From Heterotrichella gracilis (taxonomy: Eukaryota > Sar > Xanthophyceae > Tribonematales > Xanthonemataceae): 64,000 nucleotides of DNA. The stretch is from NCBI GenBank assembly GCA_032358255.1, contig JAULBX010000004.1, positions 96,340 to 160,339 on the forward strand, given 5' to 3'. How positions within the stretch are numbered: the first letter of the stretch is position 1; each line of letters begins with the position of its first letter. Below the pieces are notes generated by a model. The model ran no database searches. It had not been told where the DNA came from and saw only the letters and a program-made list of their open reading frames with translations. The position numbers were made by a program, and so were the translations under genes. Shown here in pieces: positions 1 to 64,000 of this stretch.

Positions 1-422
1 GGCCGGATCGTACACTCCTAAAATAACTGCTGCGTGTTATGCGCATGCCAGTGTTAGCTGGCGAGATATCAGCCTTGGCCCAAACTTTGGGCCAAAGGCT
101 TCAGGGAGCGGTATACTAAAACCATTTTGTTTAGGGTAACCTACAGAAACCCTAGACCCTGCTTTGCAGCTGGCTTTTGTCGTCTGGTTTTGAGGCACTG
201 CCACGCATGCAAGAAGGGGACGCTCAGTGACGGGGCGCCCAGCGCTGCAGGTGCAAGCCATAGCCTGATTTACACCTGGTTGCAGTTGCCCTTGAGTGAC
301 CCAAAACCAAGTGGAGACTCGAGGATAGCAATGCCACTCCACACGGCAAGCGCAACCAGAATAGAACCCCGCCGCACAGGGAACCTCCCCGACTAGCCAG
401 CTCCCCTAAATGCACGCAAGCG
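1..422. other. No recognisable gene (left edge)
   Basis: I see no reading frame with convincing splice sites, family similarity or codon bias here. Short open frames exist on both strands but look like chance. The segment may be the downstream flank of the minus-strand frame that begins to its right. Confidence 0.4.
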
Positions 423-700
423 TTACTTTCGATGGTCCACAAGCGGAATGTCATATGACAGGCCGTCCAACATGCCCTGCGCAACATGCTGCTGCTGCTG
501 CTGCGGAATGCACTTGCCCCCATCACGGTGCTGCCAACAGTACGTGGCATAGACAAGGCCGGCGCCCAGGACCCTGCTCCAATGCTGCAGGGCGAGTTTG
601 CATTCGGCTCTGGCTGGCGCATCAAGCTGAGGGTTGCTCATCGTAACCCCGTATGCATCCATGTAGCCGCCCCGCCCCATGCGCCACATCACTCCCTTGC
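423..700 (-). CDS. Candidate 3' exon of an unrecognised minus-strand protein
   Basis: On the minus strand an open frame ends in a stop at about 423. It reads through a stretch with a plausible acceptor (CGGCAG) near 706, so it could be the last exon of a gene whose other exons I cannot place. The visible part is about 90 residues. It has a hydrophobic stretch in the middle (WSRVLGAGLVYATYCW) followed by a run of five glutamines and an acidic, polar tail, which would fit a small single-span membrane protein. I do not recognise the family. It lies downstream of the VMA22-like gene on the same strand, about 270 bases away, so a 3' continuation or 3' UTR of that gene cannot be excluded. The evidence is an open frame plus a plausible acceptor only. 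Confidence 0.3.
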
Positions 701-973
701 TCCTGTTCCTGCCGGATGTGCGCGCCTGCATGCATGTGGTCCACCTGTGCCCGCACCTGCTGCGCCGCATTGGCTGCAGCCACAGCCAGGGACAGCGCTG
801 CAGGTGGGGAGTGGGTCGGTGGGTGCTGGTTTATATGGAGGGAGGTTTTGCTCTTGCAGGGTTTGCAATGGAATCAGGCAAAGGGTACAACATGATTGGG
901 CAAGGGTAGCAAATGGTACAGCATGAATGGCAGCACTGGCATGGGCATCTGGTGTGCACAATTTCCATCGAGT

Positions 974-2852
974 TCACCTCCTTTCAGTTGTTCTTGCGCC
1001 ACGCTGGTGGAGTTGAGCTGGTGATGCAAGACCTAGGCCTTATTCCAGCGGGGCATGGGGCAGGGTCTTTGTGTATTCAACAGGGTTTGTTACAGGGCAA
1101 GGCTCACCTTGCTGGAAGTCCTTTTGGGCCTCTAGCATGTGCGGCGACACCATCGTCCCAAACCACTGCACAGGGTCCCGGGCAGGGGGTGCCTCCTCCT
1201 CGGCTGCCTCCCCGCCACTGCAATGCACAGCTGTCATTAGGCCAATGCCCTTTGAAACAGCCATTGACCGTGTCCAGACAAATCCAAGGTGATCCAAAAA
1301 GGAGGATGTGACACTGGTTGTTTGTCATTTGTGTAGGGGACAAACTACTCTGGCTGGAATGCATATTCAAGAATCAGGAATTGTGACAAAGTATGGGGAC
1401 AAAGAATGCTTGGCTGTACATTCGGTGCATTTGGTTCAAGATCAACATGCTGTGCTATGTCAGCACTGCATGTGCCACGCACCCGGTGCTCCCTCCCAAC
1501 TGGCTGCAGTCAAACTTGGCCGCCAGTTCATCAATGATGCTGCTGTGGACCAACCCCTGACCGCCACCTGGCGCAGCCCTCTCCGGAAGGATCATCTCAA
1601 AATCATCGTCACTGCTCGCATCATCAGCCGCAGCAGTACTGCTGGGCCCTTCGTTGGGTGCTGCTGGATCATTACTTTTTGGATCAGACGCCTGATCGTG
1701 TGGCTGTGAGTGGGTACTGGTGGCGTGTGATTGGCTGCTGCTGGCTGGATCACCCACATGCTGTGCTGACGTGGCACGTTCAGAAGCGCCTGTGGCTGTG
1801 CCAGCAGAGTCAAGCAGTTCAAAGGATATGGGGGCTGGCGCTGTCCCTGCAGAGGGGTCGGCACATTGTCAGCTAGCGGCAGCTCTTTCACAATCACTTG
1901 AGCATGGATGTGTGGTGGCCTGGATGGCCACGTGGGGGCATTCTCAAGGCCAATGTATCCCAACATGATCTACCCTCCTGCTTCCCTTCTAATTGCAGGC
2001 TGCCACACATACCATCTGCCCTCCAACCAGCAGGTAAAACAAGGCGAGTCCTATCCGGTCCCAGCATTTCCTCCTCACACACAGTATGCTCACCTTGTGT
2101 GGCCACTGTAGCCAGCGCCCGCATGTTAGGGTCAAACTGCAGCGCGGAAACCCTATTGGGGCCCATGGAGTAGCGCGCACGCGCGAGGTTGAAGTACCCC
2201 TGCGCAACCAAAATCACCGCTTGGCAGAACCGGACATTGTAAATAGCGGGGGTGGGAGCTAGTGGGCTCGGTAAAGGCGCAGGATGTGCAGAGCCCGGCA
2301 GCTGGGTAAAGTTGTGCCTTGCACTGCTAATAAACCGGAATCCTAAACCCTAGCAACACTACAGTAGCGCAGCAGTGTCAAGTGCGCAATGGACAATGGC
2401 AGCTCCGCTTGCTTGGCAAGTAAGGATTACCTGCTTCAAGGATGCAGCCAGCTGGTCTTTGAGGCTGAGGTACTCCTGCAAGGATGGGATGGAATCGAAG
2501 CGTGAAAGTGGGTATCAGCTTGGTTCACACGTGGGCGTGTGAACCACCTGGGCTGTCCTCGGATAGCAATGCATTTTAGTATTTGCAAGTCAGGCATGGT
2601 AGGGGGCTTGCCAAGACAGGTCTTTGTGGAGTAAAAGAGTGCAGGGTGGTGCTGTCCATCTGACTGTATGGTGAAGTGCAAGTACATCCCCACTGGGATT
2701 TCGCTTCTGATCCGCATGTGAGCAGGGAAGCTAGTGCTACCTACCTCCATGGCGTTCATGGTGTTGACAAACACTCTTTCCTGCTCCTCTGGCAGCACGT
2801 CAGTGCCGGATGGTGGGGAAGCAGCAGAGGGCAGGTGCTGGGTGTCTGCCAT
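974..2852 (-). CDS. VMA22/CCDC115-like V-ATPase assembly factor
   Basis: The family assembles the membrane V0 sector of the vacuolar H+-ATPase at the endoplasmic reticulum. Exon 1 (2745-2852) starts at an ATG giving MADTQHLP and ends ...NTMNAME. Exon 2 (2431-2475) encodes EYLSLKDQLAASLKQ. Exon 3 (2094-2199) encodes GYFNLARARYSMG followed by an ...SALQF segment, the most family-specific block. A later exon (1108-1217) carries an acidic linker and DPVQWFGTMVSPHMLEAQ, which matches the family's conserved C-terminal block, and ends at a GT donor. The last exon probably ends at the stop at 974-976. One or more exons of the low-complexity middle must lie between 1450 and 1760, where a serine/aspartate-rich frame is open, but I could not fix the junctions. 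The family call rests on the two conserved blocks at the expected spacing from the ends. Length would be roughly 170-230 residues, usual for the family. Confidence 0.72.
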
Positions 2853-3540
2853 CGTGCACCACACCAAGATGGAATGTTTCAAGCGTTCACTGCGCTAATT
2901 TAAAGCACGTAACGGAGACGTTTTAGAATGTGGAAAGGCGAAACATTCCTTGAGAGGTTTCGTAGATCTTGCAGCCCAACTGGGGGCAACCAGTGTGGAT
3001 ATGGGTGACTTCCTAGGGAAGGTCAGAGTTGTACCCAGTTAGCCAGCATGAGCGTATACTCGAATATGTTGGGGTAGATCAAGGTGGTGGGGTTCCTTAC
3101 TTCCGAGTGTGCAGCTGCTTTAGCGCGTGGCCAGCGTTAAAATGCATATATGCATGCATGCATTCTCGAGTGTCCGGCAAACAGTTTGCAGGAAGCACCC
3201 AACTGCATATTGCACGTTGGCAGGATCTCGCACACCTTTGTCTTTGCATTCTTTGTGATGTGGGCGTTGCATGCTGGCCGTTGTACTGTTGCCCTTCCCT
3301 TTCTAGCCAACAACTTGCATGCATTGGCATGCATGCATTCATGCGCATGCTGGTGACACGGTCTGTGAGACCAGGCAGGCACACTGGTGACCATTAATTT
3401 TCATTTTGTTCTGCGTTATATCCCCTGTAATTGGATACAGCCGGCAAGGCACTGCCCACACCCCGTGTGTCCAGGCTGCAAGTGCAGCACGTGCACTGCA
3501 CAGAGGGAGGCTTGCCCTCCAGAAAGCCCAGAGTCTGTTC
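2853..3540. other. Divergent intergenic region, VMA22-like / oligopeptidase B
   Basis: This 690-base stretch separates two divergently transcribed genes and should hold both promoters. I see no TATA-like box that stands out. It contains several TGCATGCA-type palindromes (about 3150-3160 and 3316-3348). No coding exon is supported here, although an upstream 5' UTR exon of oligopeptidase B is possible. Confidence 0.4.
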
Positions 3541-6500
3541 ATGCTGTTCTTCCGCTCCTGGAAGGCTGTGCGGCACACCCTACCAGCTCTCCGGGGGCTC
3601 TCCCACCTATCTAGCCTCCAAGGCAATGCTACGCCACTTGTTCCACTCCAATGCTGCTCCTCCTTTTCGTTCCCTTGGAGCTCCAAGGAAATTGGGAAGC
3701 ATATTCCCCCTCCAGTTGCCCCTTGCGTCCCAGTGACGCACTCATGGCAAGGGGTGGAGTGGGTGGACGACTATGGGTGGGTCCTGCACCCCATCGCCCA
3801 TTGACTCCCTGCTACATGTACCACCCAACTGCTCTGACAGTGCTTCAATTGATAGCCAGCTTGGTTTCCAGATCTTGTATTGGGCGCATGCATTGGGCAC
3901 ACACACAGCCCCTTTGGCCAGTATACTACGCGTTAGCTCATAAACCTCCAAACCCAAGCCTTTGCAACCCCAAAACCCACAGCCCAACACACTGAGCTGG
4001 ATTAACCCTTGAAGCTGAAAACGTCCTCTCTGGCTACTGGCAAGAGCCAACTTTAATCCCTAAACCCCTCGAACTGCTGGCAAGAGCCAAACCCTAAAAC
4101 CCTATATCCCAAACCCCTCGATATGCTGGCAAGAGCCAACCCTGTCAAATGTCCCCTTCAGGTGGATGGAACACCCTCCAGGGTGCCCTCCCAGCCCCGC
4201 CATGCGCAGCCACCTGGCAGCTGAGTCAGCCTACCTGCGCGCAGTCATGGCACCACACAGCGCCAGGCGTCACCAGCTGGAGAAGGCCATGCTGGCGATG
4301 GTGCCGCAGCAGCAGGTGGGGCTTGGGGACGGGTTTGGGGCGGACGTGGGTGCGCATGGGGTTTATGTGGGAATGCCTTTCTAGTGCATGGATTCTAAGG
4401 GCTGCGCCCTGCACCCTGAATTGCCATCAGTAGGCAAGCAAAAAACATTGCACTGCGCTGCATTGCACTGCAAGAGTACGCCTACGCTTTTTGGCAAGGT
4501 ACATTGCTCAATGGTGCACCTCATTCCAAGTCTTGATGTGTAACACCCCCAAGCAGTGAACTATGATGTGACATGATCAACTTGCCTCCCCTTCCCCTCA
4601 GGCTGCTTCCTCCCCTGAGCGCCTGGGCCCCTACCTCTACTACACACACTCCACGCCTGACCAGCCTCACATGCACTTCATGCGCCACCCGGTGGCGACA
4701 CCTGGCACTGGCGAACACCCTCAGGTAATGCCAACTGGGACTAGAGAACAAACCAGCACAGGTGGATATGATGGCGCATATTGCCCTGCTTACCAGACCC
4801 TGGTAGCATCGACCATCCATATGCGTTACAACCAGGGTTGAAGTTTGACCAAGCATCCAGCAAAGAATCTTGTTGGATTCTCAATTGAGTTAGTTCCAAA
4901 TTCCTGAATCTCATTATCCAGGAATTATTCAATCCTTAAGCTGAACCCTACAACCAAACCCTATGCAGGGCGTCCAAGGGGAGAGCGTCCTGGACCTCAA
5001 CGTTCTCCCCCAGCCGGCGGCCCTGGGGCAGCTGAAGGTGTCCCCTGACCACCGCAAGGTGGTGTACACGTTAGAGGACCAGGAGGGGAGCGAGGCGTAC
5101 AGCGCGTACGTGCGGGACATTGCCACAGGTAGGTGGAACATTTGGTGGATCCCACCAATGGAGCACCCAGGTAGCTGTGACTGTGGCCCGAGTCACCGCT
5201 TGAACCATTGTAGTCGAGTCAACCATGCAACCAGGCAGGTGGCCCAACAACATGGGAATGTTGGCTGCCCGGGCATATGCATGCATGGGATACGCCCAAG
5301 TACTGCATGGTGTGTTTTGCATCTGCATGTGCTTGCGGATTGCCACGGCATCATACAGCTGCCTCTATCTGTGCGAGCAACATGCACCAAAGCTCTACCT
5401 GTGGCAATATTCCCGCCTCTGTCTCCACAGCATATCTATGATGCCCACATCACCCTCCACCTGTTTCTTTCTCCTTGTGGCTGCAGGCCGCACCCTCCCC
5501 CCCCCTGATGTGGTGGCGGGGGTGGTGAGTGTGGAGTGGGGGCACGACACCGCCACACTGCTGTACACGACACCTGATGACACAGGCAGGCCCTGCCAGG
5601 CAAGCAAACCCTAAACCCTACACCTGATGAAACAAGTGAGGCCAAAGGCAAAAGTCAATCCTAGCATAGCTGGTCTGAACCGGGCTTTCCAAGTTGGATG
5701 GGGAGCTAGCAATGCTCAAAACCTTTGCAAAAAACCCTGATGCCAGCTTACCTCAGCCACTCTCAATACACATTAACATGCACATCGAAAACCATGCTTA
5801 TCTTCTACCTTCGCGTATCTGCGTTGGCGTATCCAATTGCGCCCTCATCAGTGCGCTGGCCCTTGTGCAGGTTATGGTGCACCGCCTAGGCGCCCCGCAC
5901 CCCCTCCCGCTGGGCCCCCCTGAGCCTGACCGCAGCTGCTTTGTGGATGTGACCAAGACCAAGGATGGACATCTGCTGCTGCTCAACAGCCACTCCAAGA
6001 CATCCTCACAGGCAAGTGGAAAACCTGACGTGCCTCTGGTGTCTGCTGGTCTTGGCCATGCTGCCGGGCAAGTGTGGCAGCTATTGGCACTATGATTAGA
6101 AAAATAGTGTTACACGCTGTGAATGGTGTGCACATTGAGAAGCACACAGCGTGGTGCGGGGGTACTTCCGAAGGTATGTGGAGTTTCATGAACATACTGG
6201 CCTTTTGGTGGTGGCCTCCATGGCGATGCGATCATGGCATGAATATGCAACAAAATGAGTGGGCCTGGGTGGGAAAAGTGTATTTCCGTGGTGCTTATGT
6301 AGGAAAACACGGGGAATAGCCTGTAGTAGGCGCACCAGCAAAAGCCGAATAGGCTATTAGCAAAAAAAGCTGCAAAACAGCAAAAAATATCTCCCACACC
6401 GGGAATCGAACCCGGGTCGCGCGGGTGAGAGCCGCGTATCCTAGCCGACTAGACTATATGGGACAGCTAAACAGCCTGCCATAGATGTGTGGTTGTTGAC

Positions 6501-9500
6501 ATCGGTGGGGTTTTCGGTGTTATATATACGGAAATACGCTCCTCGACCCGGCAAACTTAAACCAAGTGGTGATTTACACTTGAAAGTATGCAGTCTTCAT
6601 TCCTAGTGGTGTTGGATAGCAGCCGCCTAGCGTGGCAAGCGCCATTGCGGCTTGCAGCTGCAGATAGGTGTTGCAGGCTAGGTACATATTTTAGTCTTTG
6701 GGGAGTACCAACTGGGTCCTGGGTGGTACCAGCTAGGTGGGTAGGCTTTTGTCAAGCAGACCCTTGCGTATGGTGCCTGGAGCACTGTGGCTAGTCAGAC
6801 CCTGAGGGATACGCTTTCAATAGCAATACTAGTTGGCATGCCGCCTGGTCTGGCAGGCGTTATGGGTACTACCACACAACCCAGTTGCCGCCACAGCACT
6901 GCAGTTTGCTAGGAAAGAAGTACCACCAACGCCAGGGTAGCCATTTTCAGTCATCTGATTATCTGCCTGGCCTGCAGGTGTCTCTGCTAGACCCTAAAAC
7001 CCTAGCAGCCTACCTGGACCACCCCAGCCCTGCCACGCTGCACCTGCCACAGCTCTGCCCCCGCCGCCAAGGGGTGCAATACTTTGTAGAGCACCGCAGG
7101 GGGAAACTCTACGTCCTGACAAACGCGCCAGAATGCCTGTCCCCGACAGCCACCCCCACAAACCCTACCAGCGGGGGCCAGAACCCTGCGCCGGGGGGCG
7201 CCAGCCAAGACCACGCCGGTCGCGAGCTGCAGCTGTGTTGCGCCCCCCTTGACCCGCACACAGGGCAGGTCAAGGGTTTGTGGGAAACCCTGGTGCCTGA
7301 CCGGTCTGGGGTGTGCATCGAGGATGTGGACGTGTTTGAGGGCGCTGTGGTGCTGTATGAGCGCCACCTGGCGGTGCCTGGGGTGACGATGGTGTGGGAG
7401 GATGGGGAGGGGGTGGCCACGCTGCACAAGGTATGTGAAACTGGGACAGGTTGAACAACATGCATGCGCTGAGTTTGATTGTGACTATGCAACGGGGAAG
7501 ATGGATGCAAGTTGGCCAAAAATACATGCCATGGCAGAAACTCACCACGTGGACGATGCAAAGGCACTGCAGGTTAACTCATTAGTAGCAGGTTGAGCTG
7601 GTGTGGCATATGCACACCTCGTTAACTCATTGGCACCATTTAAAACCAATCTGCGCCTACGTACCACAGGTGGCGCTGCCTGAATGGGTCCTAAGCGTCA
7701 GCCCCGGCGCAAACCCTGACTACCACTCCAAAACCCTACGGGTGGTGCTGTCCTCGCCCGTGGTGTCCGACCAGGAGTGCGATATATGTCTGGAAACAGG
7801 GGATGTCACGGTGCTGGGGCAGGAGGAGGTGCCGGGGTACCGGCCTGAGGGGGCGGTGTGCCGCAGGCTGTGGGTGGCATCACGAGATGGGACGCAGGTG
7901 GGTGGGGGGCCGAGGTAGCGGGGCTTGGTAGGCGCTCGCGGTGCGTGCGGCAAGGTGGTGATACCCTATCGAGGGTTTTGTGGTCGTGCCCAGGGCTGTT
8001 GCTGCCTGCGCCCCCGCTGCAGTGCACATCACCCATCAAACCAATGTTTGCCCATGATTTGCGTGGAGAATTGCATGAGTGGACCACTACCCACACTGAT
8101 GCCCACCATGCAGGTTCCATTGACTGTCTTTGGGAGTGCTTCGGTCATGGAGCAAATGGATGGCACCGCCCCACTGGTGCTGCATGTGTATGGGGCGTAC
8201 GGGCACTGCCTGGAGGCCGGGTTCGAGGTGGAGAAAATAGCGATGATGGAGCGGGGGTGGATGTTCGCACTGGCACATGTCAGGTAGGTCCAGTGGGGGC
8301 TCCATCGCTGCAATGCATTGTTCAGCAAAAGGTCACCACTACCGCCATTTGTGTGGTAGCAGTCCCGTGCAGCCAGATGCCAGCCAGGTGGCTGTCGGCA
8401 GTGTTGGCAGCTGTCGACTTGCTTCCCAGTACTTACCAGTGAACCCTTATGCATACCACTGAGTCCCCAATGCGTCCCATTGCATCCCCGTGTGGTTCGC
8501 CGGGTGCACCTCTGCCACATTGGCACATGAGCAGCCCATTTGGCGCCCAGGGGCGGCGGCGAGCTGGGCCGTGGGTGGTGGGCGGGTGCGCGGCAGCATG
8601 GGCGGCAGCAGGCAGTGGAGGACCTGGAGGCGTGCATGCGGCATCTGGTGGATGCAGGTGGGTGGGTGATACCGTAGTGGCATGGCATGTACACGGTGTT
8701 CGTGCATGTTGGTTGATGTGGCACACTGCAGAGCGATGCCAACAAAGCAAGGTATGCACAGCCTGTCACCAGCTGCCAGCTGTTGTTGAGTGCCAGCTGC
8801 CTTGCTTGCCCAAGGTGATCCCAGGGATCGGAGGTGATCCTCTACAAGAGATCCAAAAGTGATGCAAAGAGTGTCAGGATAGGGCTGCTCGGCGCTGCTA
8901 ATGCAAGCTGACTGTTATATATTGCCAAAACGCACACAACTTGCCCAGCTTCTCTGTTTCAGGGTACACCTCTCCCGGACGCCTGGCCCTCTCCGCGACC
9001 AGCGCTGGGGGACTGGTGCTGGCGCAGGTGCTCAATACATGCGCAGGGAGTGGTGTGGTGGGTGCTGTGGTTGCACGCATGCCCTTCACCGAAGTGCTGT
9101 CCACCATCACACAGCCTGAGGTGCCACTTGCAGAGCACGAGTGGGATGAGTGGGGCCACCCAGACAACGCAGACCATGTGCAGTATGTGAGTACCTGCCC
9201 AGACGCCAGCGTTCAGCAGCCTACCTGGATATGGTTGCTATCAATTTTTTTGATCAATTTTAATATTATATACGTCCCCAGAACCCAGCATTCCAGCATC
9301 CTATCTTAAAATGTGTATTATTCTCATGAGTTAATGTACTAATTTTATTTATTTACAGTGATATATTATTTGTCACAAGTCAGTTTCGATCAACCCATTT
9401 TCAGCTACTGAATTCATCTCCACACCAACAGCATTCTGGTCACTGACCCCGATCCTTCCCTCCCCTGCAGTGGCAGACACACGATCCCTACCTTGCGGTA

Positions 9501-10109
9501 GCCAGGGCCCCGCCACGCGCCTACCCACCTGCCTTTGTCACATGTGCCTCGGAGGACGTTCGAGTACCGCCCTGGATGCCTGCCAAGTGGGTGGCTGGTC
9601 TGCGTGCCAAGCAGGTGTGTGGTGGTGGAGGTGGTAGGGTTGGTGGGAGGGGCTATCAGGGCTGAGCTTGTCCCTATGGTCAGTTGGATTGCAAGAAGTG
9701 CCACTGGCAGGGGCGTTGCTTTATGGGTGAATGTTTCACTTTCGCCCGTGGCTGCCACGTCACAGTGGAATCTTTTTGTACTGGCATACCATTATTCGGG
9801 GTTAGACATACGACCATTCCTCATCAGCGGGTGGGAGATGGTGCACGCAGGTGTGGGTGGGGTTCATAGCAGGGCTGACCTTTGTCCCGGTGCATAGATG
9901 AGCAAGCAATTTGGTATTTTGTTGCTTGCATGAATCCGGCATGCCACGGCAAAACCCAATGCACCATGGCATGTACACAGGCTGGCGGTGGCAAGGTGGT
10001 GCTGGTCCACAAGGAGGGCCAGGGGCATTATGGCCAGGAGGTGCAACGCTTCAAGGATGCTGCAGCAGAGTTTGCCTTCCTGGAGGCGGCACTGCAGGGC
10101 AGGCTGTGA
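3541..10109 (+). CDS. Oligopeptidase B (prolyl oligopeptidase family, S9A)
   Basis: Serine peptidase that cleaves short peptides after basic residues. Exons: 3541-3776, 4162-4315, 4602-4724, 4969-5128, 5487-5599, 5871-6011, 6978-7430, 7670-7897, 8114-8283, 8551-8657, 8963-9186, 9471-9614, 9981-10109; phases close to a 793-residue protein. The N-terminal propeller shows GVEWVDDYGW, LAAESAYLRAVM, ERLGPYLYYT and GSEAYSAYVRD. The catalytic half shows GAYGHCLEAGF and AHVRGGGELGRGWW, the nucleophile in ATSAGG (usual family motif G-x-S-x-G-G, so the first Gly is Ala), PFTEVLSTI, the Asp in EDVRVPPW with PAKWVAGLR, and the His in GHYG. The chosen ATG gives an 80-residue arginine/serine-rich leader before the conserved core, consistent with an organelle transit peptide; an upstream in-frame ATG exists at 3406. 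Introns 5 and 6 use GC donors. A glycine/proline-rich insertion of about 30 residues lies in exon 7. Confidence 0.93.
6392..6463 (-). tRNA. tRNA-Glu (CUC)
   Basis: Read on the minus strand, this 72-base segment begins TCCCATA and ends TGTGGGA, forming the acceptor stem. It has a D arm (TAGTCTAGTCGGCTAGGAT), an anticodon stem CGCGG/CCGCG with loop CTCTCAC (anticodon CTC), and a T arm with the B box GGTTCGATTCC. No intron is seen and no CCA is encoded, as expected for a nuclear tRNA gene. It lies antisense inside the sixth intron of the oligopeptidase B gene. Confidence 0.93.
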
Positions 10110-11219
10110 GCCTGGCGGGCCACTGGTGCATGTAGCGGAGCTGGGCTTGAACATGGCGTTCAGTGAAACTGGAGATGCGTCATTTCTGAGGGCAAGGGAC
10201 TCCTGGAGTTGACACGTTATTTGCGCACAAATGCAAACAATGTATACTGATATGCATTACCTGAAGTGGGAGTGAGCTGCTACTGCTGGTGAAGTTCACT
10301 TGTAGATAGAAGAATAGCATGGCATGGCACGCCATGGGCAGGAATGATCCCAAAATAAAATAGCTTTGATTTTCAGTAAATTAAGCCCTAGCAGTTTTCC
10401 TCCCCTGGGGTGACTATTGTATTCCACCTTGGTGTGGCTACAAAATAGCGGCGATTGCAGCAACAAGTGCCTCTTTGTTACCTGTTGTTGTGCTGCCAAG
10501 GCACTGGTTCGTCCAGTGTGAACAACCTTGTGCTGCGTTTCACCTTTTCACCACCGCGGGACGACAGTGCATACTGCTGGCGTCCCAAGGAGGGTTCCAA
10601 CCCACTGCTCGACAGACAATAACCTTGCAGCACACCTTAGCGGCCTTTACTGTAACCACGAAACTCTGCCAAAAGCATCGGTGTTGCTGGTTGTAAAAAG
10701 AATACCATCAGCAAACCCAGCTGGTCACCCTACGACCCTCACCTCCAGCCAATCGTGGGGTGTATACCAAGCGTTTTATTGCCGAATAGAAAGTGCTGAA
10801 GTACAGCAGCTCAAAAGGTAGGTGTAGTTTGCGTAACAGGAGGAGCTATAACAGAGGAGAGTATGCACCTGCAGAGCTTCAACCCAACTACAGCTGCTAG
10901 GGTGAACTTTGACCCCTGTGCTATTGGGCATGTGTGAGGGCCCTCAGTGCCCTGCGCTGTGTCCAAAACGGGGGGAGCACTGTTTCGGTGCAGCTGTGAA
11001 CTGTTTCTGTTTGCTATAGCTGCTGCCTTTTCGTCGTTGTCGAGAGCTTTTGTACTTGCTTCATTTGTATTACCAAAAGGAGTACATATGTAGAGGTTCT
11101 TAACACTGATTCTGAAGTGCACCGTGGAACAAGTGACTAGTCATGCCTTTATATTGTATCCTGTGTTTGTTTGAACATTGTTGTATACCGCAGACGCCGG
11201 ACTTGCACCCACGGCTGTG
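10110..11219. other. Intergenic region downstream of oligopeptidase B
   Basis: I see no coding exon in this 1.1 kb. It should hold the oligopeptidase B 3' UTR and the promoter and 5' UTR of the next plus-strand gene. An AT-rich stretch lies around 10350-10390. No tRNA-like structure is visible. Confidence 0.4.
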
Positions 11220-12186
11220 ATGGGGAAGAAGAGAAAGGGGGAGGACTTGGAAAACGAGCGCACCTTGTACACCAGCTTTGTTGCAGCTGCCAATTCTATA
11301 TCTACTCTGTACACTTCTGCACAGCAGCAGAAAAAGGTCTCAAAAGCGGAGGGAGCGCGCCTTGCCTTGGTGAGCAATTCTCCCTATTGCATGCATATGT
11401 AACTGGGTGGACTGCCCACAGTTCCCATGGGACTTATGAAAATAGCTGCAACAGCATGTGTGCATACACCATTCCCCTAACAAACTGCGGTTTTCTTCAC
11501 AAACGTTTCACTTCGCAGGAACGGGTTGCAACGTGGGTTGGGCAAGAGTATGGCAACGCAGCCGCTGTACCTGTTCCTGTGCTGCTGCAGTTTCTGTACA
11601 ACGAACTAGAGGTAAGGGCGGATGCTCCTGGAGCTTTGTATTTACAAGCTTATATCACAAGCTTGCACTCTTAAGTGTAGTGATACACCGTCTCAGTGCC
11701 GTTTGTTCACAAAATAGCGCAATAACGTCAGTTCTGTTGCTGCAGGGTGTTGAGGGTATGGATGCTCAGGGCCACAACCAGCTGCCCTTTTCCTTGCCAG
11801 GCATGGTGTTTGGTGGTAAGTCCTTGTCACCATTTCTTCTTGTGCACTTGGCGTCAGGATATGTTGTATGCCCTTGCTTTGTAAAGCAAGGTTTTGCAAA
11901 CCCAGTTATTGACCTGTGTTCAGGGTTGCAAGATCTGTCAGCGCAGCAGGACACCGGTGACAGCAACAACCACGGCAAGCGAACTGCGCCTTTTGGCTCC
12001 GCTGCACCTAGCCCCGCCAAGCGCCCTGTGCACCACATGCCTTTCCATGCAGCTGGTGAGGAGGCTGCACGCCATGGGTGGCAGCACAACCTGGCAGCGC
12101 CAACCCAGCACATGCAGCACCCACAGCAGCATCCACATCAGCAACTGTACAACAGCAGCGACTCTGAAATGATGCACGGCAACTAA
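11220..12186 (+). CDS. Conserved plant/algal protein of unknown function, four exons
   Basis: Exons 11220-11369, 11519-11611, 11746-11815 and 11924-12186 join without phase conflict to give 191 residues. It starts MGKKRKGEDLENERTLYTSF, followed by AAANSISTLYTSAQQQKKVS, then a helical block with VATWVGQEYG and LLQFLYNELE. The C-terminal third is low-complexity, rich in Pro, His and Gln, with a second basic patch (PSPAKRPVHH). This order, a basic KKRK start, an LYT...AANSLSQLYT-like helix and an ...NELE helix, matches a land-plant family that is sometimes labelled holocarboxylase synthetase in databases without good reason. I know no proven biochemical function. The lysine-rich start would suit a nuclear protein. 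Its introns are short and free of the exon-edge copies seen in neighbouring genes. Confidence 0.8.
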
Positions 12187-12983
12187 CAGACAGATGTGCA
12201 GCAGCTCGCCATGGGCAACAGTTTTTACACCACCGTCACGTCAGCTGTTCTGGTCTTGCTCTCTTATTTTGCCTGTATTGTATCTTTGAGCGTATTTAGG
12301 AGGATAGCATTAGCAAATTTTACCAACCAGCTGATCTCGATAGGTTTTGTCTGTGTTGAACTAAGTTGAACTGCTCAGGGCTAGGTCCGTTAGATGCAGA
12401 CTGCAAACAAAACACCGCAGACAAACATTTTTACGCCTACCATGGGGCAGTGTCTGACAATGAACAGCTGAGCGTTGCCCATGCAACTCTATCTTTGTAT
12501 GTAACAAAAATTGACACCACAACTGACGGGGATAGTGACAGTTTCTGATGGTTCAATGCTGCGCAATAATCGTGCTTGCAATTCTCCCGGCATACCCAAG
12601 GCTCTGGAGGTTGTGCAAAGAATCACTCCAGGCTTGGCTGTGACTGTCCACAGGCCACCGCAGCCCAATAGGGATGCCATATGGAAGACTGTTCAACATG
12701 CCTGGGGTACAGGCAGGCCCAGGGCCTGACGCGTACACAGTCCCCATTGAGGAAGTTCCCCAATACTTCAACTGGCTCTGGCTCTCGCTGCAGCACTGTA
12801 GGGCAGTATGCATTTGCCATCCCCTAGCCAAATTATGGACGTCCCTGAGTTCCTCTACATTGCTGCCAAACTTCCGGTCGAAGCACACTGTGCTGCGCCA
12901 CTGCCTCGCCTCGATGCCCCCAGGCCCAACATTCCCAGCATGCGCAAGCAGTGCCTTATTTTAGTGTCGCTGGCAAGTAATGC
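12187..12983. other. Convergent 3' region
   Basis: This segment lies between the ends of two convergent genes and probably holds both 3' UTRs. A TGTAA, the usual green-algal polyadenylation signal, is at 12500-12504. An open plus-strand frame around 12674-12964 has no visible splice context or family similarity, so I do not call it a gene. Confidence 0.4.
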
Positions 12984-14007
12984 CTAGTTCTCCTTGGGCG
13001 GCTGCGGCTTTTCAGCTGCGGCAGGGCCCTTGGGGGGTGCAGCCTTGTCCAGCTGCTTGATCTCATCCTTCACGCCCCTGTGGTGAGGCGCACATTGGGG
13101 AGGTGGATGCAATGGCGGACAGGCGAGGATCGAGCTGTCACTGAACTGTGGTCGACGACTGAGGCACACACAAGTGGAAACTATTGCATTCCATGTGCCA
13201 AAACTACACTGTGGCAAATAATGGTCCCTAAGTGCCGCATGGGTGCAGATAACGGTGCACTTATGCGGCCATGCATGGGTGGGGTCCACTGGGCTTGCTC
13301 CCGATTTGGCAACCCACTGCACTAATTGTGCAGGCGTTGTATAAGAAACCGCGATCACGGTACTAATCACCTGGGTGCACAGATTGCTGCGACAGAATTC
13401 CAGTGAGTCCCAACCCTCCCTCTCTGGCTAGACCTAGCAACACACACGCACCTGGGCAACGCGGCTGCACGAGACATGCATGCAACCACACACCCAGCAT
13501 CGCTTCAAGCCCACCCATCCCACCCCAACCCCATAGAACGATTTTTTACAATTTTTGTTTACGATTATCTTCCTCCCCACCCCGCCTCGCCTCGCCCCGC
13601 ACACCCCACCCCACCCCACCCACCTTGAGGTCACCTCCTGCTCCTCCAGCCAGGTGCGCACAGTGCGCAGGTTGCGGCGCAGCATGGTAGAGGAGGTGCG
13701 CAGGTCGCTCTTCATCAGTAAGGCAACGGCACCCAGGCCAACTGGGGGAGGAGGATGGGGTCTACTTGTATGTGTGTGCAAGGGGTGGATTGCAGGGAGG
13801 GCGCAGCAGCGTGGCAGGAGCATGGCAGGGCAGTGGGAACGGCCCCACAGGGTGTCGTGAAGATGTGCGAGGTGGGTGGGGGTTGCAGTGGGCAAGGCGT
13901 GCAGAAGAGGTTATCACTGTATGTGCAATCAGGCGTGTGAAGCCTTGGCCACGAGGAGGGCTCAAGGGTTGCTTACCGAGCGTGACGATCAAGTTGGTTA
14001 TTGCCAT
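12984..14007 (-). CDS. 80-residue membrane-anchored protein, unrecognised family
   Basis: Three exons on the minus strand, 13977-14007, 13624-13741 and 12984-13077, splice in phase to an 80-residue protein. It begins MAITNLIVTLVGLGAVALLM, an N-terminal hydrophobic segment of about 20 residues, and continues with a basic amphipathic helix (TMLRRNLRTVRTWLEEQE). It ends in a charged, proline/lysine-rich tail (APPKGPAAAEKPQPPKEN). The layout fits a small tail-out membrane protein of an organelle or the endoplasmic reticulum. Similar small plant proteins with an N-terminal helix followed by LRRNL..IR.WLEEE are known to me only as uncharacterised. The first exon is only 31 bases, which makes this gene easy to miss. 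Both introns have canonical GT-AG ends and lack exon-edge copies. Confidence 0.72.
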
Positions 14008-15080
14008 ATCAGCTTCTTGTGTGCACAGCAGTTGCGGGTAGTCAGCTTTCAATGGCACTTGTAGATGAGTTATCGGCTACAGCAGCACCTAACCAGTAGA
14101 ACAGGGGCAACGTAAGAGGGATCTGTGGCAGTGCCCAATAATACAATAACTGCTGATCACGGTGTGCAAGCATTAGACACCAGCTGGACGGCATTGCGAC
14201 AGGATATGTATCTGTCGTCAACTGTTGATAGCGGTGGATCCAAAATACTGTCTTTAGACGGAGACAAGAGACAAGAGTCACTTTATGTGCTGCAACTGCA
14301 CACTTATGCATGCATATGAAGATGGAGTGGATGACGACTTGCTTGTTTGCATGTACCTATGGTTATAATGGAAGCTCTTGCATTCATATTTACACCGGGT
14401 CACGGAAAAGCGCTGCCAAGTGGGTGTGAATGCGCGACTCTGCTGCACACATGCATGCATGCGTCACGGCACCGCCTGCGGCTAGGGCTCAACACCCACC
14501 TACTAAGAAACTTACCACAGTGGTCGTGAGGTGGTTCCTGCTGTCTCTGTCTCCGACCAAGGTTAGCTAGCATCCACACCGCCATGGCATTAGCAACGGC
14601 ATTGGCATTGGCATTGGCATTGGCACTGGGACTACCCAAGCCTAAGGTATCCAAGCTTAGGTCAATACTAGCAACTCGCTCATACTCAGTATTTGGTTTT
14701 CAGGGTGGTCCTGTAGGACTATTGCTGTGCGACGACTGGCAGAAGTGTGGTCGCGTCAGAGCGAGCAGTCGAGAGCACTCTGGTCCCGTCCGCACCTTTA
14801 TTGGCGAAGCACGATTGCGTCGAGTAGTGTCGTGCACAACTATACTCTCTCCTTTGTTTCAAACCGCACTGCAAGGCTTCAAGGGTTGCCAAGCACATGG
14901 TGTGCACCCAACAGAAAGAAGCTCCGGGACACCTGTGGATGCATGCATTAGGCATTGCCAATTGTTACACAACCCACCTGACCGCAAAGCTTGCTGTGGA
15001 TATGCAGTAGAAAAGAAAACTTAAGCAAAAGTATCACAACCTCTTACAACCCTTGCAACCAGGTGTGTGCGCTGCCCCGC
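14008..15080. other. Divergent intergenic region with possible 5' exon of the RpiB-cupin gene
   Basis: The region separates a minus-strand and a plus-strand gene and should contain both promoters. It includes a low-complexity run of GCATTG repeats at about 14585-14630, in a frame giving an alanine/leucine-rich peptide starting MALATALALALALALGL. That could be a targeting-peptide exon of the downstream gene, but no donor joins it convincingly. An acceptor-like CAG at 15060-15062 just before the RpiB start suggests a 5' UTR or leader intron. Confidence 0.35.
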
Positions 15081-17087
15081 ATGTCGCGGCTGTACATTGC
15101 AGCAGACCCCCTCGGGAAAGAGCTCAAGGATGGCATTGTGGCCTCCTTGCTGCCTGACCTGCTTCCACCTGGCACCGAGATAGTGGACCTGGGCACGTAC
15201 GACAAGTACTATGAGGCTGGGCTGGAGGTGGGGCGGCGGGTGGAGGGGTCAGCCAAGGAGGGAGGGCCCGACAGGGGCCTGCTTGTGTGTGGCACTGGCA
15301 TGGTGGGTGTGGGGACAGGGGCTGGTTGTAAATTCCGTGACAGGCAAATACTGCCATATATTGTACTGGGAATGGAACATTATGTACCAGGGTAACCCAG
15401 GACTCTGCACAGTTGCACTGGGACAGTCCACCATTCACCACCCACTCACCCACCCCCCACTTACCCCCTCACTCACCCTACCTAAGGGTGCAGTCGCTAA
15501 AACCCTAGTGCCTGCCTTGCCCTGCAGGGCATGGCCATCACCGCCAACAAGTTCCCGCACGTGTTTGCCGGGGTCGCGGAGAACGTGGCCGCCGCCCGTA
15601 ACTGCCGCGCCATCAACAACGCCAACGTGCTTGCGCTGGGGGGGCAGGTCACCAACCAGGAGCAGGCTGGGGATATCCTGCAGGCCTGGCTGGGCACGCA
15701 GTTCACATCCGGCTATGATGAATACAAGGTGGAGAGCATGCTTGAATTCATATACAATTATCATATAAAGTTTACAATTTACAATTTACAAGTCTTCATG
15801 GCAGTTTTACACCCATTACAGCTACAAGAAAATAATTTAATGCAAACACGGGCTACTAAGGACTTACAAAAAACAAGCACCATTACCATGTGGCATTATG
15901 CACAGTGGTGTGCATGGCGGATGCGCATGCTGTGAGCAGCCATTGGGTACATTGCCTTGCAATCAGCATCTGCCCCTGCAATGCACAGGGCATCATGCCA
16001 CGCACAGCTGCATCGCCACATTGTGCAGCCATACTTTTGCATGTATGTTGGCGTTCATGTTGCAGGCCAACCCCTGCATGCATCACTGTGATGCTCCCTG
16101 CAGGACTTTCTGGAGACGTCTATGCACGAGATCCCATCCATGGTTGAGCAGGCGGTGACTGCCGCTGCCACCTCCGCCACCATCTTGGGCCAGGTGGCGG
16201 GCGGCAGGACACCCATCGTGCTGGATGCCTCGGCGGTGGCTGCACAAGCGGGGACTGCGGAGGAGCCCGCTGGGGATGCGGAAACGGGTCCCAGGTTCAA
16301 GTTTGTGGATGCGGGGAGCAGCGGTCACTTTGTGCCAGTTCCTGGCCTGGGAAGTGACAAGTGCCTGTGGTGCGTGCGCTGGCCTGCATGCTGATTATAT
16401 TCACGTATCCTGCCTATGTTTACCCAGCTATTATAGGTCCAATGTCACTGCACTGGGACGTGACAAGTGCCAGTGGTGAGTGTGCTGACCAGCATGCTGG
16501 TCCATGCTGACGCTGCATCATGATCGGTTCAATATGTGCATGCATACATATGCGTTTCACATGGGCATTCCATGTGGCCATTTTGTGTGGGTCTGCAAGC
16601 AGGCCCTCTAGGGTGTCACACAAAGTGGCATGCCATTTCTGTGCCATACAAAGTAGGTGCGGTGTGCATAATTCCCTGTCAAGGGTGCACACACATGCAC
16701 GACAGCACCTAGCCAGGCGATTAATTGTCATCCAATTCACGATCCGCCCAGCAACGCTCATACCTTCACAGGTGCGTCCTCCAGGAGAACCATCCTGGCA
16801 GGGGCGTGCGGGCGGTGGTGCGATTCCCCGCCGGGGCAGTGGAGCCCGCCCACCACCACACCCATGGCCACGAGCTGCTTGTCCTCAAGGGGCACAAAAC
16901 AGTGGAGAATCACACCATGGGGAGGAAAATTGAGCTGCGCCCAGGCGGCTACCTGTACACCCCTGCACAGCACGTGCACGAGGTGAACTACCATGAAGAC
17001 ACCGAGTATTATTTTGCCTCGGACGGCTTCTTCGACATGTTTTGGGATGATGCTGGGCGCCCGGGGGTGGAGCTGCAAGGGGAGTAA
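15081..17087 (+). CDS. DRT102-like protein: RpiB/LacAB sugar isomerase domain plus C-terminal cupin
   Basis: Exons 15081-15302, 15528-15728, 16104-16369 and 16772-17087 give 334 residues. Residues 1 to about 145 form an RpiB-type fold: MSRLYIAADPLGKELK, then the active-site CGTG loop (GLLVCGTGM) followed by AITANKFPHVFAGV. After a linker of about 95 residues the last 110 residues form a cupin: FPAGAVEPAHHHTHGHELLV carries the metal-binding histidines, and TPAQHVHEVNYHEDTEYYF the second motif. This domain order is that of the plant protein DRT102, first isolated as a DNA-damage toleration clone. RpiB enzymes interconvert ribose- and ribulose-5-phosphate, but activity of the plant-type fusion is not something I can vouch for. 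Starting at 15081 gives no leader, so the protein would be cytosolic unless a 5' exon adds one. A degraded copy of the exon 3 donor region lies in intron 3 at 16451-16500. Confidence 0.9.
16451..16500 (+). repeat. Degraded copy of the exon 3/intron 3 junction
   Basis: This intronic segment repeats the end of exon 3 with its donor (about 16346-16394). Both carry GGGA(A/C)GTGACAAGTGCC, then TGTGGTGCGTG in the source and AGTGGTGAGTG in the copy, and end CATGCTG. The copy keeps a usable-looking GTGAGT donor. Confidence 0.75.
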
Positions 17088-17383
17088 GGGCATGGTAGGG
17101 ATACCAAAACAGGGCTTGAAGAGGACGTGCAGGAGAATGGGCGCATGAGAAAGGCGTGGCGGTGGAGTGGAGAACCGGCATTGTTAATTGGCAGTTACTT
17201 GGCAACTCATTTGCAAGTGTGCCTGCCTGTGTTTTGCTTTGATAAACCGATATTTGACCGCTATGACTCTTTGCTAGGGCGCACAGTGTGTTTGGTGAGC
17301 TTGCCTGTATTTTGTATTCAGTTTTTTCGGTGAAGTCCAGATATTGGAAATCACCATGAATTACCATTTCGAGCTGACAGCAT

Positions 17384-17392
17384 TGTAATAAA
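17384..17392 (+). terminator. Probable polyadenylation signal of the RpiB-cupin gene
   Basis: TGTAA (17384-17388), the chlorophyte signal, overlaps an AATAAA (17387-17392) about 300 bases after the stop codon. This is inferred from the motifs alone. Confidence 0.45.
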
Positions 17393-17745
17393 TTAGAGAA
17401 CCGCTGCTGAAAGGCGACTTATCTGCGGTCCACAAGGCAGTCTGTGGGTAGATAACGGTCATTTTTCCTGCAAATCCAGCTAGGGTGCAATGCATGCATG
17501 CATGTGCTTACTTGCAAATTGCTCGAGACAGCCGCAAATCTGGCTTGACGATCGATTACTCGTATGTATTGTGTCTCCTTATTGGTGTACTAACTTGGGC
17601 GCAACCTCGCCAAGCGCATATTCTTCCAACATGTGGCTAAACGCCCTGAGGTAGTTAGCCAAGGAGGATCCTTGAAGCCCACACACCACACTAGGGTCTG
17701 GCCACCAGCCGACTGCCAGGGTGCTTCCAGAGGGGTGGTGCCACC

Positions 17746-20700
17746 ATGCCCCATAGCCCGCCCAATGCCTCCACCACAACCATCGCCACCGCCACCGCCA
17801 CTGCCACTCCCACTGCCATCGTCACCACCGCCAGTGCTGCCCCAGCCTCAGCCGCCCAAGTGGACCACCCTTCTCCCAGCCCCACCACCTCAACCACAGC
17901 AGCTATGAAAGCCACAGTTATCACCAAGGCCCCTAGCACCACCGCCACCGCCAGCGACGCCCCAAGCCCCGGCCCAAGCGCCAAGGCGGACCACCCTTCT
18001 TCCAGTCCCACCACCGCCACCATCGCCGCCACCGCCAGTGCCGCCGCCGCCATAGCCACGCAACTGGCCCACCTTTCCACCGCTGCCACCACCGCCGGTG
18101 ATTCCCCAACCCCAGCCACCCACATAGACCCCCCTCCTCCCAGGCCAACCACCTGCGGTCACCAACCCAGCCCCAGCCCCACCCCCTGCCTACCACCCCA
18201 ACCACCACCAGCAGACCACGACACCCAGGAGGCTGAAATACCCTTGGCCGAAGACCCTTGGCAGAGCTCTACGAGGACGAGGCACACCCGCTCACCCCGG
18301 AGCAAACGTACGCCCAGGTGGCCAAGATATGCGCCAGCCTGCGCAACTTGGCGGTGGTGGATGAGAGCTTTGCAGCTGTGGCGGATGAGGCCCCCGAGGC
18401 GCTGTGTGCGCCCTGGCCCAGCTGGAAGGTGAGAGCGGGGTGGAAACCCTCAATAGGGCTTTGGGCGGGGTGAAACCCTTGCTAGGGCTGTGTGCGCCAT
18501 GGCCCAGGGGGCGAGTAGGTGGAAACCCTCAGTAGGGTAAGGGCGAGGGCAAAGGTCGTCGGCAGCAAGCAGGCCTTCAGCCTAAGTCAATTGAGACCTT
18601 GCACCCTAAACCCTGGACGATACCCCCCGGACCCTAACTCGTAGAACCCTCTCCTTGCAGCTCACTCCAGCTGTTGACCTGCTCCCACCCAACCCTGGAC
18701 CCTAACCCTAAAACCCTACACTTTGAAATCCTAAGCCCTTGTGTGTGTTCTTCCCTTGCAGCCCACTCCAGCCGGCGACCTGCTCCCCAAGACCAGTCTG
18801 TGCGTGCGGGGCGTCTCTCCGGCCATGGAGCTGAGTGAAGAGGCGCTGCACACGGTGGCCCAGGCGGCGCTGAGGTTACAGCTGTTCAAGAAGGTGCGCA
18901 CACTGTTACGATCAGAATTGCCAATCAAATCATGACACTGACAAATGATGACAGTTACAATTACAATCAAGTTCAGCTGTTCAAGGTGTGTACACAGCCA
19001 CACTCAAAACTGCCAATCAATCATGACGCTGAAAATTATAATGCCAGCAACGGTTTATGATAAAGTACACTGCTACAATCACATTTCAATCAAACAAAGC
19101 ATGGAGATCGAGACAATAATATAATATATTTAGGATCCAGTACAGCTTTTCATAAAGGTGCGCACACAGCTAGAGGTGGTTAGTCGGTTAGTTACTTACA
19201 TACATTCCAGTAGTACAGCCACATACAATAAATACAGGTAGAGTAGTTAGTGCGTAGCAGATATTTGCTAACCAGTGTTGCCGCTTACTGCACTTCCAGT
19301 GTGGCAGCTGGGTGGGCGACCCTAAACCCTAAACTAGTAACCCTAATCCTTAAACCCCAGGTATCGACCACCCACAGGGCAATGAGGGGCGGCAGATGCG
19401 GCGGGCAGCCCTCAACCCTAACCCTAACCCAAAACCCTGCAATACCTAAACCCTAACTTCCGCCCACAGGATGAGGAGGGGCGGCAGATGCGGCGGGTGG
19501 TGGCCAGCAAGCTTGCATCGGGGATGTTGCCTGGCTCAGGTGCCTGCGGGGGGTGCTGCCCCATCTTACGCCAGCGGAATGGATGGCGCTACCCAGTAGC
19601 GAGATTGTGGCTGCGCTTGTGTGGTGGCTGGGGGAGCGCTCCCGTGGGAGGCCGGTGGATGGGGATGGGGCAGGGGGGTTGGCGGTCGACGGCGGTAAGT
19701 TGCGCATTCTGTGGGGGAAGTTGGAATATCCACGTTACTGTGCATGTTATGCCATTCTGCATTGTGATGTGGGTATGAAGCATGTGTTAATTAGTTTTTC
19801 GGCGTGTGTCGCATGTGTGTCCTTCGCACTGTTCAAGGTGTTGTATGCCTGCGAATGCATGCTTGCGTGTGTGGGCTATGCATGTGCAATCTGTACATCA
19901 GCCACTTGTCCTCGCCCTGCAAAACCCTGTGTAGGGTCCCCGCAGCCGCCACCATAAACCCTATTGTACCCTACCGCACCTTGAAACCCCCGCCTGTTGC
20001 CTGGTGCAGCTTTCCTCCAGGAAGCCGTGAGCTTCTTCACTTCATTTGTGGACTCCCCCCTCGCCGCGCGCGCCTGTGGTACAACGGCTGCGTGCGTGTG
20101 TTTGCACACATGTTCCTGGAGATCACCAGCCAGGAGCCCATCCCCCACCAACCGCCAAGGGGGGATAACACCCTGTCCACCCCGCACCAAGGGGACGGTG
20201 GCACCCTGGCACCTCCACAGCAACAAGAAGGGGATGAAACCCCCACCCCCCTGCAAACCAACCACCCCTTGCTGTGGGACGTCTCCTGGGTGCTTGAGGC
20301 ATGCACCAAGATCCGTGAGTGGGTATTCATCCTCGGATTGAGGCCACCATTCTGCATGCACGTGCACTTGCGCTTGTGCCGCTTCTGGCGCATGCAGTAG
20401 CGGACCATGCATGCTCCCGGGTAGCATTCATCCACACGTAACACCTACCGTACTCACCGCCACCGCGCGTTAGGATTTACATTGTCCAGGGTATCGAGAT
20501 TGTAACGATGTGGTGATGGTGGCGGCAAGCGCGTCAAAATTTTCTGCAAAGAAAGTATGTACCTCAAGCAGCACCCCTAAACCCTAAACCCTAAACCCTG
20601 CCAACCGCGCCCCTTTTCTCACCCCCTCCACACCCCCTGCCTCAGCCCTAAATCCTACACTCTAAACCCTAAACCCCTTCACATCCCCTGCCTCCAGCCC

Positions 20701-23700
20701 CGCCCCGCGGCAGCAGACATTGGTGGGTCGAGGAGCTGTACTGCAGTGAGGGTGCACAGATAGCCTTCGCCGCCAAGTGGAGGGAGGGGGTGCAGGGGGA
20801 GCACATCAAAAAAGTGGCCAGGTGGGGAGGGATCGGGCGTGGCAGGGTGCAGCCCTTGGAAATGCATTACATCTTCTGTGGGTTACCCAGTCACATTTAC
20901 TGACTACCCATCCCAAATCCCCCCCCTTCTTCCCATTACATTTGTCCCATGCAGGTGGTCCCTCCTAGGATGGGGTCATGGACCGGTCCCTACAGTGTAA
21001 TGAAGCATTGTACAGGTTCCATTTCCTTTCTACCCCCATTGCATCCCATTGCATCCCATCCCATTACATCTCATGGCCATGTCCATATATCCCATTGCAT
21101 TCCATCCCACTACATTCCACTACATCTTATTGCATCCCTTTCCGTTCCATCTCATGTCATGCCATGTCATGCCATGTCATGTCCCATGCAGGTGGCTCCT
21201 CCAGGAGGGGGTCATAAATCCATCCCCTTTACCTTTCAACCCCGTTGCATCCCAACCATTTACATTTCACCCCCATTGCGTCCCATTCCATGACATCTCA
21301 TGCTCATCTCATCATTATTTATAAATTAAAAAAATTCAAGTAAAAAAAGTATATTTATTACCATGCCATGCCATGCCATGTCGATCCCACGCAGGTGGCT
21401 CTTCCAGGAGGGGGTCATGGAGCGATGCGCGCACCTGTTGGTGGAAGATACCACCGACCACATCATCGTGTGGATGCACCTCATCACAAATCTGATCGTG
21501 CTCTTGCCAGGCAAGGCCCGACACTCCTCGCCACCTGCCCTGCTGCTGCATCATCATTTACAGGCCTGCTGTTGGCTCTACATGATCACAACCCTGCTAT
21601 TTGATCAACTTGATTGCAAGTTCAATCGATGCAAATTGCACACAAATTGCATCATGCAATCGCACACCCGCTGATCGTAACCCTGATCAAACTCTTTCCA
21701 TAAAGAAAGGGCCCGCACCCTCCTGGCCAACCACCCCCGCATGGTACCCACTCTACTGCAATTGGAGGCCCCACCGGGAGCTGTTAATACCCCCTATGAA
21801 TGCGCCCTCCTGCTTCTGAGGCATGCTGTGGATGGGGAGGTTTTGCCTGGCTGGGGGTTGGTTGGGCAGCCAGAGGTGTGGGAGTTCCTGATGCAGGTGA
21901 GAGGGCATGTGCTGGGGGTTCCAAAACTGTATGGGAATGTATAGCTATTTCAAGTCATATAACGTATGTGTGGCAGGCATGCCTGCATTCCAAGGTTGTA
22001 TATCGTGTTTCAAGTGATTGGTTGTTCGAATGCACCTCTCCTCTAGTGGAACACATACCAGTAGGGAAAGTTTGCGGTGAAAATCGGTCCTTCCTGTCGC
22101 GTTTACCGCCCACAACATCTTAGGGACCAGCGGTGCAAAAACCTTAACCCCTTGTGTACCCTCTGTGCAGAAAGGGAAGATTTCGGCGATGCACGCCCAG
22201 GTGACCACCCTAGGGGACACCACCAGGGGAGGGGATGAGCTGCTGAGGCACCAGGCGGGGCTGATTGCAGCCATCGCAGCCAGCTTTGAACGAACCGCGG
22301 ACAGGTGCGTGGTCTAAACCCTGAACCCTAAACCTTAAACCCCAACCCTAACCAGACGAGGCGCATGGCGGCCACAGCCGCCAGCTCAAAACCCAAAACC
22401 CTGCGCAACCCCACGCAGGGCCTCCCAAGCCATCCATGCCCGGCCGGGCCAGATGCCAGTCCTCAAAGAGGAGCTGATGTTATTCCAAGGCCTGGCCAGC
22501 GTCTGCATAGTCCCCATGGGGACCTGGCTCCAGACCCAGGTGTTGTTGATGATTGGGTACTCAATGGGCCAGGCGAGCCTGGTGTACAACGACGTGTGCT
22601 TTGCCGATGACGACGTGGGTGTTGCACTTGCTGCAGCCATCCAGATGTGGGAGGCGGGGCAGGTGGACAGGGGGGGGTTGGAGGTGGGTGGTGTGGGTGG
22701 TGGGGAGGAGGGGAGGGAAGGGTGTGTGTATGTTCCAGCTTGGTAAGGACAGGGGGCAACTGAGGAGCGCCCGCATGGGGGTTTGGCAGTCTCGCTGGCG
22801 GGTGGGGCGGTGGGGTGTGGGTGGTGGGCATGTGCTGCTGTGGTCACAGGTTGGACATGGAGGCGTGTGTGACAATTGCTAATGTCGCATCGCTGGAAGC
22901 GATGAACTATCCTCAATGTTAACATTGCAGCCCGCTGCCATGGGGGGTGTAGGAGGATACTCACTTGCTCTTCTACATACCCTTGCCGTTGCTCTTTGGG
23001 TCCACATGGCAATGGCCAACCCCCCCCCCCTCCCCTTCCCCTCTGCAGCAGAGTGTGTTTGCTCTTCTGGGCAAGGTATGGCAGGGCTTGTCACTGGAGC
23101 GACTGCGGCCTAAGCAAAACCCTAACCAAGACCCTAACCACCACCCGGACACCGACACGCACCAGTCAGTGGATGTGCCCTGGCAGGTGATGGGGCAGGT
23201 GGCCTCCACCATCCAGGCATCCTTCCACTGCCACATGGCGGGCCACGACTGCGCCACCAGCTGCCTGTTCAAGCACTCGCCAAGGCCATGTCTCAAGGTG
23301 GGTGCGCAGGTACTTTATAGTATTTTCTGGGTATTTTATGGTCGTCTCTGGGTACGTTTTTTGTCTTTTCTGGGTGTCCTGGGAAGTTTCCTGGGTACGT
23401 TGTACGTTGTTCAAGCACTCACCCATGCCATGCCTCAAGGTGGGTGTGCAGGACTTTCTGGGTACAGTACTATACAGGGTCTTGTGGGTACTTCACAGTA
23501 CTATACAGGGTCTTGTGGGTACTTCACACTGCTGTCTACCTTTGTCCCTGCTTATCCCCAGTTGCATGAAAACCCACATCCTGAGGCAGACTTTGCAAAT
23601 CATTTTTTTGGTATTTGAGCACTCCCCCAACCCCCTTCCTTCCCCCTCCCCAGGCCCACGCCCTCCCCTTTGCGCGCATGCTGTACCGCTGCGGCATGTA

Positions 23701-26382
23701 CCCTGCACTGGCCCACCTGCTGGGTATGCCCTACCGCCAGGGGCAGTGCCAGGTGGCGGCGTGCCTGGCTCGCATGATGGATGTGGCAAGTGAGTGCCAG
23801 CTGGCAGCCAGGCTGTACCACGACACAGATGTGGTGGCGCAGGTGTACAGGTGGGGTGTAGACTCTAGGGTTCCTTTTAGGGTTTGGGCCTTTGAGTGCC
23901 AGCTGGCAGCCAGGCTTACCACGACAGGGATGTGGTGGCGCAGGTGTACAGGTGGGGTTTGAGGGTTCAGGGTTCAGGTTAGGGTTTGGTGCAGGTGCGC
24001 AGGTGCTGCTGATTGGGAATACATGAGTACTTGGAATTCCATGCGTTCCAGCAGTACAGCCAGTGGATGCAAATGTGTCAATAGCTAGTGAACAGGATGC
24101 CTAGCAGTATGCGTTCCTGTAGTCCAGGCGGATCAGTAACAGCCCCTTGCACATGTCAAACCTTCCAAATCTGTCTCGGCACTGTTTCTTACGAGTATTA
24201 ACTCCCTACTCACCCCCGCACCCCCACCCCCCACCCAGGCACCTCCTGTTGAACCCCACCCAGTGGAGCTGTGAGAAAGCGGCACTGTGGAGCAGCTTGG
24301 AGGGGCTGTGTCGCAGCGTGGTGGTCACAGGTGGGGGGGAGGATCGTGTGGTGGTGACTGATGGGGGGTGGGATGTGGTGCGTGATCCCGTGGCGCCATG
24401 GAGCATGTGGGGTGGGGGATGCAACATTCTTCATGCCATCAGCATATTAGGTCCACCCCTCCCAGCCCGCTTGACCGCGATTCTTGAACCCTTGGCTAGG
24501 GTTGCCATGACACCCGCCAACCCTTGATTAGGGTTGTCCTGGCACCCGCCAACCCTTGGCTAGGGTTGCCCCGCGCCCTGAAGCTAGGGTTCCCCTTCCC
24601 AATGCAGGCAAGCACCGTGCCTCCCGCGCTGCCAGGTGGCGCCTGCGCACACTGGTGGATGACAGCCTGGGGCCAGGGGAGGTCAGGCTGGACAGGACAC
24701 AGGGGGTGGTGCGGGTGGGCCAAGACCTGGAGCCAATGGTGGGTTGGTGGGTGGTGGGTGGTGGGTGGTGTGGGAAGTCCTTATGGAGGTGAATTTCGTT
24801 TCTGATTTTTGTGCTGTTTTCTTATTATGTAACCCCGTCGTAATCCTGGTTCTCATTGTAGTTCTGAACATCAAGTTGTGTCATCACCCTGATTTCATTC
24901 TTGATTGGGCCAAAGCTTCTGAATCCTGTGCCTGGTATCTTGATCAAATTGGCGCCCGGCCCCATGGTCGTTGACAGACCAGCTGCGAGTCCAACCCTAA
25001 ACCCTAATCACAATCCACGACTGTGCCTCCCCCCACAGGCGCAGGTCCTGCACTGCCTGCTGCCGTGCCTGGCTCACAAGGCCAAACCCTAACCCCAAAC
25101 CCTAAACCCTACACTCAATCTGTTGCCCCCCGCAGGCCCACGTCCTGCACTGCTTGCTGCCGCGCCTGGCCCACAAGGCCAAGGGGTTGGAATGTATGAC
25201 CGACAGAGGGGAGTACATGGCACTCACCCAGGCGCAGCTTCAGCTTGAGGGCCTGACATCGATGCAGGCAGGCACCCTCATTGCACTGCCAACCACGTGC
25301 GTCGTGTGCGTGGGGTACAACTCTGTCCCCCCTGATATGCTCCCCCTGGTGCTCTAGCTGGAGGAGATGGCTGCAAGGGATGTGGCGGGCAGCAAGGGGA
25401 AGGTGGGCGCAGCAACCTAAAACCTAAACCCTAGACCTCAAACCACACTGTCCTACAGCCGTAAATCCTCTCTTTGTTCTGCAGTTGAAGCAGGAGGCTC
25501 CCCATGGTCCCTGGCAACATATTAATCAACAGCACAATCATATGCCCTAGTTGCTAGACCCTAAACCCTCCCCCATTGTGCAGTTGAAGCAGGAGTGGCT
25601 CCCCCTGGTCCCCGACAACATCTCTTTCCTCCTCTTCCGCCCCCTTGCCGAGGACAACCCACGCGCCAACCCAGGGGTGCTATTATACAAGAACCACGCC
25701 AGCAAGGGCGCAGATGCGGGCAAAGTTTCGGAAAAGGCCAATGCAAAGCTTGCTGCCATGCGCTCGGATGGGTTCTTCTCGTATATGTATGTGTGTGGGT
25801 TTGTGCCCGCGCTGGTGTGTGTGGTGGAGGATGGCACGGAGTTGGTGGCGTATGCGTTCACTGAGCAAATTGGCGGCCTGGGCCCCTCGCCAGAGGTCAG
25901 CCAGCAAGGTGAGAGTTTAGGATTTAGGGTTTTGGGTTGTGAAGGGTGCTGCCATGTGAAAAGGCTGCTCTGTGTGCCCTGGACAAGCCTCGGCTTAAAG
26001 CAAATAGAAGGTACCTTTACGTTGTGAGTCTGTGGGCTCGAGTTGTCAACCATTTGTGGTAGTCAGATTTTGTGAATACCGTATGCTTTACCTGTTGTGT
26101 AGGAGACCATGGAGCGACAGGGGGTGCGCTAAATCCCACCCAGGAGGAGGACGCCGCAATGGCGAGGCCAATCCAGGCTCCAGCAAATCGGCTGCCAAGG
26201 AGTGCCGCATGTGTGGGGTCAGGCCCAGGGAGATGCCCCAGGGGAGCAAGCTGATGGGGTGCAGCGGGTGCGGGGGGGTGCGCTACTGCGGCAGGCTGTG
26301 CCAGCAGGCGCACTGGAAGGAGCACAAGGGGGAGTGCAGGGAGTTGCGGGCAAGGGCGAGGCGTGGGGCAGGGCCTGCCTAG
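17746..26382 (+). CDS. Long MYND zinc-finger protein, about 17 exons, frame broken in several places
   Basis: Proposed exons: 17746-18428, 18762-18893, 19470-19694, 20010-20314, 20698-20821, 21395-21510, 21706-21896, 22171-22304, 22419-22662, 23049-23075, 23187-23297, 23654-23850, 24239-24330, 24608-24738, 25136-25402, 25584-25908, 26103-26382. About 1195 residues result. The first 165 residues are Ala/Ser/Thr/Pro-rich. The middle is mostly helical and unrecognised (for example ARMLYRCGMYPALAHLLGM). The C-terminus is a MYND finger: CRMCG, CSGCGGVRYC, CQQAHWKEHKGEC. MYND domains bind proline-rich peptides; long algal proteins with a terminal MYND finger are common and mostly uncharacterised. 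Each of exons 1, 3, 4 and 17 needs one extra base to keep frame, and exon 15 has an in-frame TAG. Introns are packed with copies of exon edges. The finger is certain; the full exon chain is moderately sure. Confidence 0.72.
18488..18540 (+). repeat. Copy of the MYND-gene exon 1 end and donor region
   Basis: The stretch GCTGTGTGCGCC.TGGCCCAG and the following GTGGAAACCCTCA.TAGGG occur at the exon 1 boundary (about 18402-18455) and again here in intron 1. The copy sits between telomere-like fragments. Confidence 0.75.
18655..18690 (+). repeat. Copy of the MYND-gene exon 2 acceptor edge
   Basis: CTTGCAGCTCACTCCAGC followed by TGTTGACCTGCTCCC repeats, with four or five changes, the true exon 2 start at 18756-18788. 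Telomere-like CCCTAACCCTAAAACCCT lies between the two. Confidence 0.8.
18970..19170 (+). repeat. Two further copies of the MYND-gene exon 2 donor edge
   Basis: The exon 2 end CAGCTGTTCAAGAAG|GTGCGCACAC (18879-18903) recurs at about 18975-18997 (CAGCTGTTCAAG|GTGTGTACACAG) and at about 19143-19169 (CAGCTTTTCATAAAG|GTGCGCACACAG). All keep a GT donor. The intervening DNA is AT-richer than the rest of the gene. Confidence 0.75.
19374..19408 (+). repeat. Copy of the MYND-gene exon 3 acceptor edge
   Basis: CCCACAGGGCAATGAGG followed by GGCGGCAGATGCGGCGGG repeats the true exon 3 start at 19464-19498. Between them are CCCTAACCCTAACCC and TAAACCCTAAC telomere-like units. Confidence 0.8.
20574..20600 (+). 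repeat. Telomere-like array (CCCTAAA)3
   Basis: Uninterrupted CCCTAAA units in the intron upstream of MYND-gene exon 5 (20698), with more degenerate units to 20680. It is an interstitial array, not a chromosome end, because genes continue on both sides. Confidence 0.85.
20948..21220 (+). repeat. Two decoy copies of the MYND-gene exon 6 acceptor, with CCATTGCAT simple repeats
   Basis: The true exon 6 start (21390-21422) reads GCAG|GTGGCTCTTCCAGGAG followed by GGGGTCATGG. Near-copies occur at about 20952-20983 (GCAG|GTGGTCCCTCCTAGGA...) and 21189-21216 (GCAG|GTGGCTCCTCCAGGAG...). Between the copies lie runs built on CCCATTGCAT/CCCATTACAT and CATGTCATGC units. Confidence 0.85.
23408..23452 (+). 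repeat. Copy of a MYND-gene donor edge (exon ending 23297)
   Basis: TTCAAGCACTC.CC..GCCATG.CTCAAG|GTGGGTG.GCAGG appears at the exon end (23268-23310) and again here, with only a few substitutions. Short tandem units (GGTACTTCACA...TACAGGGTCTTGTG) follow at 23470-23530. Confidence 0.85.
23893..23957 (+). repeat. Copy of a MYND-gene donor edge (exon ending 23850)
   Basis: About 64 bases repeat the exon end at 23790-23856, from GAGTGCCAGCTGGCAGCCAGG to GCGCAGGTGTACAG|GTGGGG, nearly identically apart from small deletions. TAGGGTTTGGG units sit between source and copy. Confidence 0.9.
25028..25085 (+). repeat. Copy of a MYND-gene acceptor edge (exon starting 25136)
   Basis: CCCACAGGCGCAGGTCCTGC continuing through CTGCTGCCGTGCCTGGCTCACAAGGCCAAA matches the true exon start for about 52 bases with few changes. 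It is followed directly by ACCCTAACCCCAAACCCTAAACCCT. Confidence 0.9.
25479..25520 (+). repeat. Copy of a MYND-gene acceptor edge (exon starting 25584)
   Basis: TTCTGCAGTTGAAGCAGGAG then GCTCCCCATGGTCCCTGGCAAC repeats the true start TTGTGCAG|TTGAAGCAGGAG at 25576-25618. CTAGACCCTAAACCCT lies between them. Confidence 0.88.
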
Positions 26383-26404
26383 GGGTTAGGGTTAGGGCTA
26401 GGGT

Positions 26405-26515
26405 TTAGGGTCTACTGGCTGGGGAGTGCAGGGCGCTGCGGGCAAGGCGAGGCGTAGGGCAGGGCCTGCCTAAGGGTTTAGGGTCAGGACTAGGGTCTAG
26501 GGTTTACTGCACTGC
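26405..26515 (+). repeat. Copy of the MYND-gene last-exon end
   Basis: GGGGAGTGCAGGG.G.TGCGGGCAAGG followed by GCGAGGCGT.GGGCAGGGCCTGCCTA occurs at the end of the coding region (about 26330-26382) and again at 26420-26471. TTAGGG/TTTAGGG strings follow each copy. Confidence 0.85.
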
Positions 26516-27600
26516 TGCTTCGCAGGCTGGGGAGGAGGCAGCTGACTAGCATTTTAGCGGGTATATATTGTTAGAGAAGTGCGTCTCCACAGCAATACGA
26601 CTAGGACTTGCTGGCTCTTTGACTGACAGATATAATAGGCCACGGTTTTGCGGTAGCCCATTATAGCTAGGCCAAGTGAATGGACCTCAACACCTGTAGA
26701 CATGTGGATTGAGGCTTGCTGGGGTTGCTGAACGTCTTACAATGGTAGCAGTGGTAGCAACCAGAAACATAATGCACTGACATTTTCAGTAAATTTAGTT
26801 ATCTACGGCGAATTTGTGTGAAAAAGGACACTCATTTTTGTTCAGGCCTGACTTCACTTCATGATAGTTGCTCCATTGATGATGCCATCAGTGATGGTTC
26901 ACTTGTGCCTTATGGCTGGCAGGGCAAACAACAGTGTATATCAGCAGTACAAGCACGTCTTTGCTCCTGGAAACCAACCAGCCCGGAGTTGTTCTATCCG
27001 TCCACCATCGGCATCGCACAGCATTCAAAAGTTCTTCTCTTTCGTCCAGGCGTCACTGCTCAACGGACGTATTGCTGCGTTTTTATTGTTTTAACCTTGT
27101 GTAACCCACGCTGCTGCTAGCCACCCCTGGTGAGCAGCGCTGTAGCTACGCTGGCAGCGCATTGCTACGTCAGCACTAGACCTCGACACCTCAAAGTGTG
27201 GCTACACGGTCGTATGTCGACGTTGATTCTGTGAGTGGCTCGTGACGTGGCTTGTTCTTTGTACTGCACACTTGGGTACCTGTTGATGCTGTTTTAAAGT
27301 CGGCACCCCATCTGCTACAAAATGCATAGCGCGCTGAGCGGATGTTATGCCCCTATGCTTTTTGTTCGAGTTGCTGCGAGGTGTTTTCTGTACCATGGCC
27401 CTGGTCTTGTGTAGGTAGATAATTCGTACAGTGCCCACACACCAGCTCCTATTGCCTATAGCCCAGGCACTTGTACTTATATGCATGCAGTGTATAAGCA
27501 CATTTGCTGATGTGCAAGTACATGGCGCTCCCACGGCCAAGGCATACCTCACAGCTCTGTCACTGTGAAAGCCTCTCAAAAACTGGGTTGTTATCCACAG
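26516..27600. other. Intergenic region, no supported gene
   Basis: No exon is supported. Open frames at 26818-27120 (plus) and within 27202-27840 (minus) lack splice context and family similarity. Confidence 0.35.
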
Positions 27601-28075
27601 GTGAGAGCAGGGCAAGGCAACCTGTCCCAGGGAGGCACCCAACAGGTACCCAGCATGTCGCACAGCCGCAACTACCGCTCCCGGATGGTGTCCTGCCTGG
27701 TCGCCATAGCGGTCATACACCGCTGGTCCTTGGAGAAACTGAAGAAGAAGGCAGTGCGCCCCTGACAGCTGCACTCCCCAGCCTACAACCTGCCAGATAT
27801 CGTTCAGCAAGGCCTCCGCCAGTGCAGTGGCTATTTCCACCTAGCACACTCGCCAGACGTACTGTACAACACCCTGCCCACCTGGCACAGGCTCCCACTC
27901 GTTCACTCCATCCACCACCAGCGACAGTACCAGCAACACCAGGCAGCACAGCAGCACCACACTCTCCTCCCCCCTCCTCCCCCCTCCACCCGCCACCACC
28001 AGCACCAGCAGTCACCACCCTCCCCTCTACCACCCCCCACCCACCTGCCCTCCAAACCCTTGTGGAGGGTTTAGA
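27601..28075 (+). CDS. Candidate exon with an internal TGA, unrecognised
   Basis: After an acceptor-like ATCCACAG an open frame carries MSHSRNYRSRMVSCLVAIAV then WSLEKLKKKAVRP and reaches TGA at about 27762. The same frame then stays open for another 100 residues (QLHSPAYNLPDIVQQGLRQC, then His/Gln-rich and Pro-rich sequence) until a stop just before the UXT start. Codons on both sides of the TGA favour G/C in third position, so both parts look coding. Explanations are a 36-residue single-span peptide with coding-like 3' DNA, a base error, or an unseen splice. I do not recognise the protein. The minus-strand frame over the same DNA has poorer codon use. Confidence 0.3.
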
Positions 28076-28083
28076 AAGCCTCC

Positions 28084-29133
28084 ATGGCGGCCCGCCCCCT
28101 GGCCGCCGCTGAGCGCCAGGCCAAGGTGGAGGTGTATGAGCGCTTCCTGGCCACCAAGCTGGAAAAAGACCTGGCGGCAGCAGCGGAGCAGGTGGCGCGG
28201 TTGGAGCAGGAGGCGGCCAACTACTCGCAGCTGCAGGACAATGTGCGCAAGCTGCAGCAGGTGGGTGGGAGCTCCACACTGAAACCCTAGACCTTGAACG
28301 CTGCACCCTAAAGCGTGGCTGGAGCAGGAGGTGTTCACTCGCAGCTCCAGGGCAGTGTGCGCAAACTGCAGCAGGTGGGTGGCGGATCATTTCTTTCAGT
28401 GAAAACGGAGCTTGTAACGCACATTCGGGTGTGCAAATTGAAAAAAATCAAATTCAAAAAGTGCAAATTCAAGGTACTGCATAGCAATGCACCAGGGTAG
28501 AGGTATACAATATACACCAGGTCGAGTTGCGGGTGATGTCTATGCTGGATTACAGTCTACTTATAGACCCTTGCCCATCGCCTGGCACCTTCTCTCCTTG
28601 CAGGTCAATGCCACCGAGCTGCGCCTGATGCACCCCATGGGACCCGACATCATGTGCCCCGCCCACGTGCCGGATGCGCGGCGCCTGCACGTGCATGTGG
28701 GGCTGGGCTTCCATGTGGAGTGCGGCTGGGACGAGGCCATACAGGTGGGTAGGCTGGTAGGGACTTTGAGTCTTGCTGTGGAAATCATGTTGTTCCTTAG
28801 CTGCAATTGGGTGCGTGATGCGCTTTGCATGCCTGCGGAGGGGCACGAATTGCTCTGTCCAGGGCTTGCCGGTTGTTACCGACTTGAAAATCCTACCGCG
28901 TTCAAAAAAATATATTTACCTCGTAGTGTGCTTTAATTTGATTAAATTTTATCGTTCAAAGGGACATACGTTTTAATACACAATCCGTATATTCTGCCAT
29001 CCAGGTGGCATCCCTGCGGCAGCGCCACATGGAGCGCCAGCTGGCCAATGCGCAGCAGGTTCTTGCTAAGGTGCGCGCAAACGTGAGGCTGGTGTCGGAG
29101 GGGATCAGGGAGCTGCGCCAGGTGGCGGCGTGA
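28084..29133 (+). CDS. UXT: UXT homologue (alpha-type prefoldin family)
   Basis: Exons 28084-28260, 28604-28744 and 29005-29133 give 148 residues, close to the usual length of about 157. Residues 1-60 form the first coiled-coil helix (KVEVYERFLATKLEKDL, then LQDNVRKLQQ). The middle holds the short beta-hairpin region characteristic of alpha prefoldins (LHVHVGLGFHVECGWDEAIQ), and the last 40 residues form the second coiled-coil helix (LANAQQVLAKVRANVRLVSE). UXT is part of the R2TP/prefoldin-like (URI) co-chaperone complex, which assists assembly of RNA polymerases and other large complexes. Intron 1 contains a second, degraded copy of the exon 1 end, and DNA after the stop repeats the end of exon 3. 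The start is the first ATG of the frame, and the next residues match the family start. Confidence 0.9.
28321..28384 (+). repeat. Copy of the UXT exon 1 donor edge
   Basis: GAGCAGGAGG..., CTCGCAGCT.CAGG.CA.TGTGCGCAA.CTGCAGCAG|GTGGGTGG repeats the exon 1 end (28204-28268) over about 60 bases, including a good GTGGGT donor. AAACCCTAG lies between them. Confidence 0.88.
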
Positions 29134-29179
29134 CAGGGGGCGCATCGCAGGATCTGGGAGCTGGGGGTGGCATGCGCAC

Positions 29180-30115
29180 CATCTTGTGACAGCTGGCGCA
29201 GCGGCTGGCGCTCCACTATGCGCCAGGTGGCGTTGTGACGGCTGGCAGCCGTTGGGATTGGCAAACTCACCATTAGTGACAGCGGGCGCGGCTGCTTGTG
29301 CTGACATGGGCTGGTACAGGCTGCAGCCTTGGCCGCCATGGTCACCATCATGCGACAGCTGGCGCAGGTGGGGAGGCTGCCAAGCACAACATCATGCAGA
29401 CCAGCTGCGGCTGGGTGTGCGGGCGCAACATGCAGCCGCACGGCCATGCAACAGCAGTGCACGCGCCCCAGGTCAGGCGGGTGGTTGCGGCGGATGCAGG
29501 CGGGTTGGGGGCAGGCGGATGCAGGCGGTCCGCAGCCGCGCCCAGCGCCCCACACCCTAGGGTGTGGTAATGCACTCATGGGCGCTCCTTGACCACACTT
29601 CCGGACAGCTGGTCATGTGTCAAGGGCAAAGGAGGTCTGTGAGATCCAGGAGCGCAAGCCCCCACCAGCCAATTTTGATCCCTGGTTAGCATTTTTATTC
29701 CAGTAGGCAACAAGCAGCGCATCGGTCAGCCGATGAAATTGCAAGCCTTGGCCGTAAGCGCACGAGTATGCAATTGACGATGCCGGCCCCGAGCTGCATG
29801 TTGACACCAGCATGCATGCTGCAACAAATGTACATTAGGCACTGTTAATGGTAGCATATACTGAGGTAGTTGGAGTGGTTAACTGGCTCCCCCTGAACTG
29901 CAGTAGAGTAGAGACTTGAGAAGATACGTGGTTTGCATATGCAGAAAGCAGCTGCTATAGTTTGATGTGTGATAAGGACTGGGCAGGGTAACATTGTAGG
30001 TGCAGTTACAGGAAGCGTTTGCCAATCTGTGCCCTGCCAGCCCTGGACGTGGTTGCAGCAGGTTGCAGTCCCCCACGGCATATGGTTCCACTCATAAAGG
30101 TTCACACTGAGTGCT
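29180..30115. repeat. Dispersed repeat, copy 1
   Basis: This segment matches 33185-34235 in the same orientation through many blocks: CATGCGACAGCTGGCGC, CAGCTGCGGCTG.GTGTGCGG, CAACAGCAGTGCACGCGCCC, CACCAGCC.ATTTTG.TCCCTGG, CATGCTGCAACAAATGTACA and GCTATAGTTTGATGTGTG. Its left part overlaps a copy of the UXT 3' end (GCGCCAGGTGGCG.TGTGACGG at about 29220). No transposase frame or target-site duplication is seen, so its class is unknown. Confidence 0.8.
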
Positions 30116-30778
30116 TTTTAAGAGTCGCCATTTTCACACTCGAATGTCAGTGGAGTGGTACTGGAATGCGTGTGAAATGGTAAATACGTGCTGTGGTATG
30201 CCATGGGGTGCAGGGTATGGCCAACCAATGCTTTTATGCTGGGGTCAGACGTTGGCCAGTTAAGTATGGATCGGCCTTTTGTGCATCTGGGTGGGCAGGT
30301 GCATGCCCATTTCAAGCACTAGAGTGGAAGATGTGACAAAAAATATCTTAATCTGCTTAGTTTCCCTTCCACTATGCACTGCATCGGGGCCAGGACCACT
30401 TGTTGATGAGAGCATTGAAAATCAGCAAATGCAGTTGTCATCCAGGCCACACAGTGCATCCAGTGCTTTGTTGCGACACGCCACCTATGAACCTATAATC
30501 TCGTGAAGTATCTTGCACGTGTACGCCCAGCTTTTGTTGGGTTGGACACCGTGCAACGGTTGCACGTAGGTTTAGGGTTTTCAGAAGCCCTGCTCGACCC
30601 TGGTGCCCACCCAACGAGGAAATTTCCCCCACTGCATTTTTGGGGGCAGGGTTGGGAGGGTGAGTGTGTTCTGTGTAACTTGTGTAAAGCAATAAAGCAA
30701 AAGGTAGCAGTGGCACAAGTTGCTTTAATAATATTATTTGGACTATCGTTGTACATAGTTAGTAGTAACATGTATTAC
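30116..30778. other. No supported gene
   Basis: Open frames here are short, without splice context. A TTTAGGGTTTT motif occurs near 30570. I see nothing else. Confidence 0.3.
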
Positions 30779-30927
30779 TTGGATACCGACAGGGGCCTGA
30801 CACCGAGTTTGGATACCGGCAAACCGAGGAAGCGGGGACCGGTTCCAAGGTCGAAGACCGAGGAACCGGTCCCCGCTTCCGAGGTGCCGGTATACAAACG
30901 AGGTGACCGCCCCTGGAGGTATCCAAG
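30779..30927. repeat. Foldback element: inverted repeat with 68-base arms
   Basis: Left arm 30779-30846 (CTTGGATACC ... AGCGGGGACCGGTTCC) pairs with right arm 30862-30927 (GGAACCGGTCCCCGCTTCC ... GTATCCAAG) around a 15-base loop. The innermost 19 or so base pairs are nearly perfect and the rest has scattered mismatches. It would form a long hairpin if transcribed. A plus-strand frame runs through it but its coding look comes from the repeat. Confidence 0.9.
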
Positions 30928-31019
30928 GGGCTTCCATACCAAATACAGTGGTTTGAGGCAGATCCATTTCATTCTTGCCTGCAATTGGAACGCATGCTTC
31001 GTACCACTGATCGACTGTG

Positions 31020-31710
31020 AGCATGCGCTGTACCACCGTTCGATGTCACTGCTCCACTGAACGCATATGCATGCGTTGTGCCACTTTCGTTTGCTACCAC
31101 ATGCAGTTTACATGCCTGCATGCCGTGAATATCGTGGATGCAGCAGGTGCCAACCCTGTTGTTTTGCCAGTGCGTAGCTGTCAACTCGTTCCTCTGATCG
31201 TTGCTGGGTGTGTAACCTGTGCACTGTGACAGGGCTAACCAGCGATGCACGTGCATCGTGCTGGCCATGCACGTGCATCCCTGAGCCCGAGCTGTAATCC
31301 TTTGCTGTTGTGCCGTGCACGCTGCATTGCTGCGAAGCTAAGCTTGCTGTTTTAAACGGCTGAACCGACATGGAGCTTGTTGTGGAGCTTGCTGTGGGTC
31401 TTATAGTTTTGCCTGTGCATCGCTGTGAGTCAGTGACCTTGCCCTAGTTCCACGTTCTGCATCCCTGTAAACCTTGCACACTGCTGCAGCATGCTGTGCA
31501 TCTCTGTTAAGCTTGTTGTTTTAACAGGTGATTCCGCTGAGAACGTTGCTGTCCCGTGCATTGCTGTGATCCTGCTTCGATTTCGCAGTGCGTCGCTGCA
31601 GCATATGCATGCATGCTGTGATCCTTGCCTGCTGTTTCGCCGAAGCATGCGATGTGCGACGTTGCTGTTCGAACGTGAATGAGGGGTGGTTGAGGGTTGA
31701 ATGAGGGTGA
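31020..31710. other. Low-complexity region rich in GCATGC and TGCTGTG words
   Basis: Words such as GCATGC, GTGCATCGCTG and CTTGCTGTTTTAA recur irregularly, as in 31325-31360, 31490-31530 and 31575-31650. It looks like a decayed tandem array. No gene is supported. Confidence 0.45.
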
Positions 31711-31714
31711 CGGG

Positions 31715-31822
31715 TGCATTCTCACTATGCGGGGGTACATGCTCACTATGCGGGGGTACATGGCCGCTATGCGGGGGTGCATGGCCACTATGCGGGGACA
31801 CATGACATGTATCCGGGGGAAC
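31715..31822. repeat. Tandem repeat, about 21-base unit
   Basis: Four to five units of CTCACTATGCGGGGGTACATG with drift toward the right, where the last units are degenerate. Translated on the plus strand the units give repeated MRGYM-like words, but there is no supported gene around it. Confidence 0.88.
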
Positions 31823-32147
31823 ATGGGGTCGTATGGCCCCTGCCGAAAACCACTATGCGGTATGGAAGTATTAAGCATGCATGCATGCATTAACGTGTGT
31901 TACATATGACGATACCCCTGGCACCTGCCCATCAAACATCAGGGCAGTATAACATTCCTGTTTAGTTTTAGAACCTTCACTGAAGGCTTCAGCGGTGCTT
32001 ATGTTGCAAAGCAGAGTTGTATTGGTGTGACAGCATACTTGTTGCACAACACACAGCTTGCACCAGTTTTCCGGGGCAGGTCCTCCAAGGACTGAAGGCC
32101 CTAGCACACAAGCAGACAGCGTCCAAGAGTCACAAAACTGTGTTCCA

Positions 32148-32683
32148 ATGAGGGTCTATGCAGGTTTGAGGTAAGCTCACGTGAGCTGCTGACACTGCCA
32201 CTGCAACCAGGTGGAACCAGGTGGAACGGGGTGGGTTGTGAGAAAACTACTGAGACCGTCCTCTGAACGGGTGCCTTGAACTGGACTGGAGTTATAACGT
32301 GTTTGAGAACCTGCACCACCAATACAGCTGCAACTGCTGTTTTTGTCCTTTAGCTCTGCTGCTTGGTCTTCTTTGGTCTCACCTGGTTCCTCTCTTGCAG
32401 AACGGTCCTAGGCAGGACAGCTGGGTACCATGGGGCGTTCAGGCCTCACCAGCCTCGCTATGAGGTCCCCTGGGGTGCTGTCCAGCGACCTGACAACAGG
32501 GCCAGCACCTTCGCGGCCGTTGCTGCGCTCACAGCAGCTGTGGGAGGCATTGCGTACGCCACACCTGCAGCCTCGGTTCAGTTTGGCAACCTGCAGACTG
32601 CGATTGCCCACATCGCGGAAGATGCCCATGACATTAAGGACAAGCTTGATGAAGCTCTGAAGAAGGGAAATCGCTGGTGGTGA
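32148..32683 (+). CDS. Small membrane protein, 101 residues, unrecognised
   Basis: Exon 1 (32148-32170) encodes MRVYAGLR and ends at a consensus donor AG|GTAAGC. Exon 2 (32401-32683) follows a pyrimidine-rich acceptor CTCTCTTGCAG and runs to a stop. The 101-residue product has a short basic leader, a Tyr/Pro-rich stretch (HGAFRPHQPRYEVPWGAV), one hydrophobic segment at about residues 51-70 (TFAAVAALTAAVGGIAYA) and an amphipathic acidic/basic tail (AHIAEDAHDIKDKLDEALKK). The basic start plus a single membrane span would fit a small supernumerary subunit of a mitochondrial or plastid membrane complex, but I do not recognise the family. Exon 1 is inferred from splice consensus and phase only. 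Exon 2 is well supported by codon use and its acceptor. Confidence 0.6.
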
Positions 32684-33184
32684 AGGCCGGTATGTACCAA
32701 CCTTATGAAAACTCACTAGCTTGTACTCTAATTTTTCCTTGGTTTGGAATGTATTATAGTTATGCAGCTTCACATACCCAACAGCTTTTGACCAAGTATA
32801 TGCTACCCAGTGGGTTGGCGCTGTGCCTAGCTGTTGAGGCTCGCGTGAAGTGCTTAAGGAATCTTTCGTTAACAAGGGCTGAACGCTGCGAGGGGAGAAC
32901 TGTTCAGTGCACTGGTCATACAAGTGGTTGCAGAGTGTTCATATAACCATGTTCTGGTTTTCAACCTGTGCACCACCTTTTACCACCACTTATGCCTTGC
33001 CAGGGCACCCGACACCAAGCCTGAACCCACAACCTGGAACCAGTTTGGAAGCTAGCTGCCAAAACCAAAGCTTGGCGTGTCCCTATGATCGGGTGGTTGC
33101 TGTATTCACTCTTGCACCCTGGCACAACACAGTAGATACTACTGACCAGGAACCTCAGCAAAGTACCGTTGTCTGGGCTTGCAG
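32684..33184. other. No supported gene
   Basis: Probable 3' flank of the small membrane protein gene. Nothing else is recognised. Confidence 0.3.
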
Positions 33185-33317
33185 GAATACAGCTGCGCTG
33201 CCATGGTCACCAGCATGCGACAGCTGGCGCTGGTGCGGGGGCTGCCAAGCATGTGCACGCCATCATGCGGTAGCTGGCGGAGCAGCTGCGGCTGAGTGTG
33301 CGGGCGCAACATGAGCA

Positions 33318-33340
33318 CCCTAAACCCTAAACCCTAAACC
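33318..33340 (+). repeat. Telomere-like array (CCCTAAA)3
   Basis: CCCTAAACCCTAAACCCTAAACC is inserted in dispersed-repeat copy 2 where copy 1 has unrelated bases (GCCGCACGGCCAT). Confidence 0.9.
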
Positions 33341-33707
33341 GTGCAACAGCAGTGCACGCGCCCCGTGGCTGGTGGCGGACGGAGGCAACTGGGGAGGAGG
33401 CGGAGGCCGGCGGGCTGCAGCCGCGCCCAGCACCCATACCCTAGGGTGTGGTGACTGCGCTCATGCGGGCTCCTTGACCACTCCATCAGGACAGCATGGT
33501 CGTGGGTTCAAGGGCACAGTCAGGGGTGTCTATCAGATGCCGGGAGCCGCAAGCCCCCACCAGCCTATTTTGGTCCCTGGTTGGCATTTTTGTCGTGATT
33601 TTAGATGGCCAAGACAAGTAGCGCTCCGGTCAGCCAATGAGATTGCCTGGGCCAGGCCCTAAGCGCATGAGTATGGAGTGTGCAACTGCTGGCTATCCAG
33701 GTGCCGG

Positions 33708-34045
33708 ATGTTGACACTAGGTGCATGCTGCAACAAATGTACAATAGTCACTTTTATGGATAGCAGGTACTGAGGTAGGTGGAGTGCTTAAGTGGCTCTG
33801 AACTGCAGTAGAGCTGGACTAGGTTTTGACAAGGTATGTGTTGCCAGCGCGTGCCTTGCCACGCGTTGCCAACACGTACCTCCTCATGACTTAGTCTAGC
33901 TCTACTGCAGCTCAGAGCCTGGCTTAAACACTCCACCTACCTCAGTACCATGATAGCAGGTTACTACTTCTTGGCATCATCGTTCAGACAATCTATAAAA
34001 GTGCCTGTTGTACAGTTGTTGCAGCATGCACCTGATGTCACTCCA
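33708..34045. repeat. Long foldback (inverted repeat) inside copy 2
   Basis: Inner arms 33766-33824 and 33892-33949 pair closely: GGTACTGAGGTAGGTGGAGT on the left, ACTCCACCTACCTCAGTACC on the right. Outer arms also match: AGGTGCATGCTGCAACAAAT at about 33719 against the reverse complement of GTTGTTGCAGCATGCACCT at about 34015. The right outer arm has about 35 extra bases. The central loop (about 33840-33888) contains a smaller TGCCAGCGCGTGCC/CGCGTTGCC near-palindrome. Confidence 0.85.
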
Positions 34046-34235
34046 CCTCCTCAACAGTGTTGTACTTAGATAAAAGAGCTGCTATAGTTTGATGTGTGGT
34101 AGGGACTGGGCAGGGTAACATGGTAGGTGCAGGTAACCGTTTGCCAAGCTGTCCCCAGGCTGCCAGGCTGAGCCATGGACATGTCTGTTGCAATTTTCCA
34201 TGCATGTGGTTGCGGGGACCCCTGATGCACACTCT

Positions 34236-34830
34236 TAAACATTCCAGTGGGGATTGTTTCCTGTTAGCCTGAGGAGAGATGGCGCAGTTTGCCGGGTCTT
34301 ATATGTCATCATTGATGTGCACTACACAATCATATTATTAATATTATGACAATGTGAACGCAGCGCTCTCTGAGGGGCTGCCGCGTGCGATTCTGCAGAT
34401 TCTGAAGTCATGTGTAACAATTACAAGAAGCAGGCTGAGTAACAAATTTGTTTACAGTAATACTATCTTGGCAAATTGCAAATGCATATCTATTTCCAAT
34501 ACTATGTACGTGCCAAATAGCAAGATTGTACGCGCCAAATACTATTAGCAAGATCAGCCGCCGCACGGTGCAACCGCACACACAGCGACAGGCAGGCCAG
34601 ACTCTGTCTACACCGTATGGCACCCTGACACCGCTAGTACCATTTCTGAAACGGTAGCAGAATCTGACTACATATTGGCGTGTTTTTCTGATAACTGGCG
34701 TCAATCCATGATGGACTGGGGGCTCCCTCTAGTCTATAGCTAGGACCATTCCTACACTCCGCATCTAATCCTCCATGCGGAATGTAATGCAGCTTCCCAG
34801 TGATACCTGGCAGCGGCATGACCCATCCGA
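34236..34830. other. No supported gene
   Basis: AT-richer sequence without recognisable coding exons, tRNAs or strong repeats. Confidence 0.3.
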
Positions 34831-35175
34831 CCTGATCCCATCCAACCTACATGCGCGCCGCATCCGGTCCATTGCGCGCCGCCAGCCTGTGGCATATGAT
34901 TCCACCTGTGCTGTACCACCGCATTCACCCTCAGCCGCCACTCCACCTCACCCCAATCTGAGCTTCACCACTCAGAGAGTTGCCCCTGCCGGCGCAGCCA
35001 GCTTAATTTGATCTGATCCAATCTGATCCCATCCGATCCCATCCGACCTCAATGCGCGGCGCGTCCCCCCATTGAGCACCTCCAGCTTGATCTGATTTGG
35101 TCTGGTCTGGTCCAACCTGATCCCAACCAATCTAGATGCGCGGCGCGTCGGGACCATTCAACGCCTCCAGCCTGT
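34831..35175 (-). repeat. Three tandem copies of the TTC13-like gene's coding end
   Basis: The last 40 or so coding bases, at 35131-35175 (ATGCGCGGCGCGTCGGGACC in plus sense), recur at about 35051-35085 (ATGCGCGGCGCGTCCCCCC) and 34849-34880 (ATGCGCGCCGCATCCGGTCC). Spacers are built from CTGATCC/CATCCGA/TCTGGT words. Confidence 0.8.
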
Positions 35176-38100
35176 AGCGAATGGTCTTCAGCACCTCGTC
35201 CACCCGCGGCAGGCGCGCAACCTCGCCAAACAGCCGCGCGCCACCTGGCGGGGTGCCATTGGCCACCGGCGCGTCGGCTGCCGCGTCGCCGTTGGCGGCG
35301 GGTGGCGGAGGAGGGCGCGCGGCAGCGGGGTAGAGCCATTTGGAAACTGAGGCGATGAAGGTCTCTGGGGTCTTGGCCAGGATGGCCTCCCAGTCGGTCT
35401 GCGTGTCCTGGAGAGTGAGGGGGAAGGGGCATGTGTTAGGGCGTGGTTGGAGAAGGTGTGTGTGCGGGGAAAGAAGGGGGGATTCTTGGGATGGGTTAAT
35501 AATTGGTGGAATGCGCATTGGAATGTGACGGGCATATCCCCTTGACGTGGGTGACACAACTCCCCGCTGAACTCGTAACCCCAAACAACTTCATGTATTC
35601 TATCCAACTCCATGTATTATAAGCCAAAGCCCTTGTCCCCCACCTTTGGAATGGTGCTTGCGATGGGCATGTCCGCCGCCATGAATGCCGCCAGTATGGT
35701 GATGTAGCCCCTGACTGACTGGAATCCCCTCCCCTCCCTCTCCCCCCTCAGATTTGAACCCCAAACCTCATCCACAAACATGGAATCTCCTTGCGGTGGC
35801 CTAAACCCCAAATGCTTACTGTATCAGCATTTGCCCCCCACCTTTGGAATGGTGCTTGTGACGGGCATGTCCGCCGCCATGAACGCCGCCAGTATGGTGA
35901 TGTACCCCACCGCAGCCGACCCCCTTGCCAGCGGCATGAAGTTGTACCAGTAGTAGGCGTAGCGCATGGCGGCCTCGGCAACCGCGGGCTGATCACCCGC
36001 CGCGCAGGCGGACACCAGGCGCTCCCAGGCCGCCTCCAGCTCCTGAGAAAGGGGGGAAGATATACCAGATCAGGAGGAAACGTCATCAGGAATGACAATC
36101 GGGGCAAGCCCTTTCGGTGCCTTTACTCATGGTCCATGCATTTTTTTATGTTTTATATGAGTTGCGGATGCATTCTGGTTTGCCATGGGTCCCAGCCACA
36201 CAGGCGGATACCAGGCGCTCCCAGGTGGCTCTGAGGAGGAGGGCAAAGGAGTCAGATTGAAAGTCTAAACAAATTAAAACCCTAAACCCTAAACCCTAAC
36301 CCACGTCCCCTGCGCGCACCGTGTCGTAGTCCGCCCAGCGCGGCGGCGTGACCGGCGTGCGGATCGAGAACTCAAACGACTCTGGCTGCTTGGGCAGCTT
36401 CACTATCGTCAGCCGGGTGCCCTCCAGCTGGTGCCCTGGCCTCGATGAGGACGCGATTGGCACCACCGACCATGCGTCCTTGCCTATGGCGTCCCACAGC
36501 TCGCCCGCGGTGCGGCAGCGGCCGATGGCGTCCTTGGAGTCGGCACTGCCCAGGGGGACTGCGGAGAGGGGTGGGGTCAGGTGGGGGGTGGGATGGGTGC
36601 ATGTGGGGAACAGGGGATGGGACACAAGGGGCGGGGGTTGTGTATGCAAGGGAAATGGGGTTTGCAGGCCTCCTATCATTCAGTCACTCCATAAGTATGG
36701 GGGAGGGGTGCATGTGGCAGCAGTGCAGGCGGCGGAGGCAGCGCTATGCGTGGCTGATGAAACCTCTTGCAAAGCACACACAACCCCCAAGCAGAATGAG
36801 CCGCAGTGGGTACAATTATTGCTTGATGCAGTTTGGGACCAGTGTGGTGTGGAGATAAGGGATTCGGAAAATGGTGCTTTGCTGCTTTTGCCAATGCGCG
36901 TGCATCTAGGGGCAGCTGATCACATCGCAACCCTCAACGCCCACACTCAGCCTGCTTTTCTCGTCAAAGGTCTTGATAGTAATGATAATTATAAAAATAT
37001 TATAAACGGCAATAAAAACAATAATAATTACTACTGCTACTCACTTGGCCTGCTTGCCTCGTCCATTGCCTTGCCGGTGTCCAGCAGTATCTCCTTCATC
37101 AGCAGCAGCGCCTTGGCAAAGTTCATGTAGTAGCGCACACACTTGGTCTGACCGCTGTACATGGGCGTGTGGGAACCAAACCCGCGCTCAAACTCCTCGC
37201 GGGTCAGCAGGTCAACCCACAGGACCTGCGCAGGTGCGGGTTGGGGATTAGGGTTTCATTCTTGAGGATTTAGGGTCGAGGGTTTTGGGGTTGGCCGCCG
37301 TACACGGGCGTGTGGGGATGAACCCCTCACTATAAAACCCTCACGGCTGAGCAGGTCCACCCACAGAACTTGTGCATAGGTAGGGGTAGTGTTTAGGACA
37401 CACTGTTTAGGGTTTCCACCTACCCACATGTGCAACATATCCGACATCACACGCATGTGGCCCCCCCACCCCCCACCACCCCCACCACCCACCACCCCCA
37501 CCACCCACCTGGTCATTAGGCTCTGCCAGCTGGCGCCAGTGCACCACCCCATTCATTGCGTCCCGCCACCCACATGTGCCCCAAATCAAACATGAATGTG
37601 CCCAAAATCAAACACAAATGTGCCCCCACCCCCCCACCACCCACCTGGTCATTTGGCTCTGCCAGCTGTCGCCAGCGCACCACGACATCCATTGCGTCGC
37701 GCCACCCAAACAGGTGCCTCCCCCCCTCGCAGTTCTCTCCACTGCTCCCCTGGCTCTTGATCCAGTGCTCGCGACCGGCGCGCTTGTCCGCCACCTGCCA
37801 GCGGAAGCGGGGGACGGACATAGATACACAAGCAAGTAAGCCTGCTGATGAACAGGCGCATTGGCCATGGACAAGGGCAGGGGCCAGCCACGTGTTCAAG
37901 GAAGCAAACGATGAAGATGTACTAGACATATATGGACCAGGATATTCTGGATGAGATGCATCAAACTTCATGTTGGCGGGCATGATATTATCACTAAACC
38001 CTGAAACCTAAACTCTGTATCAAGAACCTTCACGCTCCCCTTACCGCCCCTGCCACCCAGAGCCATGTAAGTGGAAGACGACACTCCTTCCAAACCCACA

Positions 38101-41100
38101 GCCACACCCCAGCCATGTCCATCAGCTTGTGCGCTAGATGGCAGCCCCCTTTGTGCTGCTGGCGCATGAATCACCAAATCCTGCCTCAAAACCCTAACCC
38201 CCCCATCGCTGCTGCGCCATACGCACCGTACCCAAACCCTACCCAAACCCTGCATCAAAACCCTAGCTCCCGAATGCGCCTGATGCCCCCCAACCCTACC
38301 AAAACCCTAGCCAAACCCTTACCACGTCCATCAGCTTCTGCGCCAGCTCAATGGCCGCCAGGCCCCCCATGCGCTGCTGGCGCCTGTTGGGCAGGAACCC
38401 CTGGTGGCTGTACTGCAGCAGCAGCCCAATTGCATCCGCAGCCTCCAGCAGCTGGGTGAGGGGCCCGGTGGGGGGTGGGGGGGGTGGGGGGGGTGCCTTG
38501 TGGGCCGGGGGTATGGCGGGCTGGAGGTTGGCCTTGATGATGGCCAGGATCTCCTGGGTGGGGGAGGCCTTCTTGCACCACAGCTCCTGCAGAATGGGGG
38601 ATGGGGGATGGGGTGGAAAGCGGGAAGTGAAAACCCTAGCGCAGGGTGTTCGATTCGCTCAGAGTCAGACAGGACACCAACCACCATCAGCTAATGCGCC
38701 CCACCAGGCAGGAATAGGATGTAGGTAGCAAACCCCGCACAACCATCCCGCCCCCCCCCCTCACCTTGAACAGGGGGTGGATGTCGTGGTCCAGGCAGAC
38801 TGCATCCACCGCCTTGTCCAGGTTCTTGTGCGTGTACTGGGCCAGCTCGCGCTGGTAGAATGACAGGCACTGCTGCTGGCGCGCCTCCTCGCTGTGGATA
38901 GTGGTCTGAAGGGGGGTAAGGTTCCAGTTAGGGTTTCTGGTAGGGTTTGTGGCAGGGTTTGTGGCAGGGCTTGTGGTAGAAATTGTGGTAGAAGGATAGG
39001 CACTGCTGCTGGCGAGCCTCCTCGCTGTGGATAGTGGTCTAGGGGAGGATAGGGTTCCAGTTAGGGTTTCTGTTTATGGCTTGTGGATTTTGCAGTCGGC
39101 AAACAGATGGATAGCCACCAAACATGTACCTATCACAGACCAACTAGGTATTGGCAGAGGCCATTCATAGGGTTGGCATGCTCTCCATAGGCAGCGCCCC
39201 TCTCCCTTGAGGCCATAACTGAGATTGTTCAAAGAGAGCATCAAAACCCTATAAAGCGACCAAAACCCTGCCAACAAACCCTCCCATGCAAGCAATCCCT
39301 ACAAGGCTCTCACCGGATCCATGCCCAGGCATGAGTCATAGTCTGCTGCAGCCCTGCGGTGGTACCCCATGGCGTGGTAGCAGGCGCCTGGGAGAGGGGG
39401 AGAAGGTACATTAGGGTTTTGGGCACCCCATGAGGTTTTGGAGCAACTGCCACAATTTAAAGCACCCATTGGGATTCACAGGAACCCTGGGAGTATAACC
39501 AATCAGACATGCTGCCTGTAGTTCCCTGGACCCCACAGGAATATCTGGCACCGTACCCCAATCATACACACCCCATCCCCCCTCAGGAACAGGAACGCCA
39601 TCCCCAGGCCCTACACTCCCACCCATGTACCCACAGCTTACCCCTCAGGACCCCAAAACCGCAACCCCAAACCCCAGACTCCCCACGCCCGCCTTACCCC
39701 TCAGGAACAGGCACGCCGCCTTTGCGTCCCCCTGCGCCCCCTGCAGCGCCTGGGTCATCACCTCCACCGCCTGGTCGTGGCGCCCGCACCCCTGCCGCAT
39801 CTGGGCCTGAACCACCATGCCATGGTGGGCCATGCGGCTGCCGGGGGCAATGTCGGCAACCCTGAAGCCGGCGTTGAAGGCCTTGTCAGCCTCCTCCGTC
39901 TCGCCCGCCTGCAAAAAGGGGGAAATTCAATCAATTTTAGAGAAAATCAAGGGAGGCCGAACTCAGAGCGTGCGGTAGGGTGTGGGGTGGTGCAGGGCGA
40001 TGTGGTTGTGTCTCATGGGCGGTGGGTGCTAGGGTTTTGAGGTGCAGGGGTGATGAGGCCATGTCACAATTGTGCTGGGCTATAAATTGACATATACATG
40101 TAGTAATATGGCAATGGTATGATTAAGATGCGGTGTCTGGCAGCAGACACAATCACAAATCAATTTCGCGCCGTGCGCCAGTCTTCAGGTGTAGGGTTTT
40201 GGCCCCCACCTCCTTTAAGCGCCTGCGCCATGTTGATCCAGGCGTCCCGCAGCACAAGGATTAGGGTTTAGGGTTCAGAGTCAGGGTTTTGCCCCCCACC
40301 TCCTTGAGCGCCTGCGCCATATTGATCCACGCATCCCGCAGCTTTGGGTTGAGCTTGAGAGCCTTCTTGTACGCCTCGATGCCGTCGCGTATGTCCCCGC
40401 GCGACACCTTGCACAGCCCCAGCATGTTCCAGGCAACCACGTTGGAGGGGTTGCGGTCAACGCAATTCTGGGGGCAAAGGGCGGGGGGGTGATGTTAAGG
40501 TAGGATTGTGGGGGAAACACCAGGGTAGGGTTGCGGTCAAACGCAGTTCTGGGGGCAAGGGGGGGGGGGAGCGTAGGGTAGGGTCGATGGGGCAAACCCT
40601 AGGGTAGGGTTGTGGTCCACACAGTTCTGGGGGCAGGCGGGAATGGAGAGTTTTTAGATGTGCGAGTACGAAAACCCTAGACTACCGACTGGAACCAAAC
40701 ATAGGGGTTGCGATCCACACATGGCCAGGGTGAGAGGGAGAAGGGTGCCGTACGGTGACCAAGAAGCACAACAGGTGGGTAGACTTCGAGGCACCATTGA
40801 CACTTTAAACTGCTGCACCATTCACCCTTTACCAAGCGAACGCAACCCCAATGAACACACACGAGACTTGGTGGAGCGAATGCGCTGAGTGTGCGTGGAT
40901 GCATGTCAGCTGGAGCGTGCGGTGCAGCCACTCCCCAGCAATCATTGCACCCCACGCCGCCCTCACTACATGTCAATTGCACCCACCCCACCCCACCCTC
41001 CTCACGCCCCTTCCCCAGCCACCAACCCACCTGCAGGTCTATGGTTGCCCTGCGATAGTCCTTGCGCTTCTGGTGGAGCATGCCGCGCTCAAAGTACAGC

Positions 41101-44100
41101 TCAGCCTTCTCAGCGCCATCCTGAGAGGAGGGAGGTTATTAGGGCTCACGGGCTTAGGGTTTAGATTAAGGGTTCGAGCAGGGGTCAAAGTACAGCTCAG
41201 CCTAGTCGACGCCATCCTGAGAGGAAAACAAGCCAGAGCTCACATTTTAGGCCTTGGAGTAGCAGAGGATGGAAATCAAAGGGCACATAATTCAGCACAC
41301 ACCATTCCTGTGAACCCCCACTCCCACCCTCCACCCACCACTACACCACACCACATCACCACCCCACACCCCACACCCCTCACCACCGTCCGCTTGATGC
41401 ACTCCCCAAAGTCAGCCAGCGCCCCCTCGTCGTCGCCGAGGGCGCTGCGCGCCTGGCCCCTGCGCTTCCACGCGTCATGGTACATGGGCACAAGCGCAAT
41501 GGTGGCGCCAAAGTCCTTCTCAGCAACTGCAGGGCAAGGAAGGGGGTGAGTTTTACACGTAAACTTGTTTACCTGGCAGTGTATGACCAACAAATGGTCT
41601 GACATGGGCAGCAGTAACTAATCAAATAAAAATAAAATAGGCAGCAGCACACAACCAACAAACGATTTGACATGCGCAGCAGCAAGACACAGGCGCCAAA
41701 GTTCTCCTCTGCAACTGCAATCAACCATGGATGCTGCAACCCCCGCACAACCCTCTGTAACCCTCTCCTCCCCTCCACGCACATCTCAGCGAGGCCTTAT
41801 TGGGCCAGCCATCCGCGTCCTAAAACACCACTATAAACCCTACAACCCCAAACCCCAACCCTAACTCGCCTCCCCTGCACGCACGTTTCAGCGACGGCTT
41901 GTGGGGCGAGCCATCGGGGCTCTTCTGAAGCGCGTGCGCAGTGCCTCGCGCCAGCAGTGCCCCGAAGTTGCTGCCGTCCTCCTTTATCACATAGTCCAGC
42001 AGCAGCAGCGCCTCCTTGGTCTGGCCGTTGTTGATCAGGGTGACCGCGTGGTTGAGGACGTCGCTGGGGTTGGTGAGGTGGGCGGGGAAGGGCTGGGGCT
42101 CGGGGGCGGGGGCGGAGGGCGACCTGGGGGGTGGGGTGGGGGGTGATTGGCATGGGGTGTGTGGCATCTGATGGCAACAGCACCACTGAAATGTACACCC
42201 TTGTTACATTACAATTACAAGCTACAATAGTCCATTACACGTTAGGTTTATACTTCTGGGTTTCATTGACAAACACGCTTCACGGCATCTAATGGCACCC
42301 AAACAAAGTGGCATTGTAGCAGGTCAAAAAAGCCCGTCGTGGCATGACTAGCCCTGGGTGCATGCATGGTTTCACACAGAGGCTACATGCAGTCTTTTCA
42401 CGAAACTAGTGCAAATTACTTCTTGTGTGACACCTTAGCCTTGGATTCCTCCCCATTCGCGGCCTTGGGGATGGGGGTGGAGGGCCTAGGGTTTAGGGTC
42501 ATGGTTCAGGGTTTAGGGGTCTTACTAACTTACTTCTTGGGTGACACCTTTGCCTTGCCTTCCTCCCCCTTCTTGGCCTTGGGGCTGGGGGTGGAGGACC
42601 TGGAGGGGCGGTTGGAGGGTGCGGAGGTGGATGGTCCATCACTGTCGTACTCCTCGATCACCACTCCCCCCCTGTGGTGGGTAACGCTGGAGGAGGAGGG
42701 GGGGCGGGGGCGCGTGGGCTCTGTGGCACAAGGGGGGGGACGTGAGGGGAGGGACCGCGGGTGGGTGTAGGGTTTAGGGTTTAGGGCTGGGTCACACTGG
42801 TATGGTCGGAGCCCATTGGTGCCCCATGTTCACAGCCAGTACCCATACCACCATGCACACCACCATAAACATCACCATGCATACAACCGTGCTACCGCCC
42901 ACGCCCCGCAGCATACCACCCCCCCATGACCCTAAACCCTTAACCCTAGGGCCTCACCTGGGGTTGGCGCAAGCGCATCGTCGATGCTAGAGGCACTGGG
43001 GACCTGCCCGTTTGCCTTCCCTCCCTTCCCCCCCTTCCCCTCCTTTCCCCCCTTGGCCTTCCCTTCCTTCTCTCCCTTGGCCTCGCCACCCTCCTTCCCC
43101 TCCTTTCCCCCTTTCACCACCCCGTTCTCCTTAACTTCCTTCCCCCCCTTCGCATCCCCATTCTCTTTCGCTCCCTTCTCCCCCTTAGCCACCCCGCTGT
43201 CCTTTGCTGTACCCTCCTCCGCTGGAACCACCGCAGGGGCTGGTGCTGCCACTGGTGCCGCCACTGGCGCAGGCACAGGCACAGGTACTGGAATTGGCAC
43301 TGGTATCGCCATTGGCGCAGCCATGGGTGTAGGTAGTGGTGCGGTAGCTACTGGTGTTGTAGCTAGTGGTGCGGTAGCTGCTGGTGGTGACACTGGTGGA
43401 AAGACCGGTGGGGACGCTGGCTTGCCCGCCTCTTGAGTCAGGCTAGGCTTCTCCTTGGCTGCTGGACCCTGGCTAGGGTTTTCCTTGGCTGCAGGAGGGC
43501 TGCTAGGGCTTCCCGCTGCGGCTGGGGTTTTGCTCGGGCTTCCCGCCGCGGCTGGGTTTTGGCTAGGGCTTCCAGCTGCGACTGGGGTTTTGCTAGGGCT
43601 TCCCAGCTTCCTCAGCAGTTGCTGCGCCTCCATGACTAGGCTGAGGTCCCTATCAGGGGAAGTGAGGTTGAGGGCTGTGGATAGGCAGGCACGCGCATCC
43701 TGGAAGAGGCAGCGCCAGATGTTAGGGTTATTTATAGCTTTAGGCTGTAGGTTTCAAGTGCTGGGGTTTAGGGTTTGGCAGCCACGCGCACCCTGGAGGG
43801 TGGAGTCAGGATGCCGGGGTCAGAGCCTAGGCTTTGGGGCGCAGGATTTCAAGGGCTCGGGTGTAGTTTTTCAAGTGCTAGGGTTTAGCGCTTGGCAGCG
43901 GGAAGGGGGCCAGGGGGCAGGGGGCCAGGGGGCAGGGCTGCCGACAGCCCCATCCCACCAACACACACAGGAAACAGACTAGCAGCTCCAGGACAAAGCT
44001 TAATGGCACGCGCTCATGCAAGGCTGGCTGCTCACCCTTAAACCAATTTGCGTGTGCTTGTGCCAGGCTTGACCGCTCACATGTCTGTACTGGTGGAATG

Positions 44101-45400
44101 TATTTCACCAACTGAGTATGCACCCATCCCCACCCACAAGGCTGGTTGTGCAAGGTCAAAGGATTGTGTTACACAAAAGCCTAAACCCTCACCTGCACCC
44201 TGCCCAGTGCCTCCAGTGCCTGCCCCTTGCGCAAATAGGCCAGCAGCTGGGTGGGGTCACGGCTGATGGCCTCGTCAAAATCCTGCACACAAGGGTTTAG
44301 GGTTATGGGTTAGGGTTTTGAGCAAGTGGGCAAACAGCTGGGCGGGGTCAGAGCTGATGGCCTCGTCTCTACCCTGCACACAAGGGTTTAGGGTCACAAC
44401 TGATGGTCTCGTCGAAATGCTGGGTTTAGGGTTTAGGGTTTGGTGCAGGTAGGCCAGCAGCTGGAAGGGGTCGTGCCCCATAGCCTCGGCGGATTCCTGC
44501 ACCATGAGGTTTTGGAGACGGTTTTGCGGCTGGCAAGCGAGGCGAGTGCCCTTGCGCACGGGTGAGTGGGTGACGTGCCAGGGCGTTGCTACAGGCATGT
44601 AGGGGTGTGTGGTAAGGGCAGATACACATGCCTTGGGTTCTATGCTATTGATGATATCAAAAGCACACACAGAGAAGGACGTGCTGCATCAGGACAGGGG
44701 TAGCAGTAGTGCAAATCCTGGGTGCAAGGCAACAGTGGTTGCAGACATGCTGGTACCCACTGGAACACACAAAAGAAGCGTGTGCCAGGTCAATTTGCAA
44801 CGATGCAAAACACCCACAACAGCCCAAGAATATTACTTGACAAGGAGGTAAACCATGGCCTGTGTGGACACCGTGCACACTCCCAGAGGTGGAGGATTGG
44901 GCGAAGTGGGAGTACATGCCGTGTGGTTAGCGTGGACCCACCAAGCAAACAGAAACCACGAACAAGCCACGACGCCCATGGGTTAAATCACCCTCAATTC
45001 GCTTTGACGGATAGTGGGCGGTTTTGATACGCACCCAATACACCTCTGTGGCATATACTACGGGACACGCCGACATGCATGCATATGCAATGCATGCACA
45101 CGACCCACACCCGAACCAGCAGCGCAAAGGCTCTCACAAGTGTACATACCAGTTTGGAAGTGGGTAGGATTACCATGGGTGGTTTTTTAAAACAGGTATC
45201 TGGTGCGACGGTACCTTGAGCGCCGCGCGGTTGAGCTCCCATTGCTGGTTGCAGAAGCCACGGTTGACGTACATCCGGCAGAGGGTCGCCTGCTCCTCCC
45301 TGACTCTCATCTCCTGGGCTTTGATGCTCTCGTCGAGCAGGCTTATGGCCACTCTGTAGTTGCCTTCGCCCAGCAGGGATCGCAGGGCATCGTCCGCCAT
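35132..45400 (-). CDS. TTC13-like tetratricopeptide-repeat protein, 17 exons
   Basis: Minus-strand exons, 5' to 3': 45215-45400, 44193-44282, 42958-43699, 42534-42720, 41885-42123, 41384-41526, 41031-41120, 40300-40467, 39698-39908, 39314-39387, 38765-38905, 38323-38586, 37645-37794, 37075-37225, 36320-36558, 35842-36042, 35132-35407. All phases close: 1183 residues. It starts MADDALRSLLGEGNYRVAI with TPR-like helices. A low-complexity insert in exon 3 has AGSPSKTPAA repeats, then a Val/Pro/Ala stretch and a Lys/Gly/Glu-rich stretch. TPR units follow (WNMLGLCKVSRGDIRDGIEA; MGYHRRAAADYDSCLGMDP). The C-terminal half carries the TTC13-type blocks CLSFYQREL, FGWRDAMDVVVRWRQLAEPND, FGSHTPMYSGQTKCVRYYMN, YYWYNFMPLARGSAAVGY and DTQTDWEAIL. 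TTC13 function is unknown to me. The exon 14 donor is GC. Introns teem with exon-edge copies. Confidence 0.92.
35645..35730 (-). repeat. Copy of TTC13-like exon 16 donor edge
   Basis: About 80 bases in plus sense, CCCCCACCTTTGGAATGGTG through GCCAGTATGGTGATGTA.CCCC, match the true exon end (35836-35912) with three or four changes. The copy sits downstream in intron 16 and keeps the GT donor on the minus strand. Confidence 0.92.
36277..36301 (+). repeat. Telomere-like array next to the TTC13-like exon 15 donor
   Basis: AAAACCCTAAACCCTAAACC CTAAC in plus sense, which is TTTAGGG repeats in gene sense, begins about 20 bases after the donor. Confidence 0.9.
37290..37385 (-). repeat. Copy of TTC13-like exon 14 5' part and acceptor
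   Basis: About 95 bases (plus sense GGCCGCCGTACACGGGCGTG to GTCCACCCACAGAACTTGTG) match 37150-37235 of the true exon. In gene sense it still reads QVLWVDLLSREGF. Degenerate TTTAGGG strings separate source and copy. Confidence 0.88.
37508..37572 (-). repeat. Copy of TTC13-like exon 13 donor edge
   Basis: Plus sense CACCTGGTCATTAGGCTCTG CCAGCTGGCGCCAGTGCACC repeats the true exon end at 37642-37700. In gene sense it reads HWRQLAEPNDQ and keeps the GTGGGT donor. Confidence 0.9.
38110..38172 (-). repeat. Copy of TTC13-like exon 12 donor edge
   Basis: Plus sense CCATGTCCATCAGCTTGTGC GCTAGATGGCAGCC then GTGCTGCTGGCGC matches the true end at 38321-38385. CCCTA-containing strings fill the gap. Confidence 0.8.
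38990..39068 (-). repeat. Copy of TTC13-like exon 11 acceptor edge
   Basis: About 75 bases (plus sense AGGCACTGCTGCTGGCGAGC CTCCTCGCTGTGGATAGTGG) repeat 38865-38935, and the flanking GGTTCCAGTTAGGGTTTCTG is also duplicated. Repeated AGGGTTTGTGGC units lie between. Confidence 0.92.
40203..40258 (-). repeat. Copy of TTC13-like exon 8 donor edge
   Basis: Plus sense CCCCCACCTCCTTTAAGCGC CTGCGCCATGTTGATCCAGG repeats the true exon end at 40293-40345. TTAGGGTTTAGGGTTC lies between. Confidence 0.9.
40518..40720 (-). repeat. Three degraded copies of TTC13-like exon 8 acceptor edge
   Basis: The true exon start (plus sense GGTTGCGGTCAACGCAATTC TGGGGGC at 40449-40475) recurs at about 40529-40556, 40610-40637 and 40696-40716, each with TAGGGT fragments before it. 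Confidence 0.85.
41186..41226 (-). repeat. Copy of TTC13-like exon 7 acceptor edge
   Basis: CAAAGTACAGCTCAGCCT then GCCATCCTGAGAGGA repeats the true boundary at 41090-41129. GCTTAGGGTTTAGATTAAGGG lies between. Confidence 0.85.
41690..41800 (-). repeat. Copies of TTC13-like exon 6 acceptor and exon 5 donor edges
   Basis: Plus sense GCGCCAAAGTTCTCCTCTGC AACTGCA at about 41694-41720 copies the exon 6 start (41505-41531). CACGCACATCTCAGCGAGGC TT at about 41775-41796 copies the exon 5 donor (41880-41900). Both copies lie within intron 5. Confidence 0.75.
42424..42485 (-). repeat. Copy of TTC13-like exon 4 donor edge
   Basis: TTGTGTGACACCTTAGCCTTG through GGCCTTGGGGATGGGGGTGGA repeats 42535-42597. 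The region between is AGGGTTTAGGGTC-type sequence. Confidence 0.88.
44310..44515 (-). repeat. Two extra copies of TTC13-like exon 2 acceptor and 5' half
   Basis: The true exon 2 (44193-44282) begins DFDEAISRDPTQLLAYLRK in gene sense. A copy at about 44322-44385 reads GRDEAISSDPAQLFAHLLK. A second at about 44445-44510 reads ESAEAMGHDPFQLLAYLH. Each has an AG acceptor before it and TTTAGGG units beside it. Confidence 0.9.
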
Positions 45401-46469
45401 GGTTAGCTTGGGGGTGGGCAAATGCGCCCAGAACAGGGGTTCAAAAAGGGGTTCAAAACGCCTTTGGTGGTGATGAGAGGAGACTACCCCTCCTGGTGTA
45501 TGACTCTGAAGGAACAACTGCCTTTGTAAGCAAGGCGTGGTTGGCAACCTGGTGTGTCAGGGGGTACCCATGCCGAGTTCGATCATGTTGGATCGCAACA
45601 TGGATCATCAGAACCCTCATCAGACATGATTGCATGTGATTTCAAAATGATTTAAGGCTGAGGAGGAGGGCACTCCCACGACAACCCCAGGTTTTGAGAA
45701 CCTGGCATTCAGTTGCCTATTTCTCATGCACAAGGTGGTCAGAAGCCTTGCAGTCTGCAGCACACGTGTCTCTCGTGAGCACTGCGTGGATCAGGCGTGC
45801 ACCACCCAGCCCTGGCCGCGGTTTACATGTGCATGCATGCAAAAAGGCAACCTCAATTGTTTCGCGGTTTTACTCCAACGGCCCGCTTTCCTGTCATTGC
45901 TTCAAACAGGCGCTAGGTCGTTTTTGTAAAAGTGGTCCTGTATGGCTGCTCAAAGTGTCTCAATTCGCACAAGACAGGACACCTGTGCTGTTGCTGACTA
46001 ACACAGCTTCACCAACACCGTTCCTCCGCCCCTGAACACAAATTTTTGCGGTAACACAACGCCTTGGGTAGACGTTTGTTTACAAACCTCGTCAGAGCCA
46101 GCGCCAAAGCAAGGGCATATGCGCTTTCCACAAACAGCGAACCGTTTCCCACCTGAGGAAGCGTTTCACACCACGCGCGCCCTGCACAGCTTGTGCCCCC
46201 AGCATGCCACCTCCCAGCGCCAAACCACATACACGCAACAACATAGGGGTGTGGCAGCTTCAGACGACACCCTAGGGTATTGCCAGTCCTCCTGAGCCGG
46301 CGCAGCACTAAACCATTTCCCTAACAGCCAGGACCCTAGACCCTATTCAGCAACCAGCACCAGCCACACATACCACCCAGGACACAGCACGACCCTAGCC
46401 AGCAACCACACATACCAGTTAGGAGCACAACCAAGATGCTGTACTGCGCCTAAGACCGGCAACTAGCCC
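45401..46469. other. Divergent intergenic region, TTC13-like / F-box-Sel1
   Basis: The two genes diverge from here, so it should hold both promoters. I see no additional exon or RNA gene. A minus-strand 5' UTR exon of the TTC13-like gene is possible but unsupported. Confidence 0.4.
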
Positions 46470-49400
46470 TTGTTAGCAAAGTGCGCGCACCAGGGGTTGG
46501 CAGCGCACTGTCACGTGTGGGCCCCCATGGCCCCCACCTGCTGCCTGGTGCCAGTGGCTGGGCCCATTGAGGTGCTGCCACCTGGCACGCTACCACACGA
46601 GGTGCTGCACGAGGTGAGGCAACAAACTACCCTTCACAAGGGTCTCGAGCCCTGGCACGACATTAGCATGCCTGCCTGAGATTTAACCCATGCCCACGCT
46701 TGACTGACAACACAGTGCATCTTGGCAGGGTGGTGATGGGCTGGTGGGTGTCATGGACTGACGGGTGCTGTGCGAATCTGTGCAGGGTCCCGTATTATGT
46801 ACCCAGCTGTCCAAGGCTAAGAAGCTGTATTGGTGCTCAAGTGCTGGCACGCCGGTACGCAAAACCCTGCAAAACCCTAAAGCTGTACCCTCCCCAGTGC
46901 GCTGTCAGCACGCCAACACACCCCGCATTCTACGCTTGACCACTCAGTGTGATACTTTGGGTGGCAGCATATGTTCTCTGCTTAAATATCTTTTCGTGCT
47001 GTGTACTGCGTGCTGCCCTGTGACAAAAGCACACATTAGGGGTTTTGCCCGTCCTCGGTACAGCACCACAAACCCCACAGTAGGATCTATAGTCATCCTC
47101 CGTACCACCTTCCCCTTGCAGGTGAATGAGTACGGCAGCGCAGCGGCTGGGTTCCGGGTGCACGGCGACGTGTGCGTGGTGGGGTCCACAGGCAGCAAGG
47201 GTGAGATGGTGGAGTGGCTGCAGGGGATGGCGTTCAGGGTGGCGCGGTACTCGCAACCCTTTGGAGCGCAGGCGGCAGGTGCGTGCCTGGGCCCGGGGTG
47301 GGTTTGGAGGGGTTCCCACAAGCAGAGGCACCTACTACCTAGGTACAGGGTTGACATCAGAGGCAGCAGTGCTAACCTGTCTAAATTGAATACACAGTTT
47401 TTTTACGCGTGCAATCTTTTATTTCTTTTTTACTGCATGGGATGTGCAGTGGTCGGTCCTGAGGATCAGGTTGGATCGCCGGGCCAGCTCATGAAGTACC
47501 TCATCCGGTGCCGCTCCCTCCCCTCGCTCGATGACGGTGCTGCTTCCCCCCTTGCCTCCTCCCCTCCCACCCCCTCCACACCGCCACCCCTGCCACACCA
47601 CACCCTGGCAGACAGCTCACAAGGGGGGGTTGGCACTGCCACCACCGCCAGCCAATCACTATCTGGTGGCTCATTTCCAGTGGACCCAACAACGCAAAGC
47701 GCAATTGCAGACACTGCCACGAGCCCTGAAACTGAGGGGCGCACGGGTGTGACTTTTACACCCCTTGCTGGAACCCCTCCAGCACAGCCAGCTGGAACCC
47801 TACCCCCCAGCCGGCGCCCCATGGCAGCATACCTTGCCAACGCAGGGTGCCACGTCCTCCCCACTGACCACCATCACACCACCCCCTGGAGGGAAACCAC
47901 CACCGCAGCACCAGCACCAGCACCAGCACCAGCGGCAGCCGATGGCGCAAAATCTCGAGTGCCCTCCTGGGCAGGCGCGGCCAATGAGGCGGTGCAGATG
48001 GATCCCCGCCAAAAATTGATGTGGAGCATTGCGGGGCAGGCGACGTCGATGTCTTGGGGGTCGGGAATGGCGGCAAATGTGGCGCATTTGGAAGGGAGAG
48101 GGGGTCTTGCTCCCGCCCAGCCACCAAGGGTTTCCACTGATGGGCTAGGGTCCAAGGGGGATACTTCACAGTCGACATGTGGGAGAGTGGTGGAGAGAAG
48201 TGTGCCTGAAGACAACCATGAGGGGGCCAAGCCCTCCACCTCCTCTCATAGGATGAAGCACTCCCTCAGCTTCACTGATGTCACCATCTCCCCCTGCGAT
48301 CTCCTCCCCAAGCAGCCCAAACGTGACACCCCCTCCCCTGCACATGAGCCACATGCGCCTCCCCTGGACAGCGCACATGCTGACCTGGCGTTGCCACGTG
48401 GCTCCCGTGCTTATGTGGCGCCATCACAGGCGGTTGCTGCACCAGCTCAGCCTTGGTCTCACTTGCCTGTCGAGCTGCTTGGCCAGGTGGCGGCAGCTGT
48501 GGGCAACGCGGCGCCCGTCATTGCCATGTCAGGTGAGGGGGGCAAGGGTAAGGGGGGCCGGCACAGGTGTCAGCAGCACAGCATGCAGATCTTGCCACAG
48601 GGCAAGTGGTCTGCTTACATGAAATCCCTCGAGGGTATCGAGACAGTAGACAGGCACAATACACATATACCTTTCCTCATGCGCATGTTGGAAACCTTGC
48701 AATGACATCCCCGAATACCTGTGACCCCCCCCCACACACACCCCTCCCCAAGTTGCATGCCCGCACTTCTCAACCCCCCCGCCTCCACCAGAGCATGCCC
48801 CGCCCACCGGTACCTCATCCAAAACCCTAAACCCTACACCCTGCAGGCGCCTGCCGAGCCTGGCGCAGCGGCCTGTGCAGCGACCGCCTCCCGCTGCTGC
48901 AGCTGCGATTCGCCCTGGATGTGGCACGCCCCCTGCATGGCACCCACACCGCCCTGCCGGGCCACATGCTGCAGCGCATGGAGGCGCCGCCACTGCCCAT
49001 GCTTGCATGCCAGGTGAGGCTGAAGGCAGTCAGTTAGTCACCTGCATAGAAACCAGCGTGTGGGCTGACGTGGGGTCTTGGTTCTGCGTGTTGTAGCAGT
49101 CAGGACTTGGATTACAGTTGTGGTGCCGGGTTGAATTGTTTCAGGTGGGTGGGTGTCACCCTGCGTTCCAGCTGCAGATGGGGACCATTCTCAATAAGTC
49201 TCCCTCCCCTGCATCAAGGGCTCCCACAGGCAAGCAGGCAGCCCTTTGTAGGCAGTGGTCCCCTGGTGGGAGCCAGCGGCCTCTAACTCGCCCTCTATGC
49301 GTTCCTTTTCTCTCTTGGTTATAGGCAGCTGAAACAGTTTGCCGCACTTGCAGGCCGCCTCAGTGGGCAATGTGGGTGCCAGTGTGGCCCTCGCCCAGGC

Positions 49401-50408
49401 CCTGACTGCCATGGGGCGCCCAGGGGAGGCGCTGCGCCACTGGAGGAGGGCGGCCAGGGGGGGTCACGCAGAGGCGCAGCTGCGCACAGGGCATGCGTAC
49501 TACAAGGCAAGGGTCTCAGCCCTAAAAGAAAACCTTTTTTTAAAAGACTTCTGCGTAAGGAACACGTTCGCTACGCTTGTGCATGTGATGCAGGCTGCAT
49601 GAAACCAATGTAGGCTGTTTGCAAACTTGCTTCCTATTTTTGCTCGCGGACTGGACATGATGAGCCGAGTGCCCATCCAAAGGTGTCGTCAGCAGTGTTG
49701 TCCGCACGGGAAGGGACTTCTTGTCGCCCACCTCCGCCCCATCCTGCTCCCTCCCTCCCCTTTTCACCATAAATCCCCCCCTGCAGGGCTGCATGGACCT
49801 TCCCCGGGACTCTGAGGAGGCGCTGATGTGGCTGTCAAGGGGGGCAAAGGCGCTCCTGGAGGCGAACGCAGAGGGGAATGGAGGGGGGGAGCTGCTGGGC
49901 CACGCCGCAATGGTGCTCGGCTACCTGCACCTGGATGGGGAGGCAGTGGCGGTCAACCTGGCAGACGCAGTGCGCTGGTTCGAGGTGAGGGCTAATAGCA
50001 TAGTAAATAGCAATGTGCCCTCAGCAGATTTGTACTTCATTGTTTTTAATTTTCATTATTGTGGCTAGGGGGACGGTGTGTAGGTAAAGTTTCCTGCATG
50101 CCCCATGGGTGGGGTGCATCCAAAAAATGTGTCCACACGCAAAGCACTCCTGTCAAGCCGCGCCTAAGTACCCATTCCACATGGAGGGTATGTGGTCCAT
50201 AGTATGCATTTAAGTGGCTGCATTCTTGACACACTGTGTAAAGAATCCCAGCAGGTTTAGGTGCGGTACATACCCATGATGTCACTCTTTGGCGTTGCCT
50301 CAAACCCAATATCTGCTGTATAATCTCCTGCAGGTTGCTGCCCGCAGCGGGTCCCGAGAGGCAGAGCAGGTGCTGGGCACACTGTTCAACACAGGGCAGT
50401 ATGGTTGA
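46470..50408 (+). CDS. F-box / Sel1-repeat protein
   Basis: Exons 46470-46613, 46786-46854, 47122-47278, 47450-48532, 48847-49013, 49354-49506, 49787-49984 and 50334-50408 close to 681 residues. Exon 4 encodes a long disordered Pro/Ala/Ser/Thr-rich stretch and ends in the start of an F-box-like motif (HLPVELLGQVAAAVGNAAPV), completed in exon 5 (CRAWRSGLCSDRLPLL). Exons 6-8 form Sel1-type helical repeats: ALRHWRRAARGGHAEAQLRT, AMVLGYLHLDGEAVAVNLAD with AVRWFE, and AARSGSREAEQVLGTLF. F-box proteins recruit substrates to SCF ubiquitin ligases through SKP1; plants have F-box proteins with Sel1 repeats in this order. The N-terminal 120 residues (exons 1-3, with GFRVHGDVCVVGS) are unrecognised. The start is uncertain between 46470 and a downstream ATG about 57 bases later. 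The exon 6 donor is GC (AAG|GCAAGG). An uninterrupted frame over 46765-48705 crosses real introns and should not be taken as one exon. Confidence 0.78.
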
Positions 50409-51072
50409 GGCGGAACAGCGTGGTGGCGCCAGTGCCGCGAGGCGGAACAGCTCGCTGGCGTGGGTGCTGCATTGCTGAAGACCAGTGAGGCGGAATGTGC
50501 ACTGTTGAATTGCATTTACATTTTTATATGCGTGCCCAACTTGGGATGCGTGTTACAGGCACAAATTATAACTACGCACTTTGAGTATTGTTGCTCAGGG
50601 TTGAGCAGTCCTTTTGAACAGCACAGGCAAGGCTTGTATATCACATTCCTGGACCCATTTCCATAGCCCAGCCCTAGGCTTTCAGCTGGGAGGCAGCCTG
50701 CCTGGCAAAGGAGGTCTGTAACTTCATCATACCAACTGGGATGTGTTTGTTCCACATCGTGAATCAGCAGTGGCAGAATAGCAAAAGGAGCAAAAATAAA
50801 ATATAAAACAATTTTTCAAAAACAATATTCTTCTCAAGGGAGGAATTGTCAATGCAGGGGAGGCAATCCGATGGCAGGCGTGGCGCAGCCTTGATAGCAC
50901 ATCAACATGCACTGCTCTCCTACACTTCACAACGGTTGTTGAACTGCGATTATCGTTCTGTCGTAGACCAGTGCTACTGGTGACTGTGTGGCAGTCGAGA
51001 ACAGGGCAACTCGGTGTGCCATCTGCTCACCAATTCGAAGCTTTGGAGACAGGTTCAAAAGCACACTTCACC
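50409..51072. other. Intergenic region, F-box-Sel1 / SHMT
   Basis: Contains the first gene's 3' UTR, with a TGTAA at 50717-50721, and the SHMT promoter. Just after the stop, GAGGCGGAACAG recurs three times (50407-50500). AT-rich around 50780-50830. No further gene is supported. Confidence 0.45.
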
Positions 51073-53458
51073 ATGGAGGCCGTGTTTCCAGAGGCTCTGA
51101 GCAGCCTGCAGGATGCCGATCCTGAGATGTATGAGCTTATCGAGAACGAAAAGGCCCGCCAGTGGTATGTCCTGCTGTCCAACGCCTATCGTGGCATGCG
51201 TGTCTCGCAGCGATGCCATGCATCGTGGCCCTCATCCTCGCCCCACGTCCCTGCAGGCTGGGTATCGAGCTAATTGCGTCGGAAAACTTCACCTCTCGGC
51301 CTGTGATGGAGGCTCTTGGCTCCTGCCTGACCAACAAGTATTCCGAGGGCCAGCCAGGTGCACGGTACTATGGTGGCAATGAGAACATCGATAAAGTGGA
51401 GCTGCTGTGCAAGAAGAGGGCCCTGGAAGCTTTCCACCTGGACCCAGAGAGCTGGGGCGTGAACGTGCAGCCCTACTCCGGCAGGTAAGGCCAGGATGCC
51501 TTGGGAACAAGATGTGCGAAGCTTTGATGTGGTCACTGAACAGCCCTAGCTGCTGCAGCTGTGTTCAAATCCTGTGCGTTTCCTTTGCAGCCCCGCCAAC
51601 TTCGCTGCGTACACAGCCATCCTGAACCCACACGACCGCATCATGGGTCTCGATCTGCCCAGCGGTGGCCATCTCACCCATGGCTATTACACTGCCAATG
51701 GCAAGAAGATCTCTGCAACCTCGATCTTCTTCGAGTCCCTGCCCTACAAGCTGGACATTGCTGTGAGTAAAGCTTGCTTTTTTCTCTGCCTATTAGACAT
51801 CCTGCTGACAGTTACTGACAGATTTGAATTCGAAGGTCAGTTTGGGATTCGATTGAGTGTTTTCCCCTCTGCAGACTGGGCTGGTGGATTACGACAAGCT
51901 TGAGGAAAAAGCTTTGGACTACAGGCCCAGGCTGATCATTTGCGGTGCCTCAGCCTACTCCAGGGACTTTGACTACCCACGCCTGCGCGCGATCGCTGAC
52001 AAGGCTGGCTCCTACCTCATGGCAGACATTGCACACATCAGCGGCCTGGTGGCTGCACAGCTGCTGTCCTCGCCCTTCGAGTACTGCGACATCGTGACCA
52101 CAACCACGCACAAGTCACTGCGTGGACCTCGCGCTGGGATGATCTTCTTCCGCAGGGTGAGTCGGGCGCCTACGTACTGCCTACTGGCAACTGTGATCCG
52201 ATCCTGGGCCATTTCAATGCGATCCAGCCGCCGCTTGTTGCTGCTTAGCAACTCATCTTCCCTTGCATTCTCAGTCATGCATGGAGGACGGGTTATATGG
52301 ATGCAATGCGTTGAGTGTGTGGGGTTGCGTTCCGCTGCCAACATGCTCACTTTCACCCCTTGTCCATGCCAGGGCCCCAAGCCTGCAGATCGCCTGGCCA
52401 AGGGTGAGCCAGAGGGCACGCTGTACGACTACGAGGACAAGGTCAACTTTGCAGTGTTCCCCTCGCTGCAAGGCGGCCCACACAACCACCAGGTGCGCTG
52501 CGATGGGGATTGCCTAAACGAGGCTTAGTTTTACCAAATGTGTGATTACCAAGTCAAACCCTGTTTGCCCTGCCAAGAATTGTAACCCTAAAAGATAACT
52601 GCTAGGACTTTCTGGTGATCTCTGGCATTGCTGCGGGCGCTCCATTCAATCCGTATAAATATTTTGATGGCGCTCAGTGCCTTGCTGGTCTCAAGCCAAG
52701 CCGCGTGTCGCAGGTTGGCGCGCTGGCTGTGGCCCTCAAGTACGCCCAGACCCCCGAGTTTGTGGCCTACCAGAAGCAGGTGATTGCCAACGCGCGTGCC
52801 CTGGCCGCCGCCCTGGTGTCTCGCGGCTGCACGCTGGTCACCGGCGGCACTGACAACCACCTCATCCTGTGGGACCTGCGGCCCGAGGGCATCACCGGGT
52901 CCAAGATGGAGAAGGCCTGCGACATGTGCCACATCACGCTCAACAAGAACGCGGTGGTGGGCGACGTGAGCGCCATGACGCCCGGCGGCGTGCGCATCGG
53001 CACCCCCGCCATGTCCTCACGCGGCCTCAAGGAGGCTGACTTTGAGGAGGTGGCTGCGTTCCTGTACGAGGTGTTGGGGGTGTGCAAGGAGGTGCAGAAG
53101 AGCCACGGCAAGATGCTCAAGGACTTCAACAGGTGAGGGCCAGGCTTGGCCGGTTACTGAGGAAACAGCATAGGGCTTTGCATAGGCCTGGAGCCAGAGT
53201 TCCATGCATGGATGGTGCCATGTATGGTGAAGCTCGAGATAGATGTGCGAAGCCGGGCGCATAACTGCCGTGCTATACTGGCAATGTGGATGAATGCTTG
53301 CATGCATTGTCACTGTGCTCACCTGCGCTTCCTGCAGGGGTCTTGATGACAACGAGCAGCTGAAGGACATCCGCCGCCGCGTGTTGGAGTTTGGCTCTCG
53401 CTATGCCATGCCTGGCTTTGACATCAGCGGCCTCAAAAACTACCTGGCAGACCACTGA
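51073..53458 (+). CDS. SHMT: Serine hydroxymethyltransferase
   Basis: Converts serine and tetrahydrofolate to glycine and 5,10-methylene-tetrahydrofolate, using pyridoxal phosphate. Exons 51073-51164, 51257-51484, 51591-51762, 51875-52156, 52373-52492, 52714-53132 and 53338-53458 give 477 residues, normal for the family. Motifs in order: [39 protein letters not shown], the substrate loop [41 protein letters not shown], the cofactor-lysine motif [30 protein letters not shown] and [16 protein letters not shown]. There is no N-terminal extension before the conserved core, so a cytosolic form is likely; algae usually also have mitochondrial and plastid forms. Introns are mostly about 90-220 bases, canonical, and free of telomere-like strings and exon-edge copies. 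Codon use is strongly G/C-ending, as for a highly expressed gene. Confidence 0.97.
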
Positions 53459-54775
53459 GCGCGGCGATGAGCACTGGTGCCATAGCACTGCTGGGAATTT
53501 TTTGGGGTGGGGCTGCGGGTGTGCGACTGTTCAGGCGAATTCTTGAAAGGGGAGAGCCTGGTTGAGTCAGCACATTGGCGGGCAGCGATGTTTTCACAGC
53601 GATGGGGCAGCAGGGGGAGATGAGCTGCATTTGAGCAGGTTCAGCCATTTGCTGTGTGCCTGGTGTGTTGGCTTTAGCAATTAGTACTTCAGAAAAGCGA
53701 GCATTTTCGGTAGCATAATAAAAATGGGTATACATCGTATATGAAACGTCCACTCGTACCATATTTTTCATTTTACAGTGGCCAGTTATGCTTGGTAATA
53801 GGTGTTCCTACTGCTTCCACACGCAGTCCTGCATTTTGTGCATTGGTAATGTAGCAGGCATCCATTGCAGCCTTCATGCTAGTGGCAAGGTTATTCCTGC
53901 TATGCAGGTCTGGACATTCCAATCTTGTGCTGGAATATATTACCGAATTGTCTCTTGTTTGAACACAAATCTGCCCTGCGAAATGAACTTCTGAGTGATA
54001 GGTTAGGCGCCGCAGGCCTCTTGTGGCGTGCGGGTTGCAGAGGGGCAGTGCATGCCCATGTCCTGCGCAGCGGTGCTGCCAGCCCGCCGGGTTGGCCCCG
54101 TGACATTGCCCTTGACAGTGACTGACTGCTTGTTTTTTGCTTTGTTTCTTTGCTCGCCAACTGCCAGTGTCATCTGTTTGTTCGTTGCCATCTGTCTTGC
54201 ATGGCTTGTACTTTGCACTGTCACAACTGCATCAGCTGCATGCAGTGTGCGTAATTTTGATGCCACTATGATGGCTGCCCATTGCATATTGACCAATATG
54301 CAATGCCGACAGATGAAGAATCGTTAGAATCTATGGTTAATCGTCTTCAGGGAACAATTATTGCCATAATATGCCACATCATGGTGTGCCGGGGTATCTA
54401 GAGCCGGCTGGTCTATGGCATTGCGCAAGTTCTGCAGGTACTATAGGCACTGCCAGGTAATAGGCCGATTTGGCTTCCTTCGAGGAAGGCCCAGCCAAAT
54501 CGGCAGCAGGGTTCGAACCAAGGCAAAATTGGACCTTTTCTACACTGTGGGCCCAGACCACTGCCAGCGGCTGGTGGAAAAATGGTGTGCAAATTAGCAG
54601 CCCAACTTCAAATTTTGCCCCCAGATACACCCTCCCCAGTATCTGTGGGGTGATACACACTACACCAATTTGTTAACACTGCAGTGCATTGACACTGTCC
54701 ATCGACGCAACCATGCATGCTCCATTTAGGCGCTCTCTTTATAATCCACCCCCATGCCCCATGCGCCATGGCGCC
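53459..54775. other. Intergenic region between SHMT and a convergent minus-strand gene
   Basis: Holds the SHMT 3' UTR, with a possible AATAAA at 53717-53722. No coding exon is supported. It contains the hairpin listed separately at 54464-54504. Confidence 0.4.
54464..54504. repeat. Compact hairpin
   Basis: GCCGATTTGG (54464-54473) pairs perfectly with CCAAATCGGC (54495-54504), and an inner CTTCCT/AGGAAG stem closes a three-base loop. A short TTCGAA sits just after it, but no tRNA can be folded. Confidence 0.7.
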
Positions 54776-55944
54776 TCACAGCTCCCCCGAGTCATACAGC
54801 TGGTGTGGTGAGCAGGCGGCGCTGAGCTCCACACACAGCAGGGGACGCACAGCGGGGGCGCCCTCGGCAAATATGGCGTTCTCCAGCGTGTGCCGGTGCT
54901 GGGCTAGCAGGCTGCGAGGGAAGGGGAGGGCGGTCACATAGGTTAAGGCACATCCATGTGCAATGCATGCCATGTTGCGTGGATAATTGTTCTGCGGTGC
55001 TTGATATTGCACTGGTCTAAGCCAGGTTGAGCTCGGTTTGGATGGCGACCACCACGGTGCCCTTACCGAATCTGTGCCTGGGTGCATTTGAGCGCCCCGG
55101 CGCACCACCATTGGCCCCATCACGCTGTCCACATGCTGGATGCCAGTGTCATGTGGTACCTTGCAAGTGCCTTTTGCACATGATGCCACATACACATGAT
55201 GCCACATGCACGCAGTGCTCATGATGACAACCCCCTTGCATGGGTCCTGTGCAGTTGCTGGAGCATACTCACCACCAGTGCCACCATCACCATGTGTGCC
55301 AGCACAGCCGCGAGTCCCACCACATGCACCCCCAACCCCCAACCCACCTGTCACATGGCTCCTTCAAGTGCGCCATGTCCCCTGCCCCGTCCCCCCCAGG
55401 TCCCGCCAGCCGCACCACCCCCGCGCACAGCCCATCCAGGGCGGCGTAGATGCGCGGCTCGCTGCGGGGGAAGGGCACGCGCCGCCTGTGGCTGGGCAAA
55501 GGGAAAGGTTAGTGAATAGGTAGGATACATCCCAGCCCGTTATAGCCGGTCAGGGCTGTTCCTGGGAATGATGCAACCCAAAGTTCAGAGATAAGGCTTG
55601 TCAAACCACTGTTTTCTGTGTGAAGAAGCGTGGGTTTTCACATCTGTCACTGTTCTAATGCACAACAGAGGCGAATGTCCTGCAGTAGACGTGAGGTGCA
55701 TGCATTTGGCAGCCACTGTGTAATTCTTTGGGGCCAATACCCACTGCCCAGGCACTAGTTGGACGGCCAGTGCAGGATCCAGGCATGCCTCGATGCGCAA
55801 GTGCAACTGATGGTTTGAAATAAGGGTAGATAAAGGTTGGTGCGCTGCGTGGGTGAATGGTTACAAACCTGAGATCGGCCTCTGATGCTGGCTTTTCCAT
55901 GTTCAAGACCTCTCTTTCCAGCGCCAGAGACAGGATAAGGCACT
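54776..55944 (-). CDS. 3' exons of an unrecognised minus-strand protein
   Basis: Three consecutive exons are supported by splice sites and phase: 55869-55944, 55348-55491 and 54776-54911 (stop). They encode about 118 residues: CLILSLALEREVLNMEKPAS, then RRRVPFPRSEPRIYAALDGL with AGVVRLAG, and LLAQHRHTLENAIFAEGAP to a C-terminus ending LYDSGEL. The first part would be an amphipathic helix and the rest looks globular. I do not recognise the family. Earlier exons must lie upstream, between about 56000 and 57300, where a minus-strand frame around 56813-57150 containing RQFACQLVLDYCERILKCI is a candidate that I could not connect by phase. Confidence 0.55.
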
Positions 55945-57377
55945 CTGCAGAAAGGTGTGCACATAGATAGGGGGTGTTAACGATATATCGGGCCTGTAGG
56001 GCGCAAAGATCATGGTTACAAGTGAACGATGAGGGGGGGTTGGATTGCTATGGCCAGAAGGTTAACTGCAGTTGAGTTCTTGGCAGGATTAGGAAGCAGG
56101 GTGTGCTGGCGCATGCCACAGAGACCACATAAGCATGCACGTGTAGGTGCAAGATTTAAAGATCCCATATGTCAAATTTTATTGAAGGGCCACTATTCAT
56201 ATGTAGCTGGTCTTGGCGATCACCAAGGGATCAAGCGGCATGGCATGCATGCACACGGCGAGGTGAATTCTGTGACATACCGTGGCAAGATAGCTCTCGT
56301 GACTTGACTGCAACAATTCCTATGAGATATAGGCACGCAACCCACAATTTCACAGCCAGAATCATCGTCAGTTGCTGCTGTAGTCAGTGACAAGATGCAT
56401 GCCGGTCTGGCATTCAAACGATGAGTAGGGTTTTTTGCGGAGAGATACAGTTGCTACACAAGCTTGCACTGAAGAAGATACCACTTTGGTAGTTTCTTAT
56501 CCAAGCAAAAGTGCCTTTCTTTATGGGGTCTTATTGGTTGACAAACCTTATCTGGGTGCTATATGCATGCAAAGCAAGGGTGTCGGGCAGGGTGTCGGGT
56601 GTACTAAAGGAGTCAACACGCCAACTACACACTCCGAGGAGCGACACCACCGGGTACAGGTTTTTGGGTTTGTGTAGGTAACTTGGTAAGGAAAAGGCAA
56701 TGACTTTGTGCCTTCACTTGAGTGTTTAATAGGGAAGCTAGCTAGCTTTGCAGGCCTCCATTGTTTGGTATATCCCCCTTCTGACTGCAAAAACTGACAG
56801 GCAACCTCCCAGTCAGCACGGTGCCTGGTAGGCCCAGCAGCTTTCAGCCTTTAAGGGGCCTCCGCGACTGTACGCGTGCCCAGTCCCTGGAACGCTGGAA
56901 AGGTGCGATATTGGTGCCATCCCATGAGCACATGGTTGGCAAGCCTCCGGTGGTACGGCCACAGCCAGCTTGTGGCCTCTTCGGGAGATGCACTTGAGAA
57001 TGCGTTCGCAATAATCCAACACCAGCTGACATGCAAACTGCCGCCACCCAGTGAGAGGCGCATACCCCCCCAGCCAACCACAACTACCACAACCACTGCA
57101 GCTCACTCCAGCACTGACAGCGGCGGCTGCACCCATGACCTTGCACCCCTGAAACCCTAAACCCCAGTGTTTGGACCTGGCCTTGTCCTGTTGAGTCCAA
57201 GCGCACTGAGGGCTCGCGGCTCGCGGCACTGGTACCATGCGCTGGCGATGACACATTATACTGAGGACTGCAGTGAGGTGTAATCGATATGTTACAGCTT
57301 AGAGTGGCGGCGATGCAGTTGGCTGCTTATCCTGCCGCTGCGCGCCCCATCCTCCTCCGGGGTTCCATGTCACTGCT
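55945..57377. other. Unresolved stretch, possible upstream exons of the preceding minus-strand gene
   Basis: Apart from the minus-strand frame at about 56813-57150, which may be coding, I see no exon with clear boundaries. No RNA genes are visible. Confidence 0.3.
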
Positions 57378-58821
57378 CTATGCAGCTGTTGCCTTCACGG
57401 CCTGGGTGCCTGCAGGGGGGTGCAACAGGGAAAGTGAGAAGGCTGACCAGGCGGGAACAAATCCAATAGGGCACAGTTGATCACCGGAGTGGCAACGCAT
57501 ATTATGAAACAAAATCAGTGCTACAAGAACGAGTTTTAAGCAGAAAATGGTGTTCGCCAGAAAAAGACCTTCACGATGCTCCACAAATGCTTACATAGAA
57601 AGCTAACAGCCACCAAACCTCCGGAAAGACGTGGTTCTGCTGGTTTTGCAACAACGCTCTGCTGCCGTGCCATTGCCCTCTTACCACCCCATTTTCAGCT
57701 TTGCATATGTTGCTCAAATTCGAGACTGTCGAGACCAGCCCCGAGCCCACACCTCCCGCCCAGGGGTGCAAAGGGAGGAGAGGGGTGCCGACTGCGCCAC
57801 CACCCCTGCCACTCCTATTGCACCTCCCAACAGGCTGCCACACTATCCCCACCCTCCCTGCCGCCGCTTTTCCATCATACTTTTGCATTATCAGCACCCT
57901 GCAACCACACATACCTTCCCTGAAGCCGTTCTTGAACAGCCTGGGGATGTCCTTCATGTGGCGCATGCGCCCGGTGCCGGTGGTCTTTCTGCGCACAGCC
58001 TTCTGGCTCCACCCGACTGCAGGAAACAATAGGGCGTCTCAGCTTTGCAGGCTAGAGTACCGTACTGGGCTGTCACCCCATATGATCATGCACATGAATA
58101 TGCATGTGGGCTGTCCACTTGTGCGACTGTAGCCATCACCCTATGAATAGCTGTTTGTGCATTGAGCTGCAAAATTGCAACAGAGTACAGACAGTGCTCC
58201 CTAAAAGAAGGTTTTAGCTGACAAGCGCTTGACAGTACGCATTAATGGTTGGGCTAATTCGCAACGTGTCCTCCACTGAAGAGGCCATGCTGCAAGGCCA
58301 ACGGTTGTTGCCCCTCCCTTATAAGATTCGCCAACAAAGTACTGCGTTGTAATCTGTGATGCTACTCCAAACGTGGTACTACATCCCAGGTGCATTATTG
58401 CAACCCCAATCCCACCATACTGTCCCTTTCCACTGCATGCACCCCGTACACCCAGCCCCCATAACCACTCCACTGACACTCACTACCCACGCGCTGAGTC
58501 CCCCACACCCCCCTGCTTCCAGTGCCTGGCCACTTACACTTGCGAACTTTAGCGGAGGGGTAGCCGCAAGCACCGCATGTGCTCTTCTGGATGTGGAACG
58601 ACCGACGTCCACACCGCCTGCACCCGATGTGGGTCTTGTTGCGGCGCTTTCCTGCAGCACAACCACCACAGGAACCTCAGCTCCAACCACAACCTGTCGA
58701 TGCATATGGCAGCATACGATGTGGGTCACTACACGAAGCAAGGGGCCCGTGATGACGCGCTGCGAGCGCCGAGGTTGTGGGACGCACCGAAACTTCCTGT
58801 TCCCTTCCCTTTCTTGCCCAT
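57378..58821 (-). CDS. RPL37: Large-subunit ribosomal protein eL37
   Basis: Exons on the minus strand: 58788-58821, 58538-58651, 57915-58016 and 57378-57409. Phases close to 93 residues, the normal eL37 length. It starts [12 protein letters not shown], followed by [34 protein letters not shown], and [20 protein letters not shown] with FKNGFREG. The four cysteines in C-R-R-C and C-G-A-C form the zinc-binding site of the family. The last exon encodes only about ten residues (TQAVKATAA), which is short but matches the variable eL37 tail. Introns are canonical and contain none of the exon-edge copies seen elsewhere. Confidence 0.97.
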
Positions 58822-59790
58822 CGTGTCCGATTTGCCGGGCTCAGCAACCTGGCTGCAAGCTTCGACTTGCTGAAAAGAGGGAGGAGACGCCGCCAACCCT
58901 GGTTCTATAGCAGTAATCGGTATAATAGTGAACATGGAATTTTCCGCCGCAGTTTTGGGTGGTCTCAAATCCCAGGGAGGATAAGTATCGTTTTAGATAC
59001 CCATAACACTACTGTAAATCCCCACATCCCCAATATTCAAAGGCTCTTTTTCGAGAGCGCATACCTGTGCTAACACGTCGATACGAGCGCAGAACTGGCT
59101 TCGAACTGGGTACTGAAAGTGCCAACAATAGAAAAGGAGGCGCCTTGGTGACTCAATGGTTGGACTGTTGACATGCATGCATGCATAACGCTAGGGTTTA
59201 GAGCCACGGTTTAAGCCCCTACGTCGCACTCCACCTGGAGCCGGGTGCACAGCCAGTGCTTATTAGAACACCGCTATTATGGGACGTTGAAACCATGCCT
59301 AAACAGGTAGAGTAGGTTGATGGCAGCAGCGGTTGCCAGCAGTGGGGCGTGTGGAGGCATGGCGAGGCGCAGGAGGGCGCAAGGTACGGGGATGGTTAAG
59401 GTTGATATACTCTGGTGATAGGTTTGGCACAATTATGCATAGGCGGGAAATGTGACAGGGTTAAGGCACACACTGGAGGGTTAGTGCACACAAGTACAGT
59501 GCCCTGGTGCCTTAGGGGAATAGTGGTGGTGTGGGTGTTCAAACAGTGCTGGTAGGGCACTGCACGCGGGGGCTGCTTGGCTGTCCACTGCCACTGGGCA
59601 GAATGTTGTTGCGCAGTGAAGGGTTGAGGAAGGGTCTCACCCCCAGGGCAAAAGCGCCCTGCGGACTGTGACCCTCAAGGACAATTCCCAAGCCTAGGGC
59701 CTAGGCCCCCACACACCTCCACACCAGCCCCAGTAAAGGACCCTTCTTACCTTATCTAATAACCCCCACGCAGGGCATAACGCCGTCACC
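58822..59790. other. Divergent intergenic region, eL37 / ion channel
   Basis: Expected to carry the eL37 promoter (right after 58822) and that of the channel gene. One TGCATGCATGCAT palindrome is at 59173-59185. No gene is supported. Confidence 0.4.
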
Positions 59791-62700
59791 ATGGTTCCTG
59801 CCCTGGTGTTGTGCTTGGCAGTGCTTCCCTGCGGGTGGGCGCAGATGCAGACCCCCTTCATGGGCCAGGGGAACGACCCCCCTGCCAACCGCACACGAGT
59901 GTATGTGTCTGTGCTTCTCAACAGGTGTGCATGGGTGGCATGTGCGTACACCCGTGTACATAGTTGCACACCAGGGCCGTATCTGTTTGGCCTTGCCACA
60001 CACATGGCATCGGTTGTGCTGGGTAGGGAATAGCGTTGCCTGAGCGAATGCTGCCACATAGGTGTGTCAGGTCAAGCCTTGCACACCTGGTTGTGCTTCA
60101 AGCACATCCGCATATGCTATATACGCACATGCACTCGCTTTTCCCACTTAGGTGCTGTACGTGAGGGTGTACACGTGGGCTTGCCAAACCCTGGTAGGGT
60201 TTCTTATGAGGGGGTTTGTGGCCCCCCTGCAGGTTGCTAGAGGTGGATGACAACAACTACCGCTTCAAGGTACGTGCGTGAAAGTTATCTTTCATGAGGG
60301 CATTTGCTATATGGGTGCATGCAGCCATGAGGAACGAAGCTTGCATTCCATTGCTGGACCAGCCTCATCCCGGTGCCGCATCGGATCTCATTCCGGCCCT
60401 GATATACAAGCCATCAAGTTCACCACTTCCCCTCAGGTCCCCTCCGCTGGTCTTTGAAGCCCTAGAGAAACCCTTTCCCTGCACCCTAATGCAGGCGGTG
60501 ATCATCTACTACCTTGCATTAACCCTCAGATTGCTCATCCAAAACCCTAACAAAACCCCATTCCTTGTCTACTAACGCAGGCGGTGATCATCTACTACCT
60601 TGCATGGAACGACACCCGTGCCCGGCCCACCATCGACAGCAACACCCGGAAAATGGTGCAAAACACGACCAGCTCCAATGGGGGTCCAGGGTGCAGCTAC
60701 CTGTGCACCAGCAGCGGGCAGGGGGAGTGCTGTGATGGCGTGTGGCTGCCGCATGTGGACCTGGCGAATGTGTATGGCCTGTCGCAAGTAAGGGGCATAC
60801 ACATGTGTGGATGCATTTGCCAGTGTGGGGTAATGGGGCAAGATTCTGGCATGGTATGTGTGTGGATGCCAGTGCCATGTGAGATGGTTGGGCGATTGTG
60901 TAGACATGGTATACGCAGAGCCAGGACAGACTTTGCTGCAGATACACATGCCATTGGAAGTCATACTGGCGCCTGTGGTGCTACCCGTAAGTAGCGCTCC
61001 GCAGATTTCCAGCTATGCTTTTCCACTTAGGGTTTCAACTAGGGTTCTCCCTCTGTGTGCAGGACCGCATAATTCGGTACGGCATCGGCACCACCGACGG
61101 CGGGGGCGTGTTTTGGTGGGCCAGCGTGAATGGGGAGTATTATACGCAGATGAACTTCCACGCCTTCCCCTTTGACCAACAGAAGCTGATCGTGGATCTG
61201 GTGGTGTACCAAGGGGGGAATGGGTTCCCGGGAAACGGGGTAGAGCTGTGGCCAAGCACTACAAGCATCTCCACCGCCACGACCAATAACATAGGCGAGT
61301 GTGCATGCCTTATGGAGGATTAGGGACACCTTGCCATGGCTGTGCACATCTCATTATATGTATGCAGGCACCTCGCCCTTGTTTGTATGTGGATGTGAGC
61401 CACATGCCATGCACTGGGTCACACAGGATTGCCTTGCTTGCAATTTCCAGTTAAGATGATACTACCGTACCCCATGCTTGTGTGTAACAAATGCGACACC
61501 AACTGACGTAGAGTCCATTTGTTGACCATTGAAGTGTTTGCTGGCGCACGGCATATCAGAACCCCACACAAGAATTACCTCCAATATCCTAAACCCTACT
61601 GCAGGCGACGCTGTCAGTGGGTGGGGTATCCGTGAGCTCAACCTCTCCTCCTACAGCTACCCTTCTTGCTCCCCCTTCGCCCAGCCCGGGGGGTTGCCCT
61701 CCAACTCCTCAGACCCTGCCCCAATAAACCCTCTAGGGTTGGCCCCAGAGTATGAGCAGGAGTGCAGTGTGGCCATCACCACCATGCCAGGGGGGAACCA
61801 ATCGCCGTTTTACGTGGCGGGGATGGATGGCCAGGTGGGTTTGTTTCCCTCGTCTTGCGCGTAGTTGGATCAAGTGCTTGTACAGTACGATATCTTGGTA
61901 CAACACTGTGGTTGCACTGCATTAGGGTGCACTCTTTCTCTCCCAGAGTCCTTGAGGCAATGCGCAGTAGTGCAGACTACCACAAGGTATCACAATGGTT
62001 GTTTCCATAGAGGCACACAGCCACAGCAAACTACACAGTGAAGCTGTCCCATGCCACGCCAATGGCGTGTCCCCTTGTCCAAAATCACCCCACACCCTGT
62101 TTCTGCTCTCTTTATACATTTTTTATGTTGTTCATTTCATATTTTTCTTCGTTTCTGCCCCTTCAGGCCCCCAGCAGCTCCGTGACCTCTGGCGTGACAG
62201 TTGTCATCACCGTGCAGAGGTTCTACATCTACTACATCGTCAACAGCATCCTGCCAATCATGCTCACGGTGTGGATGGGCTTTGTGGTGTTCTTCATACC
62301 AAAGGCAAACCTGGAGGCGCGCATGGGTGCGTGACTGGGAGGACTTGGGATTTGGGGACTAGGGGTGGTGGATTTGGTTTTTTGGCGTTATGTGGTTTGG
62401 AATCAGAGCGGTGGTGTTGTCCATCCCCAAGGCAAAGCTGGAGGCGCGCATGGGTGATTGGCCGAGAGGGTTGTGGTGGTGTGGACAGTAGGGTTTGGGA
62501 ATTAGGGTTGTGGGGCCATGATCGGTAGGGTTTGGGAATTAGAATCGAGGGATGGGATTTGTGGTCTTCTTCATACCGTAAAGGAGGGCATGGGTGGCTC
62601 CCCAGCATCGCCTCCAACTGCAACGGATGACGGTACTTCTCAGCCATATGACAAGGCATCCCCCTCTTTCCTCCCCAGGCATCATCGTCACGCTCTTCCT

Positions 62701-63868
62701 TGCCCTCACCGCCATCCAGTTTGTGGTGGCCCAGACCCTGCCCGCCTCCTCCTACATCCTGTCCGTGCAGCAGCTCATCCTCATGTCGTACATAGTGCTG
62801 GCGCTGTGCGGGGCGGAGAGCCTGCTGGTGTACTTTGTGGTGGAGTGGAAAATCAGGTCGCAGAGGTGTGAAACCCTAGCAAAACCCTAACAAAACCCAA
62901 GGAACGTTTGTGGGGAGTGGAGCCTGCTGGTGCACTTTGTGGTGGAGTGGAAGATCAGGTCGCAGAGGTGAAACCCTAGCAAAATCCCTAACAAAACCCT
63001 GTTTGTGGTGGAGTGGAAGATCAGATTGCAGAGGTGAAACCCTAGCAAAACCCCTAACAAAACCCTCGTTGTGGTGGAGTGGGACGTGGGATTGCATCGG
63101 TGAAACCCTAGCATAGCCCTGTTTGTGATGGAGGGGATGAAAGGTCACAGGTGTAAAACCCCTTGCTCGTTAGAACCCCCACTTTGCTACTAATCAGAAC
63201 GGCAGTTTGTGGTGCATACTGCTGGCAAGCGCTGACAATGTCCCTTGCTGCGTATGAACTTTCTGGGTCCAGGGTCACGCCTGCTTCCTAATGTGTCACA
63301 ACCTGACGCGGTTCCTCACACATCACTAGGGAGGTTTTAGGGCTTCCACACACTCCGAACTTGCCCAAAAAGCCCTCTCGCCCCGCCCCTGTGCAGGATC
63401 AAGGCCCGGCACGCCGCCCTGACCCGCCTGACCCGCTCCCATGGTAGGCGCATGACCCTGGACCCAGAAACGCAGGAGTTCATACGCAGGCAGAGCATGG
63501 AGATGGCAGGTAGGAAGCGCTGTGCCGCAACCCCAATGGGCGCCTGATGGAGCGCTCATGTTACCCTAATGCAACCCTTGTACTACCCTAATGGCCGTCC
63601 ATGTCACCGCAATGGAACCCTTGTGCTACCCTAATGAGGCGCTCATGTAACCTCAATGGAACCCTCGTGGTACCCTACTGGGCCACAGGCTGTCCCTGAA
63701 GGTGGCAGTGTTAATCTACCCTTACGTACGGTTTGCCCGGCTCTGGTGCGCATTCCTCCAGGTGGCCAGGGGGTGTACAGTGATGCTGAGGGTATGGATG
63801 TGCGGCGGGTGGACACTGCCTCAAGGGATGACCTCATGTCAAGCACCATGTTTGGGCGCAGGCAGCAG
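59791..63868 (+). CDS. Pentameric ligand-gated ion channel without a Cys-loop (3' end outside the window)
   Basis: Exons 59791-59924, 60233-60269, 60581-60787, 61063-61294, 61605-61834, 62167-62326, 62679-62865, 63397-63509 and 63762-63868 give 469 residues so far, ending in phase at a donor. A signal peptide (MVPALVLCLAVLPCGWAQ) is followed by a beta-rich ligand-binding domain: LEVDDNNYRFKAVIIYYLAW with NDTRARP, and the signature FHAFPFDQQKLIVDL. The two cysteines that define eukaryotic Cys-loop receptors are absent there. M1 is RFYIYYIVNSILPIMLTVWM; M2 IIVTLFLALTAIQFVVAQ with a Glu five residues before it; M3 QLILMSYIVLALCGAESLLV. A basic cytoplasmic loop follows and M4 must lie beyond the window. 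A cysteine-rich insert (GCSYLCTSSGQGECC) sits in exon 3. The preserved Glu near the M2 start suggests cation selectivity, by analogy with bacterial GLIC. The exon 4 donor appears to be GC. Confidence 0.9.
60490..60526 (+). repeat. Copy of channel exon 3 acceptor edge
   Basis: ATGCAGGCGGTGATCATCTA CTACCTTGCAT is identical over about 30 bases to the true exon 3 start (60576-60606). Between the copies are CCAAAACCCTAACAAAACCCC strings. Confidence 0.95.
62424..62460 (+). repeat. Copy of channel exon 6 donor edge
   Basis: CCAAGGCAAAGCTGGAGGCG CGCATGGGTG repeats the exon 6 end (62299-62330, CCAAAGGCAAACCTGGAGGC GCGCATGG|GTG). Confidence 0.9.
62830..63160 (+). repeat. Tandem array built from channel exon 7 donor edge, with AAACCCTAGCAAAACCCTAAC spacers
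   Basis: The true exon 7 end (TTTGTGGTGGAGTGGAAAAT CAGGTCGCAGAG|GTG, 62834-62868) recurs at about 62936-62970, 63001-63036 and 63068-63102, with a last remnant at 63120-63150. The copies become more divergent to the right. Unit length settles at about 66 bases, of which about half is the telomere-like spacer. Confidence 0.95.
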
Positions 63869-64000
63869 GTGAGGTGCCAACACAGCAGGGTTTAGGGTTT
63901 AGGGCAGTGTACAGGTCCTAACCAGGGGTCGCAGGTTCGAATCCGAAGGGTAGCGATATTTTTCGAATTTCCCTGAACTTTGCGACGGGATAAAATGGGT
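63869..64000 (+). other. Start of channel intron 9
   Basis: Begins GTGAGG and contains GGGTTTAGGGTTTAGGGC. A tRNA-like GGTTCGAATCC at 63940-63950 does not fold. The gene continues past the right edge. Confidence 0.5.

What the first reader, a model, noticed from the sequence alone, without database searches (positions are those of the whole stretch)
16300..63160. Introns filled with degraded copies of neighbouring exon edges, linked to telomere-like DNA
In five genes (RpiB-cupin, MYND, UXT, TTC13-like, ion channel) I find about two dozen cases where an intron, or DNA just past the stop codon, holds an extra copy of the adjacent exon boundary: 20-100 coding bases plus the AG acceptor or GT donor. 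In many cases source and copy are separated or flanked by CCCTAAA or TTTAGGG strings. Copies come from either side of the exon and vary from near-identical to barely visible, so the process looks repeated and continuing. Both strands of the window are affected. An inference that fits: double-strand breaks at exon edges repaired by copying local sequence, with telomerase or telomeric fragments adding CCCTAAA. Tandem duplication of segments carrying AGGT is also a classic proposed route to new introns, so these may be failed or successful intron births. I know of no described system that couples the two.
Basis: partly seen in the sequence, partly recalled or inferred. Interest (0 to 1): 0.88.

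Follow-up and report, generated by a model that had tools for sequence, protein, structure and literature searches.

The report
Exon-edge duplications with telomere-like filler
Across this alga-like nuclear genome, many introns have been lengthened by extra, decaying copies of the neighbouring exon edge, often with telomere-like DNA lodged between the copies, which looks like a scar of repeated DNA-break repair rather than the birth of new introns.

Summary
In 294 kb (window plus 23 other 10-kb stretches) I found 103 separate local direct-repeat pairs, most often with period 80-120 bp, 68-97% identical; 81 hold a predicted exon edge (random mean 35, maximum 53 in 300 placements). Inverted pairs at the same score: 2, against 109 direct. 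Telomere hexamers reach 45/kb in spacers, 12/kb in introns without pairs. Telomere arrays are flanked by direct repeats in 17 of 67 cases, against 118 of 3000 random positions. Telomere units lie between the copies more often than beyond them (22 against 6 at equal length).

The intron-birth reading fails: in 44 of 44 measurable cases the inner copy sits inside an otherwise ordinary intron, and tandem-duplication junctions are essentially absent (1 weak of 125). Inner copies decay as non-coding DNA. Introns are not a mobile family.

Best reading: staggered breaks repaired by fill-in and end joining, making small tandem duplications with telomeric filler; selection keeps those whose extra DNA falls outside coding sequence. 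Each half is known; the combination was not found in my searches. Telomerase action is not shown.

The parts
15063..17083 (+). RpiB-cupin gene (predicted exons); donor-edge pair 16347-16393 / 16453-16499, 87% identical
   Evidence: (PF02502, PF12973)
18401..18537 (+). donor-edge pair 18401-18458 / 18487-18537
18653..18787 (+). acceptor-edge pair with spacer holding CCCTAACCCTAAA
18879..19039 (+). donor-edge pair 18879-18949 / 18974-19039
19319..19497 (+). acceptor-edge pair; each copy begins with CCCTAA units
23266..23457 (+). donor-edge pair, spacer 91 bp without clear telomere units
23791..23989 (+). tandem donor-edge pair ending in TTAGGG-like units, period 102
24993..25182 (+). tandem acceptor-edge pair, each copy beginning AACCCTAAACCCTA, joint accctaacccca
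25477..25621 (+). MYND gene: acceptor-edge pair, spacer with CCCTAAACCCT near its end
   Evidence: PF01753
26329..26509 (+). MYND gene: tandem donor-edge pair with TTAGGG units, period 92
28195..28382 (+). prefoldin/UXT-like gene: donor-edge pair, spacer ends CCCTAAA
   Evidence: PF02996
35633..35908 (-). TPR gene: most alike pair of the window (94% identical), donor edge, spacer 120 bp
37149..37376 (-). TPR gene: acceptor-edge pair, spacer with TTTAGGG units
37488..37718 (-). TPR gene: donor-edge pair, 88% identical
38853..39086 (-). TPR gene: acceptor-edge pair with TTAGGG units inside both copies
40193..40342 (-). TPR gene: donor-edge pair, spacer with attagggtttagggtt
40448..40641 (-). TPR gene: overlapping tandem acceptor-edge copies, period 80
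41089..41225 (-). TPR gene: acceptor-edge pair, spacer with TTAGGG units
41763..41915 (-). TPR gene: donor-edge pair, spacer ending in CCCTAA
42413..42601 (-). TPR gene: pair at the edge of predicted exon 42534-42720; the gene finder calls a donor (GTAAGTT) here, but the same bases can be read as a TAA stop; spacer with agggtttaggg twice
44227..44394 (-). TPR gene: tandem acceptor-edge pair, each copy ending AGGGTTTAGGGT (+ strand)
60468..60605 (+). channel gene: acceptor-edge pair with CCCTAA units
   Evidence: PF02931, PF02932
62284..62469 (+). channel gene: donor-edge pair, spacer 68 bp
62807..63119 (+). channel gene: about three donor-edge copies, each followed by AAACCCTAGCAAAA-type units
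51073..53458 (+). SHMT gene, six introns, no pair: a gene without the feature; its exons, read by hand, also seeded the gene finder

Best explanation
These are scars of small, local break repair. A staggered double-strand break near a coding edge is filled in on both ends and rejoined, so the stretch between the two nicks (mostly 30-110 bp) is present twice. In about half of the spaced cases telomere-like sequence sits between the copies, which suggests that telomeric units were added to, or captured by, the open end before joining. If the extra copy and filler land outside coding sequence the event survives: the copy that keeps the exon and its splice site stays intact, and the inner copy decays freely. 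Repeats of the event lengthen introns by about 100 bp at a time and leave telomere-like DNA within about 60 bp of exon edges. Shown: the pairs, their positions, decay, telomere link and placement in ordinary introns. Inferred: staggered breaks, fill-in, end joining and the source of the telomeric units.
For: 103 direct pairs in 294 kb, 81 holding an exon edge against a random mean of 35; the result holds separately in the window (26 of 30) and the other loci (55 of 73, random mean 25.6). Direct to inverted 109 to 2 without complexity filter. Donor edges mostly in the gene-upstream copy (45 of 55 edges) and acceptor edges in the downstream copy (35 of 41), as needed if the filler must stay in the intron (counted). 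Mismatches at codon positions 118:103:207 and frame-shifting gaps in 41 of 74 edge pairs: one copy decays freely while the exon keeps mainly silent changes. Spacer telomere hexamers 266 against 19-69 for 19 matched controls. At equal length, telomere units next to the outer copy only 22, beyond the inner copy only 6, both 8, neither 20, of 56 (p 0.004); density 73.7 against 27.7 per kb. In 45 of 54 pairs the spacer does not match the sequence beyond the inner copy (p at least 0.05), so most filler is real. Telomere arrays flanked by direct repeats 17 of 67 against 118 of 3000. Precedent: direct duplication at a few horse telomeric insertions, attributed to staggered breaks (PMC7215372, passages); small tandem duplications from fill-in of 3' overhangs by CST-Pol alpha-primase, the telomere fill-in machinery (PMC8355091, passages). 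A telomerase RNA-binding domain is encoded (PF12009).
Against: No empty site in a relative could be compared. 34 of 75 spacers of 20 bp or more hold no telomere hexamer, and the matched controls hit 11-29 of the 75, so part of the 41 are chance. 33 of 103 pairs hold none at all, and 493 of 967 random exon-edge spans hold one, against 70 of 103 pairs. Among pairs at least 88% identical, 6 of 20 spacers do match the flank beyond the inner copy: these are plain tandem units. Orientation within spacers does not show telomerase priming, nor do G/C tracts at splice sites. The flanked arrays are not independent: several of the top ones lie in one locus, L018. Breaks at random do not explain why only 3 pairs lie off genes (33 expected). 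The Stn1 search found nothing, but rang in no control either and says nothing about absence.
Confidence: 0.6

Rival explanations
1. Telomere-like runs came first (as splicing signals near exon edges or as older insertions) and are fragile; replication stalls there and the polymerase slips back about 100 bp into the exon, so duplications are a consequence.
For: Some arrays repeat the unit exon edge plus telomere run (L014, L025, L033); 13 of 56 spaced edge pairs have telomere units inside both copies. Telomere runs lie near exon edges even in introns without pairs (20.2 per kb at edges, 7.1 in the middle). Sense CCCTAA near acceptors, and CTAAC 23 near acceptors against 4 near donors, fit a splicing use, although CCCTAAC against CCCTAAA does not differ clearly between the two zones (p 0.08).
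Against: In spaced pairs the telomere run is more often between the copies only (22) than beyond the inner copy only (6), so it was mostly not copied with the exon edge. 33 of 103 pairs hold no telomere hexamer.
Confidence: 0.25
2. Intron birth by tandem duplication of a segment with AGGT.
For: The copies carry splice sites and the idea predicts direct repeats.
Against: 1 weak case in 125 tested junctions; 44 of 44 inner copies lie 96-430 nt from the far splice site.
Confidence: 0.03
3. A mobile intron family (introner) with long target-site duplications.
For: Direct repeats flank an insert near genes.
Against: Among 293 introns only 6 pairs of introns are similar at E 1e-6, 4 of them between loci; copies here are 30-190 bp, whereas introner target-site duplications are given as 3-9 bp (PMC9860276, passages).
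Confidence: 0.03
4. Ordinary replication slippage making minisatellites, with no break and no link to telomeres; the exon-edge pattern comes only from selection and from slower decay of exon copies.
For: Some arrays have three or more copies. A pair with one exon copy should diverge about 1.5-2 times more slowly than a wholly non-coding pair (my estimate).
Against: Spacers of 20 bp or more in 75 of 103 pairs, mostly unlike the flank beyond the copy; telomere density in spacers; the shortage off genes (3 against 33) looks larger than slower decay alone gives.
Confidence: 0.09

Closest known systems
Short interstitial telomeric sequences inserted during double-strand break repair (primates, rodents, horse; PMC7215372, passages read)
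   Same: Telomere units inside chromosomes; direct duplication of the target at some loci, attributed to staggered breaks.
   Different: There duplication is rare (3 of 66 horse loci alone, 2 more with other changes) and the share of human insertions in introns fits random insertion; here pairs crowd at exon edges, about 350 per Mb of sample.
Small tandem duplications by fill-in at staggered breaks (PMC8355091, passages read; patch-mediated repair in rice is cited there and not held)
   Same: Local, direct, tens of bp, made from opposed nicks; uses the telomere fill-in complex CST with Pol alpha-primase.
   Different: No telomeric filler described in the passages I read, and no focus on exon edges.
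Staggered breaks in new introns of Daphnia (PMC4202315, abstract and passages)
   Same: Direct repeats shared by intron and exon edge; authors propose that repeated staggered breaks lengthen introns.
   Different: Repeats of 4-12 bp shared with exons, newly gained introns, the word telomere does not occur; here mostly 30-110 bp in introns of ordinary length.
Telo boxes of plants (PMC3022908, passages)
   Same: Telomere units in genes; authors propose telomerase acting on free 3' ends.
   Different: There most frequent in 5' untranslated regions; no linked duplication in the passages read.
Introners (PMC9860276, passages)
   Same: Affect introns on a genome scale.
   Different: Introners are families of similar introns; here sampled introns are unrelated to one another apart from 6 pairs.

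Membership tests
Interstitial telomeric sequences from break repair | Telomere units inside chromosomes beyond chance | tested here: met
   1822 against 173-470 for matched necklaces in 294 kb; 834 exact 21-mer matches genome-wide, reversed control 0
Interstitial telomeric sequences from break repair | Inserted in one step at an otherwise intact site (empty site in a relative) | not testable with these tools
   G000 has no relatives in the collection
Interstitial telomeric sequences from break repair | Orientation expected of telomerase priming, or joint bases in register with the unit | tested here: inconclusive
   24 of 41 spacers in the expected direction; register not tested
Small tandem duplication by fill-in end joining | Local direct repeats of tens of bp, adjacent or nearly so | tested here: met
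   28 pairs with spacer under 20 bp, 75 with 20 or more; copy length quartiles 52, 75, 100 bp; direct to inverted 109 to 2
Small tandem duplication by fill-in end joining | Dependence on Ku, CST, Pol alpha-primase | not testable with these tools
   Needs mutants; Stn1 profile search uninformative
Intron gain by tandem genomic duplication | Donor in copy 1 and acceptor at the same place in copy 2 | tested here: not met
   1 weak of 125; 44 of 44 against
Introners | Families of mutually similar introns | tested here: not met
   4 cross-locus pairs among 293 introns, one of them a 24-base match
Introners | Short target-site duplication (3-9 bp) or terminal inverted repeats, in those families that have them | tested here: inconclusive
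   Copies 30-190 bp; 2 inverted local pairs. Repeats of 3-9 bp were not searched for
Mutually exclusive (alternative) exons | Both copies keep an open frame under coding constraint | tested here: not met
   Frame-shifting gaps in 41 of 74 edge pairs and near-equal changes at codon positions 1 and 2; single cases such as 35633/35831 and L025 8137 could be exceptions, and the 18 pairs with both copies on predicted exons were not tested

The most novel reading that the evidence does not exclude
In this green lineage a telomere-end reaction (telomerase extension plus CST/Pol alpha-primase fill-in) acts recurrently on breaks at coding edges, producing copy-telomere-copy scars, and is a standing mutational engine that lengthens introns about 100 bp at a time and seeds them with CCCTAA branch-site-like and TTAGGG elements. 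It would help explain why introns of related green algae are unusually long.
Probability: 0.3. Interest if true: 0.87.

Novelty: new variant of a known kind. Interest (0 to 1): 0.72.

Why it matters
Why introns are as long as they are in compact algal genomes is open: a comparison of Chlamydomonas relatives reports long introns with an atypical length distribution and says that whatever drives it is likely ancient (PMC8226300, passages). Here a process that adds roughly 100 bp at exon edges can be read directly from sequence, dated by copy divergence, and tested between strains. It also ties together two processes usually studied apart, small tandem duplication at breaks and telomeric insertion, and shows where purifying selection lets such scars persist.

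Tried and rejected
Telomerase targeting by G-rich donors or C-rich acceptors: no difference between edges with and without copies (22 of 40 against 117 of 253 donors; 18 of 31 against 148 of 262 acceptors). Direction of telomere units in spacers as a sign of priming: no clear signal. Intron birth by tandem duplication: rejected. Introner family: rejected. Alternative coding exons: rejected as the general case. Assembly artefact: copies differ by 3-32% with many frame shifts, which doubled reads would not give; no reads were available, so this is inference. The first gene-finder setting collapsed into tiny exons and was discarded; the second was kept. My first count of telomere units between and beyond the copies (24 against 3) compared whole spacers with shorter flanks; the equal-length count is 22 against 6 and is the one used. 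Naming the organism: the ribosomal RNA family search failed twice, a pattern search found nothing, a 70-base query found the start of an 18S gene, of which the locus holds 72 bases. Green lineage rests on the SHMT match (best chain SHMT 4; that this is the Arabidopsis enzyme is recalled) and TTTAGGG units; no tree was made. Stn1 search uninformative. Paper searches for the coupling; no listed title or start of abstract described it; only open-licence papers were searched.
Full report
What was checked. The window is G000:C3:96340-160339 of a 68.5 Mb, 903-contig assembly. I compared the window with itself, printed 25 pairs, then fetched 25 stretches of 10 kb from other contigs. One (L013) read wholly N and one (L009, contig C1) is AT-rich (GC 0.36) and belongs to a contig with an open FtsZ/tubulin-family frame of 534 aa, so probably bacterial; both were left out, except that L009 served as a control and had no local direct repeat. 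The working sample is the window plus 23 stretches, 294 kb. The stretches were chosen by me from the low-numbered contigs, not at random.

Gene models. No annotation or relatives were available. I trained a simple hidden Markov gene finder on this DNA; the first setting failed; the second gave six of the seven hand-read SHMT exons exactly and most of the first, but SHMT was part of the seed, so this is no independent test. Bases called: 116,072 intergenic, 76,945 exon, 100,983 intron; GC 0.516, 0.637, 0.525. Six predicted window proteins match Pfam: S9 peptidase, RpiB-cupin, MYND, prefoldin, ligand-gated channel, TPR. Exon edges are therefore usable but not RNA-proven; gene starts and ends are weak and some genes are merged.

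The copies. After removing overlaps and low-complexity sequence there are 103 direct pairs (350 per Mb): 74 have one copy on an exon and the other off, 18 have both on exons, 8 lie in introns only, 3 in neither (random placement: 33, 18, 19, 33). Dropping the complexity filter gives 76, 21, 9, 3 and 2 inverted pairs; a lower score cut gives 80, 21, 11, 4 and 3 inverted. Periods cluster at 80-119 bp (46 of 103) with a second group at 160-219 bp (26 of 103); identity 68-97%, median 84.6. Copies are 30-190 bp, 82 of 103 between 30 and 110. Pairs per 10 kb are uneven (0 to 11, variance/mean 3.1), and in the window two whole genes have none.

Where the copies end. For pairs at least 88% identical with spacer of 20 or more, the copy reaches a median of 42 bp into the exon and 11 bp into the intron; with the splice site placed at random in the copy the intronic median would be 22 (20 pairs); without the spacer filter 16 against 25 (25 pairs). 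So copies are mostly exon edge plus the splice signal. GC-rich coding DNA may break or refill more often; that is not tested.

How the copies age. In 74 edge pairs mismatches fall 118, 103, 207 on codon positions 1, 2, 3, and 41 pairs have frame-shifting gaps, 32 no gap, 1 only in-frame gaps. This is what free decay of the inner copy plus silent change in the exon gives. The spread of identity argues for a continuing process.

They are not intron births. In 44 cases the inner copy lies wholly inside one predicted intron; the far splice site is 96-430 nt away, so the intron without the insert has an ordinary length. Introns with pairs have a median of 383 nt, those without 287.5, a difference of about one period. 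A direct test for the tandem-duplication type of birth found one weak candidate in 125.

The telomere link. Telomere 7-mers: introns 10.7 per kb, intergenic 5.8, exons 0.94; in introns 756 sense CCCTAAA against 325 sense TTTAGGG. Hexamers: spacers 45.1 per kb, copies 36.7, introns with pairs 30.6, introns without 12.3, intergenic 9.8. In the zones next to exon edges: 46.2 with pairs, 20.2 without. Exact arrays of 13 bp or more flanked by direct repeats: intergenic 9 of 30 against 26 of 1500 random positions, intron 8 of 37 against 92 of 1500 (p 6e-9 and 0.002, if arrays are taken as independent, which several in L018 are not). Telomere density next to the outer copy in the spacer 73.7 per kb, in the equal-length flank beyond the inner copy 27.7; present in spacer only 22, both 8, flank only 6, neither 20, of 56. 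Against a strong reading: 33 of 103 pairs have no telomere hexamer; one hexamer occurs in 493 of 967 random exon-edge spans of the same lengths; and matched control hexamers hit 11-29 of the 75 spacers where the telomere set hits 41.

Genome-wide patterns. CCCTAAACCC lies 5-30 nt before CCNCAGG 704 times, GGGTTTAGGG 196 times; reversed controls 2 and 3. After CAGGTGNG at 3-30 nt, CCCTAAACCC 448 and GGGTTTAGGG 718; controls 0 and 2. So both kinds of splice edge carry telomere motifs, with the G-rich strand pointing away from the exon more often than not. Selection on splicing can explain much of the acceptor bias: TTTAG would offer a false acceptor and CTAAC is branch-site-like (CTAAC 23 near acceptors, 4 near donors). 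The places listed (only the first places of each are shown) include neighbours about 70-180 bp apart, such as C23:72994, 73106, 73218.

Mechanism. The best fit is fill-in of staggered ends followed by end joining, with telomeric sequence at the joint. Precedents read in passages: staggered-break duplications at a few horse telomeric insertions (PMC7215372), small tandem duplications made by CST with Pol alpha-primase at 3' overhangs (PMC8355091), staggered breaks lengthening young Daphnia introns (PMC4202315), telomerase proposed to seed telo boxes (PMC3022908). A telomerase RNA-binding domain is encoded in this genome. Whether telomerase acts is not shown: orientation in spacers is 24 of 41 and G/C tracts do not mark the affected edges. 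The main rival is that telomere runs near exon edges are fragile and come first; repeated exon-plus-telomere units and the 6 of 20 young pairs whose spacer matches the flank beyond the copy favour it, the spacer-only placement favours the joint model.

Standing. The parts are known; the combination, its density and its place at coding edges were not found in ten searches of open-licence papers. I file it as a new variant of a known kind.

Noticed in passing
G000 contig C1 (894,458 bases; L009, L034): AT-rich contig (GC 0.36 in the first 10 kb) with an open FtsZ/tubulin-family frame of 534 aa: probably a bacterial genome (symbiont or contaminant) in the assembly.
   Followed up: partly
window 667-10105 and 51073-53458: Two intron-rich genes (S9 peptidase, SHMT) have no pair, while other genes of the window have many; the load differs strongly by gene.
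   Followed up: partly
window 35633-35908; L025 8137-8531; L014 7852-8135: Copies that keep long open frames and flanking splice-like sites; these few could be spliced as extra or alternative exons.
   Followed up: no
window 29332-30042 and 33197-34164: A longer dispersed repeat about 4 kb apart (74-84% identical), with inverted pieces, unlike the exon-edge pairs.
   Followed up: no
L021 77-307: The spacer holds a further partial copy of the same exon edge, which looks like a template jump inside the filler.
   Followed up: no
L018 3094-3903, L018 5539-5919, L033 5385-5825: Arrays of several head-to-tail units of exon edge plus telomere-like run.
   Followed up: partly
window 6391-6463, minus strand: A tRNA gene.
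   Followed up: no
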